Positions 1 to 64,000 of a DNA stretch of 64,000 nt are shown here, piece by piece. This DNA is from Henricia sp. BOLD:AAB3569. Taxonomy: Eukaryota; Echinodermata; Asteroidea; Spinulosida; Echinasteridae. The stretch's first letter is position 1. Every line of letters begins with the position of its first letter. Under the pieces are notes generated by a model that did not search any database, was not told the DNA's origin, and saw nothing but the letters and a program-made list of their open reading frames with translations. The translations under genes were made by a program, and so were the position numbers. The DNA is taken from positions 372,001 to 436,000 of the forward strand of contig JBBELK010000093.1 in NCBI GenBank assembly GCA_037783545.1, written 5' to 3'.

Positions 1-111
1 ACACCTGAATGTGGATTTAAATTGTAACACCTACAGTTGATTTATTCTTACAGATTTAAAAGACGACACCAATTGGTGTAAAATGGGGTTACCACTTTAA
101 AACAAAACACG

Positions 112-462
112 CGCTGCAAAACCACTGGTGTTAAATTTAACACCGATGATGTAAATTAACACCAGTATTTGGTGTTAAAATTGTTTAACACTTATCTGTT
201 CGTGGTGGAACAGTAATGAAATTGGCAAAATACCATTGTTTTCATCATGTTTTTTCTTGATTTCTTCATATCCCCTAAGTAGTAATGATGATATACTAGA
301 ACAATCCAGATAGTCTAGCCATAAGTACAACGTGATGATTACGGTTTGTATGCTCAAACGCGGAAAAATGATCAGAAACGCATGTAGCCAATCAAATAGC
401 TGGATTTCCGCGCATGCTCTCTTAGCATTATTTTTTAACACCAAAAAATGTTGTTTGCAGTG
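112..462. mobile_element. TIR mini-element with iterated GGTGTTAA core
   Basis: Left end reads CGCTGCAAAACCACTGGTG and the right end, on the other strand, CACTGCAAACAACA followed by a GGTGTTAA motif. GGTGTTAA or its complement TTAACACC recurs at least five times inside, in both orientations. AACACG flanks both sides as a likely target duplication. A second element with the same CACTGCAAA end but a different iterated core lies at 11613-11859. No coding potential is seen. Sequence 1-111 carries looser copies of the same motif. Confidence 0.55.
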
Positions 463-544
463 AACACGTGACCGACATCCCATAATTTTATCAAGTTTAT
501 CCCATAAGTTTATCAAGTTTAACACCATGCAGATTCTTCTTCGA

Positions 545-665
545 ATAGCGTAAAAATGAATAAGAACCAGAGAAATAGCGACCTGATCAAAATTACACGA
601 ACATGCACTTTCAAACCGCACGAATTCGAATTCATTTTTAAGGAATTCGAACGAGAAAACCTATA
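545..665 (+). repeat. Dispersed repeat, copy 1 of 2
   Basis: About 120 bp that match 2531-2652 in the same orientation with scattered differences. Both share the stretch around 'cctgatcaaaat' and end near 'gaacgagaaaac'. No reading frame is conserved between the copies, so it is probably a noncoding repeat. Confidence 0.6.
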
Positions 666-1708
666 TTAAGTGTAGGGTTTCCAGTTTATGTCAGAGACGG
701 AAATATTAAACAAATTATGAACGTTTTGCTCAATCAACGTTTCGCACAGGAGAAATGAGATTTTAAGGGTTTTTATAGTAGACCCCGAATCGGTAGGTGA
801 AACTGCTAATTTTGACGTGGTGTCAAAATGGTTACGAAAAAACGGTCGCCACGCGTGATATGATTCCTATTTAATGTCTCCGGAAGTCGACGAGTCTCGC
901 AAAGTTCCGATCGTTCTCAAGGTCAACTTACACGGTCTGTAGGCCTATATACGTAGGCCATATCCAGATTTTGAACCACTATGCACCATATACATTTTTA
1001 GAAGTGCTGGCAATGTTATATCAGGAGGGTCGTTAATATTTCAGTTAACAGATATCAAAGTAACACATCGGCAAAATTGTTGTTAGGGCCTATGTGCTCT
1101 TCGGTTGACGTGAAAAGCATTTAAACGCATGGGACACATGTGTATATTTCGAAAACAACCATTCCAGAATGAAATTTGTGCCCGACACGAAAGACATTTC
1201 ATGAAATATATGAAATAACTGATAGTGATTGCTGAGCAGCAAGTTACAGTGCATAAATTTGAAATTTCATTTTATTTTGAAACGCCTCAATCAGACGCCT
1301 ATCGAGAGCCTAACAACAACTCTGGACCGGCCGTTAACTTATCGGACGAGGTATTAACCGCAACAAGAGCTTCGAGAACAGCGCTCTTGTCGTTGCGATG
1401 GCTTATAGCGGCGAGGGTCTCAAGCCGGCCGTATACCTTGCATTTCGTCCATGATCCGATCACGATAGCGCATGTTGTGCAGTCGCATCATATGGCGTAC
1501 GGGTTTTGCGATGCGTTCCGATGACGATGTGGTCACGATTTTATGCAGAATTTCGAGCATGCTCGAAAATTAGCGTGTCTGTGCAATCGCAACGGAGTCG
1601 GAACGCAAGATGTACGGCCGGCTTAACGGTCTCGTTACGTTAACTAACGTTTCGGGAACATGCATGGGCCCAGCATTGGAACACTTTTACTAAAGAACAT
1701 AATACCTC
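666..1708. other. Unassigned upstream DNA
   Basis: No recognisable gene, RNA or repeat. An open frame at 1225-1524 has no family resemblance and no splice or start context that favours it. Confidence 0.4.
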
Positions 1709-2288
1709 TTAAAGGGCCCCTGAAATGGTGTTTTTATCAATGAAATCTGTGCTATGGAACTAGTCCATTAATTTACAATCATAAAAACCCTACTTGGAAG
1801 TTGTTTAGGAGGTTAAAATCAAGGTTTTTGATTTTTATGCTAATGAAAATTTACATATGCATGAGCAAAGTGGTGATGTCACATTAGGAAAACACAGGAA
1901 AATCTCATTCAACTGTGCACAAAAGCTTCTACAATTTTCTCCAACTTGCTGAAACTTTTATAACCCATGACGGTTTAGGTTTGTTTTACATGTTGCCTAT
2001 TGCAAATCATGAAAAAAACTAAGGCTGGAAACTGCAGCATTTTTCCACAATTCCAGTTTGAAGTCTTATGTTTTTTCTTTGCTTTTTTGCTGTGTATTCC
2101 TAAAGTGACATGCCCCAAACAGCGCCCTCTTTCTGTGAGTTTATGTGAAGAAATTTTCAAGTTGAAAAATGCCACTTTTTATTCATGGGCCATCAAAATG
2201 AACAGTATTGTCTTTCTACACAAGTAATCCTTCATATGCAGCAAAAACTGTGCATAAAGTTATTGAGCATTTCAGGGGCCATTTAATT
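1709..2288. mobile_element. TIR element of about 580 bp (MITE)
   Basis: Inverted ends TTAAAGGGCCCCTGAAAT (1709) and ATTTCAGGGGCCATTTAA (2271 region) pair over about 18 bp. The interior is AT-rich with no supported coding sequence. The TTAA at the outer edges could be the target site. Confidence 0.6.
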
Positions 2289-2530
2289 AAAACAAAAAGT
2301 GAAACAATAACAGTGATCAGATAAGGAAATGATCGCTAAAAGTACAAAGTTGTTCTGATTGTTGATTTAAACCTGTTTACTGTTTTCTTATATTTATTTT
2401 GTTTTAATTGCGTGGAATTGTTTTGAATGTGCAAAATGCTGAATCAGTCGCACATAAACGAAAATGAAAGTAAAACCGTGTGAACTGAACGTGTGCCAAA
2501 CTGAAGCAAGACCGAATACTCAATGTTTTT

Positions 2531-2652
2531 TTGGAAATGAATAACAACCATAGCAGAGAAAATAGCGTCCTGATCAAAATCGCACGAATACGTACTTTCA
2601 CTAACGAATTAGAATGTATTTCTGATGAATTCGAGCGAGAAAAAAAACCTAT
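2531..2652 (+). repeat. Dispersed repeat, copy 2 of 2
   Basis: Direct partner of 545-665. Confidence 0.6.
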
Positions 2653-2787
2653 AGACATGATGGAAACAGCCGTCCGATTTCAATTTGCGTTGGTCAGCAT
2701 TTAAATTTTTTTTTAAAGCACACACTTGTCATTTGAATTCACTAATAGGGAAGACATTTAGAAAATTACTGCACTCAAATTGTTGGT

Positions 2788-3434
2788 TTGTTAAATGTTC
2801 GGCATTGTGCGTGTTCGCTATAGCCCACAACTTCGTGAGGGAAAAAAGAACAGAAAGGAAAAACACAAACAAACAAAAAGGTCAATGATGTACAATGCAG
2901 ATGATTGAGGAAAATCCGTCTCAAAGCAGGAACATGATAAACAAACAAACAAACAAACACGCACAAAGAGACGTGGTAATGATTTTATAACGTCACAGAT
3001 TCATGATTATTCACAGGTCGGTGTAAACAAGTTGAAAATAAAAGCAATATAATCTATTTTTGGAGTAGCTGCTAAGAAAGCAAAGATGCATAAAACGGTC
3101 GCTTGTCTTTTCACATATTTATCAATTTTGCGATGTCGATTGTCCCTATAGATGAAAACAAAAATGACGATTGTGGTTAAAATTGTCCACAAAGAGCGCT
3201 GTGCTAAAGTGGTTGACGACTTTAAAGTATTAATCTGTGCTGACTCTTCAAATTAATATAGGTTTTCTTGGCCGACTTCGCACTTTTGCCTCGCAATGAA
3301 AGCGTCAATCCGTTTCACGCATTTACCCACTGATGGACTGAACACACGTTTTCCTAAAAACAAGTATTCATATTTTTCGTTATTTTGCGTTCAAATGTAT
3401 TTGTTGGACAAGCATGCAATTATTCTAAAAGATA
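2788..3434 (+). repeat. Large direct duplication, copy A
   Basis: About 650 bp colinear with 4159-4862, from 'gttaaatgttcggcattg' to 'ctaaaagataat'. Copy B carries small indels. The last 70 bp recur a third time at 58905-58977. No open frame is preserved, so this is a dispersed noncoding repeat and not a gene pair. Confidence 0.75.
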
Positions 3435-3474
3435 ATAGATCCTAAAAACAAACCATAAGCTTCAAATGTGGCCG

Positions 3475-4140
3475 TTTTTTAGCATTTTTCAAAAATTCAA
3501 GGTCACGTGATTATTTGAACCAGATTTCTGGTTCGGATAAATCACATGGCCTTGTGAGTTATAGTTTTATTTCCAGCCGTAGAAACCAGCGCGAAGTGCG
3601 AGTTGCTTCTGTCATAACAATCGCGGCTGGTTTTACTTCTTGTTGGTAAATAATGTCCTATACGAACACTGTACATACTGTATTTTCCAATTTGCAGACA
3701 AGCCTGCAAACAGGTTTCATAAGAAGGGTTTCTGGGTGTTGATATGGACGACAGAATCTCTTAGATGTTCGTGCCTTTGTGGCGATAACAAAATAATTAT
3801 ACCCGATTAATAAAACAGCACTATTGCAGACGTTGAAGAAACTATAACTAGTTGCGTTCGAGTTTCCTCCTTAAGTCAGCGCTGACCTTGGGAGGATCAT
3901 GGAAGGTGTGATGAGTCAGGAAAAACAAGGAAACGTGGTAAACACGTGTCGACTCGTATCGAACGCCACCTTTATTTACGAACACATGATACATAATACA
4001 GCGCAAAGCGGCTGGTAAAGCGTATAGGCTTATAGTCCAACATTTGACCTCTTTTGTTAATTTGAAACATTTCTAGTTAATTACGTGACATTTTGATGAT
4101 TTCTTTTTACAACGACCATTGTCAATGATGCTAGATCGCT
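3475..4140 (-). mobile_element. Partial copy of the CACCGGC-TIR element, reversed
   Basis: The reverse complement aligns with 27013-27838, including a hairpin built on 'ccagatttctggttcgg', the string 'cgctttaccagccg' and the block around 'cattgacaatggtcgttgt'. Both termini are missing, so it is an old truncated copy. Confidence 0.6.
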
Positions 4141-4158
4141 ACATATGCTCCTTACGAT

Positions 4159-4862
4159 TTGTTAAATGTTCGGCATTGTACGTGTTTGCCATAACCCACA
4201 AATTCGTGGGAAAAAAAACACATAAACAAACAAATAGGTCAATGATACAGATGTTTGAGGAAAATCTGCCTCACAGCAGGAAACATGATCAACAAAAAAG
4301 ACACGCACAAAGAGACGTTGTAATGATATAAACAACACAGATTCATGATTATTTACAGGTCAGTGTAAACAAGTTGAAAAGAAAATCAACTAATCTATAT
4401 TCAGGAAAATGAACAAACAAATTTATAGTATTGTATAGGAAACATACTGTGGACCAGCCGCCAACGAAGCAAAGATGCACAAAACGGTCGCTTGTCTTTT
4501 CACATATTTATCAATTTTGCGATGTCGATTGTCCAATAGAGGGACATTGTTTCTTCCTCCATGATTGTCCATAGATGAAAACAACAATGACGATTGTGGT
4601 TAAAATTGTCCACAAAGAGCGGTGTGATAAAGTGGTTGACGATTTTAGAGTATTAATCTGCGCTGACAATCTCCTCAATTATAATACATGCTTTCCCGAC
4701 GGACTTCGCACTTTTGCCTCGCAATGAAAGCGTCAACCACTGTCACGCGTTTACCCACTGATGGACTGAACACACATTTCGTTTTCCTAAAACAAGTATT
4801 CATTTTCGTTATGTTGCGTTCGAATGTATTTGTTGGACAAGCAATTGTTCTAAAAGATAATT
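4159..4862 (+). repeat. Large direct duplication, copy B
   Basis: Partner of 2788-3434, separated from it by the truncated mobile element. Confidence 0.75.
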
Positions 4863-4895
4863 AATGTTTCGTTTTAGGTCGTTCAGTTTGTGAGT

Positions 4896-5037
4896 TTAAA
4901 AGCACACGGGCTCGTCAGCAATGCGTGCGCGCCAAACTCTAGCCACGAAATACGCAGCTCCATGCCTTTGCTGTGGAGCTGCGTATTTCGTGGCACAAAC
5001 TTGGCGCGCGTGCATTGCTGACGAGCCTGTGCCTTTA
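4896..5037. mobile_element. Short hairpin element, GGGCTCGTCA ends
   Basis: An almost perfect inverted repeat with arms of about 53 bp centred near 4969. The outer ends (AAGCACACGGGCTCGTCA and its partner) resemble those of 5937-6473. TTAA is on the left and TTTA on the right. It looks like a minimal relative of that element. Confidence 0.65.
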
Positions 5038-5937
5038 TGGCCCTGTCACACCTTGACGATTTAGCCAGCGTATGCCGACGTATCAAAATTTGTCTAAGAC
5101 GCTGGCATACGCTGAACTATCGATTTTTTTTTTCAATTTTGGGCGTATAGCGTATTCATAACGAGTTGGACGTATACATAACGTATTAGTAACTTATATA
5201 TAGAACGTTTCGATTACTTATAAATAACTTATACTAACGAATGCTCAGCGTGTTGCCGGCGTTCACAACTTATGCCCAACGATAGTCTAACTTATGCATA
5301 GCGCGCGGCAGCGTATCGCCGACGATCACGTGTCGTAGCCTATAAAGAGGCTGCCGCTCGACGATTCAAATCATAACCGCACTAGACATTGCAGTATCAA
5401 TATCACCGTCATGCCGAAGAAAACTTCGAAGAACGCTGCCAATACGCCATTATATACGGTAGCTGTAAGTTAGAAACACGTTCAGTAAGTTCTGTGGTCG
5501 TCTGGAACACGTCAAATACGTCTACATACGTCAATATGCGTTGGAAATCAATGCTCGACATAGGTTCAAAGCACGTTACTCATAGGTTATAAATAAGTTT
5601 CGGGTACGCTAGACATTATTTTGACTTATTTCGACTTATGAGTGACTTATGAGTAACTTACAAGTAACGTGTGTGAACGTGTGTCAACGATCGCATATCT
5701 TATGGCCCGCGTGCATGCTGGACGTATGAGCCATACGCTGGCATACGTCGAAAGTTTTTGTGCATGCACAATATTTTTCGACGACCTCGCCGTACTACGA
5801 CGTATACCAGCGTGCTTCAGCGTGCTATTAACTTATACAAAACTTACCCTCAACTTATTCGACGTACGCCAGCGTATTCGCCAAATTTTTCATACGTCGG
5901 CTACGCTGGCTAAATCGTCAAGGTGTGACAGGGCCAT
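5037..5937. mobile_element. TIR element of about 900 bp
   Basis: The ends ATGGCCCTGTCACACC and GGTGTGACAGGGCCAT are inverted and pair over about 48 bp. The interior is full of short variants of 'acgtatgccagcgt' and 'cttata' in both orientations. No transposase is seen. It abuts two TTAA-type elements on either side. Confidence 0.7.
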
Positions 5938-6473
5938 TAAAGACGGGGGCTCGTCAATGCGCGACAGACAAATTCGTGTCACAAATTTCACCGCGCGGGA
6001 TACCTTGCCCTGGCAGCCACTCTTACAGTCCCAGAGTGTGTATAGGGCCATTGTGCAGGCTAATAGCCTCGTCCATTCTGCAAATAGGGTGTGTATCTTT
6101 TCGAAATGAAATATTTATCACAGAAAACACACCCTTTGTTAATTCATTACATTTAGTTTCAGCCATATTCACATTATTGCAGATATGGTAACATTTGCTT
6201 CAAGAAGGTGTCATATAGATGGTTAAATTCATGAATTGACCGTAGATGGGAACTCTTTGGTACAAACGACATCAACACACACAACTAATGAGCGTTCGTG
6301 CGTGATTCGATTAGCCTAGCAACGCATAAACACAGTGGCGAGCTCGCATAAATAATGAGCCCCCCGCCCTCTGGGATTGTAAGAGCAGCTGCCCTACTCG
6401 GGCAAGGTTCGGGGCGCGGTGAAATTCGTGGCATGAATTTGTTCGTGGTGTATTGACGAGCCTGCGTCTTTAA
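5937..6473. mobile_element. TTAA-flanked TIR element, long TIRs
   Basis: Terminal inverted repeats of about 115 bp start AGACGGGGGCTCGTCA and end in TGACGAGCCTGCGTCT. TTAA lies exactly at both ends (5937-5940 and 6470-6473), the target duplication used by piggyBac-type elements. There is no transposase, so it is nonautonomous. Confidence 0.7.
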
Positions 6474-7113
6474 TTGCGGGAGACCCCAAACCGTTTTAAC
6501 ACGGAGGCATTTAAATGAAATCGGTCACTTATTTGCCGAATGTGGCCGCGTAAACCTACACTAAAATCATCCACATTTGCAATATGCCAATTAACCATAA
6601 ACGTAGCACAAATATATGTAACAAATGATTAAAATGTATTGACATTGAACCGTAATAAATACAGAACTATTTTTGTTAAATGCATTTTAAATCAGAAAGT
6701 ACGCGACGAGGAAATCAGATGAAACATTAGGGTATAATTGCTTTTCTAAATGATACTGTATTACAGAGGTGGCAAGCTCTTGGAAAAGAAGGAGGTGGGC
6801 AAATCAACATGTAATACAAAGTGAAGTACACGATAACGCACCGTTCCCATTGAAACAGGAACTGCACTGGCATTGGTTTTGAAGAAGTCAATTTTTTTAC
6901 GTCTACGTGAATCATCGCATTAAAATAGTGATTTCAAGTAAGTCGTGGCCTCCTATCCACCACTTGCACGGAACCGCCATATTGGCAAAACAGCGAGGCT
7001 TTCCTTGCATGAACAATGACTCCCTCACTTCGTTAACATGTCGGTTGCTGTGACGTTGACTTTTGTCCATTGTAAAATATGACGTATGCCAGAAAAGCCT
7101 CGTTTTGAACGCG
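6474..7113. other. Unassigned upstream DNA
   Basis: No gene, RNA or repeat recognised. Confidence 0.4.
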
Positions 7114-7345
7114 ACCGTGCAAGTAGTCTTGTCACAAGACCGTATTTTGGTTCCCCCCTTCCACGCCCCGCCTACGCGCTACCCACTACCGATAGAGGGC
7201 GCCATTCACACTTCCACCTTCTGAAATACGTATTTCAGAAGGTGGAAGTGTGAATGGCGCCCTCTATCGGTAGTGGGTAGCGCGTAGGCGGGGCGTGGAA
7301 GGGGGGAACCAAAATACGGTCTTGTGACAAGACTACCGTGCAAGT
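7114..7345. mobile_element. Perfect 210-bp palindrome with 11-bp target duplication
   Basis: Bases 7125-7334 form an uninterrupted palindrome centred between 7229 and 7230. I checked both 105-bp arms base by base and found no mismatch and no spacer. ACCGTGCAAGT occurs directly at 7114-7124 and again at 7335-7345, so the block is a recent insertion. An 11-bp duplication fits Mutator-like or foldback elements better than hAT (8 or 5 bp) or Tc1 (TA). There is no coding capacity. Confidence 0.85.
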
Positions 7346-7504
7346 GGCGAATTGCGCTGTTTAAAGTTCATTGCCCGTGTTTCGGTGAAAGGATTAAAAC
7401 AATTAATTTACACAAGCGAACGAATTTAGAAAGCTTACGTGTCTCTGTAACGAAAAATATCAAAAACTTAAATTTCCGACGTCGGGAATTGGAGATACAA
7501 GCCT

Positions 7505-7605
7505 TTTTCTTGAAACGTGCTTCACATGTTGTACATGTGCGCGTACGCTCATATGTACATAGTATGTGTACAATGTACACATGTACGCGCACATGTACAT
7601 TTACG
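7505..7605. repeat. acatgtac-rich imperfect palindrome
   Basis: Imperfect palindrome of CATGTACA-like words, with 'acatgtgcgcgtac' paired to 'gtacgcgcacatgt'. Words of this kind recur across the window. Confidence 0.5.
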
Positions 7606-8218
7606 TCATAACCCTGTCGATTAAATGACCTGCCAGCCTTTTAATCATTTCTTGTTTTTAATCGACTGGCATTAATCCTTGACGGGTTTTTACGTTCTTG
7701 GTACCAAATGAAAGCTGATAACTTTTTCTATTCTAGAAAAATACCTATTTAACTTTTTTTTTAAAATTGTACGCCCAAATCGGCCCAAACACGGGCAGTG
7801 CAACTTTAATGAGAATGCCGAGATGCGCATGCTAGCCCAAAAATTGGGGCGGCACAATTTCTGAAAACATGGACAGTTTTTATTGTTTTCTTGCATGGAC
7901 CGTAGATTGCGGATAATAAGCTGACTAAAACACGGGTTGGTTTTCATCACAAACACATCCCCAATCACATATGAGATGATACCGTTTGTAACAGTTTTCC
8001 AATCAAGTAATATATCTTGAACATAAATATCTGTTCAAGAGCCTTGTCGTTTTCCTAGTTTGTGGTGCATTGGGAAATTGTTTTGTATACAGTTCTGTAT
8101 TATTCAGACCTTAATTCCTCAAAAGTTGTGAACGTAATAAATTGGTATTGTGGTAAATTAACAATTGCTCACGTGATGATGAATCAGTTAGTGATCCTTT
8201 CTCTGGTATCCACAGGCC
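7606..8218. promoter_or_regulatory. Upstream DNA ending in a splice acceptor before the ATG
   Basis: Bases 8192-8215 read as a pyrimidine-rich tract ending in CAG directly before GCCATGG. This is a 3' splice site, so coding exon 1 is preceded by an intron and at least one noncoding exon. I could not place that exon, a TATA box or an initiator. Human MET also has a noncoding first exon followed by a large exon carrying the start codon. Confidence 0.5.
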
Positions 8219-9280
8219 ATGGATGGAGTGGTGAGATGTACGCTTATTCTCGCATCACTCTGCACATCTCTGCCGACACTTAACGCACAACGGACCGGCC
8301 AACTGTCTGCCTATCATATTGCAGCATTCCAAAACCCAGATCCATATTCTAAGCTGAATCATGTGCTTTTACACAATTCCAACATATATATTGGAGCTGG
8401 GAATTCACTCTACCGGCTGAATGAGCAGTTACTGCTTTGGGCAAACGTCAGTACGGAGGAAGATTGTACAAGTGATCAGGATGGGTGTCTCAACTATAAC
8501 AAAGTTCTCTTCGTGGACCCCACTAGAAATACACTGATAACCTGTGGGAGTGACAGTAAAGGGACTTGTCAGCAGAGACGCCTGGAGGAGCTGACGATAA
8601 TCTCTAGGAGTGATGTTGGGGTGTCTCCAGGCAGAGACAAAACCACTGTCAGTCTACTATCTCCTGGACTTAGAAATAGGGACTGGCTTTATGTAGCAAC
8701 CACATATAGTGCTGCAGGGACAGCAGTTGCACCAATTGCAAGACGAGATCTAGAAACGCCAGACAATAGATTGCTTTTTGCAGACAGTTCATCTATCATT
8801 ACTTTTAGTAGAGATTACCAAGGTCAACCATTTGACATCAACTATGTATATGTCTTTACTTCAAACGACTTCACATATTTCATCACTGCACAGCAACGGG
8901 AGCAGGCTAGACGAGACCCAGTATTTGTCTCCAAAGTGGTTCGCGTTTGCCAGACCAGTAGTAATTTAGATTCCTACACAGAGATCACCCTACAGTGTGG
9001 TAACGGATCCAATCTGTACAATCTAGCTCAAGCTGCGTACTTCGGAACAGCGGGACCAGCCTTAGCAGAATCACTAGGTATTGATCCAGGAGCTCCGATG
9101 CTGTTTGCAGTCTTTGCCAAGAATGTTGGCTCCACCAGTACACCTAGCGATAGCTCAGCCATGTGTGCATTCAGGATGGCTGAGATTGAGAATGCATTTG
9201 AGACAGCCGTTAGGAACTGCGTTCATGGGGGACCTGCTTATCAAGTATTTTATCTGCAAGGCAGCAGTTGCAATACATTT
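8219..9280 (+). CDS. Coding exon 1: signal peptide and most of the Sema domain
   Basis: 354 codons, ending phase 0 at GTAAGT. The start ATG has a strong context (GCCATGG) and opens a hydrophobic signal peptide with likely cleavage after LNA. The rest is Sema propeller (residues 24-354) with paired cysteines. One large exon holding the start codon and most of the Sema domain is also the structure of MET and plexin genes. The frame stays open past the donor to 9655, but that extension is AT-rich intron. Confidence 0.92.
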
Positions 9281-12200
9281 GTAAGTTTCTTTGTAATGTT
9301 CTTTTTAGTATATACTGACACTACATGTATAGAATTATATGTATATTATTATATTTATTTATTTTTATTTTATTTATTTAGTCCATTTATTTACCCAGGG
9401 TGCTCCCAAACAGTTTACAAAAAACTGGTTTTCATTGGGGTCCTGCATAGTAAATTCACAATCACAAACAAACTGGAATACAATACAACAACTACAACAT
9501 CAACAATCCACAATACATCAACACTCGCACAATTGGACAAAAATAATGGTTACAGAAGAACAACGTCACAAGACATATTATACATGCACGTGACACTTAA
9601 ATTTACGCTAATTACGGGAAGGGCGAAAAACCCGCAAAAACCCATTTTAAGATAACAAAAATGGGAAAATTCCCTTCCAACTTCAAAATTAAAGTTTAAT
9701 TTTATGGCAACCAAGTCATACGATTCTATAAATTAGCATTTCTCCTCGGAAGTTGATCATGTGAATATTATGTATATGTTTGGTGAAGTGCCGAATTTGA
9801 ATGACCTCAAAGAAGATATAGTTCTAAGGTGTGCACTAAGGCTGTTCCAGTATTCTTATATTCTTGAAGTCTTCTTATATTCTTGAAGTCTTCTTATATT
9901 CTTGGATTGCAGCTTAGGCCAAAAAAAGAACTATGTTTAGCGTTAGCGCGCGTCACTTTCAAAACTTTGCGTCAAAGGTTTTTCTTTTACTTATAGACAC
10001 GCACCGTCTGTTGAGTGTTTCGATTAAAAACATGCCTTCATTTCTTGGAATCCACTCACAACAAAAAGAAAAACGGAAAAAAAGCCTCGTCACCGCGTCA
10101 TTTTGGGAGACTTCAACTTACGCTAAACATAGTTCTTTTTTGGCCTTATACAATCCTTAAATTGCTTCACCTTTTTATACTGAAATACCTGCCTGTTTCA
10201 ATTTGCCTCCTGCAGACTTGGTGATTTCCAATATAGGCTATATAGTTTTGCAATCTGTGTATAGTTTTGGCAAAACTGTGCAAGCAGTTTTTCTTTTTGA
10301 TTCTGCTTGATTCTTTGCATTAATACATACTTTCACTTATTAGCAGAATCTCTAGGAATTGATCCAGATGCTCCTAATTAAGCTCCCTGCAATATTTGCA
10401 GAGATTGTTGGCCACACCAATATCCCCTGCGATACCTCAGCTTTGTATGCATTCAATGTGGTTACATTGATAATGGGTAATTCCCAAAATTCGGGGTCCA
10501 AAAGTGTGACATGCTTTTTAAGATTTCCAAGTGTTTTTAGTGATTGAAAGTGGTTTCCCAATAAAAAATAATTATTTTTATTTCAACAAATGCTACTTTA
10601 ATTTAATGTTTAGATGTAGATATGGCACCAAGGTTAATGGAAACTTATTCTACAGCCAATTTTCATTGGCGTAGGTATACCCGGGACACCAAACTTCTAT
10701 TCAATACCATGGAACAAATTATAAACCTTTATGGTCTTTTGTTTTGAATATTTTTCAGGAATCAGAGAACAAAATGTTCAAGAAAATGATGCTGCCCCCT
10801 ATAATCACAGGCCACAGTCCATCACTGAGAATTTGTGATCATAAGTGGTGATTTTTGAAGCAGAGAGTGTCGTACGTAACTGGGACACCAACATTTTGGA
10901 ACCCGAATTTTGGGAATTACCCTAATGCATTTTGTAACCGGAAGAATTGCGTTCAGCAGACGTAATCTGCACAGCATGTAGATATGCCCCCAATTAAGTA
11001 TTTACTTACACTGCATGTAGTGATTACATGCTTGGCAATGGAATCATTTGTATGCATTGATTTAAGAGGCGGATCTTTTATTTTTTAGAGAAACACGAGA
11101 ATTTGTGGCAAAAATACCATTTGTTAAAGGTAGAGTAAACGTGATTAGTAAACTGTTACAAAAGGCGTTATTTCCACTTGTGACTATAAAAGCCCATGTT
11201 GATAAAACTGCCGTGTGGAATTTTAAGCCAAATATATCTAGTAATACTGCAGAAAACTTGAAAAATCCATTCATGGTTTTTGTGTTGAGTTGAATGGTAA
11301 AAAGGTCTTTTGCAAAAGATTGTTTTAAAAAACCACCTTCAGCTGTTAATTTCTCACACAAAGTACCATTTTGGACATAAATAAATTCATGTGTTGTTTG
11401 ATAGCATTGTTATGGGATTTCCCGGTTATTTTAGCACTTATATCAAGCAAATTCCCAGAACGATACTTAATTAATTTCGTCCCCGAAGAGAGACGATCTC
11501 ACTTCTCAATTTGAATTTAGACAAGTCACCAATTGGAGTTCATTTGTTGTGCAGTATAATTCAAATTAACATGCGTTTTAATTCGTCCTGACTGCGTGGA
11601 ATTCGTCTAGTGCACAGTAAGAAATAATGGGTAAATTTTGCCAAACCATTTACCCAACGTTGGTTCAAATATCAACATGCCCATCTTTGGGGCGCAAAAT
11701 ACCCAACTGGTGTTGGGTAACAGCTTCACCCAACCCTTGGTATTGTATATATTTACAACTGTTGGTTAAATTTAATCATCCAACGTTTTTGGTAAATTTT
11801 AACAATCAACAGTTGTACACATTTGCGCAACTGTATTTTACCCAGGATTTTTTGCAGTGTGTGGTGATCGGCATTGGATTGAAAAAGTGAATTCGTGGTT
11901 CTTCATCCATTTTAGCACTTTGGTAAATTAAATTTAGATAGTGCATTCTCTACTCCATGAAAGCCTATACATGTTCAGGGTATCTTTGCCATTTCTTGTT
12001 AAAAGTTCGTTTAGCTGCCGATGCTGGAATTCAGAGAGGCAGATAAAACAAGGTTTTAAATGCGGATAGAAACAAAATGTGGACAGATTTTGTAACCGTA
12101 ACGATTGAAATTACTAGAAACGAAATGTAAAAACCAAAGTGCTAAAATTAATGAAAAAAGACGAATTCACTTTTCTAATACAATGCCGATCACCGCACAA

Positions 12201-15200
12201 GACGAAATCCACGCAATCAGGACGAAATAGAACGCATGTTAATTTAATTTATACTGCATAGCAAATGAAATCCATTGGTGACTTGTCTATAAATTCAAAT
12301 CGAGAAGTGAGCTCATCGCTGTTCGGGGACGAAATTAAAGTATCGTTCTGGGGAATTTGCTTGATATATGTGCTAAAATAACCAGGAAATCATATATTAA
12401 CTCTTTTAGTAAGATTTTTGTCAACTGATGGGAAAATGGGGTCACTAAACATGATGTAATCTAGCTTTAAGGCATATGTGATTGCCCAAAAGTTAAGACG
12501 GTGCCTGGTCAAGCACTAAAAATACTGACTCTTGAGTCATTTCTATATTCATTGTACGGATCTTCTCACTAAAAGATCATACTTATGAAGTCTTCTGTTT
12601 GGATGTATATACAATGCGCGGACATTGTATGCCTGCAGAAAATGGCAAATAATATCAGAAAGTACTGATTTTGTTTTACATTTGTAATATACCACTACGC
12701 TTTTTTGTATAAACTGATGTTCATTTGCGCCAGTTGTGTAGTTACCAGTCCATTCCGTTACTCTATCTTTAAATACGGCACGATGGGACTTCTGTAATTT
12801 TCTTACCCATTTGCCGTTCTATTTGGGCATCATTTAACCGTAAGTATACTTAAAAACGAAACGCAAGTCACTTGAAAGTCAGTTTTTTTTGGGTGTGCAT
12901 GGTGCATGTGTGGGTGTGTGCGTTATTAGTGGGTGCCAATTGCACTGATCAAACTGCTTGTGCTAAGCCAACTCTTGGAGGGCCACGGTTCAGCGGCATC
13001 AGCGCACACAAATTAAAGGCTTGGAATCGATTTGAGATAATCCCCTAGGTTCTATGAATGTGGCTATGGCTGGTAAAAGCCCCAAGTTTATTTCTAAATC
13101 ATTGGTTGGAACTCACAGATTCAGACAACCAAAATCATTTGTTTGGCGAATTGGGTATGCTACGATTTTCGGAATATAGGACCATGCGTGTGCTGTTGGC
13201 ATGCTACAAGGCATTATGCAAGCTGGAGGTGTTTTCAGACAGACAGCAGGCAAGGTAAGAGATTCAGTGATGCAAACATCGTGGATCAGAGCAGATGGGG
13301 AGGACCCAGCGTTACGGTGTGGTTGACTGGGTGTGCAACGCACAAACTGGTGTTTGTTGCAGGTAATCGCAATGTACTACGGACGAGATTTTAAAGGTCC
13401 GTGTCATTCGATTCCCTTTGTTTGAATAGTGGCGTGCCATCCCACAAGGATCTTTACAGCGGCTAGTCACCATGTAATGTCGCATCCTGGTTTGCTTTGC
13501 AGCCAAAGATAACATAAACTTTACATTTGTTTATTGTGGAATTTGAGGATCCAACTGTTTTCTTTTTTGCAGTCATATCACATAACATTGCTGTGCAACA
13601 CAGCAAGTACATGTATACATGTGTACATAAATTGCTCAAAATTCCATTTAGATTACACTGTTGACTGTTACTCTTAAATTTTGATGTAAATGATGGACAT
13701 TTTTAATTTCATTAAACTACATGTACTGGTATTTCTGAATAGTATTGACTCATGGAATTCATGAATCCAAAATTAGGGTAAAAACGTCTCGGATGTAACA
13801 GGGACACTGTCTCTCGGGTTAATAGAATTGCTGCACACGCATGGTTAAATGAAGTATTTTTATGTGTACATGTAAGTGCTGAACTTTAGGATCCAATTGT
13901 TTCCTTTTTGCAGCAAGGTCTAGATTACAGAGCATATCTGTGCAACACGGACGGTGCATACAAATATGCAAGAGGCAGTGACTCTGGTGGAGTTCCAGCA
14001 ATCCCATTGCTTCAGCTGGAAGGAACTCGCATGTCATCAATAGTAACCAGCATTGAGATGAATCACACAGTCGCTTTCATTGGCACATCACAGGGTGCAT
14101 TGCTGAAGGTGAGATTTATATCGAAAATTTCCATTTGTAACCGATTAACACGTAACCTTCTCATGTATTTTTGTTTCTCGTTCAGACTGAACACGGATTT
14201 TTGTAAATTTATACATGTAGAGCTTATTCAATTCTAAGATATACTGTTCACTTTTGTCGCAAATTGTTGCTTTCTGTAGAAAAATCACATTTTCTCCTTT
14301 AAAAAATGCATGCAGTTAGTGCACAAGATAACCATTCACGCATGTACGCAGCGTCCTCTGCCGTCACGCTTACGCACGGACCGCTCGCGCCTTAATTTTG
14401 TGCATTACTAATTTATGCAGTAATTTTATCATATATTTATCTCAGAAATGCAACATTTCCGAGTATATCTTATAATTGAATAAGCTATCGATTTCAATAT
14501 ATAAATTTACCAAAATCAGTGTTCAATCTGAACGAAAAAATACCCATTCCCAATGTGCCTTTTATATTTATTCCTGCATGAGGTAATTTTAAGCATGACC
14601 AAAATAATTGTGTCTATTGCATTAAACTAAGGTTCACATTGAGGATGGTGCAGCTGCCAGACATTACGAGACTGTTCAGCTAGCTAAACCATGCCCAGTA
14701 CTAACGGATATCAGCCTCAACGAACAGATGCAGCATATAAACATACTCACAGAACAACAGGTAATCTCCTTCATATAACTGTTGTCCGAAGAGTTTAAGA
14801 GTCAATTTCACCTTACATTTTTTTTCCAATCGCTTGCACTATAAACCCAACACGCGTCGAGAAATAATTTACACGAGCCTCTGAACTAAAAACATTGATG
14901 TAAACAAAACAAAACAAACCAAAAAAACATTGGATTCAAAATTCAAAACACATGGTTCAAAAGCACATCACACTTTGGCCAAATGTTCGCATGCACTTCC
15001 CCAATGAACAAACACTAGTGGCAATATGCCTACAACAAGAGAGGAAATGCTAACGCACAAAACTCAATGATGTATTTTTGAGAATGTGCTTCTTTCCATT
15101 TCTGTGGTCACTATCGTGCAATAAGCACAATTCTTATTTAGAGAATAAAACAGCTAAATCTTTCTATTCAATGAAATAATAGGAAAGTTATGCCGTAATG

Positions 15201-18200
15201 CTTCTGTATATATCTTGACATGCCAGTTACGGGATATCGACAGTCTCAAGTAGCGGATATACACTGCTAAGTAATGACAAAGTTCTGAGCCTGAATGGTA
15301 GTCTTTTAAAAACCCACGACATTACATAACAAAGAATTCTTTTTTTTTTTTAAACAATTGTACAACGGTCGATAACCTCAGTAAGATAATTGACATATCG
15401 TATAGGCCTATTTGTGACACACAATGGTGATTTGAAGCTGATTGAGATGTGTATACAAATTGTCATTGTTTAGAAAAAAACAACTTCACAAGTGAAAGGC
15501 CTACCATCCAGTTCACATTCTTTCCGATTTGAGTTCTGGCGTTTGTTCTCCTGAATCAAATTTGTATCAACTAGGGTGACACTAGGTCTTTTAAAAGGAA
15601 AAAAATCCCTTTTAGTTTCTTTCTCTTTACCTTTCTTTTCTGGATGTCCTTCAGATCCTGTAAGGCTTGTCATCTATGCATATTCATCTAAAAATATAAT
15701 TCAGTAATATATTGTTTTCGCTCGTGATAACTGATCGACTTCGTGTGTTGTTGGCATTTATTTGTGTGAGGTACGAACTATTTCAACTGGTACAAGCTTT
15801 CACTTTTTGAAAATACATGTAGTGTCATTTCATTTACAACATAAATGCACACAAAAGAGGTCTGTGTTATAGGTTTAATCGTTAAGTGGCTTGCATCGGT
15901 CGTCTTTAAGAATGTACTTTAATTGTTGCACATATTCCGCACGTTTGAGAACGGTGAGTGTTTGCATTCGAAAATTGTGACCAAAGAACCAATTGATATT
16001 TTAGGTCTGGTGATGTTGGGTGCTTTGCACAGACTGGGTTAATGCAATCTCGCGCTGCCAGAACAGGAGCTCTGTTAAAATTATCTTTCTGTGTAATGAG
16101 TACAGTTCTATATCCATCAGACGTACTGAAACTTTCCACTTTTTTGTGACACACATTAAGCGTTCTATAATCTTTGAAAACGGAAATTTCGTATACAGTG
16201 TGTCCAATTGTAATTTTGATGTGCAAATTATCAGCGTAACGTTTGTTAACTTAAGAATACATTGCACTGATAAGGAACAAATGTTGAACATAACATCTGC
16301 AGGTATGGTGCCTGATCATCATTGAAATGAAACAACCAAACCTGGGATAAGAGACAAATTTGAACTAGAGACCTCTGACTCACTAGGGAGACGCTCTACC
16401 AGCTGAGCTATAAGGCACGGTTGGTATACTCCCTGAGATTTTCCCTATGGACCCAATTCTTCTCTCCGTGTTGCATGGTTAAATGTCATTTTTTTTGGTA
16501 GTTTTTAAGATTGAGGGTGGAGAACTGCAACCAGTACAAAAGCTGCAACTCTTGTATTGGTGACGCTGGAGGACAAGATGGCGACCCGTACTGCGGATGG
16601 TGCACACTACAAAAGAGGTATTAAGACAACATGCTGCACGTGGGCCTTTACAAAATCACGGCGATAATATGTAACCTGTCACGACGAAATAAGCGTAAAG
16701 TCGGAATTTTGAAAAATTGGATATTGGTATTTTTAAATTCAGCAGAAAAAGAGCTTTGCAATGGTACATATTAAGGTAAAACTATTCCCCTAACACAACA
16801 CGATTGGAGAAGTGGTATAATCTTCAAACAAATCTTACAAATCTTAAAACAACATTTTCTACGAGTTACGAAGAAAGCTATCGTCAACATTTGTCTAAAA
16901 GTGATGTTTTTAATTGTTGGTTGACGCTAAAATTTGAATCAAATAAAATAAGAGTTATACTCTTTCTAAATATTAGAAAACCCTAAAATCGACCTCCTTC
17001 AATTTTGACTTTTAACCCGTCGTTATATAGGAAACAGCGGAGTGCGACTTTACGCTCATTTCGTCGTGACAACGGTCACATAACGTGTATGTTTTCATGT
17101 GCATTCCCGTTCAATGATGTATATAATGGGAAGGGGCCGGCAGTTCAGAGCGATCCAACCTGGTTATCTAGGAGTCGACGGATTTCGCACCAAACATGTA
17201 TAAAGTCAGGCAAAATACAAACATTGCGTTCAAACTCCAATCCCGCCGAACCGAATGTTGTGTCTATAAAAAAAATATCTATGAACCTCTTTTTGCCATA
17301 CAGGTGTACCAGACACAGTGAGTGTCCGTTGGCTTCTGTATCCAGTCGCTGGTTACCATACGATGCTGCACAATGCGTGGACATCAATCAGACAGACCCC
17401 AAGAACTTGGCAATAACAGATCCATCCCAAATGGTAACGTACAACGTCTTGACTTGATGACGCGTCAATCAAAGAACTACACCGTAGTCTACCAGTTTTC
17501 ATTAAAAAACGTAACATCAAAAAAGGGAAAATTATTGTGACCTTCCTATTACATACACAAACAATGTTTGAATATCATATTCTATACACGTACTGCGGTC
17601 ACTTTCACCAATTTTAACGTCTTTTATTTCTATCGGAATAAATTCTGTTTTCGTATCTAAATATTCCATCGGCACCATAATATAAAATACGGACTCTTCT
17701 AATTTCCGCTTTACCCATGTTTTTGGAAAGGATAGAAACGATTGCCTCTGTGTATAAAGACACTTTGAGTACAGTGATCGATTTTCAATCATTTACCAAC
17801 AGATCACACTGACAGTAGACCAGCTCCCAAACCTTAAGGAAGGAGAATCCTACAGCTGTCAATTCGATGACCTACCACGGTCTGCGGGAACGACCAACAG
17901 CAACACTATACAGTGTAGGACTCCAGATACGGGGGGTAGACCATCAAATCCACCAATGGGTAATTTATAACCTTTAATATTTGTGTCATTCATAATGATG
18001 TGCATGATGTGATTATATGTTGTTAGAAAGGCATCGCAGTTTTCTTTTTATCAATTTCTTCCGCTGAACTCAAGGGTAAAATGTCATATAGGCCTACTCT
18101 TTGCCATTTGAAAAATTGCTGTTTTGTAATTGCTTTGCAGAGGACCACGTTGGGATGCGGTTGAGTGTGTTTTCGTCCGAGACTAACATAAACTTCATAT

Positions 18201-21200
18201 CTGGAATTTTCAACTTCTATGATTGTTCCAGACACTCCTCGTAAGTCTTTCAATTAAACATGTCTTCGAGACGTATATAGACACATAATTCTGACTGTCA
18301 CGGTTTTTCACAAACAATTCGAGGGATACTTTGCATATGTACGACCGCGCCGCGCGCACGTAGAGGCGTATTGCGCGCGTTGTTTTTGACAAATGTGTTT
18401 GCAACAATGGGATGATTTCCTTCGAATCACAAAATGGCGCAGTATATACGCGATCGATTGCCGTCATGCGGTGCAACAAGTCAAATGGTTCAAAAGTGAA
18501 TACATTATTTGTACATCGTGTTTGGACTTTTAATTTGGCCGTGGTGTGTCTGGTGCTCAAAAAGGTTCAAATCCTAGCAGAATATATCTTTAACTCTACT
18601 TGCGGTACGTGTATTTCAAACTTTCATGATTCAAATAAACTGTCATGATTCAAATAAAGACGCACCATTCTTTTCATTATCTCATTTGCAAACATTAAAT
18701 GTTGAGATATTTCAGTGTACTGCGTGTTTTAGTTTTGGCCATATTATAAGCAGTCAGTGTGGAAAATATGGAACAGTTCTTTAGGAGATTCGTGATATGG
18801 AGCTGTAACCATTTCTTTTACCTTTATCGTAGGTGTACACCGTGTGTTACAAGCAACTGGGACTGTGATTGGTGTGTGTCCGACAACAGGTGCACCCACA
18901 GAAGTGAAGAGTGCAGTCAGGGAGACTACATCGTCACAGGAGATAATGTAATTCAAAGACGTCCTCGCTTCTTTCAAGGATTCATGCAATGGAATAGCGA
19001 AAATATTGAATGTATTGCAGTGTATGAAATTGTTAGTATAAATGAGCTTGCAGGGCGGATCCAGGAATTTTCGAGGGAGAGGTTTTGGCACCAGGGAGGG
19101 GTTTTGCCCATATTTATTTTTTGATGTCGGGGCAGGGAGGGGTTTTGACTCCCAAACCACCCCCTTTGGATATTAGGGCCTGGTTTAGATTGTCTTATCA
19201 TCAACAATGTATTTGCTGAGAAATCGTGTATCATGAATCATGCAAAGTTTCAGGAAAATAAGCACCGGTCCCAACTTGCAAAATAAACTTCCACTTTGTA
19301 CACATTTGCAGAATCCCGATGCCTCCACGATGCGAGGACAATCCTTCTGTCCACAGTTGCAATCCCAGAAGGGGGAGGTGCTTGTGCCTGTTGGTATTCC
19401 CAGTATTATCTCAGTCAATGCCAGCAACATTCCCGACCTAAGTCATCAGGTAAAACATTGCACATGTTTTTGCCATAGTTTTGTACTGGTCCAAGACAAA
19501 CACCTTGTGAGTTATGCTGAGGTACATGTACGTTACAAAGTTCAAATTGTAGAGAGTGGAAATGGTACAAACATTATTCCAATTAGAAATGGTGAAACAA
19601 TTATTGGTATAATAAAGGATTGATAAATGGTAATGACACATTATAGATAAATTCACTTAACACGTGTTTCGATCTCCAAGTGTAGTGTTTTCTTTTCCTG
19701 CTTCACACATAAAATGTTTTTCGTAAGTTTTGTTGGGGAGCAGATAGACTTACTTATGCACATTTATACACACATATAGACATAATTATTGTATGTACTA
19801 AATCGTTCCTTTTATTTTCGGTTTACAAAGCAGTACCAATGTTCCCTGAGTGTGGATGGTGATGAACAAACCACTTCAGCAACATTGATTTCAAATGATG
19901 TTATCCAGTGTGACAGTCGAATGGTACGTTGAGGATTGACGGGACGAATTCGTGTTTTTTTTTTTTATTAATGAGCACCGTAAACTGATGAACACTTTGA
20001 AGCATTCTAATAAAATGTATCGATACATTATAAGCTCCTGTTGGTTTTTCTCTTTTCCTTCCTTTCAAAGTACACATATGGCGCCAGAAAGCAGACGTTT
20101 GATGCGTTATTGAAGGTGGCTTGGAATGGCAACAAACAGCTGGACGATATTCATAACTTCATAGGTAAGTGACACGTTGAAAATCGATGACTGCTATACA
20201 ACGAGGTTATACATGTACATTTGCCACACTATTTATTATCTATATAATTTACTGTATTTTCTGAACTAACGTATAAAGCTACATGTACTTAAAATGTTTA
20301 TAGCCGAACAATGAGTAGCGAATGCAATATATTTGGACCATGTGATTTTTCTCCCATCCTACATTTCGTTATTTCATCATACCAAATAATATTATTATTA
20401 TAAGCAGTTGCGCAACATGCATACTTCATAAGAGAAATATTGGGCTCCTGAAAGGAAAATATGGAGCATGCCATTGTGCCTCATAGCGCAGATAATGAAA
20501 CAACCGCCCGTCTTATTATTATACCAGAGGTGTATAGAGTTATTTCGTATCCCATGTTTGGTTATTTTATTTCTACTGTGTAGCCACCATACTAGTTATA
20601 TTGCGTTTAAATTGTTTAGGCAGTTTATGTGTTTATTGAAACTAAAATCTTTCTGATTGTGTACTTTTCAGTCACACTTTATAAATGTGATGTTGATCGT
20701 CAAGACTGCAGTCGATGTCTGTCCAGTGAAACGGCAAGACCCGAGCTTGGGTGTCGGTGGTGCGGCAGCCGGTGTGCGTTCAAGGAGGATTCTGTGTGTA
20801 ACGCTGGGTCTCTGGATTCCAGTGATCCGTGTCCTGCTCCTCATCTGGAAACGGTAAGGCCTGGTTCTCGTTTTTAGAAACTGATATTTTGTTTTAAAAT
20901 GCAAGTATTTGATTTAGACTATATCATCAAATTGGTTGACGCCAGTGAATCTCAGTCAAGTAAAATCCGCCGATTGTTACATTAATCTGTAACAATGCAA
21001 TAAACGATGCACGTCAACGTTGTTTGACTAACAGTTCTGTGCTTTCAGATTTTAAAATATTGAAAGACGAAACGGCAGGTAATTGATCCTTGGTTCTTTT
21101 AATAAATAATTATTGAGTAAATATTGCTTAATTGATTGTTAAATACGGCATCAGGTGGATCCTCCCACTGGACCAATGGAAGGAAACACCACCATTGAAA

Positions 21201-24200
21201 TCACTGGGACGAATATCGGACGGAGGTTTCAGGATATACGCAGTGTGATGGTGGGTCAGCAGCCCTGTGACTTGACAGGACTCGGTGACCAATATGTTAC
21301 TGGAAAAAGGTATTTAACACTTTCAGCAGTGGCCTAATCTGAATCTAACTCCAACACCCCTCCCCATTAACAAAAATAAGCGTTATAGTCAAGTTTAATA
21401 TTATGCGTAGTGGTGAGCAGGGGAAAGTCGGGTTCTTCTTGTAGTCTGGCAATAATTCCAAACAAATGAGACAAAAACTTGTTTTCTTTAAACTGCTAAA
21501 CATCTGGTGCTCTAATTTTACTTTAGTGATTGATTGCTAACTGTCTGTACCTTTCTTATAATAGTGCTTATTTTAGTTATTGCAAATCTACCTTTTAAGC
21601 TTTTACATGCACTGAACATTTACAGGCCAAACTATGCCCTGGTTAATAAGATTGGGACATATTTTTGTCTTGTATAAGTACAATAATGGTGCAATAATTT
21701 TAATCAGGTTCAACTGTACTTGGACTTACTAACCATAATTATTTCCATAAATGTTTTTTTCCAGTGTACGTTGCTGGACCGCTCCGATGGACCCTGGAAC
21801 ACCACAGCCCATTACGGTCTCTGTAGCCGCTGTCTCCCCTCGATATGGTGCTCAGTTGACCAGCTCTGGTCATGTCAGCTTCACATATACAGTATAACGT
21901 TATGGACCTTTTAATTGCCCCCCCCCCCCCCCCCCCCCCCCGGCTACCCCACCTAAGAGGTGGGGATTGTCACTTGTTGCGTGACAAAATCCCCACCCCT
22001 GGGGCAACATTTAGGTGACAAAAATCCCCACCCTCGGGTGTGAAACATGCGCGTCTCGTATACAAATGCACAGAAAAAAGGTCAACCCTGGGGCATGAAA
22101 TAAGTGACCAAACCCCCACCCAGGGGGCGGGGCAGCGCGGGGGTGGGGGACAATTAATAGGTGCATTATTCTTCTTTCGTATGATCCCCTAAAGGGATCT
22201 GGTTGCTGGGATTAGCCGACTTAAGTCGTTGCCCTGTAGCCACCTATAGGAGGTTCTTCAGCTTGGCCACGAAGTGCGAGAGAACAGGAAGACATTCTCA
22301 GTTTTAGAGGTGGGAGGAAGGCCCCACACACCAACGTGTACGGGGAAAACCCACGGAATCAGGCAGGGACTGAGAACCCAATCCACATACTGACCCGGAT
22401 GGGATTCGAACCTGGACGGGATTCGAACCAGGGCCACATTGGTGGAAGGCGAGGAAAGAACCGCTGCGCCAACCTGATTCCCCGATAGGCGCATAATACC
22501 ATGGCATACACATTGTTTGTGATTTTATCACATCGCCAAACCATCTTGAATGTGACCACTCGAAATATATTTCTGGCATGTTGCAAGATCTGGCCACGAC
22601 AAATATTGTATGGGTCTGCCACGACAAAATTTCGTACGATCCGTTGTGCCCGGGGCTTATTTGTCGTGAATTTTGACGCCATATCCTATGTACGTGTAGT
22701 TGAAGATATAAGTTTAAATACAACTGTATGCAACCATGTGTTAAAACTGGTGCGCTTAAACTCGCGTTGTCAACATTTTTGTAACGGTCTTTACTTTGTG
22801 GAATTCCTCACGTGCATGCAGTACTTAAAGAGGAAGAATCCCCCTTGACGAAAATCCAGCATTTAGGCTTTTTTCGATAGTCCAAACATCCCTCTTGCCG
22901 ACGTGGATTTTTATTATTTTTTAGTTGTCGGTTTTAAGTGGATAAATTGGAAGCAAAAGTGCGCTTTTCGAAAATCAGATTTTCGCGATTACTGAAACGC
23001 TCATTAGGTATTCATGATATGCGCGTGACCCCGTGACGCAATCCTGAGAAAGAGAAGTCAACACGATAGTTAGCTCCATACGTTTACACGCAAAAAACTT
23101 GGAAAACCGTCTCTGTTAGATGGTGTTTTTTGAAGCCAGAGATATGCCCAGTAGCTGCGTGGTTGTATGTTTTACCAGACACTATGAAAAAAAAGAGCAG
23201 AAATATTTTCTTTTCTATTATACCAAGAGAGAGAAAAATGTGTCGCTCATTCTATAACTTGTACGGCCGATGTTCAAACACGTGGAAACTACGCCCACAG
23301 GGGACCGTACGCAGACCGCTGTGAATGCCGTTCGTTCCGTGACAAAACCACCCGTCGCAATGCACCAGTATTTACTTCAAAAGAGCTTCATTGTGAGCAA
23401 CAATTTCATCGTTTTTTCACAAAACAGGTAATAGTAGATTGTTGTCATATTAGATGAAGTGTTTTTCACGTTTGTATTTAGAATTACAAGGACAAAATAT
23501 GCATGATAAACATTCACTTCGTGTATTTTCCATTCAATACTGCACAGACCGTTTTGTATGTTTCTCAGGATGACGTCAAAACCCTGTTGATAAACAAGCC
23601 AAGTGACCTCGAGCGTTTCAGAATCTCGGGTGAAGAGGATAGGAACTGCTTTACGTTTTAAGCAAAAGCCTGTCGATTTTTTGTGAAAAACAAGTTGTGA
23701 TGGTGTTGTAGACACATACACCTCCATGATAAACAGAAAAACTAAAAAAAATGTGGAAGGGGGGATTCTAGCTGTTTAAAAACATAGCTAGCACATCTTG
23801 CAATGGTTATGGTAGTCCTGTTTACTATTTTGGGTGATGATGGTAGTGGTGTACGTACATGCACAGATTTTTATTAACAACAATATGAGAAACCAGTGTG
23901 TTATTGAATGGCACATCACCGTAACCGGGTTGGATCGGTTTCGAACGCGTACGCGTGTGTAATATTAAACATTTATGTAAATTTGTTTGACCACATGACG
24001 TCAAAATTAACATATCCGGAGAAAAAAATTGAAAAACGGCCATCTTGCTTTTTGATCAGTGCGGCGCGAAATTCGGCCTTATTAGGCTGAAATTATACTT
24101 TAAACTTGTAACCGAGGTTAATTGAAGCAATCTCCCGACAAAATGGATTCTGCCGCGATAATGCAAGGTTTATTAAAGACAATTTCGAACGTCGTCGCGA

Positions 24201-27200
24201 CGCATACTACATAGCGGACGGAGTCCGGGATATGTAGTTTCGAAAAACATGGCACAAACTATATAAGGAAGGTTTTCAAATTTCCTACCTTGTGCTGGAA
24301 GCCGATGTGCAAACAAGGTTCCGTGTGTCCTAATCTCTGGCATTGACGGGTTTAGAAATACCCTACACATCAACAAACTGCATAATTCGGAGGAAAATTG
24401 CGAAAAGTCACGCTAAATTAGAGAGGTTTCGCACCGTCACGAATACGGATACGGATACGTCATGACTTGATGCGCTTCGTGTGACGCGTAACCGTAGTAC
24501 ACATGTTTTCATACGCGTTGACTACGATTATCGGCCTTCATACGTGTAGCATTAAAAAACGGATATCGGTTATGCAGATTTTTCGCTTTATTTATGATGG
24601 ATCAATAAGTTGTATGCATTTTGTTTCTATTTGATGTAGTATCTGTGAATATAAATCAAGTTTAATGTGTGATGCCCACGTGAAAGCTAGCAGCTTTTGT
24701 CTGTGCGCATGCGCGACAACTCATGTAGAAGTGCCCAAAATCATGCAAATTACGGTGCCCAAAATCATGCAAATGAGATGGCCCAAACCACGTAAATATG
24801 CAAAGCAGAGCAAATTTAGCAGATATGTACACGTACATTCACACAGTGCGAAACCTCGTTAAGTGTGCGCATGGACGTGAACGGTTACCGATATCATATC
24901 TGTATTCGTAACCGTATTCGTCACATTGCGAAACCTCTCTATGGACATTAATCACGGTGCGGCCATCTTCCATTTTCCCCTATTATAATGAACGTAACCA
25001 AAGCGAGGCTTGCCGAATTAAAATAGTTTGGCCCCGTGTTAAAAATGTTTATTGTGTGCATCACAATGACATGCGCGCGGTGCGATCAAGAAAACGCGCA
25101 GCGCGGACATTGATTCTCTCAAAACAACAACGGAAGACCACGCGCTATCACGCTATCGCCCATACACGCACACGCAACGATCATGCCTGACACCACGTAC
25201 TATTCAGTGGGGAACAAGACAAATATGTTCGTTTATCCTTCTGGCGTACGCGTGCGCGTGCCAATACAGCGCGCGCGTCGTGAATAGGGCTTTGCGTACA
25301 CTACCGCTAATCGCGTGTGCGCAACTTGAGAACGTGACGCGAGTCACGCGATAGACTGGTTCCCGTCCACATATTCCACACAGGAGAATATACGGACAGG
25401 TAAAGGGCGCTTCATCTTGATCTGTAATTGGTCGTCTTTGCGCGTGCGCATTGGGTTTTGTTAATATTTTAAAATTGGCCAAGCCCTTTCCTTTAGGCAA
25501 TTTACTTTATTTACATAATTGGATATGTTCGACACGCACGGCCAAGTTACAAATGTCAATGCAAAATCTGCGCACTGACTAAAAAAACAAAACAAATTAT
25601 AACCACGTGACGGGCAGAATTCTGCCCGTCATTTTGGCTGCCCTTTACCGATCCCTATATTTTCGCAATAAGCGAACCAATATATAGGGATCGGGAACCA
25701 ATCTAGTCACGCGACAGCAGCTTTTGTTTGTGCGCATGCCCGAAACTCATGTAGAAGTGCCCAAAATCATGCAAATTACGGTGCCCAAAATCATGCAAAT
25801 GAGATGGCCCAAACCACGTTAATATGCAAATGTGCCCAAAGGTATGCAAATAGTTATGCAAATGTGCCAAGACGTATTTTAATGGTATCTGTGTGTACAC
25901 TTCTGACTTGAACTGTACATTGTGGAAAAGAGAAAGTCATGAATTTTAACGTGAATATATACCTCAATATTGAGTCCCTTCATAATGACATGTGCGTATA
26001 AGTTGTGAAATGTGTACCAAAGCAAAATATTTACAATTTCCGGAAATCTATCCTCTGCCAGATGTACTTATAAAGATTTATAGTTTGTTTTCGCATGAAT
26101 GTGTGGTGAATTGGTTTACATGTAGTTTTATAGCACCCTCTCTGATCTATTACTCCAGAATCCCACGGTTGGCAGTTTCAATCCGATTGTGGGAATTGAA
26201 GCTGGTGGAACCCTGATCAATGTTACAGGAAGTGATCTGAACACGGGGAGAGACATTCGAGCTGTTGTCGGAACGAATGTTGCATGCCATATTATCCAGA
26301 GCAGGTGAGTACAATTTGCATGCATTCAGTCTTTTCATATTTATTAAAGGGAAACGTACAGTTGAAGTCAGAAGTACAAATACAACTGTATGCAGCCAAG
26401 TGTTAAAACTGGTGTGCTTAATTACTCCATTTTTGTAATAGTCTTTACCAAATTCTTGATTTTGTGGAATTCTTCACGTGCATGCAGTACTTATATTAAA
26501 ACGTACACCCAACACAAAAAGTTAGTTCCCGTCTAATACTTTTTGAGGTACCGGTAACTCAAAAACTGCTTTATTTATTTTTGTCATTCAAAAAGCGACG
26601 TGTGCATCGATGTCTTACGCACACAATTTATTTGATAGTGTGATTATGTAATACCACATGACAGTGCATCTGCAGTGATGTTGACTTGCATGACAAAGTC
26701 TTGTACAGGAAGAAAAGACATTGGAAAATATATACACTTGTAAATCCAAGTTACCAACCGGTATTTGGAAGACCAGCAGGATTCTATAGAGAACCTCTAG
26801 GACGACATTAAGCGGAAGGCCAAAAATAAGTGAATGGCGACGCTTCTTTGCAGGTTTTACAAGTACGCATTTTACAGAAGGTCTTGGCAAACTTATCAGC
26901 AGCGCATTCGAAGTTTGATAAACAGCATGCGCAAATAATGTGTTGAGGTGATTGCAAAAGATGGCGGACCCACTCATTATCGACCAGTTCTTGCAGATAA
27001 GCGCTCTGTAACTTAAAGGTAACACCGGCCTACTGTTTACATGATTTAGTGATGTAGCAGCATTGACAATACTTTTTTGATGGTCGTTGTGAAAAAAAGA
27101 TCATCAAAATATCCCGTAATTTACTAAATAAGTGAAAAATTAACAAAAAAACGGTGAAAAGACGGGTTATACGCTTTACCAGCCGTTGCAACTACGCGCG

Positions 27201-30200
27201 AGCCTCACGACTTTGTCACAAACGATTTGCTCTTCTCCTGCTCAGGATATCTCACATTTTCTGCTCACGATTTCATGGACAGCCCGGACGACCGAATAGG
27301 AATTTCCGTTTTCTTTCGAGGAGTTGGCATCATGTTTTTTCTTCACGAGCGTACACCGGAGCAACATCACGCCCGTGTGTGTGTGCACTCATCCTACACC
27401 CGACGGTAGCCTGCCGTAGCACGCGCTCGCTCCCGCTCTCCGGACTCTCGAAACAAACAATTATGTTCGAATTTTCATACTTATGTTTAACTTTGTTTCA
27501 TACCTGTATAAATAGTCTCTCTTTTGTCAATTACTTTTGTCAATTACTTTTGTCAATATTGGGGGGCAATCAGAGTTGAATTTGGTGCAGTTCTGCAGTA
27601 ACAAACTTTTATACGGCTGGGAATACAACTAACTCACAAGACCACGTGACTTTACGGAACCAGAATTTGGGTTCGAAAAGTCACGTGACCTTGAATTTTT
27701 CAAAAGTACTCAAAAACGGCAAAATTTGACGGCGTCTTTTCAGGATATATCTAAATTTACTCTCGAAGGCGCTTCAGAATAATGTACGGGTCTATTTCGA
27801 GCCCAAAATAGCCCATCAAAGCCGGTGTGTTCCTTTAACTGAAGTTATGTCAAGGGGTAATGGCCAGAAAACAGTTTTTCAGTGTGTAAAATTGAACATA
27901 TTGACAAAAGTGCAACTTCTGTTTTAGCGCAAAATTCCATAAAATGCGTGATTTCTTACTAGTTAAAACGGTTTCTACTGGCCAAAGGAAACCACTCACA
28001 CGTCGCTTTTTAAATGACAAAAATCAATAAAATAGTTTTGGAGTTGCATCAAAAGGTATTAGGCGGGAACTATATAGCTTTTTGTGTTGGGTGTAGCTTG
28101 TAACCTTGCAATAGTTCGGGTAGTCCTGTCTACCATTTTGGGTGATGATGGTAGTGGTTTACATGTATTTATACTTCTGACTTCAACTGTAGATACCCCT
28201 ATATCGTATGGTATACCAGAAGCCGCAAATTGACTACTGGCCTTTTATACATGTATGAAATCTTTGGGACATTCTATCTTTCTTGCATACACAGCATTTC
28301 CTCTCTCCAATGCCGCACTGGAATGTCAATACAAGACAATACCGGGCCAATTTCAGTGATATTCGACGGAGCTATAAGAACATCAGCAGAATTGTTTACT
28401 TTTAAGGAAAACCCCTCTGTATTGGATGTACAACCTCGTAAAAGTTATCAAAGGTAAGCGGCACCAGGTGCAGATAAATTTTGTTAAATATAGTAGTGCA
28501 AAATCAGCTGGTGAATAGATTTATTGCAAGTGCTTCATGAGAAGAGGCTTCTTCGTAGGCTCTACTTCTGTTCAGACATTAATGCCCCGAGTCCCAATGT
28601 TCGCCCGACTGTCATGTACCTCTTTCGTGAAAAGCAATGCAATGCTGCCAAACTCATAGTACATTTAGTCGTGCCTAAATTCTAGTTTTAATATATCATT
28701 CTGTCATATAGTGGCGGCAGGACACTGAGAGTTAACGGTACTGGTTTTTTAATTGTGCAAGTAGCAAGAATCTTTGTTCGAAATGGCCAAGAGACATCTG
28801 ATGAAGTGGTAAGCAGTTATTTTGCTAGTCTCACTCAGGCCCGTAACCAGGGGGGTGATCGGGTGGATCGGACGATCGCCCCCCGCGGAACAAGGAGTTC
28901 CGCTCTGTACAAAATAAAAATTCAATATTTCGAATAATTAAATTTTTCGTCGCACAATATTGCCAGTTGTTATTGTATTATGTTGTTGTATATCACACAG
29001 TGATCATATCTGAAAGGGGGTCATCTACTTATCCATGCATTCTTCGTTATGTATGCAATGTTATGTATAGCCGGCATTTTACTGTTTCAAAACTTGTGCC
29101 TGACTGCACTATTCGATCCCCCCTGCAAAACTCGCTGGTTACGGGCCTGTCACTGACACGCATATTTTTTTCTCGCGTCTCATTCACAGACTGGTAGCAA
29201 TGAGCCTGCTACTCATGTTTTGGTTGTACACCATGTGGAATTTCCTGTGGAATCTTAATGCCACCACTGAAATATGGACAAAGGATTTCCCGCCCTTTGA
29301 TCGTGTATTACTTTTGCCGCATAGTTACATGTAAATGTTCTGCAAAGCCGGCCCACCTTTCACGCTGCGCACTACAGCCATGGATGTTCGCCTCGCGTAT
29401 GGCAATGTCAAGGTTTTCAGAATGTTGCCAAAGCTTAACTTGACATTTTACCAGCATGTATTTTCTTTTGGTAACAGGCATGTAGTATTGAAAGCGACTG
29501 GTTTATGGAGTGTAGGTCTCCTGCAGTGAGCATAAACGAGACAAGTAGGCCTACTCTGGGCGTCCTGATGGACGACTTTAAATGGGACGGTGACATTCGT
29601 TATTATCTTGATCCAGACTTCAACAAGTTTGGCCAGTTTGAAATTAGTAACTCCGGGTACAATCTACAAATCAGAGTAAGTATGATGCACCGTATAGCCT
29701 TAAAGAATACGCTACCAAAAGAGTGATCCACGTCTCTCAAAACACTGTCCAAGTATATTACTATCTATCAACTTAGCAGCCATCCCAGGTTGACTTTGGT
29801 ACGGTTGTGTATAGTTATTATACCTAACCCGGCAGATTATTATACCTAACCTAATAGCAAGCATGCCTTGCATGCGACGTGAATGCAGTGCCTGTACGGC
29901 CAACTGTCGCTGCCTGATTGTCGTGATTTGGAGTTTGTGCCTTCTTTTGATTGATTTTCAGGTTAACGGTAAAATGAAGTTTCCGTCTCTTTTTTTTTTC
30001 TGTGACAGGGTGAGAGGCTCAATGATGCATTGGACAAAACGGAGATATACGTAAAGGTTGGCAGCGAGAATTGTGCGATTAAAGACTTTGTTGGCATTCT
30101 CATTAGTTGTGTGCTTCCCGAGAATGAACCACCTGGCTTGGATGCAGACGGCAACCCCGATACGAGCATACGACCATCAGCTGTTGTAAGATTATTCCCT

Positions 30201-33200
30201 CTTTACTTTATTGACATTCTTTTGATATACGCTACTGAACCATCCTAACTTAATTAATATGCTTTTTGCACACTGCTGAGATCTCACCAGGTTAATAATA
30301 GAACTGTAATTCTTATCAAACTGTCACAGGCAAACAATTGCGATTTCCCCAGTTAATTTACCTCTCGGTTTGTTTTCCAGATAAATAAATTGAGGCTACT
30401 GTTTTCCCTGTCGTTGCAGGTTCACTGGTATACCGACAAAACGTTTACCGCCGGAGAGGTGATTTATCCCAGCAACATTTTGACTATCCTCCTAGCAACC
30501 GTCTTTCCAACAGTTGGGGTACCCTTGCTGGCTCTTATAGTGGTCCTCACTTTCAAGTACAATAAGCAGAAGCAACTTCTGAGGACATACAACGAGCGCC
30601 TCTTAGCTCTGATACGACATCTTCATGAAGGTATAGTACGATGCCACATTTTTTTCACAGGACTAACTGTTCACTTTCAACACGTAATGCGAAATACCAC
30701 GATCCATTCCGTTATAAATATATTATAATTGGCGATGATGAGTTTTACAGGAGCGAACGCTCGGAAGCGTTCACTGTTCGGGTGTGTCGCTATATGGATG
30801 CACTTTAATCTCCGGCGTGTTTGTTTCTTATAGAACAACAAGCTCCTGCAGGAAGGAGACGGCATTCGCTTGACAGTACAGATGAACAACGTCCACCGGT
30901 CATTCCTGCGAAGACTGTTGCTTTGAATGCCAATATAAGCATTGTGCCAGGCGACCTGCAGATTAAATTCAGTCAGCTGGACATAGGGAAAGTCCTTGGG
31001 CGGGGTGCGTATCACTTGTTTCTTGTTATTGTTTAGCCATCCGTCGTATCGTACAGTAAAGCCTATAATATAACCTGGAGTCACTAAACTCTTCCGTGTT
31101 TCTTCTCTATATACATGTAGAACAAGGGAGAGAACAATAGAGCCATGAGCGTTTTTGCACGTGGTGCTATTTTTTTCTTTTAACAGACATTTGTTGGATT
31201 TGTTGCATTTGAAATTGTTGCTCTCCTATTATAGGTTCTCCAAAAAATTAGGTGTCTTCCAAGCACATTCCATACTGGCCAGAAATATGCACATTGTCCC
31301 ACTGTTTTTTTACAGCTATTCGTTTCTGTTTCATTCAATAAACCCAGGTGCTTTTGGGATAGTTTACCAGGCAACTATGAACGCGGCGTCATCTGGATCT
31401 GAGCGTCAAGTGGCCGTCAAGACAATACAAGGTTCTATATAGTAAAGTTCTAGAAGTGTACCCACACTATATTCAACTCTCTTTATATCTTTCTTTAAAA
31501 AGCCATGCAGAGGATGGAAAGGGATCTTTGATCCATGTCTTAAATGTTTAGCTATATATTTATGACTGATTACATCTTTGTACGTAAACAAATGGAATGT
31601 AATATTTGTTAATTTCAGACGCAAGTGATTCACGCAACGTCATAAAATTTCTCGAGGAAGGGTTAATGATGAAAAACTTTGATCATCCCAATGTACTCGG
31701 ACTGTTCGGTCTGACTTTTGACCCCGAAGGTCAGCCTCTGATTGTTCTTCCCTTCATGGCAAACGGTGATCTCAAGTCCTATATAGTGAAACAAAAACAG
31801 GTAAATAATAAGCTTGTGGAGTTCGCGACTTATTTCGTTTTAAAATGACTTTACTTGAAGAGATGAGTAAATTCAACTGAAATTTGCATTATTATTCATC
31901 CTTTCCCTTTTGTTGGGTAATACAATTTTTACATTTACTTGCAATATAAACACATTAAATGCAGTTACTCTCACATAATAGGTCATGGCTTTCTGATTTA
32001 GGATAATGTAACTGATGTTCTTGCAAATATTGACATTTTCCTTCACTGTAGAATCCGAGAGTGCGACAGCTTGTGACGTTTGCCCTGCACATAGCTCGCG
32101 GGATGAAGTACCTTTCTGAGCGGAAATTCGTCCACAGGGATTTAGCAGCAAGAAACTGCATGTAAGGACTGTTATCTTCACACAAAATTTGTCCAATAAA
32201 GACAATATTAAAGACTCGCTGGATTGGTTAGTTTGTTTCGCGCGACAGAAAACTGTACAGTAGCCCTAAAAAAGCTAAATTCGCCAAAACTTGTTATTCA
32301 AGAAACAATAACGGTTGTCGCAGATCACATTTATCGGTTTTCTCCCATTGAATACAAGGATCGATGATAAAGAGACAGCCAAAATAGCGGATTTTGGATT
32401 ATCTCGGGATCTGGATGAGTCGGATTATTACACAAGTGGAGACAAGCAGGCCAAACTTCCAGTGAAGTGGATGGCACCGGAGTCAATGGAACGAAAGGTG
32501 TATAACATGAAAACAGACGTGGTGAGTTAAAATACAAACTAAGTTAGAACTTTCAAATGAAGCGAGACGTGCCTAAAGCCTTATCCAAGGCTATTAAATT
32601 GTGTGAATCCGTGAAGAATTTGCCTGTATGCTATGCAGCGAAAGTGCGCCACAACGCGGTGAATTGTAGCCAACTGCTAAATAGTCTGGTTACCGTAATA
32701 TCTTGGTCTGAATCCTGACTTCACGGACGAGGCTGGATCATGTGTTTTATGGGCGGGGACTCTTTATGCTAATTCAAAGAGAGCACCGAGACGTAAAAGC
32801 TCATTGTATGGAATTCCATTTACGACAGATGGCGTTGCCTCGTCAAAGGGCGACGGCGACGGCGACGCATGGGCGACGGCGACAGCGACGCAGGGGCGAC
32901 GGCGACGGCGACGCCTGTAGGCGCGTCGCCGTCGCCGTCGTATCTTTTCCCATTGCCTGTGTACAGTACCTTGCCTGCCGTCGTCCGTCGCGTCGTGCCG
33001 TCGCCCGCACCGTCGCCCGTCGCGTCGTACCGTCGCCTGTCGCGTCGTGCCGTCGCGTCGACCTTGCTTTGGGGGTTGTGTGATTTGTGCGTGCTTCGTT
33101 CCGTCGCGTCGTGCCGTCGCCTCTTTCGTCGCCGTCGCCGTCGCCCCTCCGTCGCCGTCGCCGTCGCCGTCGACGTCGACGTCGCCGTCGACGTCGAAGT

Positions 33201-36200
33201 CGACGTCGCCCCAGGTGCTTTGCCGTGTGGATCGTGTGAGGGCGATGTTTCGATTGGTTGTTAATTTTTGCAGATGCACTTGTACAGTTGTGCTGCTATT
33301 ATCACGGCATTATAAATTACCTGCAGCTGATCATACGATCTGCACGTTCCCCAACGAATTCCAACAAAGATTTTCCACAGTTTTCTGGTCTTACTGAATG
33401 TGGTCAATAACAGGAAACAAAAATCTGAAAATCACTGAAAATGGTTGACATCTGGGTCAATTCCAAGACGGATGTCATAGACTACTGAAGTATGACGTCG
33501 GTTGCCATGGTAATTGGGTCTAAACATTCGCTGGTAATCTGAAACGTTCATTGGTATAGCGCATGAAAACAGTTCACTGGTTTTGGTGTAGACCCAAAAA
33601 CCATGGCAACACACAAAGGGTGACGTGTTCACTTTAGTAGTCTATTGGCCTTGGAAATAGCTGGGGCTGGGGCTGGGATGGGATGGGATGGCTTGGGTTA
33701 GGTTGGGTTAGGTTGATTTGCTTTGGGCTGGGCTTGGCTGGAATGACTTTGTAGTTGGGCTGGGGTGGCTTTTGGCTGGACCGGAGTGGCTTCAGTCTTA
33801 GCCGGTATGGGTTTTGGTTGGGCTCCAGTATGGCTTTGGGCTGGGCACCAGGATGGGCTTCAACCTATCCTCCGAAATTGTTGTGGTGGTCCAGGGTTTT
33901 CTCCTTTAGAAATTTTAAACACCAAATTCAGCACCACATTCAAGGGGTGGCTTCGGGTTTGGCTGGGATGGCTTTGGGCTGGGCCAAGATTGCTTGGGGC
34001 TGGACTGGGGTGCCTTCAGGCTGCAGATGGGGTGGCTTCAGGCTGGGCCGAAATTGATTGTGGCTGGACTGGGGTGGCTTAAGCCCCCTTTACACCGAGC
34101 TACGACCGTTGGGCGACCTTTGAGCGACCAAAAACGGGCAAGGTCGCTGAACGGTCGCCGAAACCTACAAAAAGCTGTTTCTTTGTAAACGCTCCGGCGA
34201 TTCTTGTGCGGTCACAACAAAACGCAATGTTTGGGTATTTTCATGGCGATCTACGGCGATCTCTGAGCGACCTAGGTGATCACTGAGCGCTCTAACTGCT
34301 TCCTAGCCTCTGACCGACAAACGGCGATCTCTGCCTCCCTGCAGCGACCATTGAGCTGTTGCCCAGCACTGCTTGAGCGACCGCTCACCTTGGCGACCTG
34401 GGAGCGAGTGTTTTGAATGTGTTCAAAAATTACGACCACTGAGCGACCATTGAGCCTTTCTTGAGCGACTGAGCGACCATCAAGCGATCAACCGCGATCT
34501 CACAAATTTGTTGGCCTCTGAGCGGTCGTAGTTCTGTGTAAAGGGGATATTAAGGTTAGGCTGGGGTGGCTTTGGGCTGAGCTGTGGTGGCATTGGTCTG
34601 GGGTGGGGTGGCTTCAGGCTGCATATGCAGCACGATATGTGGCAAACGGACTACCCCCTACCGTTGTTCCCCTATTGTGTCTGAAACATCCAAGGAATTT
34701 CCTTGGAATTCCTTTCAGTTTTTAGGGGGGATTGGTGCGTTAACAAAAGTGAAGAGTGTGTTGAGGTATAGGGGCGTTAGGGGGGAGTCCCTCTGCCACA
34801 TATCGTGCTGGGTATATCAGGCTGGGCCGGGGTGGCTTTGAAGTGGCTTCTGGCTCGGCCGAAGTGGCTTCTGGCTCAGCCAGAATGGTTTTTGGCTGGG
34901 CGCCTGGTTTTTAAAATACAACATGGCTGCCGTCTGCCACCAATCAGATTTTGCCAACATAGTTTGTCTTGTTCCTTGGATTGTAATGAAGACATCTATA
35001 GCTATGTGGCATGTTCTAATAATCCGATGCCCACGGACGGTAATTTCTTACCACATGCCCCCAGACTACATCTTGAAATGATACGGAATCTTTTTGTCCT
35101 TGGTAATCTCGAAAATCAGAAATGTTCCTAGATTTACGCCTAATTTACACAATATAAACATAATTACCGTAGAAAACTTCCCCTGAAATGGTTTTGTCTG
35201 AAGTGCTATAGTTTTTGAGGAATGAGTAAAACAATTAGTTTTCGTCTCATGAGACAAATCCAATTCGCCCCAAACCACTTCGCCCGAGTGCCATTTCGCC
35301 CCAAATTACTTTGTCCAAACACTACATCGCCCAAATGTCACTTCGCCCCAAAACCACTTCGTGCACAGGCCGTGGTTCAGGGCGAAATGGTTCAGGGCGA
35401 AGTGGTTTTGTGGCGAAATGACTGCAAACCCTTTTTTTTACTGTTTTCTGAAAAGTTAGACGAAGTGCGGAGCTGGTTTTTGCTCAGGTTGGTTTTAATC
35501 ATGCATATCTTCAATCACACGGGGGGATAAAACTATTTGTGACAGTTTACCAATCATGTATACCATCTTTAAACATGTCATCGAAATCTCTTTATCCTAT
35601 TAATCACAGTTAATATACACTGTTGCATGTTTATTTCCTTTGTTACGCAGTGGAGTGAACAATTCCTTAATTCAAGAAGGTTCAATTGTGTACCCCCTCA
35701 GGGTTATAACCCTCAGTGGCTCTACACAGTGAAATCTTCTTAAAGGGATTTTCACTCCGCTGGCCAACAAAGGAAATATATCTTCACCTTATGAAGAGTT
35801 AGGCCTACATGTAATATATTTGAAGGTGGTGTTTTGCTGCAATTTAAGAGGTAGAGATGCCTAGAAGTAAAATACAGAATCAGCGGAGCAGGCGGTCAAC
35901 ATTTATTTTGTAAACATTTATTTTGCTTTAGCGCTCACACGCTCATGATGATTTCCTAAATCAAATGATTGAATATCCGGCTCTTTTGTTTTCCAGATTT
36001 CGAACAGTCATAAATAGAGATTGTAGGTTTCCCAACACTACCTGATACACACATTGAGGGAAGAGGAAACAATAATTTTGAATTATCGACGAATATTATC
36101 CAACATTTTACCAATGCCCGATGTGTAAACCATCACAAGAATCTTTGATTTTTTTTGTCAACGTTGGGAACACAATTCAGTTTGATGATAAACATTGCAA

Positions 36201-39200
36201 CCAATGCATTGACGTGCTGCGCCATATTTGAAATTTTGAAAGGGTGATCACTGATGACGACAGTGCAGTGATTGCATGGATGACATCAAAATTGAAGCCT
36301 TGCTTCCCGACGCCCAAATGATGTAAAGTATGACTAGACTAATGCCCCCTCAAGTATGAACGACGAACTGAAAACAGTGCGACGCAGATACAAATTTATT
36401 TTGCAAATGGCCAGAAGGGACACTGTGAAAAAAAAAAAAAATTTGTAATAAAGTAATATTGTGACAATATATCGGAGATTTAAGTTTTTCCTCTGCCTTT
36501 AAGGTGACATTTTCAGCATGTCGGGTAAAGCACTGAGTGCAGCGCAGGTACATGGTGCATCGTGTGTATCGTTTGGAACTGTCAAACAGCAGGTTAAAGT
36601 AGCACTTGCTGGATCAACCACTTGAACAAATATATGCCTTCGCTAAAGGAAGAAGGCATTGCCCGGTTATGCATGCGAAGCAGGTCCTGACATGCTCTTT
36701 CAACTTCTTGACAACATCCATTTTGACGCGGGGTTGAAGTGAATTCTTCCTTGACAGCAGCAATTTCCTCTTGTGGGACATGAATCTTGAAGTCGTGTGT
36801 ACCTTCAACATTTCAACATTTAAAACAATTAGTAAGGTACGGTATAATAAAAGCAGATGTATTGTCATGGGGGTTGAAGGCATTGTACAGTCATGTCTAC
36901 TTTATTAAACCTGGGCAAAGATACCCAAGCACACTTTCCGCATCAATGTTGGCGTCGTTCTGAAATGTCAACTACCAGTTTAAGGGGAGATGTGCATAAC
37001 CTGTGGTTTTACGATGCAAATTAAATGTAATCATCACAAGTTATTTTGGTCAATGTCTGTGTAACAAAAGGTTAACTCAAACTTATAATCACTGTTAAAA
37101 TGACGTCATCGGCACAAGCTCAATGGACGTTTGACTGTTTCTTTTTAAGCGGATGGTTGGCAAGTAGTGTGATTGCGAAGTATTAAAGTTGTTCAAGACT
37201 GAAGAAACAGAGAAGCACAAACTTCTAATTTCCATCATTGTAATTAATTCATTTTGTATCTGGGCTATTTCACAATAAGTGGTCATTTGAGTAAATTACA
37301 GTATAACCCATCCTGGATAACTTTATCAGTGCAAATACATGTTATGAGTGATTTTATATGATGGGTAATATGAAGGACAAGCTACAGAACTATTTTTACA
37401 TAATTCTACGAGTTATTCGTTTTGAATTTCTCTATTTACATGCACTTTTAACACAATTTTGGAGTCTCATTTCAAGTTTTACATTAGTTTAAGTGGAATC
37501 ATTTGTTGATGATGCATTATTGTGGTGAATTTGGTGATCAATCATGGATATATAGTGTTCAACAATATTGTGAAACTTGGGTTGGTGTAATTCGGTCGAA
37601 AAATGTTAATTTTATGAACATTTCAAAATAAAGTGGATTTCCCGTTAAATAAAATATGGTAATGTCCTCTCCAGGACAAGGTATTCATGACAATGGAATA
37701 GTTTGGAAATATGTACATTTGATGGAGGAAATATGACAATTTGATCGTGGGAGAGATTTGAGTAAATATTATCAAGATCAAATTCAGGGTTGTGGAAAAT
37801 CCGTTAAAAATTTTTCCTCTCCAGGAAAGCAGTTAATTGTAATATAACATGTCAACCATGATTGAAATATTTTATGTTATGTTTGTAAAATTAACAGTAC
37901 CATTCCTTTCAACATTTAGTCTGGCCATTATATTGTGATATTCTGTGTTTAACAAAATGTCCTCTCCAGACAACCAATTACAAATCATTATTTCATTGGA
38001 AAAAAATAAACATGTTAATCATAATACCACGCTCTGATATTTTAGGAATTATTAGTATACATCATGAAGTTTTTAGATCAACAAAGTTTTGTGAGTTGGA
38101 CAAGTTTGAAATTTGACCCCCATTTGCCAGTGAGACTGAAAGTGTACACTTATTGTGAAATAGCCCATCTGCTCAACGTTATTCGGGAATACACAGATAG
38201 AGGCTGAATTTTGAGTTCTGAATCAATCAGAATTTACAATTGCTTGGCATGGTGTTTGTATGTTTAATCAATACATGTATTCAGTGTTTTGTTTCCTTCT
38301 TAGAAGTTGCAAAATTCACATTGGTAGAATGCGATAACATTAAGGCGAAGTTTGGCAAAGTCATACCAAAGGTCTGGGGCAGGAAGTACAGTAAATCTGG
38401 CTTCTCTGGAAGAGCGACTGTACTGTTATCGACTCTCGATCGGTGTTGGTTCCATTCCACCCGAACCTCGTCAAGTTCAAGCTGAAGCACCATGCATGAG
38501 GCTGAACCTCAGGCATTCCCTGCAAATATTTGTCAACAGAAAGAAGTGCATGGATGTGGTGTGCTGTCAAAAGATAGGGCAATATTGCTTGAATTGATAG
38601 ATTTCCATAAATAATAGAGCCCCGCCCTATATTTGCACGTGCTAGAGTCCCGCTTCGCGCTATGACACTGACGTATATACGAGTGTGTCAAGCACCATAC
38701 TATACCAAGCCTTGTCCAAGGGCTATGAAACTGTGTGAATCCGTGAAGAATTTGCATGTATGCTATGCAGCGAAAGTGCGCCACCGCGCGGTGAATTGTA
38801 GCCAACTGCAAAATAGTCTGGTTACCGAAATATATTAGTCTGAATCCTGACTTCACGCGCGAGGCTGAATCACAGCCTTGTTCTTTCTGTACTCGATTTG
38901 TTATGTGTTTCTTTATAACTGCGTTGGAAATCCGACGCAATTACTTATGGCAAAACCCTACTGTGAATTTTTTTTTTCAAGTATCTATTACGGTTCTTGA
39001 GATATGAATTTTTGAAATAATAACCTTTGAATTTTTGTAATTTGACACCTGATGACGTCATGATTACGTCACACTTGATGCCATCATGATACTATACATG
39101 CTGGTGAAAGTCTGCCATAGGGCCTATGTCTGTATCTAATTTACTAACGATTCAGCTTGGTTTGATGGGCATTGTTGCTGGTAAGTGTAAAAACTGAGAT

Positions 39201-42200
39201 TTTCGTTTTCGTTGTACTTTGACCTCCAATTGACCCCAGGAGGAAGGGTCAGATGAAAATGCCCACACAAAGAAAATTGTAGCACAGATTGTCATCTATA
39301 AACCTGCCAAATACGAAGATCCTGGGTCACGTGGTTTTCGAGACGGAAGCATTTTAAAATATGCATATTTTGGTTTTTTTTGGGGTGTAATTTGATACTT
39401 GATGACGTCACGATGACGTCACGCTTGATGCTATCATAACATTATACACGCTGGTGAAAGTCTGCCATAGGACCTATGCCTGTACTTAGTTTCTTAAAGA
39501 TTCAGCTTGGTTTGATGGGCATTGTCGCTCAATAAGTGCAAACATTGAGATTTTCGCTTTCGTTGAACTTTGACCTCAAATTGACCACAGAAGGAAGGGT
39601 CAGATGAAATTGCCCACACAAAGAAAATTGTAGCCCAGAATATGATCTATAAGCCTGCCAAATACGAAGATCCTTGGTCACGTGGTTTTCGTGACGGAAG
39701 CATTTTAAAACATGCATATTTTGGTCATTTTTGGCTTGTAATTTGATACCTGATGACGTCATTATGACGTCACACTTGTATGCACACCTTCACATGGGGG
39801 TTGATGTTCCTACCAAGTTTCAAGTTGATACCTTGAACCGTCTTCGAGAAAAGCTCTGGAATTGTTAATTCGGAAAAAGAAAAAACTAGAGCTTCGCGTT
39901 TGTGTCTGTTACAAACGCAAGGTGATCGGGCGACATAAACATTTATCAATTGATGACGAGACACTTTTGAAATTGTTTGAAAACTTGAGTTGTTTAATTT
40001 TGCAAAAAAAACATTCACATATCTATTGCCAGTATTGTAATTCTCAAGACATGACTCTGACTAGTGAACAATAAAATTGTGTATGTGATGACGTCATTAT
40101 TGTCACAGTCAATGTCATCATGACGTCAGTATTGTATGCACAAATTGTTCAAGGATCTACTGAAGAACAAGTTCTTACATGTATATGTGGTGCAAGAATC
40201 TTTCCAATATCTATATTACAGTTCTCAAGATTTTGTCATTTGAGATTATGTTACGTAACCACCGTGCACGTGATAACATCATCGTTGGTATAGTGATAAA
40301 GTCCATGTGTGGAAACATTTCTTTCCGTAGAACTATGGTCAAATTCCCTACCATTTAGGCTCTATTAATTTGCATTCAAAATGCTAAAAATGGCACATGT
40401 TCAAACAACTTCCGGTTTCAACCGGAAGTTGGGGACACACAGGGATCATGTCAATGTATGATTTGTTAAGTTCATTAAGTATTATCATCCTGTGAAAGAA
40501 GTATTCGTCTATTACGGTTCTTTAGATATGAATTTTTGAAATATTAAACTTTTTGTAATTTGACACCTGATGACATAATTATGACGTCACACTTGTATGC
40601 ACACCTTGGGATGAGGGTTGATGTTCGTACCAAGTTTCACATTGATATCTTGGTTCCCAGACGATCCAGTATGGTTTAACGGTCGGTTTTGCCCAGTAAG
40701 TGCAAAAACTGAGGTTTTCGTTTTCGCTGAATTTTGACCTTGAATTTACCCCAGAAGGAAGGATCAAATAAAAATGCCCACCAAAAGAAAATTGTAGGCC
40801 TTGATCTGATCCATGTGTGTGCCAAGTACGACGATCCTGGGTCACTTGGTTTTTGAAACGGAAACGTTTTAAAACATACATATTTTGGTCCTTTTTAGGC
40901 TATTATTTGATACTTGATGACGTCACATTGATGACGTCACACTTTATGCCATCATGATATTATACATGCTGATGAAATTCTGCAAAAGGGCATACGCCTG
41001 TATCTAATTTCTTAAAGATCCAGCTTGATTTGATGGGCATGGTTGCTCAGTACATGAATGTGCAAAAATTGAGATTTTCTCTTAATTGAACCTTGACCTC
41101 ATATTGACCCCAGAAGGAGGGGTCAGATAAATTCCCACCTGAACAAAACTTTAGCACAGGTTGTGATCTTTAAGCCTGCTAAATACGAAGATCCTTGGTC
41201 ACGTGGTTTTCGCGACAGAAGCATTTTAAAATGTGCATATTTTGGTCATTTTGGGTCTGCAATTTGATACTTGATGCCATCATGATATTATACATGCTGG
41301 TGAAAGTCTACCATAGGACCTATGCCTGTACTTAGTTTCGTCAAGATTCAGCTTGGTTTGATGGACATTGTTGCTGAAAAATTGAACTTTGACCTCAAAT
41401 TGACCCAAGAAGGAAAAGTCAGATAAAAATGCCCACACTGAGAATATTGTAGCCAAGAATGTGATCTATAAGCCTGCCAAATACGAAGACACTGTGTCAC
41501 GTGGCTTTCGATACAGAAGCATTTAAAAACATGCATCTTTTGATTATTTTTTGTTGTAATTTGATACTGTATGACGTAACTGTGACGTCACACTTCATGC
41601 CATCGTGATATTATACATGCTGGTAAAAGTCTGCCATAGGACCTACGCCTGTACTTAGTTTTTTAAAGATTCAGCTTGGTTTGATAGACATTGCTGCTCA
41701 ATAAGTGCACAAATTGAGATTTTTGTTTTCGGTGAACTTTGACCTCAAATTGACCCCAGAAGGAAGGGTCAGATGAAAATGCCCACACAAAGAAAATTGT
41801 GGTCCAGAATATGATCTATAAGCCTGCCAAATACGAAGATGCTGGGTCACGTGGTTTTCGTGACGGAAGCATTTTAAAACATACATATTTTTGTAATTTT
41901 TGGCTTGTAATTTAATACCTGATGACGTCATTATGACGTCACACTTGAACCGTCTTCAAGAAAAGCTCTGGAATTGTTAATTCGGAAAAAGAAAAAGATA
42001 AAAAAGACAAAGAACCAATACAATATCAATAGGTGATCGGAATGAGTTCCGATCACCTAAAAAAAAAAAAAAAGACAAAGAACCAATACAATATTAATAG
42101 GTGATCGGAATGAGTTCCGATCACCTAAAAAAAAAGACAAAGAACCAATACAATATTAATAGATGATCAGAATGAGTTCCGATCACCTAAAAAGAACCAG

Positions 42201-42915
42201 TACAATATCAATAGGTGATCGGAATGAGTTCCGATCACCTAAAAAAGACAAAGAAATCGTACAATAGTAATAGGTGATCGGAATTAGTTCCGATCACCTA
42301 AAAAAAGACAAAGAACCAATACAATATCAATAGGTGATCGGAATGAGTTCCGATCACCTAATAAACGGAAGAAAAAAAAATCAAAACGAAAACAAAGGCT
42401 TTTTCGCCGCAAAGCGAAAAAGCAAAAACAAAAGACAAAGAAATCGTACGAGAGTAATAGATCACACGTACACGACAGCGCAATGCGCATTTTTTAATAA
42501 CCTTACTGACACTCAAGTGCAACAATGATAATATAGCTCTTTTACATAAATAGGCAAAATGAATATTCATGTTAATCGTTCGCATTTTGATTAAATGCCA
42601 GTATGAAATTGCAGTGAGCGTTTCACTGTACATCATCATGTAATTGTACAAACTTGAATGCACATGTACATTGTAAAACACGTAAAACCGACACTCGGTA
42701 CGGCGATAGAGCATTGTCAATGCAGTACATGACAAACTAGATCTTCCCTTTCATAAAAAAAGGATATTTGAAAGGTCACAATGCAGCGCTGGACCCAGCA
42801 AACTGTAGCTCATTATGTTGAGCAGCTGCAGGTAATTTATAGTGCCGTGATAATGGCAGCACAACTGTAAACAACCAATCGAAACATCGCCCTCACACGG
42901 TCCACACGGCACCTG

Positions 42916-42948
<33 letters not shown>

Positions 42949-45920
42949 AGGGGCGACGGCGACGGCGACGGAGGGGCGACGGCGACGGCGACGAAAAGGG
43001 CGACGGCACGACGGCACGACGCGACGGAACGAAGCACGCACAAATCACACAACCCCCAAAGCAAGGTCGACGCGACGGCACGACGCGACAGGCGACGGCA
43101 CGACGCGACGGGCGACGGTGCGGGCGACGGCACGACGCGACGGACGACGGCAGGCAAGGCACTGTACACAGGCAATGGGAAAAGACACGACGGCGACGGC
43201 GACGCGCCTACAGGCGTCGCCGTCGCCGTAGCCCCTGCGTCACCGTCGCCGTCGCCCCTGCGTCGCCGTCGCCGTCGCCCTTTGACGAGGCGACGCCATC
43301 TGTCGTAAATGGAATTCCATATCATTGGTTAACGGTTGTTTTGACAGAATACGGTGCTGTTTGAAAAATAGCAGATTTTCCGTACGTAGCCTTACCCAGT
43401 TGGTAAGTTCACAAACACGTCATACCTTTACAGAAAATATGTGAGGGATATATTGTGGTCTTCGTCAGTGAAAGTCATCAATTTGCAATTTGTAAGCTGC
43501 ATAATTCAAACTACCGTTGATTTCCTCAGTTGTAACATTACGTGTGATGTCGCCATAATTGCAAACAGGCCTAAAATTAGTACATACTGTAAACTACACA
43601 GGTACGACGTACAAACGTTTATGCTTGCAAACCGGCACGTACGCACCATTTGACCCGAGTAGTGAGCTCTGATTGGATATTATGTAAGATATGAATATTT
43701 ATGAGCACTCGGGTTTCGCATAAGTAATTGCGTCGGATTTCCAACGCAGTTATAAAGAAACACATAAGAAATCGAGTACATAAAGAACAAGGCTATGATC
43801 CAGCCTCGTCCGTGAAGTCAGGATTCAGACCAAGATATTATGGTAAGCAGACTATTTGGCAGTTGGCTACAATTCACCGCGTGGTGGCGCACTTTCGCTG
43901 CATAGCACACATATGCATAGCACACAGGCAAATCTTCACGGATTCACACAATTTCATAGCCTTGGACACAAGGCTACACGTGCCTTGAATTTCTGTATAC
44001 TATCCCTAAAAAGAACTAAAGTGATTCCCACAGCAATTCAATCTGACATTTCTTGTTTATGGGAGAATGTTGTGGTTAAGGGCTCTCTGCAGAAAACCCA
44101 TTTTGTTCGGCTTTCAACCTGATTGAACCTGCGTGGGTTAAACTGACTTCTGGAGCCACACTTTCAAACGGCCCTCGATCGGGGTGCACGAGCCCAGTAA
44201 GAGAGGTACATCAGGTATACACCCTTTGGCACTTATGGTGGAATTGCCTCAGCGAAATTTTAGGAAGGCTTGTGCATGTTATTCTACTTTTGGACCGTTT
44301 TATCGAATCTTGCATCACTTTTCGTGGCACTAAAAATCGCCCAATCTGCATGGGGCTGAATCATGCTTAACCCCTTGCGGATGGGTTTATCTTGCCGGAA
44401 AGTGGTCCAACAGTCACACGGTGTTCTGTTACACATGTAGGTAAGTTCAACTGCCAGGCTGCGGCTATGCTGCCGTCGTCTGATATGGTGCCAAGGAGTT
44501 CAGAAAAATGCACAACATTGTTTTTGTTGTCACTTTCACAAATACACATTGTGGGGTGAAAGAAAAATCAAATGGCTCTCATTGGATTTCGAACCCAAAA
44601 CCTCTGATAAGATGCCCTGTGGCGTACTCCCTCAGGTTTTGCTGTATAATATCCTGGGTTTCAACCAACACTGTCACCAGGAGGAACGACACTTGTTTGT
44701 TTAGGACAGTTCCCGCCGACGCAACTGATTATATTGTCACACTCAAAACAGTTACATGCATTCTGTTCTCTAGATGTTGCATGGAGGCTCACTATGGATG
44801 TTTCACAATATTTCCCTACTGAATGAAATTAATTTACACCATTCATGAACAGAAAAAGTGCCAATTTATGAGAAATATTTTCAATTTCTCCAGTGGTCGT
44901 ACGGTGTTCTCCTGTGGGAGCTGTTTTCCGGAGGTCGTCGGCCATATCCTGGGGTTCGTAACAGGGACGTGTACAATTTTCTCCAGCAAGGAAGACGCAT
45001 GGATCCGCCAGGATTATCTCCACCGAAACTGTACGTAAAGAATATGCTACCTGTACACATTACATGTTGTGCTTCGTTCTGTTAAAAGTAGCAACGAGGA
45101 CGTACATGTACCGGAAAAAGATATTCAGTACCACAGTACGTTAAAATTTGCAAGGCTGTCATTAAACACTGCGACCAAACTCGACCCTGCAGTCCTCTCA
45201 GTCGCTATTAAACACCGCTTCAAGAAAGTAAAATAAATTGGTAGCTTATGTGCGAATATCCGTCATTTGTTACGAATACAAAAATTTGTTCCCGAATCAC
45301 CCCGACAATTTTCAGGGCTTTCCAAACTTTTACGATCTTGCACAGAGCGAACTGAATCATCCCAAGGCAGCCAAAAACTATTCCCCGATTTACTGAAGAA
45401 TTGCTGTTTTCGCGGCGATTAGGCTTAAATTCGGGAATGGGTGAAAAATAAATGCCTGTATCTGCCAGGAATCTCCTGACAGTCGGATTAGGGACACCAA
45501 TACTGTCGCACGTGCATTTTTGAATGAAAATTATAATAAACCTTGTAGCATAAGATGTCTTATTTTTCGATATTTTTGTTCAGATCTGAAATCATGCAGC
45601 AGTGCTGGAAGGATTCGCCAAAGATACGATGCTCTTTCGGAGAGATAGTTAACGAGCTTGACCGTCTGGTCGCTGTGTTGGATGATGACTCGTCTCCAGG
45701 AGGGGGTTGGAACGCATCGAGTGAGGTTGACAGCCCAGCATCGATCTCTGGAGCCGCTTATTGCAACGAGCCTAGCTATCTCCAGCCAACTGTGGAATGT
45801 GCAACCAAGGGCGGCAGCCACCACATTCCAATGGAAGTCATCGGATGGGGTCAAGAAAAGGATGAAACAGTGGATGTTGATGAGCGACAGAAAATAGCCC
45901 AGTCTTATTTTTCTAACTGA
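8219..45920 (+). CDS. Sema/PSI/IPT receptor tyrosine kinase, plexin-like ectodomain, MET/TAM-like kinase (27 coding exons)
   Basis: Joining 27 exons gives 4962 nt, 1653 residues, with every junction in phase. Order: signal peptide 1-23, Sema propeller about 40-465, PSI1 about 470-515, atypical IPT about 520-620, PSI2 about 622-665, a second atypical IPT about 690-780, PSI3 about 782-832, four IPT/TIG domains about 837-1200, transmembrane helix about 1209-1234, juxtamembrane to 1305, kinase about 1306-1577, 75-residue tail. Catalytic features: glycine loop G1315-R-G-A-F-G1320, lysine K1341 in VAVK, helix-C E1358, HRDLAARN from 1433, DFG from 1453, twin activation-loop tyrosines Y1465-Y1466. 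It should sit in the plasma membrane and signal by ligand-driven autophosphorylation; the ligand is unknown. Kinase sequence resembles MET/RON and also TAM kinases, and I cannot separate these by eye. The three-PSI ectodomain is plexin order, and no plexin GAP domain is present. The tail lacks the paired YVxV docking motif of MET. Confidence 0.9.
9281..9840. other. Intron 1, AT-rich part
   Basis: TTTATT-rich and CAACA-rich low-complexity DNA with no other feature. Confidence 0.5.
9853..9904 (+). repeat. 19-bp tandem repeat, about 2.8 units
   Basis: Unit TCTTATATTCTTGAAGTCT. Confidence 0.85.
9914..10146. mobile_element. Small TIR element (MITE) in intron 1
   Basis: Ends AGGCCAAAAAAAGAACTATG and its near-perfect inverse (CATAGTTCTTTTTTGGCCT) over about 26 bp. 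There is no coding sequence. Confidence 0.7.
10338..10957 (+). pseudogene. Decayed copy of part of coding exon 1, split by a MITE
   Basis: 10338-10474 aligns with exon 1 at about 9060-9196 (shared words include 'gaattgatccag', 'ccaccaatatcccc' and 'gcattca'). After the element at 10475-10922 the alignment resumes with 'taatgcatttt' and 'attgcgttca', matching exon 1 to about 9227. The copy has in-frame stops and no useful splice sites, so it is a dead internal duplication and not an alternative exon. Confidence 0.75.
10475..10922. mobile_element. TIR element inserted in the decayed exon copy
   Basis: Ends GGGTAATTCCCAAAATTCGG and its inverse match over about 29 bp with one difference. TAAT is duplicated at 10471-10474 and 10923-10926. 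There is no coding sequence. It postdates the exon duplication. Confidence 0.8.
10958..11415. other. Intron 1, unassigned
   Basis: No gene, RNA or clear repeat. Confidence 0.4.
11416..12391. mobile_element. Long-TIR element with a nested insertion
   Basis: Arms of more than 200 bp pair outward from GATTTCCCGGTTATTTTAGC and its inverse GTGCTAAAATAACCAGGAAATC region. The left arm is interrupted at 11613-11859 by a second element; the uninterrupted right arm shows the empty site. There is no coding sequence. Confidence 0.75.
11613..11859. mobile_element. CACTGCAAA-ended element with iterated CCCAAC/GGTAAA core
   Basis: Its ends are CACAGTAAGAAATAATGGG and, inverted, CACTGCAAAAAATCCTGGG. GGGTAA, CCCAAC and GTTGGG recur inside in both orientations. 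It shares its terminal word and its layout with 112-462, but not its iterated motif. Confidence 0.65.
12392..13050. other. Intron 1, unassigned
   Basis: Nothing recognised. Confidence 0.4.
13060..13440 (+). pseudogene. Possible Tc1/mariner-type transposase fragment
   Basis: One frame reads [16 protein letters not shown] followed about 20 residues later by GN, resembling the DDE-domain signature of Tc1-like transposases (WGG.SVMVW ... GN). The stretch before it is out of frame and has no recognisable catalytic aspartates. This is a short decayed remnant, and the family call rests on this one motif. Confidence 0.4.
13546..13602 (+). pseudogene. Decayed copy of the intron 1/exon 2 junction
   Basis: AGGATCCAACTGTTTTC...TTTTTTGCAG followed by 'ctgtgcaacac' copies 13888-13943, which holds the real branch/pyrimidine tract, acceptor and first codons of exon 2. 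The copy lacks the bases that would keep exon 2 in frame. Confidence 0.7.
13914..14108 (+). CDS. Coding exon 2: Sema domain
   Basis: 65 codons (residues 355-419), phase 0 at both ends, between CTTTTTGCAG and GTGAGA. It ends with the Sema strand [15 protein letters not shown], typical of the last propeller blades. Confidence 0.92.
14160..14565. repeat. Inverted repeat in intron 2
   Basis: Arms of about 95 bp at 14160-14255 and 14455-14565, sharing 'cgttcagactgaacac' and 'gcttattcaatt' and their complements. It is probably a degenerate MITE. Confidence 0.65.
14632..14760 (+). CDS. Coding exon 3: end of the Sema domain
   Basis: 43 codons (residues 420-462), phase 0. It includes [18 protein letters not shown] and ends HINILTEQQ, which joins to FLRLRVENC of exon 4 to form the final Sema strand. 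Confidence 0.9.
14761..15699. other. Intron 3, first part
   Basis: AT-rich with no supported feature. An exon-like stretch near 15232 was rejected. Confidence 0.5.
15700..16010 (+). repeat. Dispersed repeat, copy 1 (partner 59873-60180)
   Basis: About 300 bp colinear with 59873-60180, including 'gtgataactgatcgacttcg' and 'ggcttgcat'. Noncoding. Confidence 0.7.
16340..16480 (-). mobile_element. tRNA-derived SINE fragment
   Basis: On the minus strand GCCTTATAGCTCAGCTGG carries a good polymerase III A box and is followed by a Thr-like anticodon loop (CTAGTGA) and a weak B box (TAGTTCAAATT). The loop and T arm are degenerate, so this is not a working tRNA. Flanking sequence resembles 44540-44660. 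Confidence 0.6.
16502..16617 (+). CDS. Coding exon 4: Sema end and PSI1
   Basis: Residues 463-501, starting phase 0 after TTTGGTAG and ending phase 2 at GTATTA. The PSI cysteines are clear: [11 protein letters not shown] then DPYCGWC. An acceptor 8 bases further in (TTTTTAAG) would break the frame. Confidence 0.9.
16676..17080. mobile_element. TIR element in intron 4
   Basis: TGTCACGACGAAATAAGCGT and its inverse bound about 400 bp, with about 26 bp paired and no coding sequence. Confidence 0.7.
17304..17433 (+). CDS. Coding exon 5: end of PSI1
   Basis: Residues 501-544, with CTRHSECP completing the PSI fold and CVDINQTDP following. Acceptor TACAG, donor GTAACG, ends phase 0. Confidence 0.9.
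17803..17959 (+). CDS. Coding exon 6: atypical IPT-like domain
   Basis: Residues 545-597. [19 protein letters not shown] has the pattern that links PSI1 to PSI2 in plexins. Ends phase 1 at GTAATT. Confidence 0.88.
18141..18240 (+). CDS. Coding exon 7: start of PSI2
   Basis: Residues 597-630, ending [11 protein letters not shown], the first PSI2 cysteine. Donor GTAAGT. Confidence 0.88.
18833..18947 (+). CDS. Coding exon 8: PSI2
   Basis: Residues 630-668, [20 protein letters not shown], the cysteine/tryptophan core of a second PSI module, ending phase 0. Confidence 0.9.
19051..19182 (+). mobile_element. Fragment of a hAT-like CAGGGGCGGATCC element
   Basis: CAGGGCGGATCCAGGAATTTT matches the inverse right end of 55390-55650, and the internal 'accagggaggggttttgcc' is shared. 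The far terminus is not clean. Confidence 0.65.
19312..19449 (+). CDS. Coding exon 9: second atypical IPT
   Basis: Residues 669-714, 46 codons, phase 0 at both ends, with [19 protein letters not shown] as a plexin-like linker strand. Confidence 0.88.
19834..19923 (+). CDS. Coding exon 10: second atypical IPT
   Basis: Residues 715-744, [18 protein letters not shown]. The acceptor is a tandem AAGCAG, so one extra glutamine could be included by NAGNAG splicing. Ends phase 0. Confidence 0.87.
20071..20164 (+). CDS. Coding exon 11: second atypical IPT end
   Basis: Residues 745-776, [16 protein letters not shown], a common last strand before PSI3 in plexins. Ends phase 1 at GTAAGT. Confidence 0.87.
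20165..20671. other. Intron 11
   Basis: No repeat or gene seen. Confidence 0.4.
20672..20853 (+). CDS. Coding exon 12: PSI3
   Basis: Residues 776-836. [16 protein letters not shown] then [18 protein letters not shown] is a full third PSI module. Ends phase 0 at GTAAGG. Confidence 0.92.
21155..21309 (+). CDS. Coding exon 13: IPT/TIG domain
   Basis: Residues 837-888, [18 protein letters not shown], the canonical start of an IPT domain, with NIGRRFQDI and a PCDL cysteine. Ends phase 2. Confidence 0.92.
21765..21891 (+). CDS. Coding exon 14: IPT domain end
   Basis: Residues 888-930, [18 protein letters not shown] to VSFTYT, the last strand of the domain. Ends phase 0 at GTATAA. Confidence 0.9.
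21902..22166. mobile_element. TIR element with C-rich core
   Basis: ACCTTTTAATTGCCCCCC and its inverse near 22150 bound a core that starts with a run of about 25 C and repeats 'aaatccccaccc' words. Confidence 0.55.
22185..22487 (-). mobile_element. tRNA-derived SINE
   Basis: On the minus strand the head reads AATCAGGTTGGCGCAGCGG (A box) then CTGGTTCGAATCCCGTC (B box, repeated once more 20 bp on). A conserved-looking middle (TTTTCCCCGTACACG, CTTCCTCCCACC) and an unrelated tail follow. Length of about 300 bp fits a full SINE. Confidence 0.75.
22697..23870. mobile_element. Tc1-type nonautonomous element, disrupted
   Basis: Its left 130 bp match 26359-26490 and its right 90 bp match the end of the copy at 28095-28189. 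The middle is replaced by the THAP-type element at 22825-23779. Confidence 0.65.
22825..23779 (+). mobile_element. THAP-type TTAA element, copy 1 of 3
   Basis: Starts TTAAAGAGGAAGAATCCCCC and ends GGGGGATTCTAGCTGTTTAA. A reading frame near 23142 begins [19 protein letters not shown], like the N-terminus of a THAP zinc-finger domain (MP..C....C..), then stops after about 38 codons. It is a degenerate, nonautonomous copy. The other copies are at 45925 and 52435. Confidence 0.7.
23871..24417. other. Intron 14, unassigned
   Basis: No family recognised. Confidence 0.4.
24420..24943. mobile_element. TIR element with TA target site
   Basis: GAGAGGTTTCGCACCGTCAC and its inverse pair over about 40 bp, flanked by TA on both sides. 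Runs of 'acggatacg' lie just inside each end. No transposase. It contains the first copy of the octamer repeat (24690-24800). Confidence 0.7.
25612..25635. repeat. Perfect 22-bp palindrome
   Basis: GACGGGCAGAATTCTGCCCG(TC). A second palindromic pair, 'cgatccctatat', lies just downstream at 25648-25690. Confidence 0.8.
25718..25870 (+). repeat. Octamer-rich repeat, five ATGCAAAT sites
   Basis: ATGCAAAT occurs at 25769, 25793, 25824, 25844 and 25856, mostly after GTGCCCAAA. The first 110 bp are a direct copy of 24690-24800, which has two more octamers. ATGCAAAT is the established POU/Oct binding octamer. Whether it acts as an enhancer here is unknown. Confidence 0.75.
26159..26304 (+). CDS. 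Coding exon 15: second IPT domain
   Basis: Residues 931-979, [19 protein letters not shown]. Acceptor CTCCAG, donor GTGAGT, ends phase 2. Confidence 0.92.
26504..28095. mobile_element. Nested element, ACACCCAACACAAAAAG ends
   Basis: TIRs of about 100 bp starting TACACCCAACACAAAAAG at 26504 and ending in the inverse at 28095. They share AGTTCCCG and AAAAAGCGACGTGTG. No protein family is seen inside. Confidence 0.75.
27013..27838. mobile_element. Nested TTAA element, AAAGG..CACCGGC ends
   Basis: AAAGGTAACACCGGC on the left and GCCGGTGTGTTCCTTT on the right, with TTAA at 27013-27016 and 27835-27838. Near the right end there is a hairpin around 'ccagaatttgggttc' next to two TCACGTGAC-like words. 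Related copies are at 3475-4140 and 59560-59815. Confidence 0.75.
28295..28453 (+). CDS. Coding exon 16: second IPT end, third IPT start
   Basis: Residues 979-1032, [11 protein letters not shown] and then [17 protein letters not shown], the junction of two IPT domains. Ends phase 2. Confidence 0.87.
28712..28808 (+). CDS. Coding exon 17: third IPT
   Basis: Residues 1032-1064, [16 protein letters not shown], the conserved glycine-rich IPT start. Ends phase 0 at GTAAGC. Confidence 0.9.
28831..29154. mobile_element. hAT-like element, CAGGCCCGTAACCAG ends
   Basis: Ends CAGGCCCGTAACCAG and CTGGTTACGGGCCTG with TCACT duplicated at 28831-28835 and 29150-29154. A 5-bp duplication fits the hAT5 group. 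Confidence 0.8.
29478..29675 (+). CDS. Coding exon 18: third IPT end
   Basis: Residues 1065-1130, 66 codons, [16 protein letters not shown] then [16 protein letters not shown], the plexin-like spacer before the last IPT. Ends phase 0. Confidence 0.9.
30009..30185 (+). CDS. Coding exon 19: fourth IPT
   Basis: Residues 1131-1189, [18 protein letters not shown] with paired cysteines. Ends phase 0 at GTAAGA. Confidence 0.9.
30420..30630 (+). CDS. Coding exon 20: transmembrane segment
   Basis: Residues 1190-1260. The helix runs [15 protein letters not shown] to [10 protein letters not shown] (about 1209-1234), followed by the basic stop-transfer KYNKQKQ and a heptad-like [18 protein letters not shown]. 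Ends phase 1. Confidence 0.93.
30834..31004 (+). CDS. Coding exon 21: juxtamembrane and start of kinase
   Basis: Residues 1260-1317. It carries RRRHSLD (S1271), a basophilic-kinase consensus, and [13 protein letters not shown], the first half of the glycine loop. The intron cuts the loop itself, phase 1. Confidence 0.92.
31348..31431 (+). CDS. Coding exon 22: ATP-binding loop and catalytic lysine
   Basis: Residues 1317-1345, [11 protein letters not shown] to VAVKTIQ (K1341). A short 84-nt exon, phase 1 at both ends, so skipping it would keep the frame and delete the ATP-binding site. Confidence 0.93.
31619..31800 (+). CDS. Coding exon 23: helix C and hinge
   Basis: Residues 1345-1405, [18 protein letters not shown] with the helix-C glutamate E1358, and the hinge [15 protein letters not shown]. 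Similar wording occurs in MET and TAM kinases. Confidence 0.93.
32052..32161 (+). CDS. Coding exon 24: catalytic loop
   Basis: Residues 1406-1442, [20 protein letters not shown] then NCM. The intron splits the methionine codon. Confidence 0.94.
32359..32521 (+). CDS. Coding exon 25: DFG and activation loop
   Basis: Residues 1442-1496, [20 protein letters not shown], then [10 protein letters not shown]. The acceptor ATACAAG has a weak pyrimidine tract, but the phase and protein join are exact. Read-through at the donor would stop two codons later. Confidence 0.93.
32575..32735 (+). repeat. Dispersed repeat 'A', copy 1
   Basis: Shares 'tgtgtgaatccgtgaag', 'gcgaaagtgcgcca' and 'gtagccaactgc' with 38698-38955 (same strand), 43725-43975 and 58740-58902 (opposite strand). 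Confidence 0.75.
32800..33330 (+). repeat. GGCGAC-rich foldback-like repeat 'B', copy 1
   Basis: Runs of GGCGAC on the left and GTCGCC on the right flank a unique middle ('ttttcccattgcctgtgtac', 'gctttgggggttgtgtg'). The inverse copy is at 42830-43320. Arg/Asp-repeat open frames in all six phases are artefacts of the hexamer. Short-repeat arms facing each other recall foldback elements. Confidence 0.75.
33478..33643. mobile_element. Palindromic 166-bp MITE, copy 1 of 3
   Basis: TAGACTACTGAAGTATGACG and its inverse pair through most of the element, including GTTGCCATGG and TGGGTCTA. Copies: 48837-49003 and 55012-55180. Confidence 0.8.
33660..34080 (+). repeat. GGCTGGG minisatellite, first block
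   Basis: Imperfect iteration of 'tttgggctgggctgg' and 'ggggtggcttcaggctg'. The block resumes at 34555 after an insertion. Confidence 0.75.
34083..34553. mobile_element. TIR element inside the minisatellite
   Basis: CCCCCTTTACACCGAGCTACG and its inverse TACGACCG..TGTAAAGGGG region bound 470 bp rich in 'gagcgacc'. There is no coding sequence. Confidence 0.7.
34555..34910 (+). repeat. GGCTGGG minisatellite, second block, with a nested MITE
   Basis: Continuation of 33660-34080. 34627-34812 is a separate insertion with ends CAGCACGATATGTGGCA and TGCCACATATCGTGCTG. Confidence 0.7.
35267..35425. repeat. CACTTCGCCC short-repeat inverted block
   Basis: Iterated 'ttcgccccaaa' in the left part and 'gggcgaaatggtt' in the right part form an imperfect inverted array. 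Confidence 0.7.
35633..35781. mobile_element. Small MITE in intron 25
   Basis: TTTCCTTTGTTACGCAGTGG and its inverse pair over about 50 bp around a short centre. Confidence 0.65.
35782..37250. other. Intron 25, largely unassigned
   Basis: Minus-strand frames around 36350-36883 read coding-like stretches (for example [15 protein letters not shown]) but match no family I know and are interrupted. They may be a decayed transposon gene. Confidence 0.3.
37258..38170. mobile_element. TIR element with three CCTCTCCAG repeats
   Basis: GGGCTATTTCACAATAAGTG and its inverse (ends at 38166), with ATCT duplicated on both sides. CCTCTCCAG recurs near 37665, 37820 and 37962 in divergent 140-155-bp units. 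Confidence 0.75.
38290..38590 (-). pseudogene. Fossil integrase-like transposon fragment
   Basis: The minus strand encodes [17 protein letters not shown] followed by [14 protein letters not shown], resembling the C-terminal part of integrase-core proteins common in animal mobile elements (..EWN.HR.R....DVLYFLP...). It is a broken remnant. The parent family cannot be fixed from this piece. Confidence 0.45.
38698..38955 (+). repeat. Dispersed repeat 'A', copy 2
   Basis: The longest copy, extending to 'ggaaatccgacgcaattac'. It is the inverse of 43725-43975. Confidence 0.75.
38960..41960. repeat. Satellite array of about 350-bp units with CRE palindromes
   Basis: Units start near 39049, 39402, 39750, 40568, 40912, 41267, 41568 and 41919. 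Each carries one or two TGACGTCA sites, then 'tatacatgctggtgaaa', 'tttgacctcaaattgacc' and 'ctgccaaatacgaag'. I count about 13 TGACGTCA. Several units keep an antisense open frame of about 60-100 codons. 39870-40550 is a rearranged part. Confidence 0.85.
41995..42365. repeat. 60-bp tandem array with a hairpin in every unit
   Basis: Six units. Each ends in AGGTGATCGGAATGAGTTCC followed by GATCACCT, a 12-bp stem with a TGAG loop, preceded by 'aaagacaaagaacc'. Unit 3 has two stem changes. The spacing segments are themselves repeats, so it is not a CRISPR array. Confidence 0.9.
42830..43320 (-). repeat. GGCGAC-rich repeat 'B', copy 2 (inverted)
   Basis: Reverse complement of 32800-33330 with small indels in the hexamer runs. 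Confidence 0.75.
43725..43975 (-). repeat. Dispersed repeat 'A', copy 3 (inverted)
   Basis: Reverse complement of 38698-38955. Confidence 0.75.
43976..44539. other. Intron 25, unassigned
   Basis: Nothing recognised. Confidence 0.4.
44540..44660 (-). mobile_element. Second degenerate tRNA-derived SINE fragment
   Basis: On the minus strand GGGTTCGAAATCC is a B box. The upstream part resembles 16340-16480 ('gtactccctcagg'). Confidence 0.45.
44894..45030 (+). CDS. Coding exon 26: kinase C-lobe
   Basis: Residues 1497-1542, [20 protein letters not shown] then NFLQQGRRM. Acceptor TTTCTCCAG, donor GTACGT, ends phase 2. It joins exon 25 as DV|WSYG across 12.4 kb. Confidence 0.94.
45031..45583. other. 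Intron 26
   Basis: No repeat recognised. An AATAAA near 45447 is intronic. Confidence 0.5.
45584..45920 (+). CDS. Coding exon 27: kinase end, tail and stop
   Basis: Residues 1542-1653 and TGA at 45918. [20 protein letters not shown] is the last kinase helix; the usual RPSF is RCSF here. The acidic, serine-rich tail has two possible phosphotyrosine sites (SYLQP, SYFSN) and no MET-type docking pair. Confidence 0.93.
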
Positions 45921-45924
45921 ATTC

Positions 45925-47282
45925 TTAAACAGCTAGAATCCCCATACAAAGATAAATCCAGCATTTGCATATTTTTCGACGGTCAACCTATCCCTCTAGC
46001 CGGCTTATCCCGCAGTTCATTTCAAATTGCCCCTTTTAAGTGGATAAATCGAAACCAAAAGTGCGGTTTCGAAATTGAAAGTTTCGCGATTTCTGAAACG
46101 GTCATTATGTATTAATAATACGCACGTGACCCCGTGACGCGATCCGGAGAAAGAGAAATAAACACGATCAGTAGCTCCATATGTTTACACGCAAAAACTC
46201 CGAAAACCGTCTGTCAAATGGTTTTTTTTTTTAAAGATTTTCTTCGTGCAAAAGGCCAGAGATATTCCCAGTAGTTACTTGTATGTTTTACCAGATACCA
46301 TGAAAAAAATAGTAAAAACTTATCGACTTTCTTCTTTCCAAGAGAGAGAAAAATTAGTCGCACATAACATTTCTATGGAGTACCTTGTACCTGCCGACCG
46401 TGACGGGCGCCGGCGATGCGTGTGATGTGTACTATGGCAGAATTTTAAACACTACTCGGCAAGAGACCAAAATGGATTGTGCATACCATCTACGCACGTA
46501 CCTTTAGTGTGTGCAAAAGTATGGTTTAGTACGCGTCTCTCGATTAGAAAGTTTTTTTTTCACACAGCACCATCCTAGAATCTCCTGAATTTCGGATACG
46601 AAATAAGTACATAGAAATTTTGCCTCGCCGCTATTAAAGTACATGTGCACAACATTTATTTTTACTGTTTTCGCGACCACAACAGAAACATCTTTCTGGC
46701 GTAATAGACTGATTCAGCTAATGGACGGCTTCGGCCGGTTGCCAACAACCAAAGCTGTACATTAATTGGTTAAACCCGCAACTGTGTTAGAAACATGATT
46801 CTGATTGTGGTCGCGAAAACGGTTCCTACGGACTGCTGTGTATCTGTCGTACCGTGTAAAAACTACGCCGCAATGCACTGGAATTTATTTTAAAAGAGCC
46901 CCATTAATTGTGAGCCACAATTTCATCTTTTGTTTCCACAAAAAGATGATAAACTGTTGTCATGATGTTATAGAAAGTTATTTTCCACGTTTGAAATGTT
47001 AATTACATGTACAAGAACAAAATAGGCATGATGAACATACGCTCCGTATATTTTCCATTGAATACTACACAGGCTACACAGTTTTGTGTTCTTCTCAGGA
47101 TGACGTCACAATCATGTTTGTAAACAAACCAAGTGACCTCGATCATTTCATTTCTGAACTGCGTTTAAAAAAAGTCGCGTTATGGCGGAAAACACGTTTT
47201 GACGGAGTTGTAGAAACATACACCTCAATGATAAACAGAAAAACTTTTTAAAATGTGGATAGGGGTTACTATAGCTGTTTAA
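45925..47282 (+). mobile_element. THAP-type TTAA element, copy 2 of 3, in the 3' flank
   Basis: Starts TTAAACAGCTAGAATCCCC four bases after the stop codon and ends AGCTGTTTAA. It is longer than its sisters because of extra DNA at about 46400-46820, including a small nested TIR element (GTTTTCGCGACCACAA ends, 46668-46820). The THAP-like frame is decayed. Confidence 0.7.
46157..46162 (+). terminator. Candidate poly(A) signal inside the transposon
   Basis: AATAAA, 237 bases after the stop, followed by a T-run at about 46225-46235. The two sister elements read AAGTCAA at this position, so the signal is private to this copy. Its use is inferred. Confidence 0.4.
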
Positions 47283-47696
47283 AACAACAGGACAGTGAGG
47301 ACACGGCAGCAACACGTTTCAAGCTGATACATACGCAACCACAAAGTGTACATGTATCTTTGTCGGAAAAGAACGAAACAAGAGAACAAAGCATTTTAAA
47401 GAAAATCTACTTTTGGACAACTTTTGACATCTTGCCTCATTTTTTCTTCTAAATAACAATTAAAGTGCCAAATATACATGCCTGAACATTTTGCTGCCAT
47501 AGTATACAAAGAACATTTTGTGACATTAGTTATGTATTAATTTAGAATATAACCTGAATATACACTAACTTCATATATCCACGATTATATCAACGTAAAA
47601 TGAATAATTGTCAAATTATAGCATACTCAGACGACTGATAATGATAATAGTGTAATAATAGTGTAGGGGTCTGATATGATATAATATAAAGTAGCG
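47283..47696. other. Intergenic, unassigned
   Basis: AT-rich; nothing recognised. Confidence 0.4.
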
Positions 47697-47925
47697 CACA
47701 AAAACACTGCAGGACATGCACGGCGCTCTACAAACCTGGTAACTGGGCACAACTGCCCAGCAGCCTGACACAAGCGCTCAGAGGTATCACCCGTTGCGTT
47801 TACTTCTTGATCGAGATGAAGAAGCGCAACATATGGCTAAGTGTCTTGCCCAAGCACATATAGAGGGCCAACGCACCACATACAGATGGGACCGCGATTC
47901 GAACACACATTTGTTGGAATTAAAT
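47697..47925 (-). mobile_element. SINE-like element
   Basis: On the minus strand GTGTTCGAATCGCGGTCC (B-box-like) is followed by GCTTGGGCAAGACACTTAGC, a middle-domain word frequent in animal SINEs. The A box is unclear. Confidence 0.55.
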
Positions 47926-48462
47926 AAACACTTCAATGCGCCAATATGTTTTTTTAATCAATGTCCTTAATAGGCTGTATATTTTGCTAAGTCTGTTAAA
48001 TACTTTTTGTTAGATACTAAACTACGTAGAAATCGTCTGCACGGGCTTCTTTTTGCGTGTTGGTTGCTCATTAAAGGCAGGGAAAGCACTTGCAGATGGT
48101 TTCTTTGTTTTGCAGAGAATCGTCAGCACAGCAAAGTTTGTAATAAAAGTAGTAAATGAAAGTGCACTTTTCAAACAATTATCTGTCTTAACAAGTGAAA
48201 ACAATATCACTTAATTTGCGTTTAACTTCGCATCATGGTAAGTCGCCATGATTGGCAGTTCTTGCGCTTTGCCTCGAGGGAGCATTGTATATTTGTATAC
48301 AATATTTTATTTTAAAGCATTTCTGCACTCTTTCCCGTGACATAGAAACGCAAGGACGTTGCAGTTAATTTCGTCAGGGTTCGAGCTGGCAAATTTTTAA
48401 ATATATTGTAATGGCCAATAAAATTAATCAAGAGTACAATGTTGTATACATTGCTATAGATA
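47926..48462. other. Intergenic, unassigned
   Basis: Nothing recognised. Confidence 0.4.
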
Positions 48463-49060
48463 AACAGAAATATTTTACACAGAAAGACTTGCTAAATTTT
48501 GAAAACAACTGGTGGTACGAATTGCTTACGATTGGAGACAGTTTGATGAGAAAACGTACAGTAATTATTTAGAAATATTTTACACAGAAAGACTTGATCA
48601 ATTTTGAAAACAACTGGGGGTACGAATTGCTTACGATTGGAGACAGTTTGATGAGAAAACGTACAGTAATTATTTAGAAATATTTTACACAGAAATACTT
48701 GATCAATTTTGAAAACAACTGGGGGTACGAATTGCTTACGATTGGAGACAGTTTGATGAGAAAACGTACAGTAATTATTTAGAAATATTTTACACAGAAA
48801 GACTTGATCAATTTTGAAAACAACTAGAGGTACAAATAGAGTACTAAAGTAAAAACGTCACCCTTTGTGTGTTGCCATGGTTACAGGGTCTACACTAAAA
48901 CCAGTGAACTTTTCCCCTACGCTTTAGCAATGGACGTTTCAGATTACCAGCGAATGTTTAGACCCAATTACCATGGCAACTGACGTCACACTTTAGTAGT
49001 ATATTGCTTACGATTGGAGACAGTTTGATAATAAAACGTACAGTAAATTACTACACAAAT
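48463..49060 (+). repeat. 102-bp tandem repeat, about four units, split by a MITE
   Basis: The unit contains 'gaaatattttacacagaaag' and 'cgattggagacagtttgatg'. Units 2 and 3 are nearly identical. The last unit is split by 48837-49003. Confidence 0.9.
48837..49003. mobile_element. Palindromic MITE, copy 2 of 3
   Basis: Same family as 33478-33643, inserted at a TA within the 102-bp array, which gives a clean empty site. Confidence 0.8.
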
Positions 49061-49963
49061 ATAACGGTACTTTTTTGACCACCCTGTATGCTAGTGGTAC
49101 AAATTTCCAATAAAATACGCAGGTTATGCATGAACGTTATACATATACATGTACTTGTTTAATACTTATGTGGATCTTGCCATAAGTATGCGTTTCCAGT
49201 CGGAGACCGGTAGCCCATGGAGTTCGGCCTATATAGCTGGAATGGTAACCTATTTTTATGAGCGTGGCATAAGCAAACGGACGTCCGCCAGGCGCATAGT
49301 AGTAATAGTGTGGTCAAGAGGACCATGGGAAAGCCAACCCCTCCCAAGAAAAAAAAAAAAAGAAAAAACTTAGCTAGATCGGTCCTCGAGGCACTTCCAT
49401 GAAACCTATACTGAAAGTATAGTCCAATGTATTGTGAACAACCACAGCTTTCATCCGGCCACATACGAGTTGATCTAGCATGTGGCAGCTAGGCACAACG
49501 TCACTACAGAAAGTGTACCAGTGTATAGGATTGTGACAAATTTCCAGTCGGCTTCATAAGGTTAACCCATGAGCTGATCTATCTCGATTTTGGGGACCCT
49601 TTATGGCATCCCTCCTGTCTGGGGTCAATTTCATGGCGCTGCTTAACATAAATTTGCTGAGCACAGCATTCACTTACTTTATTATATACATGTACTAATT
49701 TGAGTAAGCCATTTTCTCTTTATAATTGATAAACTCCCAGGCGCCTGAATGAAACTGGCTGAAAATATTCCTACGTTGATATATCAGACTGGTTTAAAAC
49801 CTAAAGGGTCGAATTTAAAAAAAAAACATGTTACTTTTAATAATTATATCTGGTAATTACATTGAAAGAGGAAATATACAGTGTGGATTGTAGTACCTAG
49901 AGCAAACTTTACTCAGCTTGCTATCCCTCATACATTGCGCACGTCTCCCAAAGTCGTTTCGAG
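49061..49963. other. Intergenic, unassigned
   Basis: Nothing recognised. Confidence 0.4.
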
Positions 49964-50510
49964 CTACACAGTAGGGGCGTTCGAGATGCTGACACCGGGT
50001 AACTCCAACTTACACCGGAGCGTTCTTTTAGCCATCACGTGCTACACGAGTCTGCCCCGGTGGCAGCCACTACTACCCGAGCTCGCGGGCGGGTCTGTGT
50101 TGTAAAGCAAGGTGTAATGACGTCACATAGTAACCGCAAGTAGTAAAACGTGGCGGACAGTTTGGAATCGCGACGTGAGTACGAAGAAAAACACTTATTT
50201 ATGACACAAAATAGGAGGAGATAGGGCTGTAAATACATTTTGCTGAATCAGTAGATACCTGTGGGCATTGACGAAGTTTATTTCGGTACTTTAGGGCTAC
50301 TATTTTTGCGTGGCGCCGGCTTCATTTTTCATCCTGAGTCAAACGATAACGGCGTTTATAAAGCGCCACCCGGCAACAACCTTTGACCACGTGTTCCCAG
50401 AATTCAAAACGAGACCCTGTGTCGTTCGTTTTGCATCTTCTGGGGGCTTCCCCGGTGGAAACCCCGTGTTACCCGGTGTAAGCATCTCGAACGCCCCTAC
50501 TGTGTACATG
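49964..50510. mobile_element. TIR element, CAGTAGGGGCGTTCGAG ends
   Basis: Inverted ends of about 39 bp (ACAGTAGGGGCGTTCGAGAT and its inverse). Interior without a gene. Target duplication not clear. Confidence 0.75.
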
Positions 50511-52434
50511 TGGTTGTACTGACCGATGGGTCAGACATTGCCTATTTGTACAGCATTTGCAGGGGTGGGTTATAGAGTGGAGGGAAAAACATAGTTCCCT
50601 GGTTAACACATGCCGGAATGCACTGCGACGAAACAATCCTTGGTGAGATCGTTCACGAGTGCATCATTTATAGATTTTGTGCAGCCATGCAAGCCTATTT
50701 TTCTTACCAGACATTAATTTTAAAGGACTGTAGAATCGTTGACAGAATAGGGAACAAACATGAAGGAACAAACAAAATACCAAACTGAAGTCATTGTGGA
50801 CTTGATCTCACAGCATCGCATCCGGGGGGATGTACCAAGACCCCGTCGAGGCATCCTGAGATCTCAGGGAATTTCCACTCTGCAAAGCGACGTGACAATA
50901 CCCTGAGGAAATACACGCAAATCTGTGGAGCGAGCCGGCTTTGTCTTGAGCCAACTCACGCCCGAGTCATTTTGATGTAATTTAATCAATTCGGTCATGT
51001 TATGCCGACAAGAAACAATTTCTATACTTTCCAGAAATTGTATTGGGTTCCGTTCCTTATGACTGTCCCATTCCTACCAAACTTTCAAACGACGAACTTT
51101 ATTTACTCCGCAGTTTTTCAAATTAATAACAGGGATGCATGCTGACGAATGTAATGGAACGGATTCCCCAGTATTCTTTAAATAGCAGCCAATCGCCGAC
51201 GCGGACAACGGCCAGCATTACCGAGTATTGTATCACATGCATGCACGGTGTTTACAATCTACGCGCGTTACATTTGAATGCATGCAATCGTGCTGCATAA
51301 TGCACTGCAAGCGTCCTGATTGGTCCAGCAGAGGCGACAAGATTTCTGTCGCTAGTCCCACCGCCAAATGGGGCCTTTTTCAACAGGGCCACTGTACGCA
51401 GGAGTTAGGGAGTGCTTTAAAGGGGCACTGTTGCAAGAGGATGCGTCGAGGGGGAATTGACAGAAAAACGTATGAGAACCAGAGCGTTAAAGGGTGGTTT
51501 CACATGTATACCATCACGACAAAATGAAATGAAAGCGAAGAAGAAACAGATTTATAATGAAGTAGTTTGTGGATTGTGTTATGTAAAATTGTGGCTTTAG
51601 AAACAATAGTAAAATATTCATCAATACACATCACGTACGATTTTGGCTGGCAACCCATTTTTGCAATACTCGCGAAAGGGCCGCGAGGAGGTAGTTGTGT
51701 AAATATTCTCATATACTTTGAGTACACCTGGCCATCCCCTCGCCCTCTCCTAAATATTGCCACAATAACTGGCACGTCGTGTCAAATGGGGTCAAACTAA
51801 TTAGCCGCCCAGGGCCATCTCCAGCCATCTCCAGTGACCATCACACGTAACATTTCAACCCGGGAAAACACTTTTACAAAGTTTCTTAATGGATTTCAAT
51901 GAAATGTGCAAATTAATTGAAGGTCGAGCTTAATATCTTTACTTACTTTACATATCAATATATTTTGCTATTTTCAGTTATATTTTCCATAATCAGATAT
52001 ATTCGGGGGATGGGCGTGGCTTTTGCAGTGGAGCTGATTGTGGGAAGAGGAAATCACTACACATCTCGAGCACTCCAATCGATAAGATAAGACTGGACCA
52101 ACATGTCTCAAGTTTGTTTACATGGCGACTACCCACGCGCCATTTTTGTCTGGCGTATATCCGGAAATAAATAATCCGCACCGCCCACATAGACTTGTTC
52201 TAGTATCACGTGTCATAATCACGGACGTATATATATATACGTCCGTGGTCATAATCAGCAGCGCAAAATTTGCACGCACAACGGGTTCTCACAGAGTCCG
52301 TATAAGCCCAACAATCGTACACTGAGGTAAAGTTTAACACGCAGGCAAAGTCGCAGTGCGCATGCGCTAAGGCTAGCTGAGAGTGATTTGCCAGTACAGG
52401 TCGTTCACATGCACTGTCGTTAATTCCAAAGAGC
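50511..52434. other. Intergenic, mostly unassigned
   Basis: No gene seen. 52221-52248 is a perfect 28-bp palindrome (CACGGACGTATATA and its inverse). Confidence 0.45.
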
Positions 52435-53397
52435 TTAAAGAGGAAGAATCCCCCTCGACGAAAATCCAGCATTTAGGCTTTTTTCGATAGTCCAAACATC
52501 CCTCTTGCCGACGTGGATTTTTATTATTTTTTATTTGTCGGTTTTAAGTGGATAAATTGCAAGCAAAAGTGCTCATTAGGTATTCATGATATGCGCGTGA
52601 CCCCGTGACGCAATCCTGAGAAAGAAAAGTCAACACGATTGTTAGCTCCATACGTTTACACGCAAAAAACTTGGAAAACCGTCTCTGTTAGATGGTGTTT
52701 TTTGAAGAATTGTTTTGGTCCAAAAAGCCAGCGATATGCCCAGTAGTTGCGTGGTTGTATGTTTTACCAGACATCATGAAAAAAAAGAGCAGAAGCTAAG
52801 ATTCTTTTTTATTACGAAGAGAGAGAAAAATGAGTCGCTCATTCTAACTTGTACCGGCCGATGTGCATATACCGTGTGCCAATTTCAAACACGTGGGAAC
52901 TACGGCGCGGCCCGCAGGCACCATTCCCACTGCTGTACACGGACCGCTGTAAGTTCCGTGACAAACACCGGTCGCAATGCACCAGTGTTTCCTTCAAAAG
53001 ACTCGACTTCATTGTGAGCCACAATTTTACAATTTTTTTCACAAAAAAGGTAATAGTAGATTATTGTCGTTTTACATCATGTGTTTTCACGTTTGTATTT
53101 TGAATTACAAGGACAGAACAGGCATGATGAACATACACTTCGTATATTTTCCATTCAATACTGCACAGGCCGTTTTGTGTGTTTCTCAGGATGACGTATC
53201 GCCCCTGTTTGTAAACAAACCAAGTGACCTCGAGCGTTTCAGAATTCCGGGTGAGGAGGGTCGGAACTGAATTGCGTTTTAAACAAATACTGTCGGTTTT
53301 TGGCGGAAAACACGTTGTAATCGCGTTGTAGAAACATAAACCTCCATGATAAACAGGAAAACTAAAAAAATGTGGATGGGGGATTCTAGTTGTTTAA
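52435..53397 (+). mobile_element. THAP-type TTAA element, copy 3 of 3
   Basis: TTAAAGAGGAAGAATCCCCC start, TCTAGTTGTTTAA end. The best preserved THAP-like frame starts at 52736 ([19 protein letters not shown], then ITKREKNESL). Confidence 0.7.
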
Positions 53398-53836
53398 AAA
53401 AAATACCTGCACGCACTTCGTGTTGCTTGAAGTAGCAACGGCTTGTGAACGATGATCTACGTACCGAAACAATTATAACGAGAATGCACGAGTGCCGCGC
53501 TGTTTGCATGGTGCGATTGGAGTGCTCGAGATGTCCCTGCACCTGTGGATGAGATCACATGTAGTCCAGTGGGTATACCGCTGTGCTCGTGATCTTGTGC
53601 CAACGTGTATCAGTGGAAACTTAATCCCAATTGCATCGTCAACCCAAGCGACATTTGGGGAGCTGTTAGGGGAATGCCACAATCTAACTGCTGATATAGG
53701 GTTGTGCGCCTTGGCTAGGTAGCCACCTAGTTGAAGCGAAATGGTTCTGGTGACGTCCTGATGGCAGCAGTAATAATAATGGCAACAGCGCCAGGAGTAC
53801 CCGAGTATTACCGTGAAAAGGTAAAATGGTTGTGGC
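53398..53836. other. Intergenic, unassigned
   Basis: A 216-residue minus-strand frame overlaps it but is half low-complexity glycine. Confidence 0.4.
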
Positions 53837-54163
53837 GTCTCCAGGGGCGTAGGCTGGGGGAGAATGGGGGTGGGGGCGGTGGCTTTACCAGCAGTAAAGG
53901 GGTTCCGTCTGAGCAAAGGAGTTTGGTTTTTGTTTATGATACCTGCAAGTGACGGATCTCTGCTGTTGTTAAACACGATGCTTTGATCGAAATATATGCC
54001 AAATGGAAAACAAATTTCCAGGGGGCGTGGTTGGAGGCCACCCCCACCCCCTCCCACCCCCACACCCCCGCTGAGTTCCGCTTTTATGAAAATCGCAACA
54101 CAACCGCCCCCCCCACCCCCCACCCCCTTCCCCGGGACGAAACCAGCGTACGCCCATGGTCTC
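53837..54163. mobile_element. hAT-like element, CAGGGGCGTAGGCTGG ends
   Basis: Ends CAGGGGCGTAGGCTGG and CCAGCGTACGCCCATG; GTCTC duplicated at 53837-53841 and 54159-54163. G-rich left and C-rich right interior. Confidence 0.75.
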
Positions 54164-54279
54164 CTGGTACCTGAAGGTCATTCTTCCCTACACAAATGTT
54201 GCACGGAAACACTTGTAACTTTCATGCAAGGTACAAGTGGTTCAAACTGTCCAGTGCGATGGGAAGAGCGAAATTAAAT

Positions 54280-54960
54280 TGACTCTTTGTTAGGTACTAA
54301 ATATTGTGCGGCTCAAGCTGAAACCAAAACTAAATGTGGGGGAGTAGAATAAATAAGAAAATGTATTAACATGTGTTACAAAATGAAGGGAACAAGATGT
54401 TTTAAAGATGTGCGTTCGAAAATTTGGTGAAATTGTTTTAATTTTCAGCTCATTAGGAGGAGTCCCTTTAACTCGTTAATTAGATACTAAATAATGTGCG
54501 GCTGTAGCTAAAACAAAAATTAAGTATGCCCGGGAGTGGAATCAATTAGAAAATGCATTAAAAGTGGTTAATTTGTACAAAATGAATGAAACAAATTGAT
54601 TTCGAATATTTTGGTGAAAATTCTTCACATTTTAACTCTTTCGAAGAGGTCCCTTTGACACCTTACTAAAGTACTAATTGGTGAGCGGCTGAAGCTAAAC
54701 CAAAATTGGGTGTGTCCTGGATCAGAATCAATTAGAATGTTTAAGTTGAAGAGGAGTAGGTCCGAACATGTAGAAAAATGATGAAATTGTTCCGTTCCGA
54801 CGTATACAAGCGCCGTGTGGTAAACATCCTCTGGTGTATGTATTCTGAATTTCCTATCATTTCCGAATGTGCGGCTGAATCGGTGGCTGAATCAGCGGGC
54901 TGCTGATTCAGTAGTCTGGTTCCCGGACCAACAAATTCGATCACAAGGCTGATTTTAAGG
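54280..54960 (+). repeat. 187-bp tandem units and flank, inverse of 60838-61850
   Basis: Three units anchored by 'gtgcggctgaagct' at about 187-bp spacing, then a block with 'gtggtaaacatcctctgg'. Confidence 0.75.
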
Positions 54961-55011
54961 TCCGGTAACCGCCAGTATACATGTTAGTCCGCCATATTGA
55001 AACAGGAGGAA

Positions 55012-55180
55012 TAGACTGCCGAAGTGAATACGTCACCTTTTGTTGGTTGCCTAGGCAATTGGATCTAAACTACAAATCACTCAACCGTGTCCCAGTGCTT
55101 TTCCAATGGTACTTTTCCCGACGGCCATGATAGTTTAGATCCAATCGCCATGGCAACGCACGTCACACTTCGGCAGTCTA
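55012..55180. mobile_element. Palindromic MITE, copy 3 of 3
   Basis: TAGACTGCCGAAGTGAATAC and its inverse; same family as 33478-33643 but more diverged. Confidence 0.75.
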
Positions 55181-55384
55181 TTCCTCCTTTTTCCGAAGTT
55201 ACACGGACGTTATCGTTAATCGTCGGGTACGATTCGTCAGTGTTTCGCCGCGTGTTTATTTTACGATGAAGCAGACAAGGTTGAATTTTATTTTTCATGC
55301 TATGTTTTATTTGCCAAATATGGAATAACCCTTTTCAAATTGTTATACACGGTTATGCGCTCCTAAAAATGCATGACGTAATGC

Positions 55385-55466
55385 TTATACAGGCGCGGAT
55401 CCAGAGGGGGGGGGGGGGGGGGGGGGGGTGGGGGGGGGGGGGTGGGTGGGGGGGGGTCGTACCCCC

Positions 55467-55500
<34 letters not shown>

Positions 55501-55655
55501 ACCCCCCCCTGCTCCGACACCAAAAAATATAATGTAATGCATTTTTTGCGTGTCCGCCTGTCCGAAACAAGCAGACATAAAAATCTGATAGGCAAAACCC
55601 CTCCCTGGTGGCAAAACCCCCTCCTGGAAAAATTCCTGGATCCGCCCCTGTTATA
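55385..55655. mobile_element. hAT-like element with a poly-G/poly-C core
   Basis: CAGGCGCGGATCCAG at 55390 and CTGGATCCGCCCCTG ending 55650; TTATA duplicated on both sides. The core is about 60 G followed by about 55 C with few breaks, so its true length in the genome is uncertain. Confidence 0.75.
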
Positions 55656-56232
55656 GTGCTATTTTAAACACCACAGTAGCCGGTCCTCATATTCAGTCGT
55701 TGTATGTACAATATGTGGAGCGGGGACCAGTCTACTGATTCGGCCGAATCGGTGGCTCCTCTTCAAGTAGGTTTTAGTTATCTTGTACGTATAAGATAGT
55801 ATCGTGTACGTACACGATAAGTACCCCTAAAAACAATTCAAGTGGCGGCAATACGTTTCCGTATGTTTCCGTACTATTCAGTGTCAACAAATTAGAAAGA
55901 AATAGCACAGTTGAGTGAAATGACTTAAACCGATAATTTATTTTTTGTTCCGGGTTCAACGGTTACCTGAAACATAAATTAACAGCCGAATTTTATTCCA
56001 TACTTCCGTGTACAAACTGTATACAGTTAGCAGGACCAGCGGTGTACTGTTGATTCAGAATTTTCTTCGGACTCGTGAGAATAACCTGCAACTGAGATTT
56101 ACAAGGTGAGTCGCAGTGTGTTTAGACATTCATCAGTTCCATTGCATTGTGAACACTTTACAGTTCTTCCTGCGTGCAGGTAGTACCCAAATTTATTTTA
56201 AAAGTATTCTGGATGGTCACCAATTGCGTGAA

Positions 56233-56425
56233 GCCTTTAACTCTTTCAGTGGCAATTTTTTTTTTTACATTTAACTCTAAAGTGCCCAAGTTTTCGCGTT
56301 TTTCATAATTCTTTGAAATTCTTTGGTGGAAATTGATACAATCAAGATCATACATGTACGATATTGGCGTTTTCAGAGTATATGATAGATCGTACATGTA
56401 CGACCTTGGCACTGAAAGAGTTAGC
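56233..56425. mobile_element. Small TIR element, CTCTTTCAGTG ends
   Basis: AACTCTTTCAGTGGCAA and TTGGCACTGAAAGAGTT at the ends, TTAA/TTAG edges, internal CATACATGTACGA pairs. Confidence 0.7.
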
Positions 56426-56454
56426 ATGACTAATGATGTACGTTAACTGTTATA

Positions 56455-56612
56455 GGCCCGATAAACCCTTTGCACGGGCGGCCATGACAGGTGGTAATCA
56501 CATTGCCCACTGTGTGTAATGCACGACATATATACGCACTTTGTGGATCTATTGTCACCTCATTTAGATATGAAAACCTGTCCCCTGCCATGGCCGCCAG
56601 TGCAAAGGGTCT
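56455..56612. mobile_element. Small TIR element, ACCCTTTGCAC ends
   Basis: AACCCTTTGCACGGGCGGCC and its inverse pair over about 28 bp. Confidence 0.7.
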
Positions 56613-56789
56613 ATAGGTTACTTGGGCCAATTTTAGCAGAGACAACCGGCCAATTTCAACATTGCGTCATTCGCGCGAAATCGAACGCTGCGGAAAAAAA
56701 ATCATCAGTTCAAATTTGTTTTAGAATTCTGCAATATACTACTTTGGCGTCATGCTTTTCAAGATAGGGTGTTTTCTCGCCCGATTTTA

Positions 56790-57540
56790 ACAAAATACCA
56801 CCCGAAATCGAAGGCACATCCGCAATCCTGTATTCCTTTTAATTTATCATCAATCTATTTCGCTAATGCGCAGCCGATTTCCCGCGCAGTGTTATTAAAC
56901 GTATGTATTGATGCCTTGGTACTGAGACAGGTCATTGGCGGACAGATGATTGAACTGATAAAATGAGAGAAAACAGAAATAGAGACATAAATATACAATT
57001 AAGACCAACAAACCAACAATAAAAATTCCACAGATCTCATGTAACAGAACACGCTTGTGGGCCAAAGAAATGCCCAACTTTTTATCAATTATTGATCGAA
57101 TAGTTAACTCATCCGACATCTATACTATAGGCACAACATTGCCCATAAATATTGGGCAAATAAAATACCCAACAATTGGGCAAATTGTGCTCTATACCAA
57201 CAATTGGGCATGTAGCATATCTCAACAGTTGGGTTAATGTCGTGCGTTATTTTGTTGGGAATTTTGAGAGTAACCGTTGGTTAAAAAATGGCTGGCTTGC
57301 TCAACTGCTGGACAAAATATCTCCCACACTATGGACAACATTTGTTGCCGTGGAAACTTTTCAATGCTATGTTGAAAGATTCAACGTCTATTGACATGCC
57401 AATGATACATACTTTACGTATATAACATCTTGGATACAGTAGTGCTGATAAGTACAGCGATTGTTAAAGGTTTTTTTTAAAGTCAAACTTGCAAAAACGT
57501 AATTGATTTCCATTTTTATTGTTATTTCGGGGAAGTAAAA
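56790..57540 (+). repeat. Duplicated block, copy 1 (partner 62030-63830)
   Basis: Shares 'cgaaatcgaaggcac', 'cagccgatttcccgcgc', 'gagacaggtcattgg' and the CCCAAC/GTTGGG-rich stretch at 57120-57400. Confidence 0.75.
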
Positions 57541-57599
57541 ACTATACTGCTCCCTCGGTGTTGGATGTTTGGGACTACCCCCCTCAGTTTCTCTTTCAA

Positions 57600-57790
57600 A
57601 ATCTTTGGACCAGTAGTATACAAATAAAGCATGGTTTGAGGGGAAGTAGTGGGAATTACTGGTCCCGAGGTGTAGGTCAGCTTGACTACCTAGGTAGTCC
57701 AGCAGACCTACACCTCGGGACCAGTAATTCCCACTACTTTCCAGAAATAAACCATGCTGTATTTGTTTTACTACACCTCAGGAATGTTCA
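57600..57790. repeat. Hairpin with perfect 35-bp arms
   Basis: 57644-57678 pairs exactly with 57705-57739; the 26-nt centre holds the palindrome GACTACCTAGGTAGTC. Weaker pairing extends out to about 57600 and 57790, so it is probably a foldback MITE. Confidence 0.85.
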
Positions 57791-58705
57791 TGAGTAAATT
57801 GACAAAATAACAGATTCAAGGCTAGTATACAATTACAACAAACAATTAATTTTCTTGTAATCCAAACTCAGAAATGTTGCCATTTTTGTTTATGAGCTGC
57901 AGAGGTCCGTATACCATGGCAATATGGAGTTGAATTAGTCTGGTTCCGTGAAGATTCCAATACTTTTTTACGAGGCGGGTTCCACAGGGAATTTTTGGTG
58001 CTACCAGAAAAAAATACCACACGGCAGCCAATTGGATACTCACCGGGCTGACGTCACCTGGGTGCGTAGCATTTTTACTTCCCAATCGCGCGACTGAATC
58101 AGCCAATGACGCGCTCCAATGTGCTTATGAATAATTATGAGGCGTAATAATTTTCACTACTCGCCCTCAACAATGCTGTATTTTGTAGAAGAGTAGTATG
58201 CAAGCATGCACGGATGTGTACTACATTTGCACACACTGTTGCAGATTATGCAATGCATGCATCCGGTCGCCGGCTGCAAAACAATGATGCACTCTTTACA
58301 AATCCCCAAACTTACTCTTCAAAACGTTATCATTGCTATTCTTAACATGTCTTGAAAATCAAAATTCGGGCTTGAGATACCATCAAAAATGCGTTTTAAA
58401 ACAACACGTTTTAGCACGTAAATTCTGCTATTTTGCTGGTAAACTTAGTGCGCTTTGGCAAACTTTTAAAAACAATCTCCAAGCCAATCTATCCAATGTT
58501 GGGCAAGTCACCCTATTTCCCGAAGGCATGGTCAAAGTTTACCCAGAACAATATTCACCTATTTCTTGGTAAATATGTGCTCAACTTTCGTGGCTCCAAA
58601 CATGAGCAACAATAATGGATTTATCCAACAAGTTGAACAAATTAGACTAACAAATGAGGAAATCCGTTTACCCAACGATTCGTCTGCCCAAAATTATTTT
58701 GGTCC
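57791..58705. other. Intergenic, unassigned
   Basis: Nothing recognised beyond scattered 'acccaa' words near 58500-58680. Confidence 0.4.
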
Positions 58706-58707
58706 GA

Positions 58708-58902
58708 ATCCTGACTTCTCGGGCGAGGCTGTATGTATGATACAGCCTCGCCCGAGAAGTCAGGATTCAGACCAAGATATTTTGGTAACCAGACTATTTT
58801 GCAGTTGGCTACAATTCACCGCGCGATGGCGCACTTTCGCTGCATAGCATACAGGCAAATTCTTCACGGATTCACACAATTTCATAGCCTTGGACAAGGC
58901 TA
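58708..58902 (-). repeat. Repeat 'A', copy 4, with hairpin end
   Basis: 58740-58902 matches 43725-43975. Its end is mirrored at 58708-58765 by a 26-bp perfect hairpin (CTGACTTCTCGGGCGAGGCT and its inverse). Confidence 0.75.
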
Positions 58903-58904
58903 CG

Positions 58905-58977
58905 TTCGAATGTATTTGTTGGTCGAGCAATTATTTTAAAGGATTATTCATATTCGTTTTAGGTCATTCAATTTGCA
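58905..58977 (+). repeat. Third copy of the 4800-4890 repeat end
   Basis: 'gttcgaatgtatttgttgg' through 'cgttttaggtc', as at 4806-4885. Confidence 0.65.
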
Positions 58978-59559
58978 AGTTCGATGCATAGAATTCTGAC
59001 AGAGAGCAACCTTTTTCTCCGGATTTGCGCGTCAATAGCGACACGCTATACAGTTGCACCATTCGAATTCGTTAATAGGCATCCAATTGTAAATTACAAG
59101 AACTCAATTTCATCGTGATTAAAAATAGAGCAATAAAAAAAAAGCAATTTAAATTGGTTTTTTTTTCACATTATTTTTCTTATTTCTAATTGTTTTTTTT
59201 ATTCTCGTTGTTATGTTTCTCCCTTCCATTATATGTGGGTCCTTCAGGGGTACATTAATTATGTGACATACAATATCTTGGGTACCAGTTCACTTCAAAT
59301 GTCTTAATTTTATCTTTAAATGATGCAGCTATTTTTTACATGCATAGATTATGCTTGCCTATATAACATGGGCCTATAACAATGACATGTAATGTTTACA
59401 GATTTTGAATCATGAGAGCAAGTGCAAGAAACTAACCTGAAAAGTTGTCCTTAAAAAGCTTGTCCACAAAGCTACATACACTCTGACCATCCGACGAATT
59501 TGATCGATAAATTCGTTAAATGCATGGGTTGAACATAGACGAAAAATCACAGCTGAATC

Positions 59560-59815
59560 TGGTGCAGTACTGCAGTAATAAACTTTCATACGGCTGAAAA
59601 CAAAACTAACTCCAAGAACACGTGATTTATCCGAACCAGATATCTGGTTCGGATAAATCCCGTGACCTTAATTCTTTGAAAAATGCTCAAAAACGGCCAA
59701 ATGTGGTGGTTTATTTTCAGGTTCTCTTCAGTCTATTTCGGAAAGACCTTCAGAATCATGTATGGTTCTTTTTCGAGCTCAAAATAGCCCAACAAAGCCG
59801 GTGTTCCTTTAACCG
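59560..59815 (+). mobile_element. Right part of the CACCGGC-TIR element
   Basis: Colinear with 27585-27838, ending AGCCGGTGTTCCTTTAA. The left part is missing. Confidence 0.7.
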
Positions 59816-59872
59816 GGCATGAATTTGAATGAAATAAGTTTTAAAATGTGCGGGAAACCTATAATACAGTTT

Positions 59873-60180
59873 TGTTTTCGCACGTGATAACTGATCGACT
59901 TCGTGTATTACATTTGTTTGTGTGTTATATGAGTTATTTCAACTGGTATACAAGCTTCCATACTTTGTTGGAAATAATGTCTTTTGATTTACAACAGAAA
60001 TGCACACAAAAGAGGTCCGTGTTAAGTATACTTTAGGTTTGTCCGTTAAGTGGCTTGCATTGGTCGCCTTCTGTATGGCAGTTGGTTCGAAAACAACAAG
60101 AATGTACTTTAATTAAGTTTTGAACATATTCTGCACGTTTGTGAACGGCGAGTGTTTGCATTCGAATATTGTGACTTTAG
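59873..60180 (+). repeat. Dispersed repeat, copy 2 (partner 15700-16010)
   Basis: Carries about 40 bp more than the intron 3 copy. Confidence 0.7.
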
Positions 60181-60224
60181 TTTCACTTATCTAGCTGTGT
60201 AGTACGGAGCTCTGGAAGTGCCTT

Positions 60225-60830
60225 CCGACTTGTTGAGATCCCGTGATAATTTATCGCAGGATGACAACATATTCAGCGCAAAATGTCGTCATCCCGTGAT
60301 AATTACCTCAGTAAGACGACATCCAGGATGTATGATGACGACATCCCGAGTTAATTTTTTATGGGATGGCGACATCCGAAATGTAGGATGAGGACATCCC
60401 GAGATAACGTATTACGGGATGACGACATCCGAAATGTGAGATGACGACATCCCGAGATAATATATTACGGGATGACGACATCCCGAGATAATTTATAACG
60501 GGATGACGACATCCAGAATGTAGGACAACGACATCCCCAGATAAAATATCACGGGATGACGACATCCGAAATATAGGATGACGACATCTCGAGATAATTT
60601 ACCACGGGATGACGACATTCAAAATATAGGATGACGACATCCCGAGATAATTTATTATGGAATGACGACATCCAGAATGTAGGATGACGACATCCCGAGA
60701 TAATTTAACACGGGATGACGACATCCAAAATATAGGATGACGACATCCCTAGAAATTTTATCACGGGATGACGACATCAAAAATGTAGGATGACGACATC
60801 CCGAGATAATTTATCATGGGGTGACTATAC
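60225..60830 (+). repeat. GATGACGACATC minisatellite
   Basis: About ten units of roughly 53-57 bp: GGGATGACGACATCC, a 5-10-bp spacer, GGATGACGACATCCC, then 'gagataatttat'. The two words are near-mirror forms, so units can fold. Confidence 0.9.
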
Positions 60831-60837
60831 CTATAGT

Positions 60838-61850
60838 TGAAGTGAAACGCCGATTTGGCCGAAACAGCGGCCCGCTGTTTCAGCCGCCGATTCAGCCGCA
60901 CATTCGAAAATGATGAAACATCCAGTATACATACACCAGAGGATGTTTACCACACGGGGATGAGGTCGGAACAATTTCATCATTTTCCTACATATGTCCG
61001 AACAGACTCCTCTTCAACTTAACAATTATAATTGATTATGATCCAGGACACACCTAATTTTGGTTTCAGCTTCAGCCGATCACTAATTAGTACCTAATTA
61101 AGGAGTTAAAGGGACCCTTCCCCAAGGAGCTAAAAAGTGAGAATTTGTCTACAAAACATTCGAACGTACATCTTTAAAACAATTTGTTTTCTTCATGTTG
61201 TACAAATTAACAACTTTTAATGCATTTTCTAATTGATTCTAGTCCCGGTCACACTCAATTTTGGTTTAAGCTTCAACCGCACGTTGTTTAGTATATAATT
61301 AATAATTAAATATTTTTTCACCAAAATATTCGAACACACAACTTTAAAACAATTTGTTCCCTAAGCTTTATGTTTTATAAATTAACAACTTTTAACGTAT
61401 TTTCTAATTTACTCTAATCTCAGGTGCACTTTAGTTTCAGCTTCAGCCGCACATTATTTAGTACATAATATAATTAACGAGTGAAAGGGACCTTCAGCAA
61501 TAAGCAAAAAATTTATGATTTGTTTACAACATTTTCGAACGCGCATCTTTAACTTTGTTCCCTTCATATTGTAGAAATTTACAACTTTTCATGCATTTTC
61601 TAATTGATTCTACTCCCTGGCACACTGCTAATTTTGGTTTCAGTCTCAGCCGCACATTATTTAGGACTTAAATACAAGGAGTTAAAAAGTAAAGAATTTC
61701 ACCAAAATATTCGAACGCACAACTTTAAAACAATTTGTTCCCTTCCTTTTGTACAAATTAACAACTATTATGCATTTTCTAATTTATTCTCGTTCCGGGA
61801 ACACTTAATTTTGGTTTCAGCTTCAACCGGTGTTGACTAATATAGGTTTT
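60838..61850 (-). repeat. 187-bp units and flank, inverse copy
   Basis: Five units anchored by 'agcttcagccgcac', opposite in orientation to 54280-54960. The 20-bp palindrome around GAAACAGCGG/CCCGCTGTTTC lies at its left edge. Confidence 0.75.
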
Positions 61851-62029
61851 CCCGGACAAATTTGGAAAATGTGTACATTTGTTAGTAAAAGAAGCATTCG
61901 TTTTCGTGCGAAATAGAAATCCCTGTTTCTATTTAACAAATTATAATTATATTTCCATGAAGGTACATTCAGTCGTAAAAAAATCAGCATACGATTTCCC
62001 GAATGTGCGTGAATTTAGCCTATGGCGTT

Positions 62030-63830
62030 TTATTTCAGCTCGAAATCGAAGGCACTTCCCAATCTTTTTAATTTATCATCAATCTATTTCGCTAACGAGC
62101 AGCCGATTTCCCGCGCAGTATTACTTAACGTATGCCTGGCTATTTGCAGATGAACATGTATTAATGCCTTGGTTCTGAGACAGGTCATTGGTGGATAGAT
62201 GATCTAACTGATAAAATGAGAGAGAACTTTAAGGAATGCAGAGAGACATATATACAATTAAAACAAATAGCCACGGTACCCCACCTCTGTTGGTCAAGTG
62301 ATTTAGGTCACTGACTCGCAATACTCGGGTGAAAACTTGAGGTTGTGGGTTCGATACCCAGCTGGGGTACCTGTGCCCTTGAGCACATTTGCTCCATCCT
62401 TCGGAAGGGATGTAAGGCCGTTGGTCCAGTATGTTGCGTAACGCACTTAAAAGATCCCAGAGCATAATTTTGTGAAGAGTTCGAGGATTCTTGGTGTCTC
62501 TGACCGTCGGCTGCCAATGGCGCCACCCACCCATGCATATCGATGTTTAGGTGGAAGACACTTGTAAGTTTCATGCAAATTTAGCCTACGCGCTGCGAAT
62601 TGAAGTTCATTAAACCCATTAAATAAAGTAGGTTTTCCGCACATTTTAAATTGTTTTCATTCAAATTCATATCCGGTTAACTCTAATTTCGTCCCAAGAC
62701 GAGTGAAACACTCAAATGTTACAATTTATTTAGTCTTTGGTCTTTCCAATTTATCAATGGTCAACCAACCAATTTTAACAGTTTTTCATCCAATGTCGTA
62801 AGATTTCAATTGAATTCGTCTCGACTGACGACCATCTACATCACGTAAGGTTTGAATTCGTCTTTGTTTATCCCATTTCATAAATTTATCGCTGAAATTC
62901 GTCGGAAGGTCAAAATGAATTGGCAAGCTTTTTAAGGACATCTCTAAAGGTCAATTCCTTGCACTTGCTCTCTTGTTTCCGAATCTTTTATATATAGGCC
63001 GACGTCAGGCAGCCGTAATCTATGCATGTAAAAATTGCATGTAAAATATGAATACGTGGAAATATCCAATGTTATCATGCAATCAAATAACTTATAAGAG
63101 ACAAATTCAAATGAAATATAAGTAAAATTGATTTCCTAATGACGAAATTGTTCCTTTCGTCGTACGCTTGGCAACTGCTGACGACGAAATCAAATTATAT
63201 TTTTTGAAAAAGTGTGAAAACGTACGAAATGATTTGGACAACTACGAATAGGAGCGACCAATTCACAACTTTGTATTTCTCATATTTAATTTCGTAAATT
63301 AAATATGAGAAATACAAAGTTGTGAATTTTCGAGACGAAATTTAAGTTAACTGGTTATGAATTTGAATGAGAAAAATGTTTTAAAGTGTGCGATAACACC
63401 TATAAATACTCCTCATATGTCATCATTCTCATGTAACATGACACGCTTGTTGGACAAAAAAATGTCATCAACTAATGGTGGAATAGTTAACACATACGAC
63501 ATCTAATAACATACCCAACAGTTAGGCAAATTGTCCCCTACCAACATTTCGGCATGTAGTTGGGTAATGTTATATGCGTTATTTTGTTGGGTATTTTGAG
63601 GATAACCGTTTGTTAAAAAAATGGCTGACTTGCTCAACAACTGGACAAAATATCATCCACACTACAACATTTGTTTTTACACAGTTTACGAATATAAACA
63701 TCTTGAATACAGCAGTGCTTAGAAGTACAACGATTGTTATAAAGGTTTCTCTTGAAGTAAAACTTGCAAAAACTTAATTGATTTCAATTTTTATGGCAAA
63801 ATAGGTAAATCAGGATTATTTCGGGAAAGT
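62030..63830 (+). repeat. Duplicated block, copy 2, with SINE insertion
   Basis: Colinear with 56790-57540, enlarged by the SINE at 62274-62575 and unrelated DNA (62576-63400). 63225-63345 contains an inverted repeat around 'acaactttgtatttctcat'. Confidence 0.7.
62274..62575 (+). mobile_element. tRNA-derived SINE
   Basis: Head with B box GTGGGTTCGATACCCAGC, then CCTTGAGCACATTTGC, TCCTTCGGAAGGGATGTAA and GTAACGCACTTAAAAGATC, a middle domain resembling widespread metazoan SINE cores. Confidence 0.75.
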
Positions 63831-63844
63831 GAAACCTACTCCTA

Positions 63845-64000
63845 GAGTGAAAATCACTCTTTCAAGAGCAGAGGGACAGCTCGTTTTCGACTGATAATGT
63901 CACTCTTTTTAGTGGAGATTGTACACATTTAGAGTGAGTTTTAACTCGCTTCTAGAGTGAAAAAGCACTCTAAAAGAGCGAAATATAGGTTTTCCCGGAC
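63845..64000. repeat. AGAGTG/CACTCT iterated core, cut by the window end
   Basis: At least eight AGAGTG or CACTCT words in both orientations. Similar layout to 112-462 and 11613-11859 with a third motif. Its right end is outside the window. Confidence 0.55.

Follow-up and report, generated by a model that had tools for sequence, protein, structure and literature searches.

The window, meaning the whole 64,000-nucleotide stretch of DNA analysed here (C93:372001-436000), holds a predicted gene on the plus strand at 8219-45920, which we confirm on sequence grounds as one apparently intact gene. A dynamic programming model, subsequently edited by hand, gives 28 exons, 27 GT-AG introns and a product of 1679 aa; all 27 exon junctions are phase-consistent with intact splice sites, there are no internal stops, and the open reading frame ends at 45920. 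An earlier note on this DNA had described a single gene of 27 exons and 1653 aa with 26 phase-consistent junctions; the single gene and the agreement in phase hold, but the counts do not. The difference fits a 25-aa exon at 13180-13254, which the 27-exon model probably lacks. This exon is intact in a tandem copy at C93:465k. In the retrieved part of that copy, 15 of exons 1-16 were recovered with all splice sites kept, no stops, and length differences that are always multiples of three; the retrieved stretch gave no match to exon 16.

Exon 1 (8219-9280) encodes a signal peptide, recognised by eye, and most of the Sema domain (aa 1-354), which continues through exons 2 (13180-13254, aa 355-379) and 3 (13914-14108) and ends in exon 4 (14632-14760). 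PSI1 occupies exon 5 (16502-16617; Pfam PSI at aa 495-542) and ends in exon 6 (17304-17433), where IPT1 starts; IPT1 covers exon 7 (17803-17959; TIG_plexin at aa 558-648) and ends in exon 8 (18141-18240). PSI2 lies in exon 9 (18833-18947), IPT2 in exons 10 (19312-19449; TIG_2 at aa 715-805), 11 (19831-19923) and 12 (20071-20164), and PSI3 in exon 13 (20672-20853). IPT3 spans exons 14 (21155-21309) and 15 (21765-21891), and IPT4 exons 16 (26159-26304) and 17 (28295-28453). The weak IPT5 is encoded by exon 18 (28712-28808) and exon 19 (29478-29675), the latter also starting IPT6, which is likewise weak and membrane-proximal (exon 20, 30009-30185). Exon 21 (30420-30630) carries the transmembrane (TM) segment, placed by eye, with juxtamembrane sequence, and ends in phase 1. 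Exon 22 (30834-31004) adds further juxtamembrane sequence and the kinase start, exon 23 (31348-31431) the Gly loop and VAVK, exon 24 (31619-31800) alpha-C and the hinge, exon 25 (32052-32161) the catalytic loop HRDLAARN, exon 26 (32359-32521) DFG and the YY activation loop, and exon 27 (44894-45030) the C-lobe; exon 28 (45584-45920) holds the kinase end, the tail and the stop. Exons 1-12 are backed by the model and by copy C93:465k, with Pfam adding exons 1, 5-7, 9 and 10, and exons 13-28 by the model, with Pfam matches for exons 13, 14, 16-18, 20 and 22.

The longest introns are intron 15 (4.3 kb) and intron 26 (12.4 kb). Intron 26 contains inverted arms at 32625-33168 and 42952-43912 (313 nt 97%, 117 nt 96% and 67 nt 94% complementary), which lie about 9.8-11 kb apart, consist partly of GGCGAC units, and are perhaps a fold-back or mobile insert. 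Elsewhere in the window, a tandem repeat of 105-bp units (3.5 copies with 97% matches) lies within a minus-strand open frame at 48466-48837, and a tandem array with a 53-bp unit at 60315-60825. No Rfam family matched the window at the gathering threshold.

Domain layout and identity of the product

Pfam searches of the whole product and of its pieces, with the TM segment placed by eye, give the order Sema, three PSI, six IPT (two weak), TM and tyrosine kinase. The families stand in plexin order: Sema, PF01437 PSI (two stretches), TIG_plexin, PSI_PlexinA-B, TIG_2 and TIG (four stretches). On the whole product, PSI_PlexinA-B is above its cut-off at aa 656-682, and the tyrosine kinase profile matches at 9e-90. 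PSI_Plexin-B at aa 807-835 scores 17.5 bits in the whole product and 21.1 bits as a piece against a cut-off of 27 bits; this third PSI is sub-threshold, yet it lies in the expected place and aligns, its cysteines lining up with those of Plexin-A4. With the TIG profile (cut-off 20.9 bits), IPT3 and IPT4 as pieces score 40.7 and 35.1 bits, while IPT5 and IPT6 score 17.7 and 17.3 bits, below the cut-off, with their positions and alignment holding. Among solved structures, Plexin-A4 aligns over product aa 41-1117 (E 1.3e-125), and the printed part of this alignment takes in all three PSI. The Plexin_cytopl GAP domain is absent from the product's Pfam families, and no Plexin_cytopl row falls inside the window.

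The kinase is closest to MET (282 bits), followed by RON (270) and MER (237), once an EGFR construct that ranks first by E and contains the kinase twice (167 bits each) is set aside. By eye, the catalytic motifs (21 residues) and the activation-loop YY are present, and the C-terminal tail bears a 10-residue motif. A YxN sequence can serve as a Grb2 docking site. The Pfam layout of this receptor does not fit the truncated MET-type ectodomain, which has a single PSI and four IPT.

A plexin-order ectodomain on an intact kinase is what the earlier note had proposed, and Pfam and the Plexin-A4 and MET alignments bear this out; the profile search for Sema, PSI, TIG and kinase domains that it suggested found more than one PSI, the third sub-threshold. 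The earlier note knew of no described receptor with this layout, but one had been reported in 2019: Met-LP, which joins a Met-like kinase to a full plexin ectodomain and occurs in the annelid Capitella, the mollusc Aplysia and the sea star Acanthaster (PMC6374515, in excerpt). This description rules out a categorically new receptor. With its complete plexin ectodomain and MET-like intracellular kinase, the predicted product is a Met-LP receptor tyrosine kinase, a layout known since 2019. According to the excerpted text of the same paper, A. planci has four Met-LPs, eleven plexins and one Met, a Plexin-B gene adjoins a Met-LP gene, and Met-LPs are polyphyletic on a Sema+PSI tree, those of A. 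planci grouping with its own Plexin-Bs (PMC6374515). In our Sema-exon tree, which covers one genome, the head of the window Met-LP falls together with heads of GAP-tailed plexins from that genome. No true MET orthologue was recognised with the window kinase (best 150 of 340 candidates) or the human MET kinase (best 146 of 364 candidates) as query, the letters of some of these rows being read. Judging by motifs, we take one of the kinases (L029) to be ROR-like, another on C482 (L090) to be ABL-like, and the kinase fragments L078-L084 not to be MET-like.

Copies of the gene and related plexins

We searched 740.7 Mb of genome in 2104 contigs. Exon 1 returned 23 rows, namely 20 Sema exons and three rows that belong to a single broken copy (C93:48k). 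Heads and tails were paired by order and strand in all copies except the window gene and, partly, the C311 plexin, and the copy counts are lower bounds. At least 12 copies are kinase-tailed (eight on C93, two on C311, and one each on C861 and C84), and at least five GAP-tailed plexins, paired to Plexin_cytopl exons, have related heads (three on C861 and one each on C311 and C34); three Sema exons are unpaired (C93:212k, C861:207k and C84:379k). Part of C311 may represent the alternative haplotype of C93, in which case the kinase-tailed count is 10. Two further Plexin_cytopl sets with near-equal rows, at C84:260-274k (minus) and C1480:74-91k (plus), have no Sema exon assigned; judging by position, the C84 set could have its head in the Sema exon C84:379k (minus), which lies upstream at a distance of about 105 kb.

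Every one of the 12 kinase copies has its TM exon on the strand of kinase exon 24 and upstream of it; the distance is 0.9-1.0 kb in 11 copies and 1.9 kb in C93:627k. Kinase exons 24-26 are open in all 12, the stops listed in several kinase rows being due to matches that run into introns. Copy C93:274k has one TAA in its matched Sema stretch, yet on later reading a 441-aa open frame covers the exon. The kinase regions of C93:522k and C311:765k are 99.9% identical with introns included, and the Sema exons of the two genes 90.6%.

Several other features were seen in and around these copies. Intron 1 of the window gene contains a partial copy of Sema exon 1 (10340-10475) with about 71-76% DNA identity to the Sema exons of other copies, and similar relics occur in other plus-strand copies. 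The broken copy at C93:47625-48483 is a Sema exon split into three rows (L053, L061, L064), and in the copy at C93:474713-498320 (L034-L037) exons 6 and 7 are separated by about 23.6 kb more than in the window gene. There are two kinds of 5' end (L048 versus L046 and L042): some copies and the C311 plexin start with MDGQIQTMLLL, others with another 10-residue sequence, and the 5' flanks of the two kinds do not align with each other. On contig C955 (L038-L040), COX1 occurs three times at a spacing of 16,221 bases, hence as mitochondrial units in tandem, which are probably an assembly artefact. The echinoderm code reads best on the mitochondrial contig, where the order is 12S, 16S, ND2, ND1, tRNA cluster and COX1, with 16S, ND2 and ND1 on the minus strand; the names ND1 and ND2 are our presumed assignments. 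The positions of ND1 and 16S are interchanged in asteroids relative to echinoids and holothuroids (PMC7947835, in excerpt). We accordingly read the animal as probably a sea star.

Heads and tails differ in history

The GAP-tailed plexin on C311 carries the window gene's head through IPT3. Its Sema exon has 91% DNA identity to that of the window gene and 89.7-93.0% to the six nearest Met-LP exons, and the stretch from its 5' flank through the Sema exon into the intron matches Met-LP C93:353k at 88.7% over 3156 bp. Eight rows fall on parts of exons 3, 5-9, 13 and 14 at 61-88% aa identity, and exons 14 and 15 are 96% and 84% identical to the window gene in DNA, exon 15 being the last close one. 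Beyond it, exons 16, 17, 18 and 20 have 55, 49, 31 and 33% aa identity, with exon 18 placed by position and phase (E 0.36). A plexin-like TM exon follows, and further on, on the same strand, come the listed Plexin_cytopl (GAP) exons. The change-over lies within one 1.4-kb intron (C311:599.9-601.3k) and could be a misassembly. The phases read by eye at exons 15-21, which cover all but the 3' end of exon 19, agree between the two genes, and the TM exon of each ends in phase 1; hence GAP and kinase exons could swap in frame. The C84 copy is the reverse case, with a different head and a similar tail: its Sema exon has only 30% aa identity (29.6%) to the window gene, whereas exons 13-14 are 87-91% and the kinase region 85-87% identical in DNA, introns included.

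Separate trees of heads and kinases, as the earlier note had proposed, were run within this one genome, with no other animal. The Sema-exon tree has 20 rows (12 kinase-linked, five GAP-linked and three unpaired), and in it the kinase-tailed and GAP-tailed heads interleave. A single clade of GAP-linked heads is rejected (AU p=1e-5, or 8e-8 without C861:149k), as is a single kinase-linked clade (p 5e-6). Met-LP C93:627k and the C34 plexin form a pair (support 100/99), the C861 plexins are intermixed with Met-LP C861:237k (97/92, or 100/100 when the long branch C861:149k is removed), and the C311 plexin falls inside the C93/C311 Met-LP clade (98/99), where the finer forks are weak. The kinase tree has little resolution, and neither tested grouping is rejected by it (p-AU 0.14 and 0.066); taken alone, its conflict is not significant.

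We also compared uncorrected synonymous differences between the Sema exon and kinase exons 24-26, where the kinase stretch has about 103 synonymous sites. Copies C93:142k and C93:274k differ by 0.235 in Sema and 0.010 in the kinase (one change in 103 sites), a 24-fold contrast. The window gene differs by 0.779 in Sema and 0.127 in the kinase from C84, and by 0.670 and 0.205 from C861; the old copy C93:627k serves as a control, with 0.742 and 0.766. The contrast is reversed between C93:353k and C311:694k (Sema 0.079, kinase 0.145), and is only 1- to 3-fold in several C93 pairs. Pooled Sema dN/dS is 0.51, which does not support positive selection on Sema, and kinase dN/dS is mostly 0.02-0.2, reaching 0.58 at one or two counted changes. 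At nonsynonymous sites of exons 24-26, 11 of the 12 copies differ by at most 3.1%, and C93:627k by 12-14%.

Origin and possible meaning of the mosaics

Given the discordance between heads and tails, module exchange in tandem arrays is the best reading of these data: the window gene is probably a Met-LP gene in arrays where heads and tails were exchanged by recombination. Unequal crossing-over or gene conversion within the arrays would be the simplest source of the mosaics, and similar heads would thereby be wired to either a kinase or a plexin tail. As for the deeper origin, the interleaved heads, in line with the grouping of A. planci Met-LPs and Plexin-Bs in the excerpted 2019 Sema+PSI tree (PMC6374515), and the phase-1 TM exon before the kinase lean towards a lineage-level join of a plexin head and a MET-type kinase. 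The earlier note had offered both an ancestral-like form and a lineage-specific fusion; the interleaved heads favour the fusion, and on trees confined to this one genome the ancestral form is the less probable.

If heads simply evolved fast and kinases slowly, each gene could have a single history with no exchange. The pooled Sema dN/dS, well above most kinase values, would fit this, but the discordance extends to synonymous sites and introns: the C84 kinase region keeps its 85-87% DNA identity against a saturated Sema exon, the C93:142k and C93:274k pair shows its 24-fold contrast, and the ratio of about 1.0 for C93:627k, against all others, is expected when both modules are saturated. We therefore regard this single-history reading as improbable. 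Independent capture of a kinase by separate plexins fits the four places that kinase-linked heads occupy in the tree (C93/C311, C861, C84, and C93:627k beside the C34 plexin). It nevertheless seems unlikely, if conceivable, since the near-identity of 11 of the 12 kinases at nonsynonymous sites suggests that one kinase source spread; the more divergent C93:627k kinase could be older or separate.

A plexin-MET intermediate retained from early bilaterians would explain the occurrence of Met-LPs in Capitella, Aplysia and Acanthaster, but the 2019 head tree, as excerpted, makes Met-LPs polyphyletic (PMC6374515), and in our trees, which cover one genome, heads group with plexins of that genome; we find this retention quite unlikely. 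Last, the long introns 15 and 26 and a model built from genome sequence alone might suggest an ectodomain gene and a kinase gene misread as one. Phase and splice-site agreement at every junction and the TM exon adjoining the kinase in every kinase copy speak against such an artefact, and we hold it to be very improbable.

Under the preferred reading of exchange within arrays, a semaphorin-like ligand would pair two plexin-type heads, the paired kinases would phosphorylate one another at the activation-loop YY, and tail tyrosines would dock SH2 adaptors, while neighbouring plexins with similar heads would respond through GAP. More tentatively, the arrays may form a paired-receptor system in which ligand-binding heads keep moving between GAP tails, associated with adhesion release and repulsion, and MET kinase tails, associated with growth and migration. 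One ligand could then be read in opposite ways by ever-new pairs of head and tail. Paired receptors such as CD300A/CD300C also carry similar heads on different tails (PMC12447643, in excerpt). This likeness is an analogy only: their domains are unrelated to those of the window receptor, and a shared ligand, opposed signals or an immune role would be purely hypothetical here. A starfish proteome is reported to include plexin-A4 and semaphorin-1A in coelomocytes, a result that has no bearing on Met-LP (PMC13409769, in excerpt).

While the odd layout is settled as Met-LP, the array of at least 12 copies and the related heads on ordinary plexins are less expected. If one animal carries semaphorin-receptor heads of close similarity on two kinds of signalling tail, Met-LP would offer a test bed for changes of output within a receptor family, and for the question of whether recombination, rather than repeated fusion, spread a MET-type kinase among plexins. 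The window receptor shares with plexins its ectodomain order, the long Plexin-A4 similarity and, with the C311 plexin, the phases of exons 15-21, but has a tyrosine kinase where plexins have the Plexin_cytopl GAP. With MET and RON, its nearest and next-nearest kinases, it has Sema, PSI and IPT parts in common, although MET has one PSI and four IPT (PMC6374515, in excerpt) against three and six here. Our literature search found no account of array mosaicism of Met-LP/plexin heads and tails, and the 2019 account, as excerpted, contains neither close head sharing across GAP and kinase tails nor head/tail discordance (PMC6374515). With the Met-LPs of that account, the gene shares the plexin ectodomain with a MET-like kinase, the occurrence in a sea star and a plexin gene (Plexin-B in that account) near a Met-LP gene, but kinase-tailed copies number at least 12 in this genome compared with four in A. 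planci (PMC6374515).
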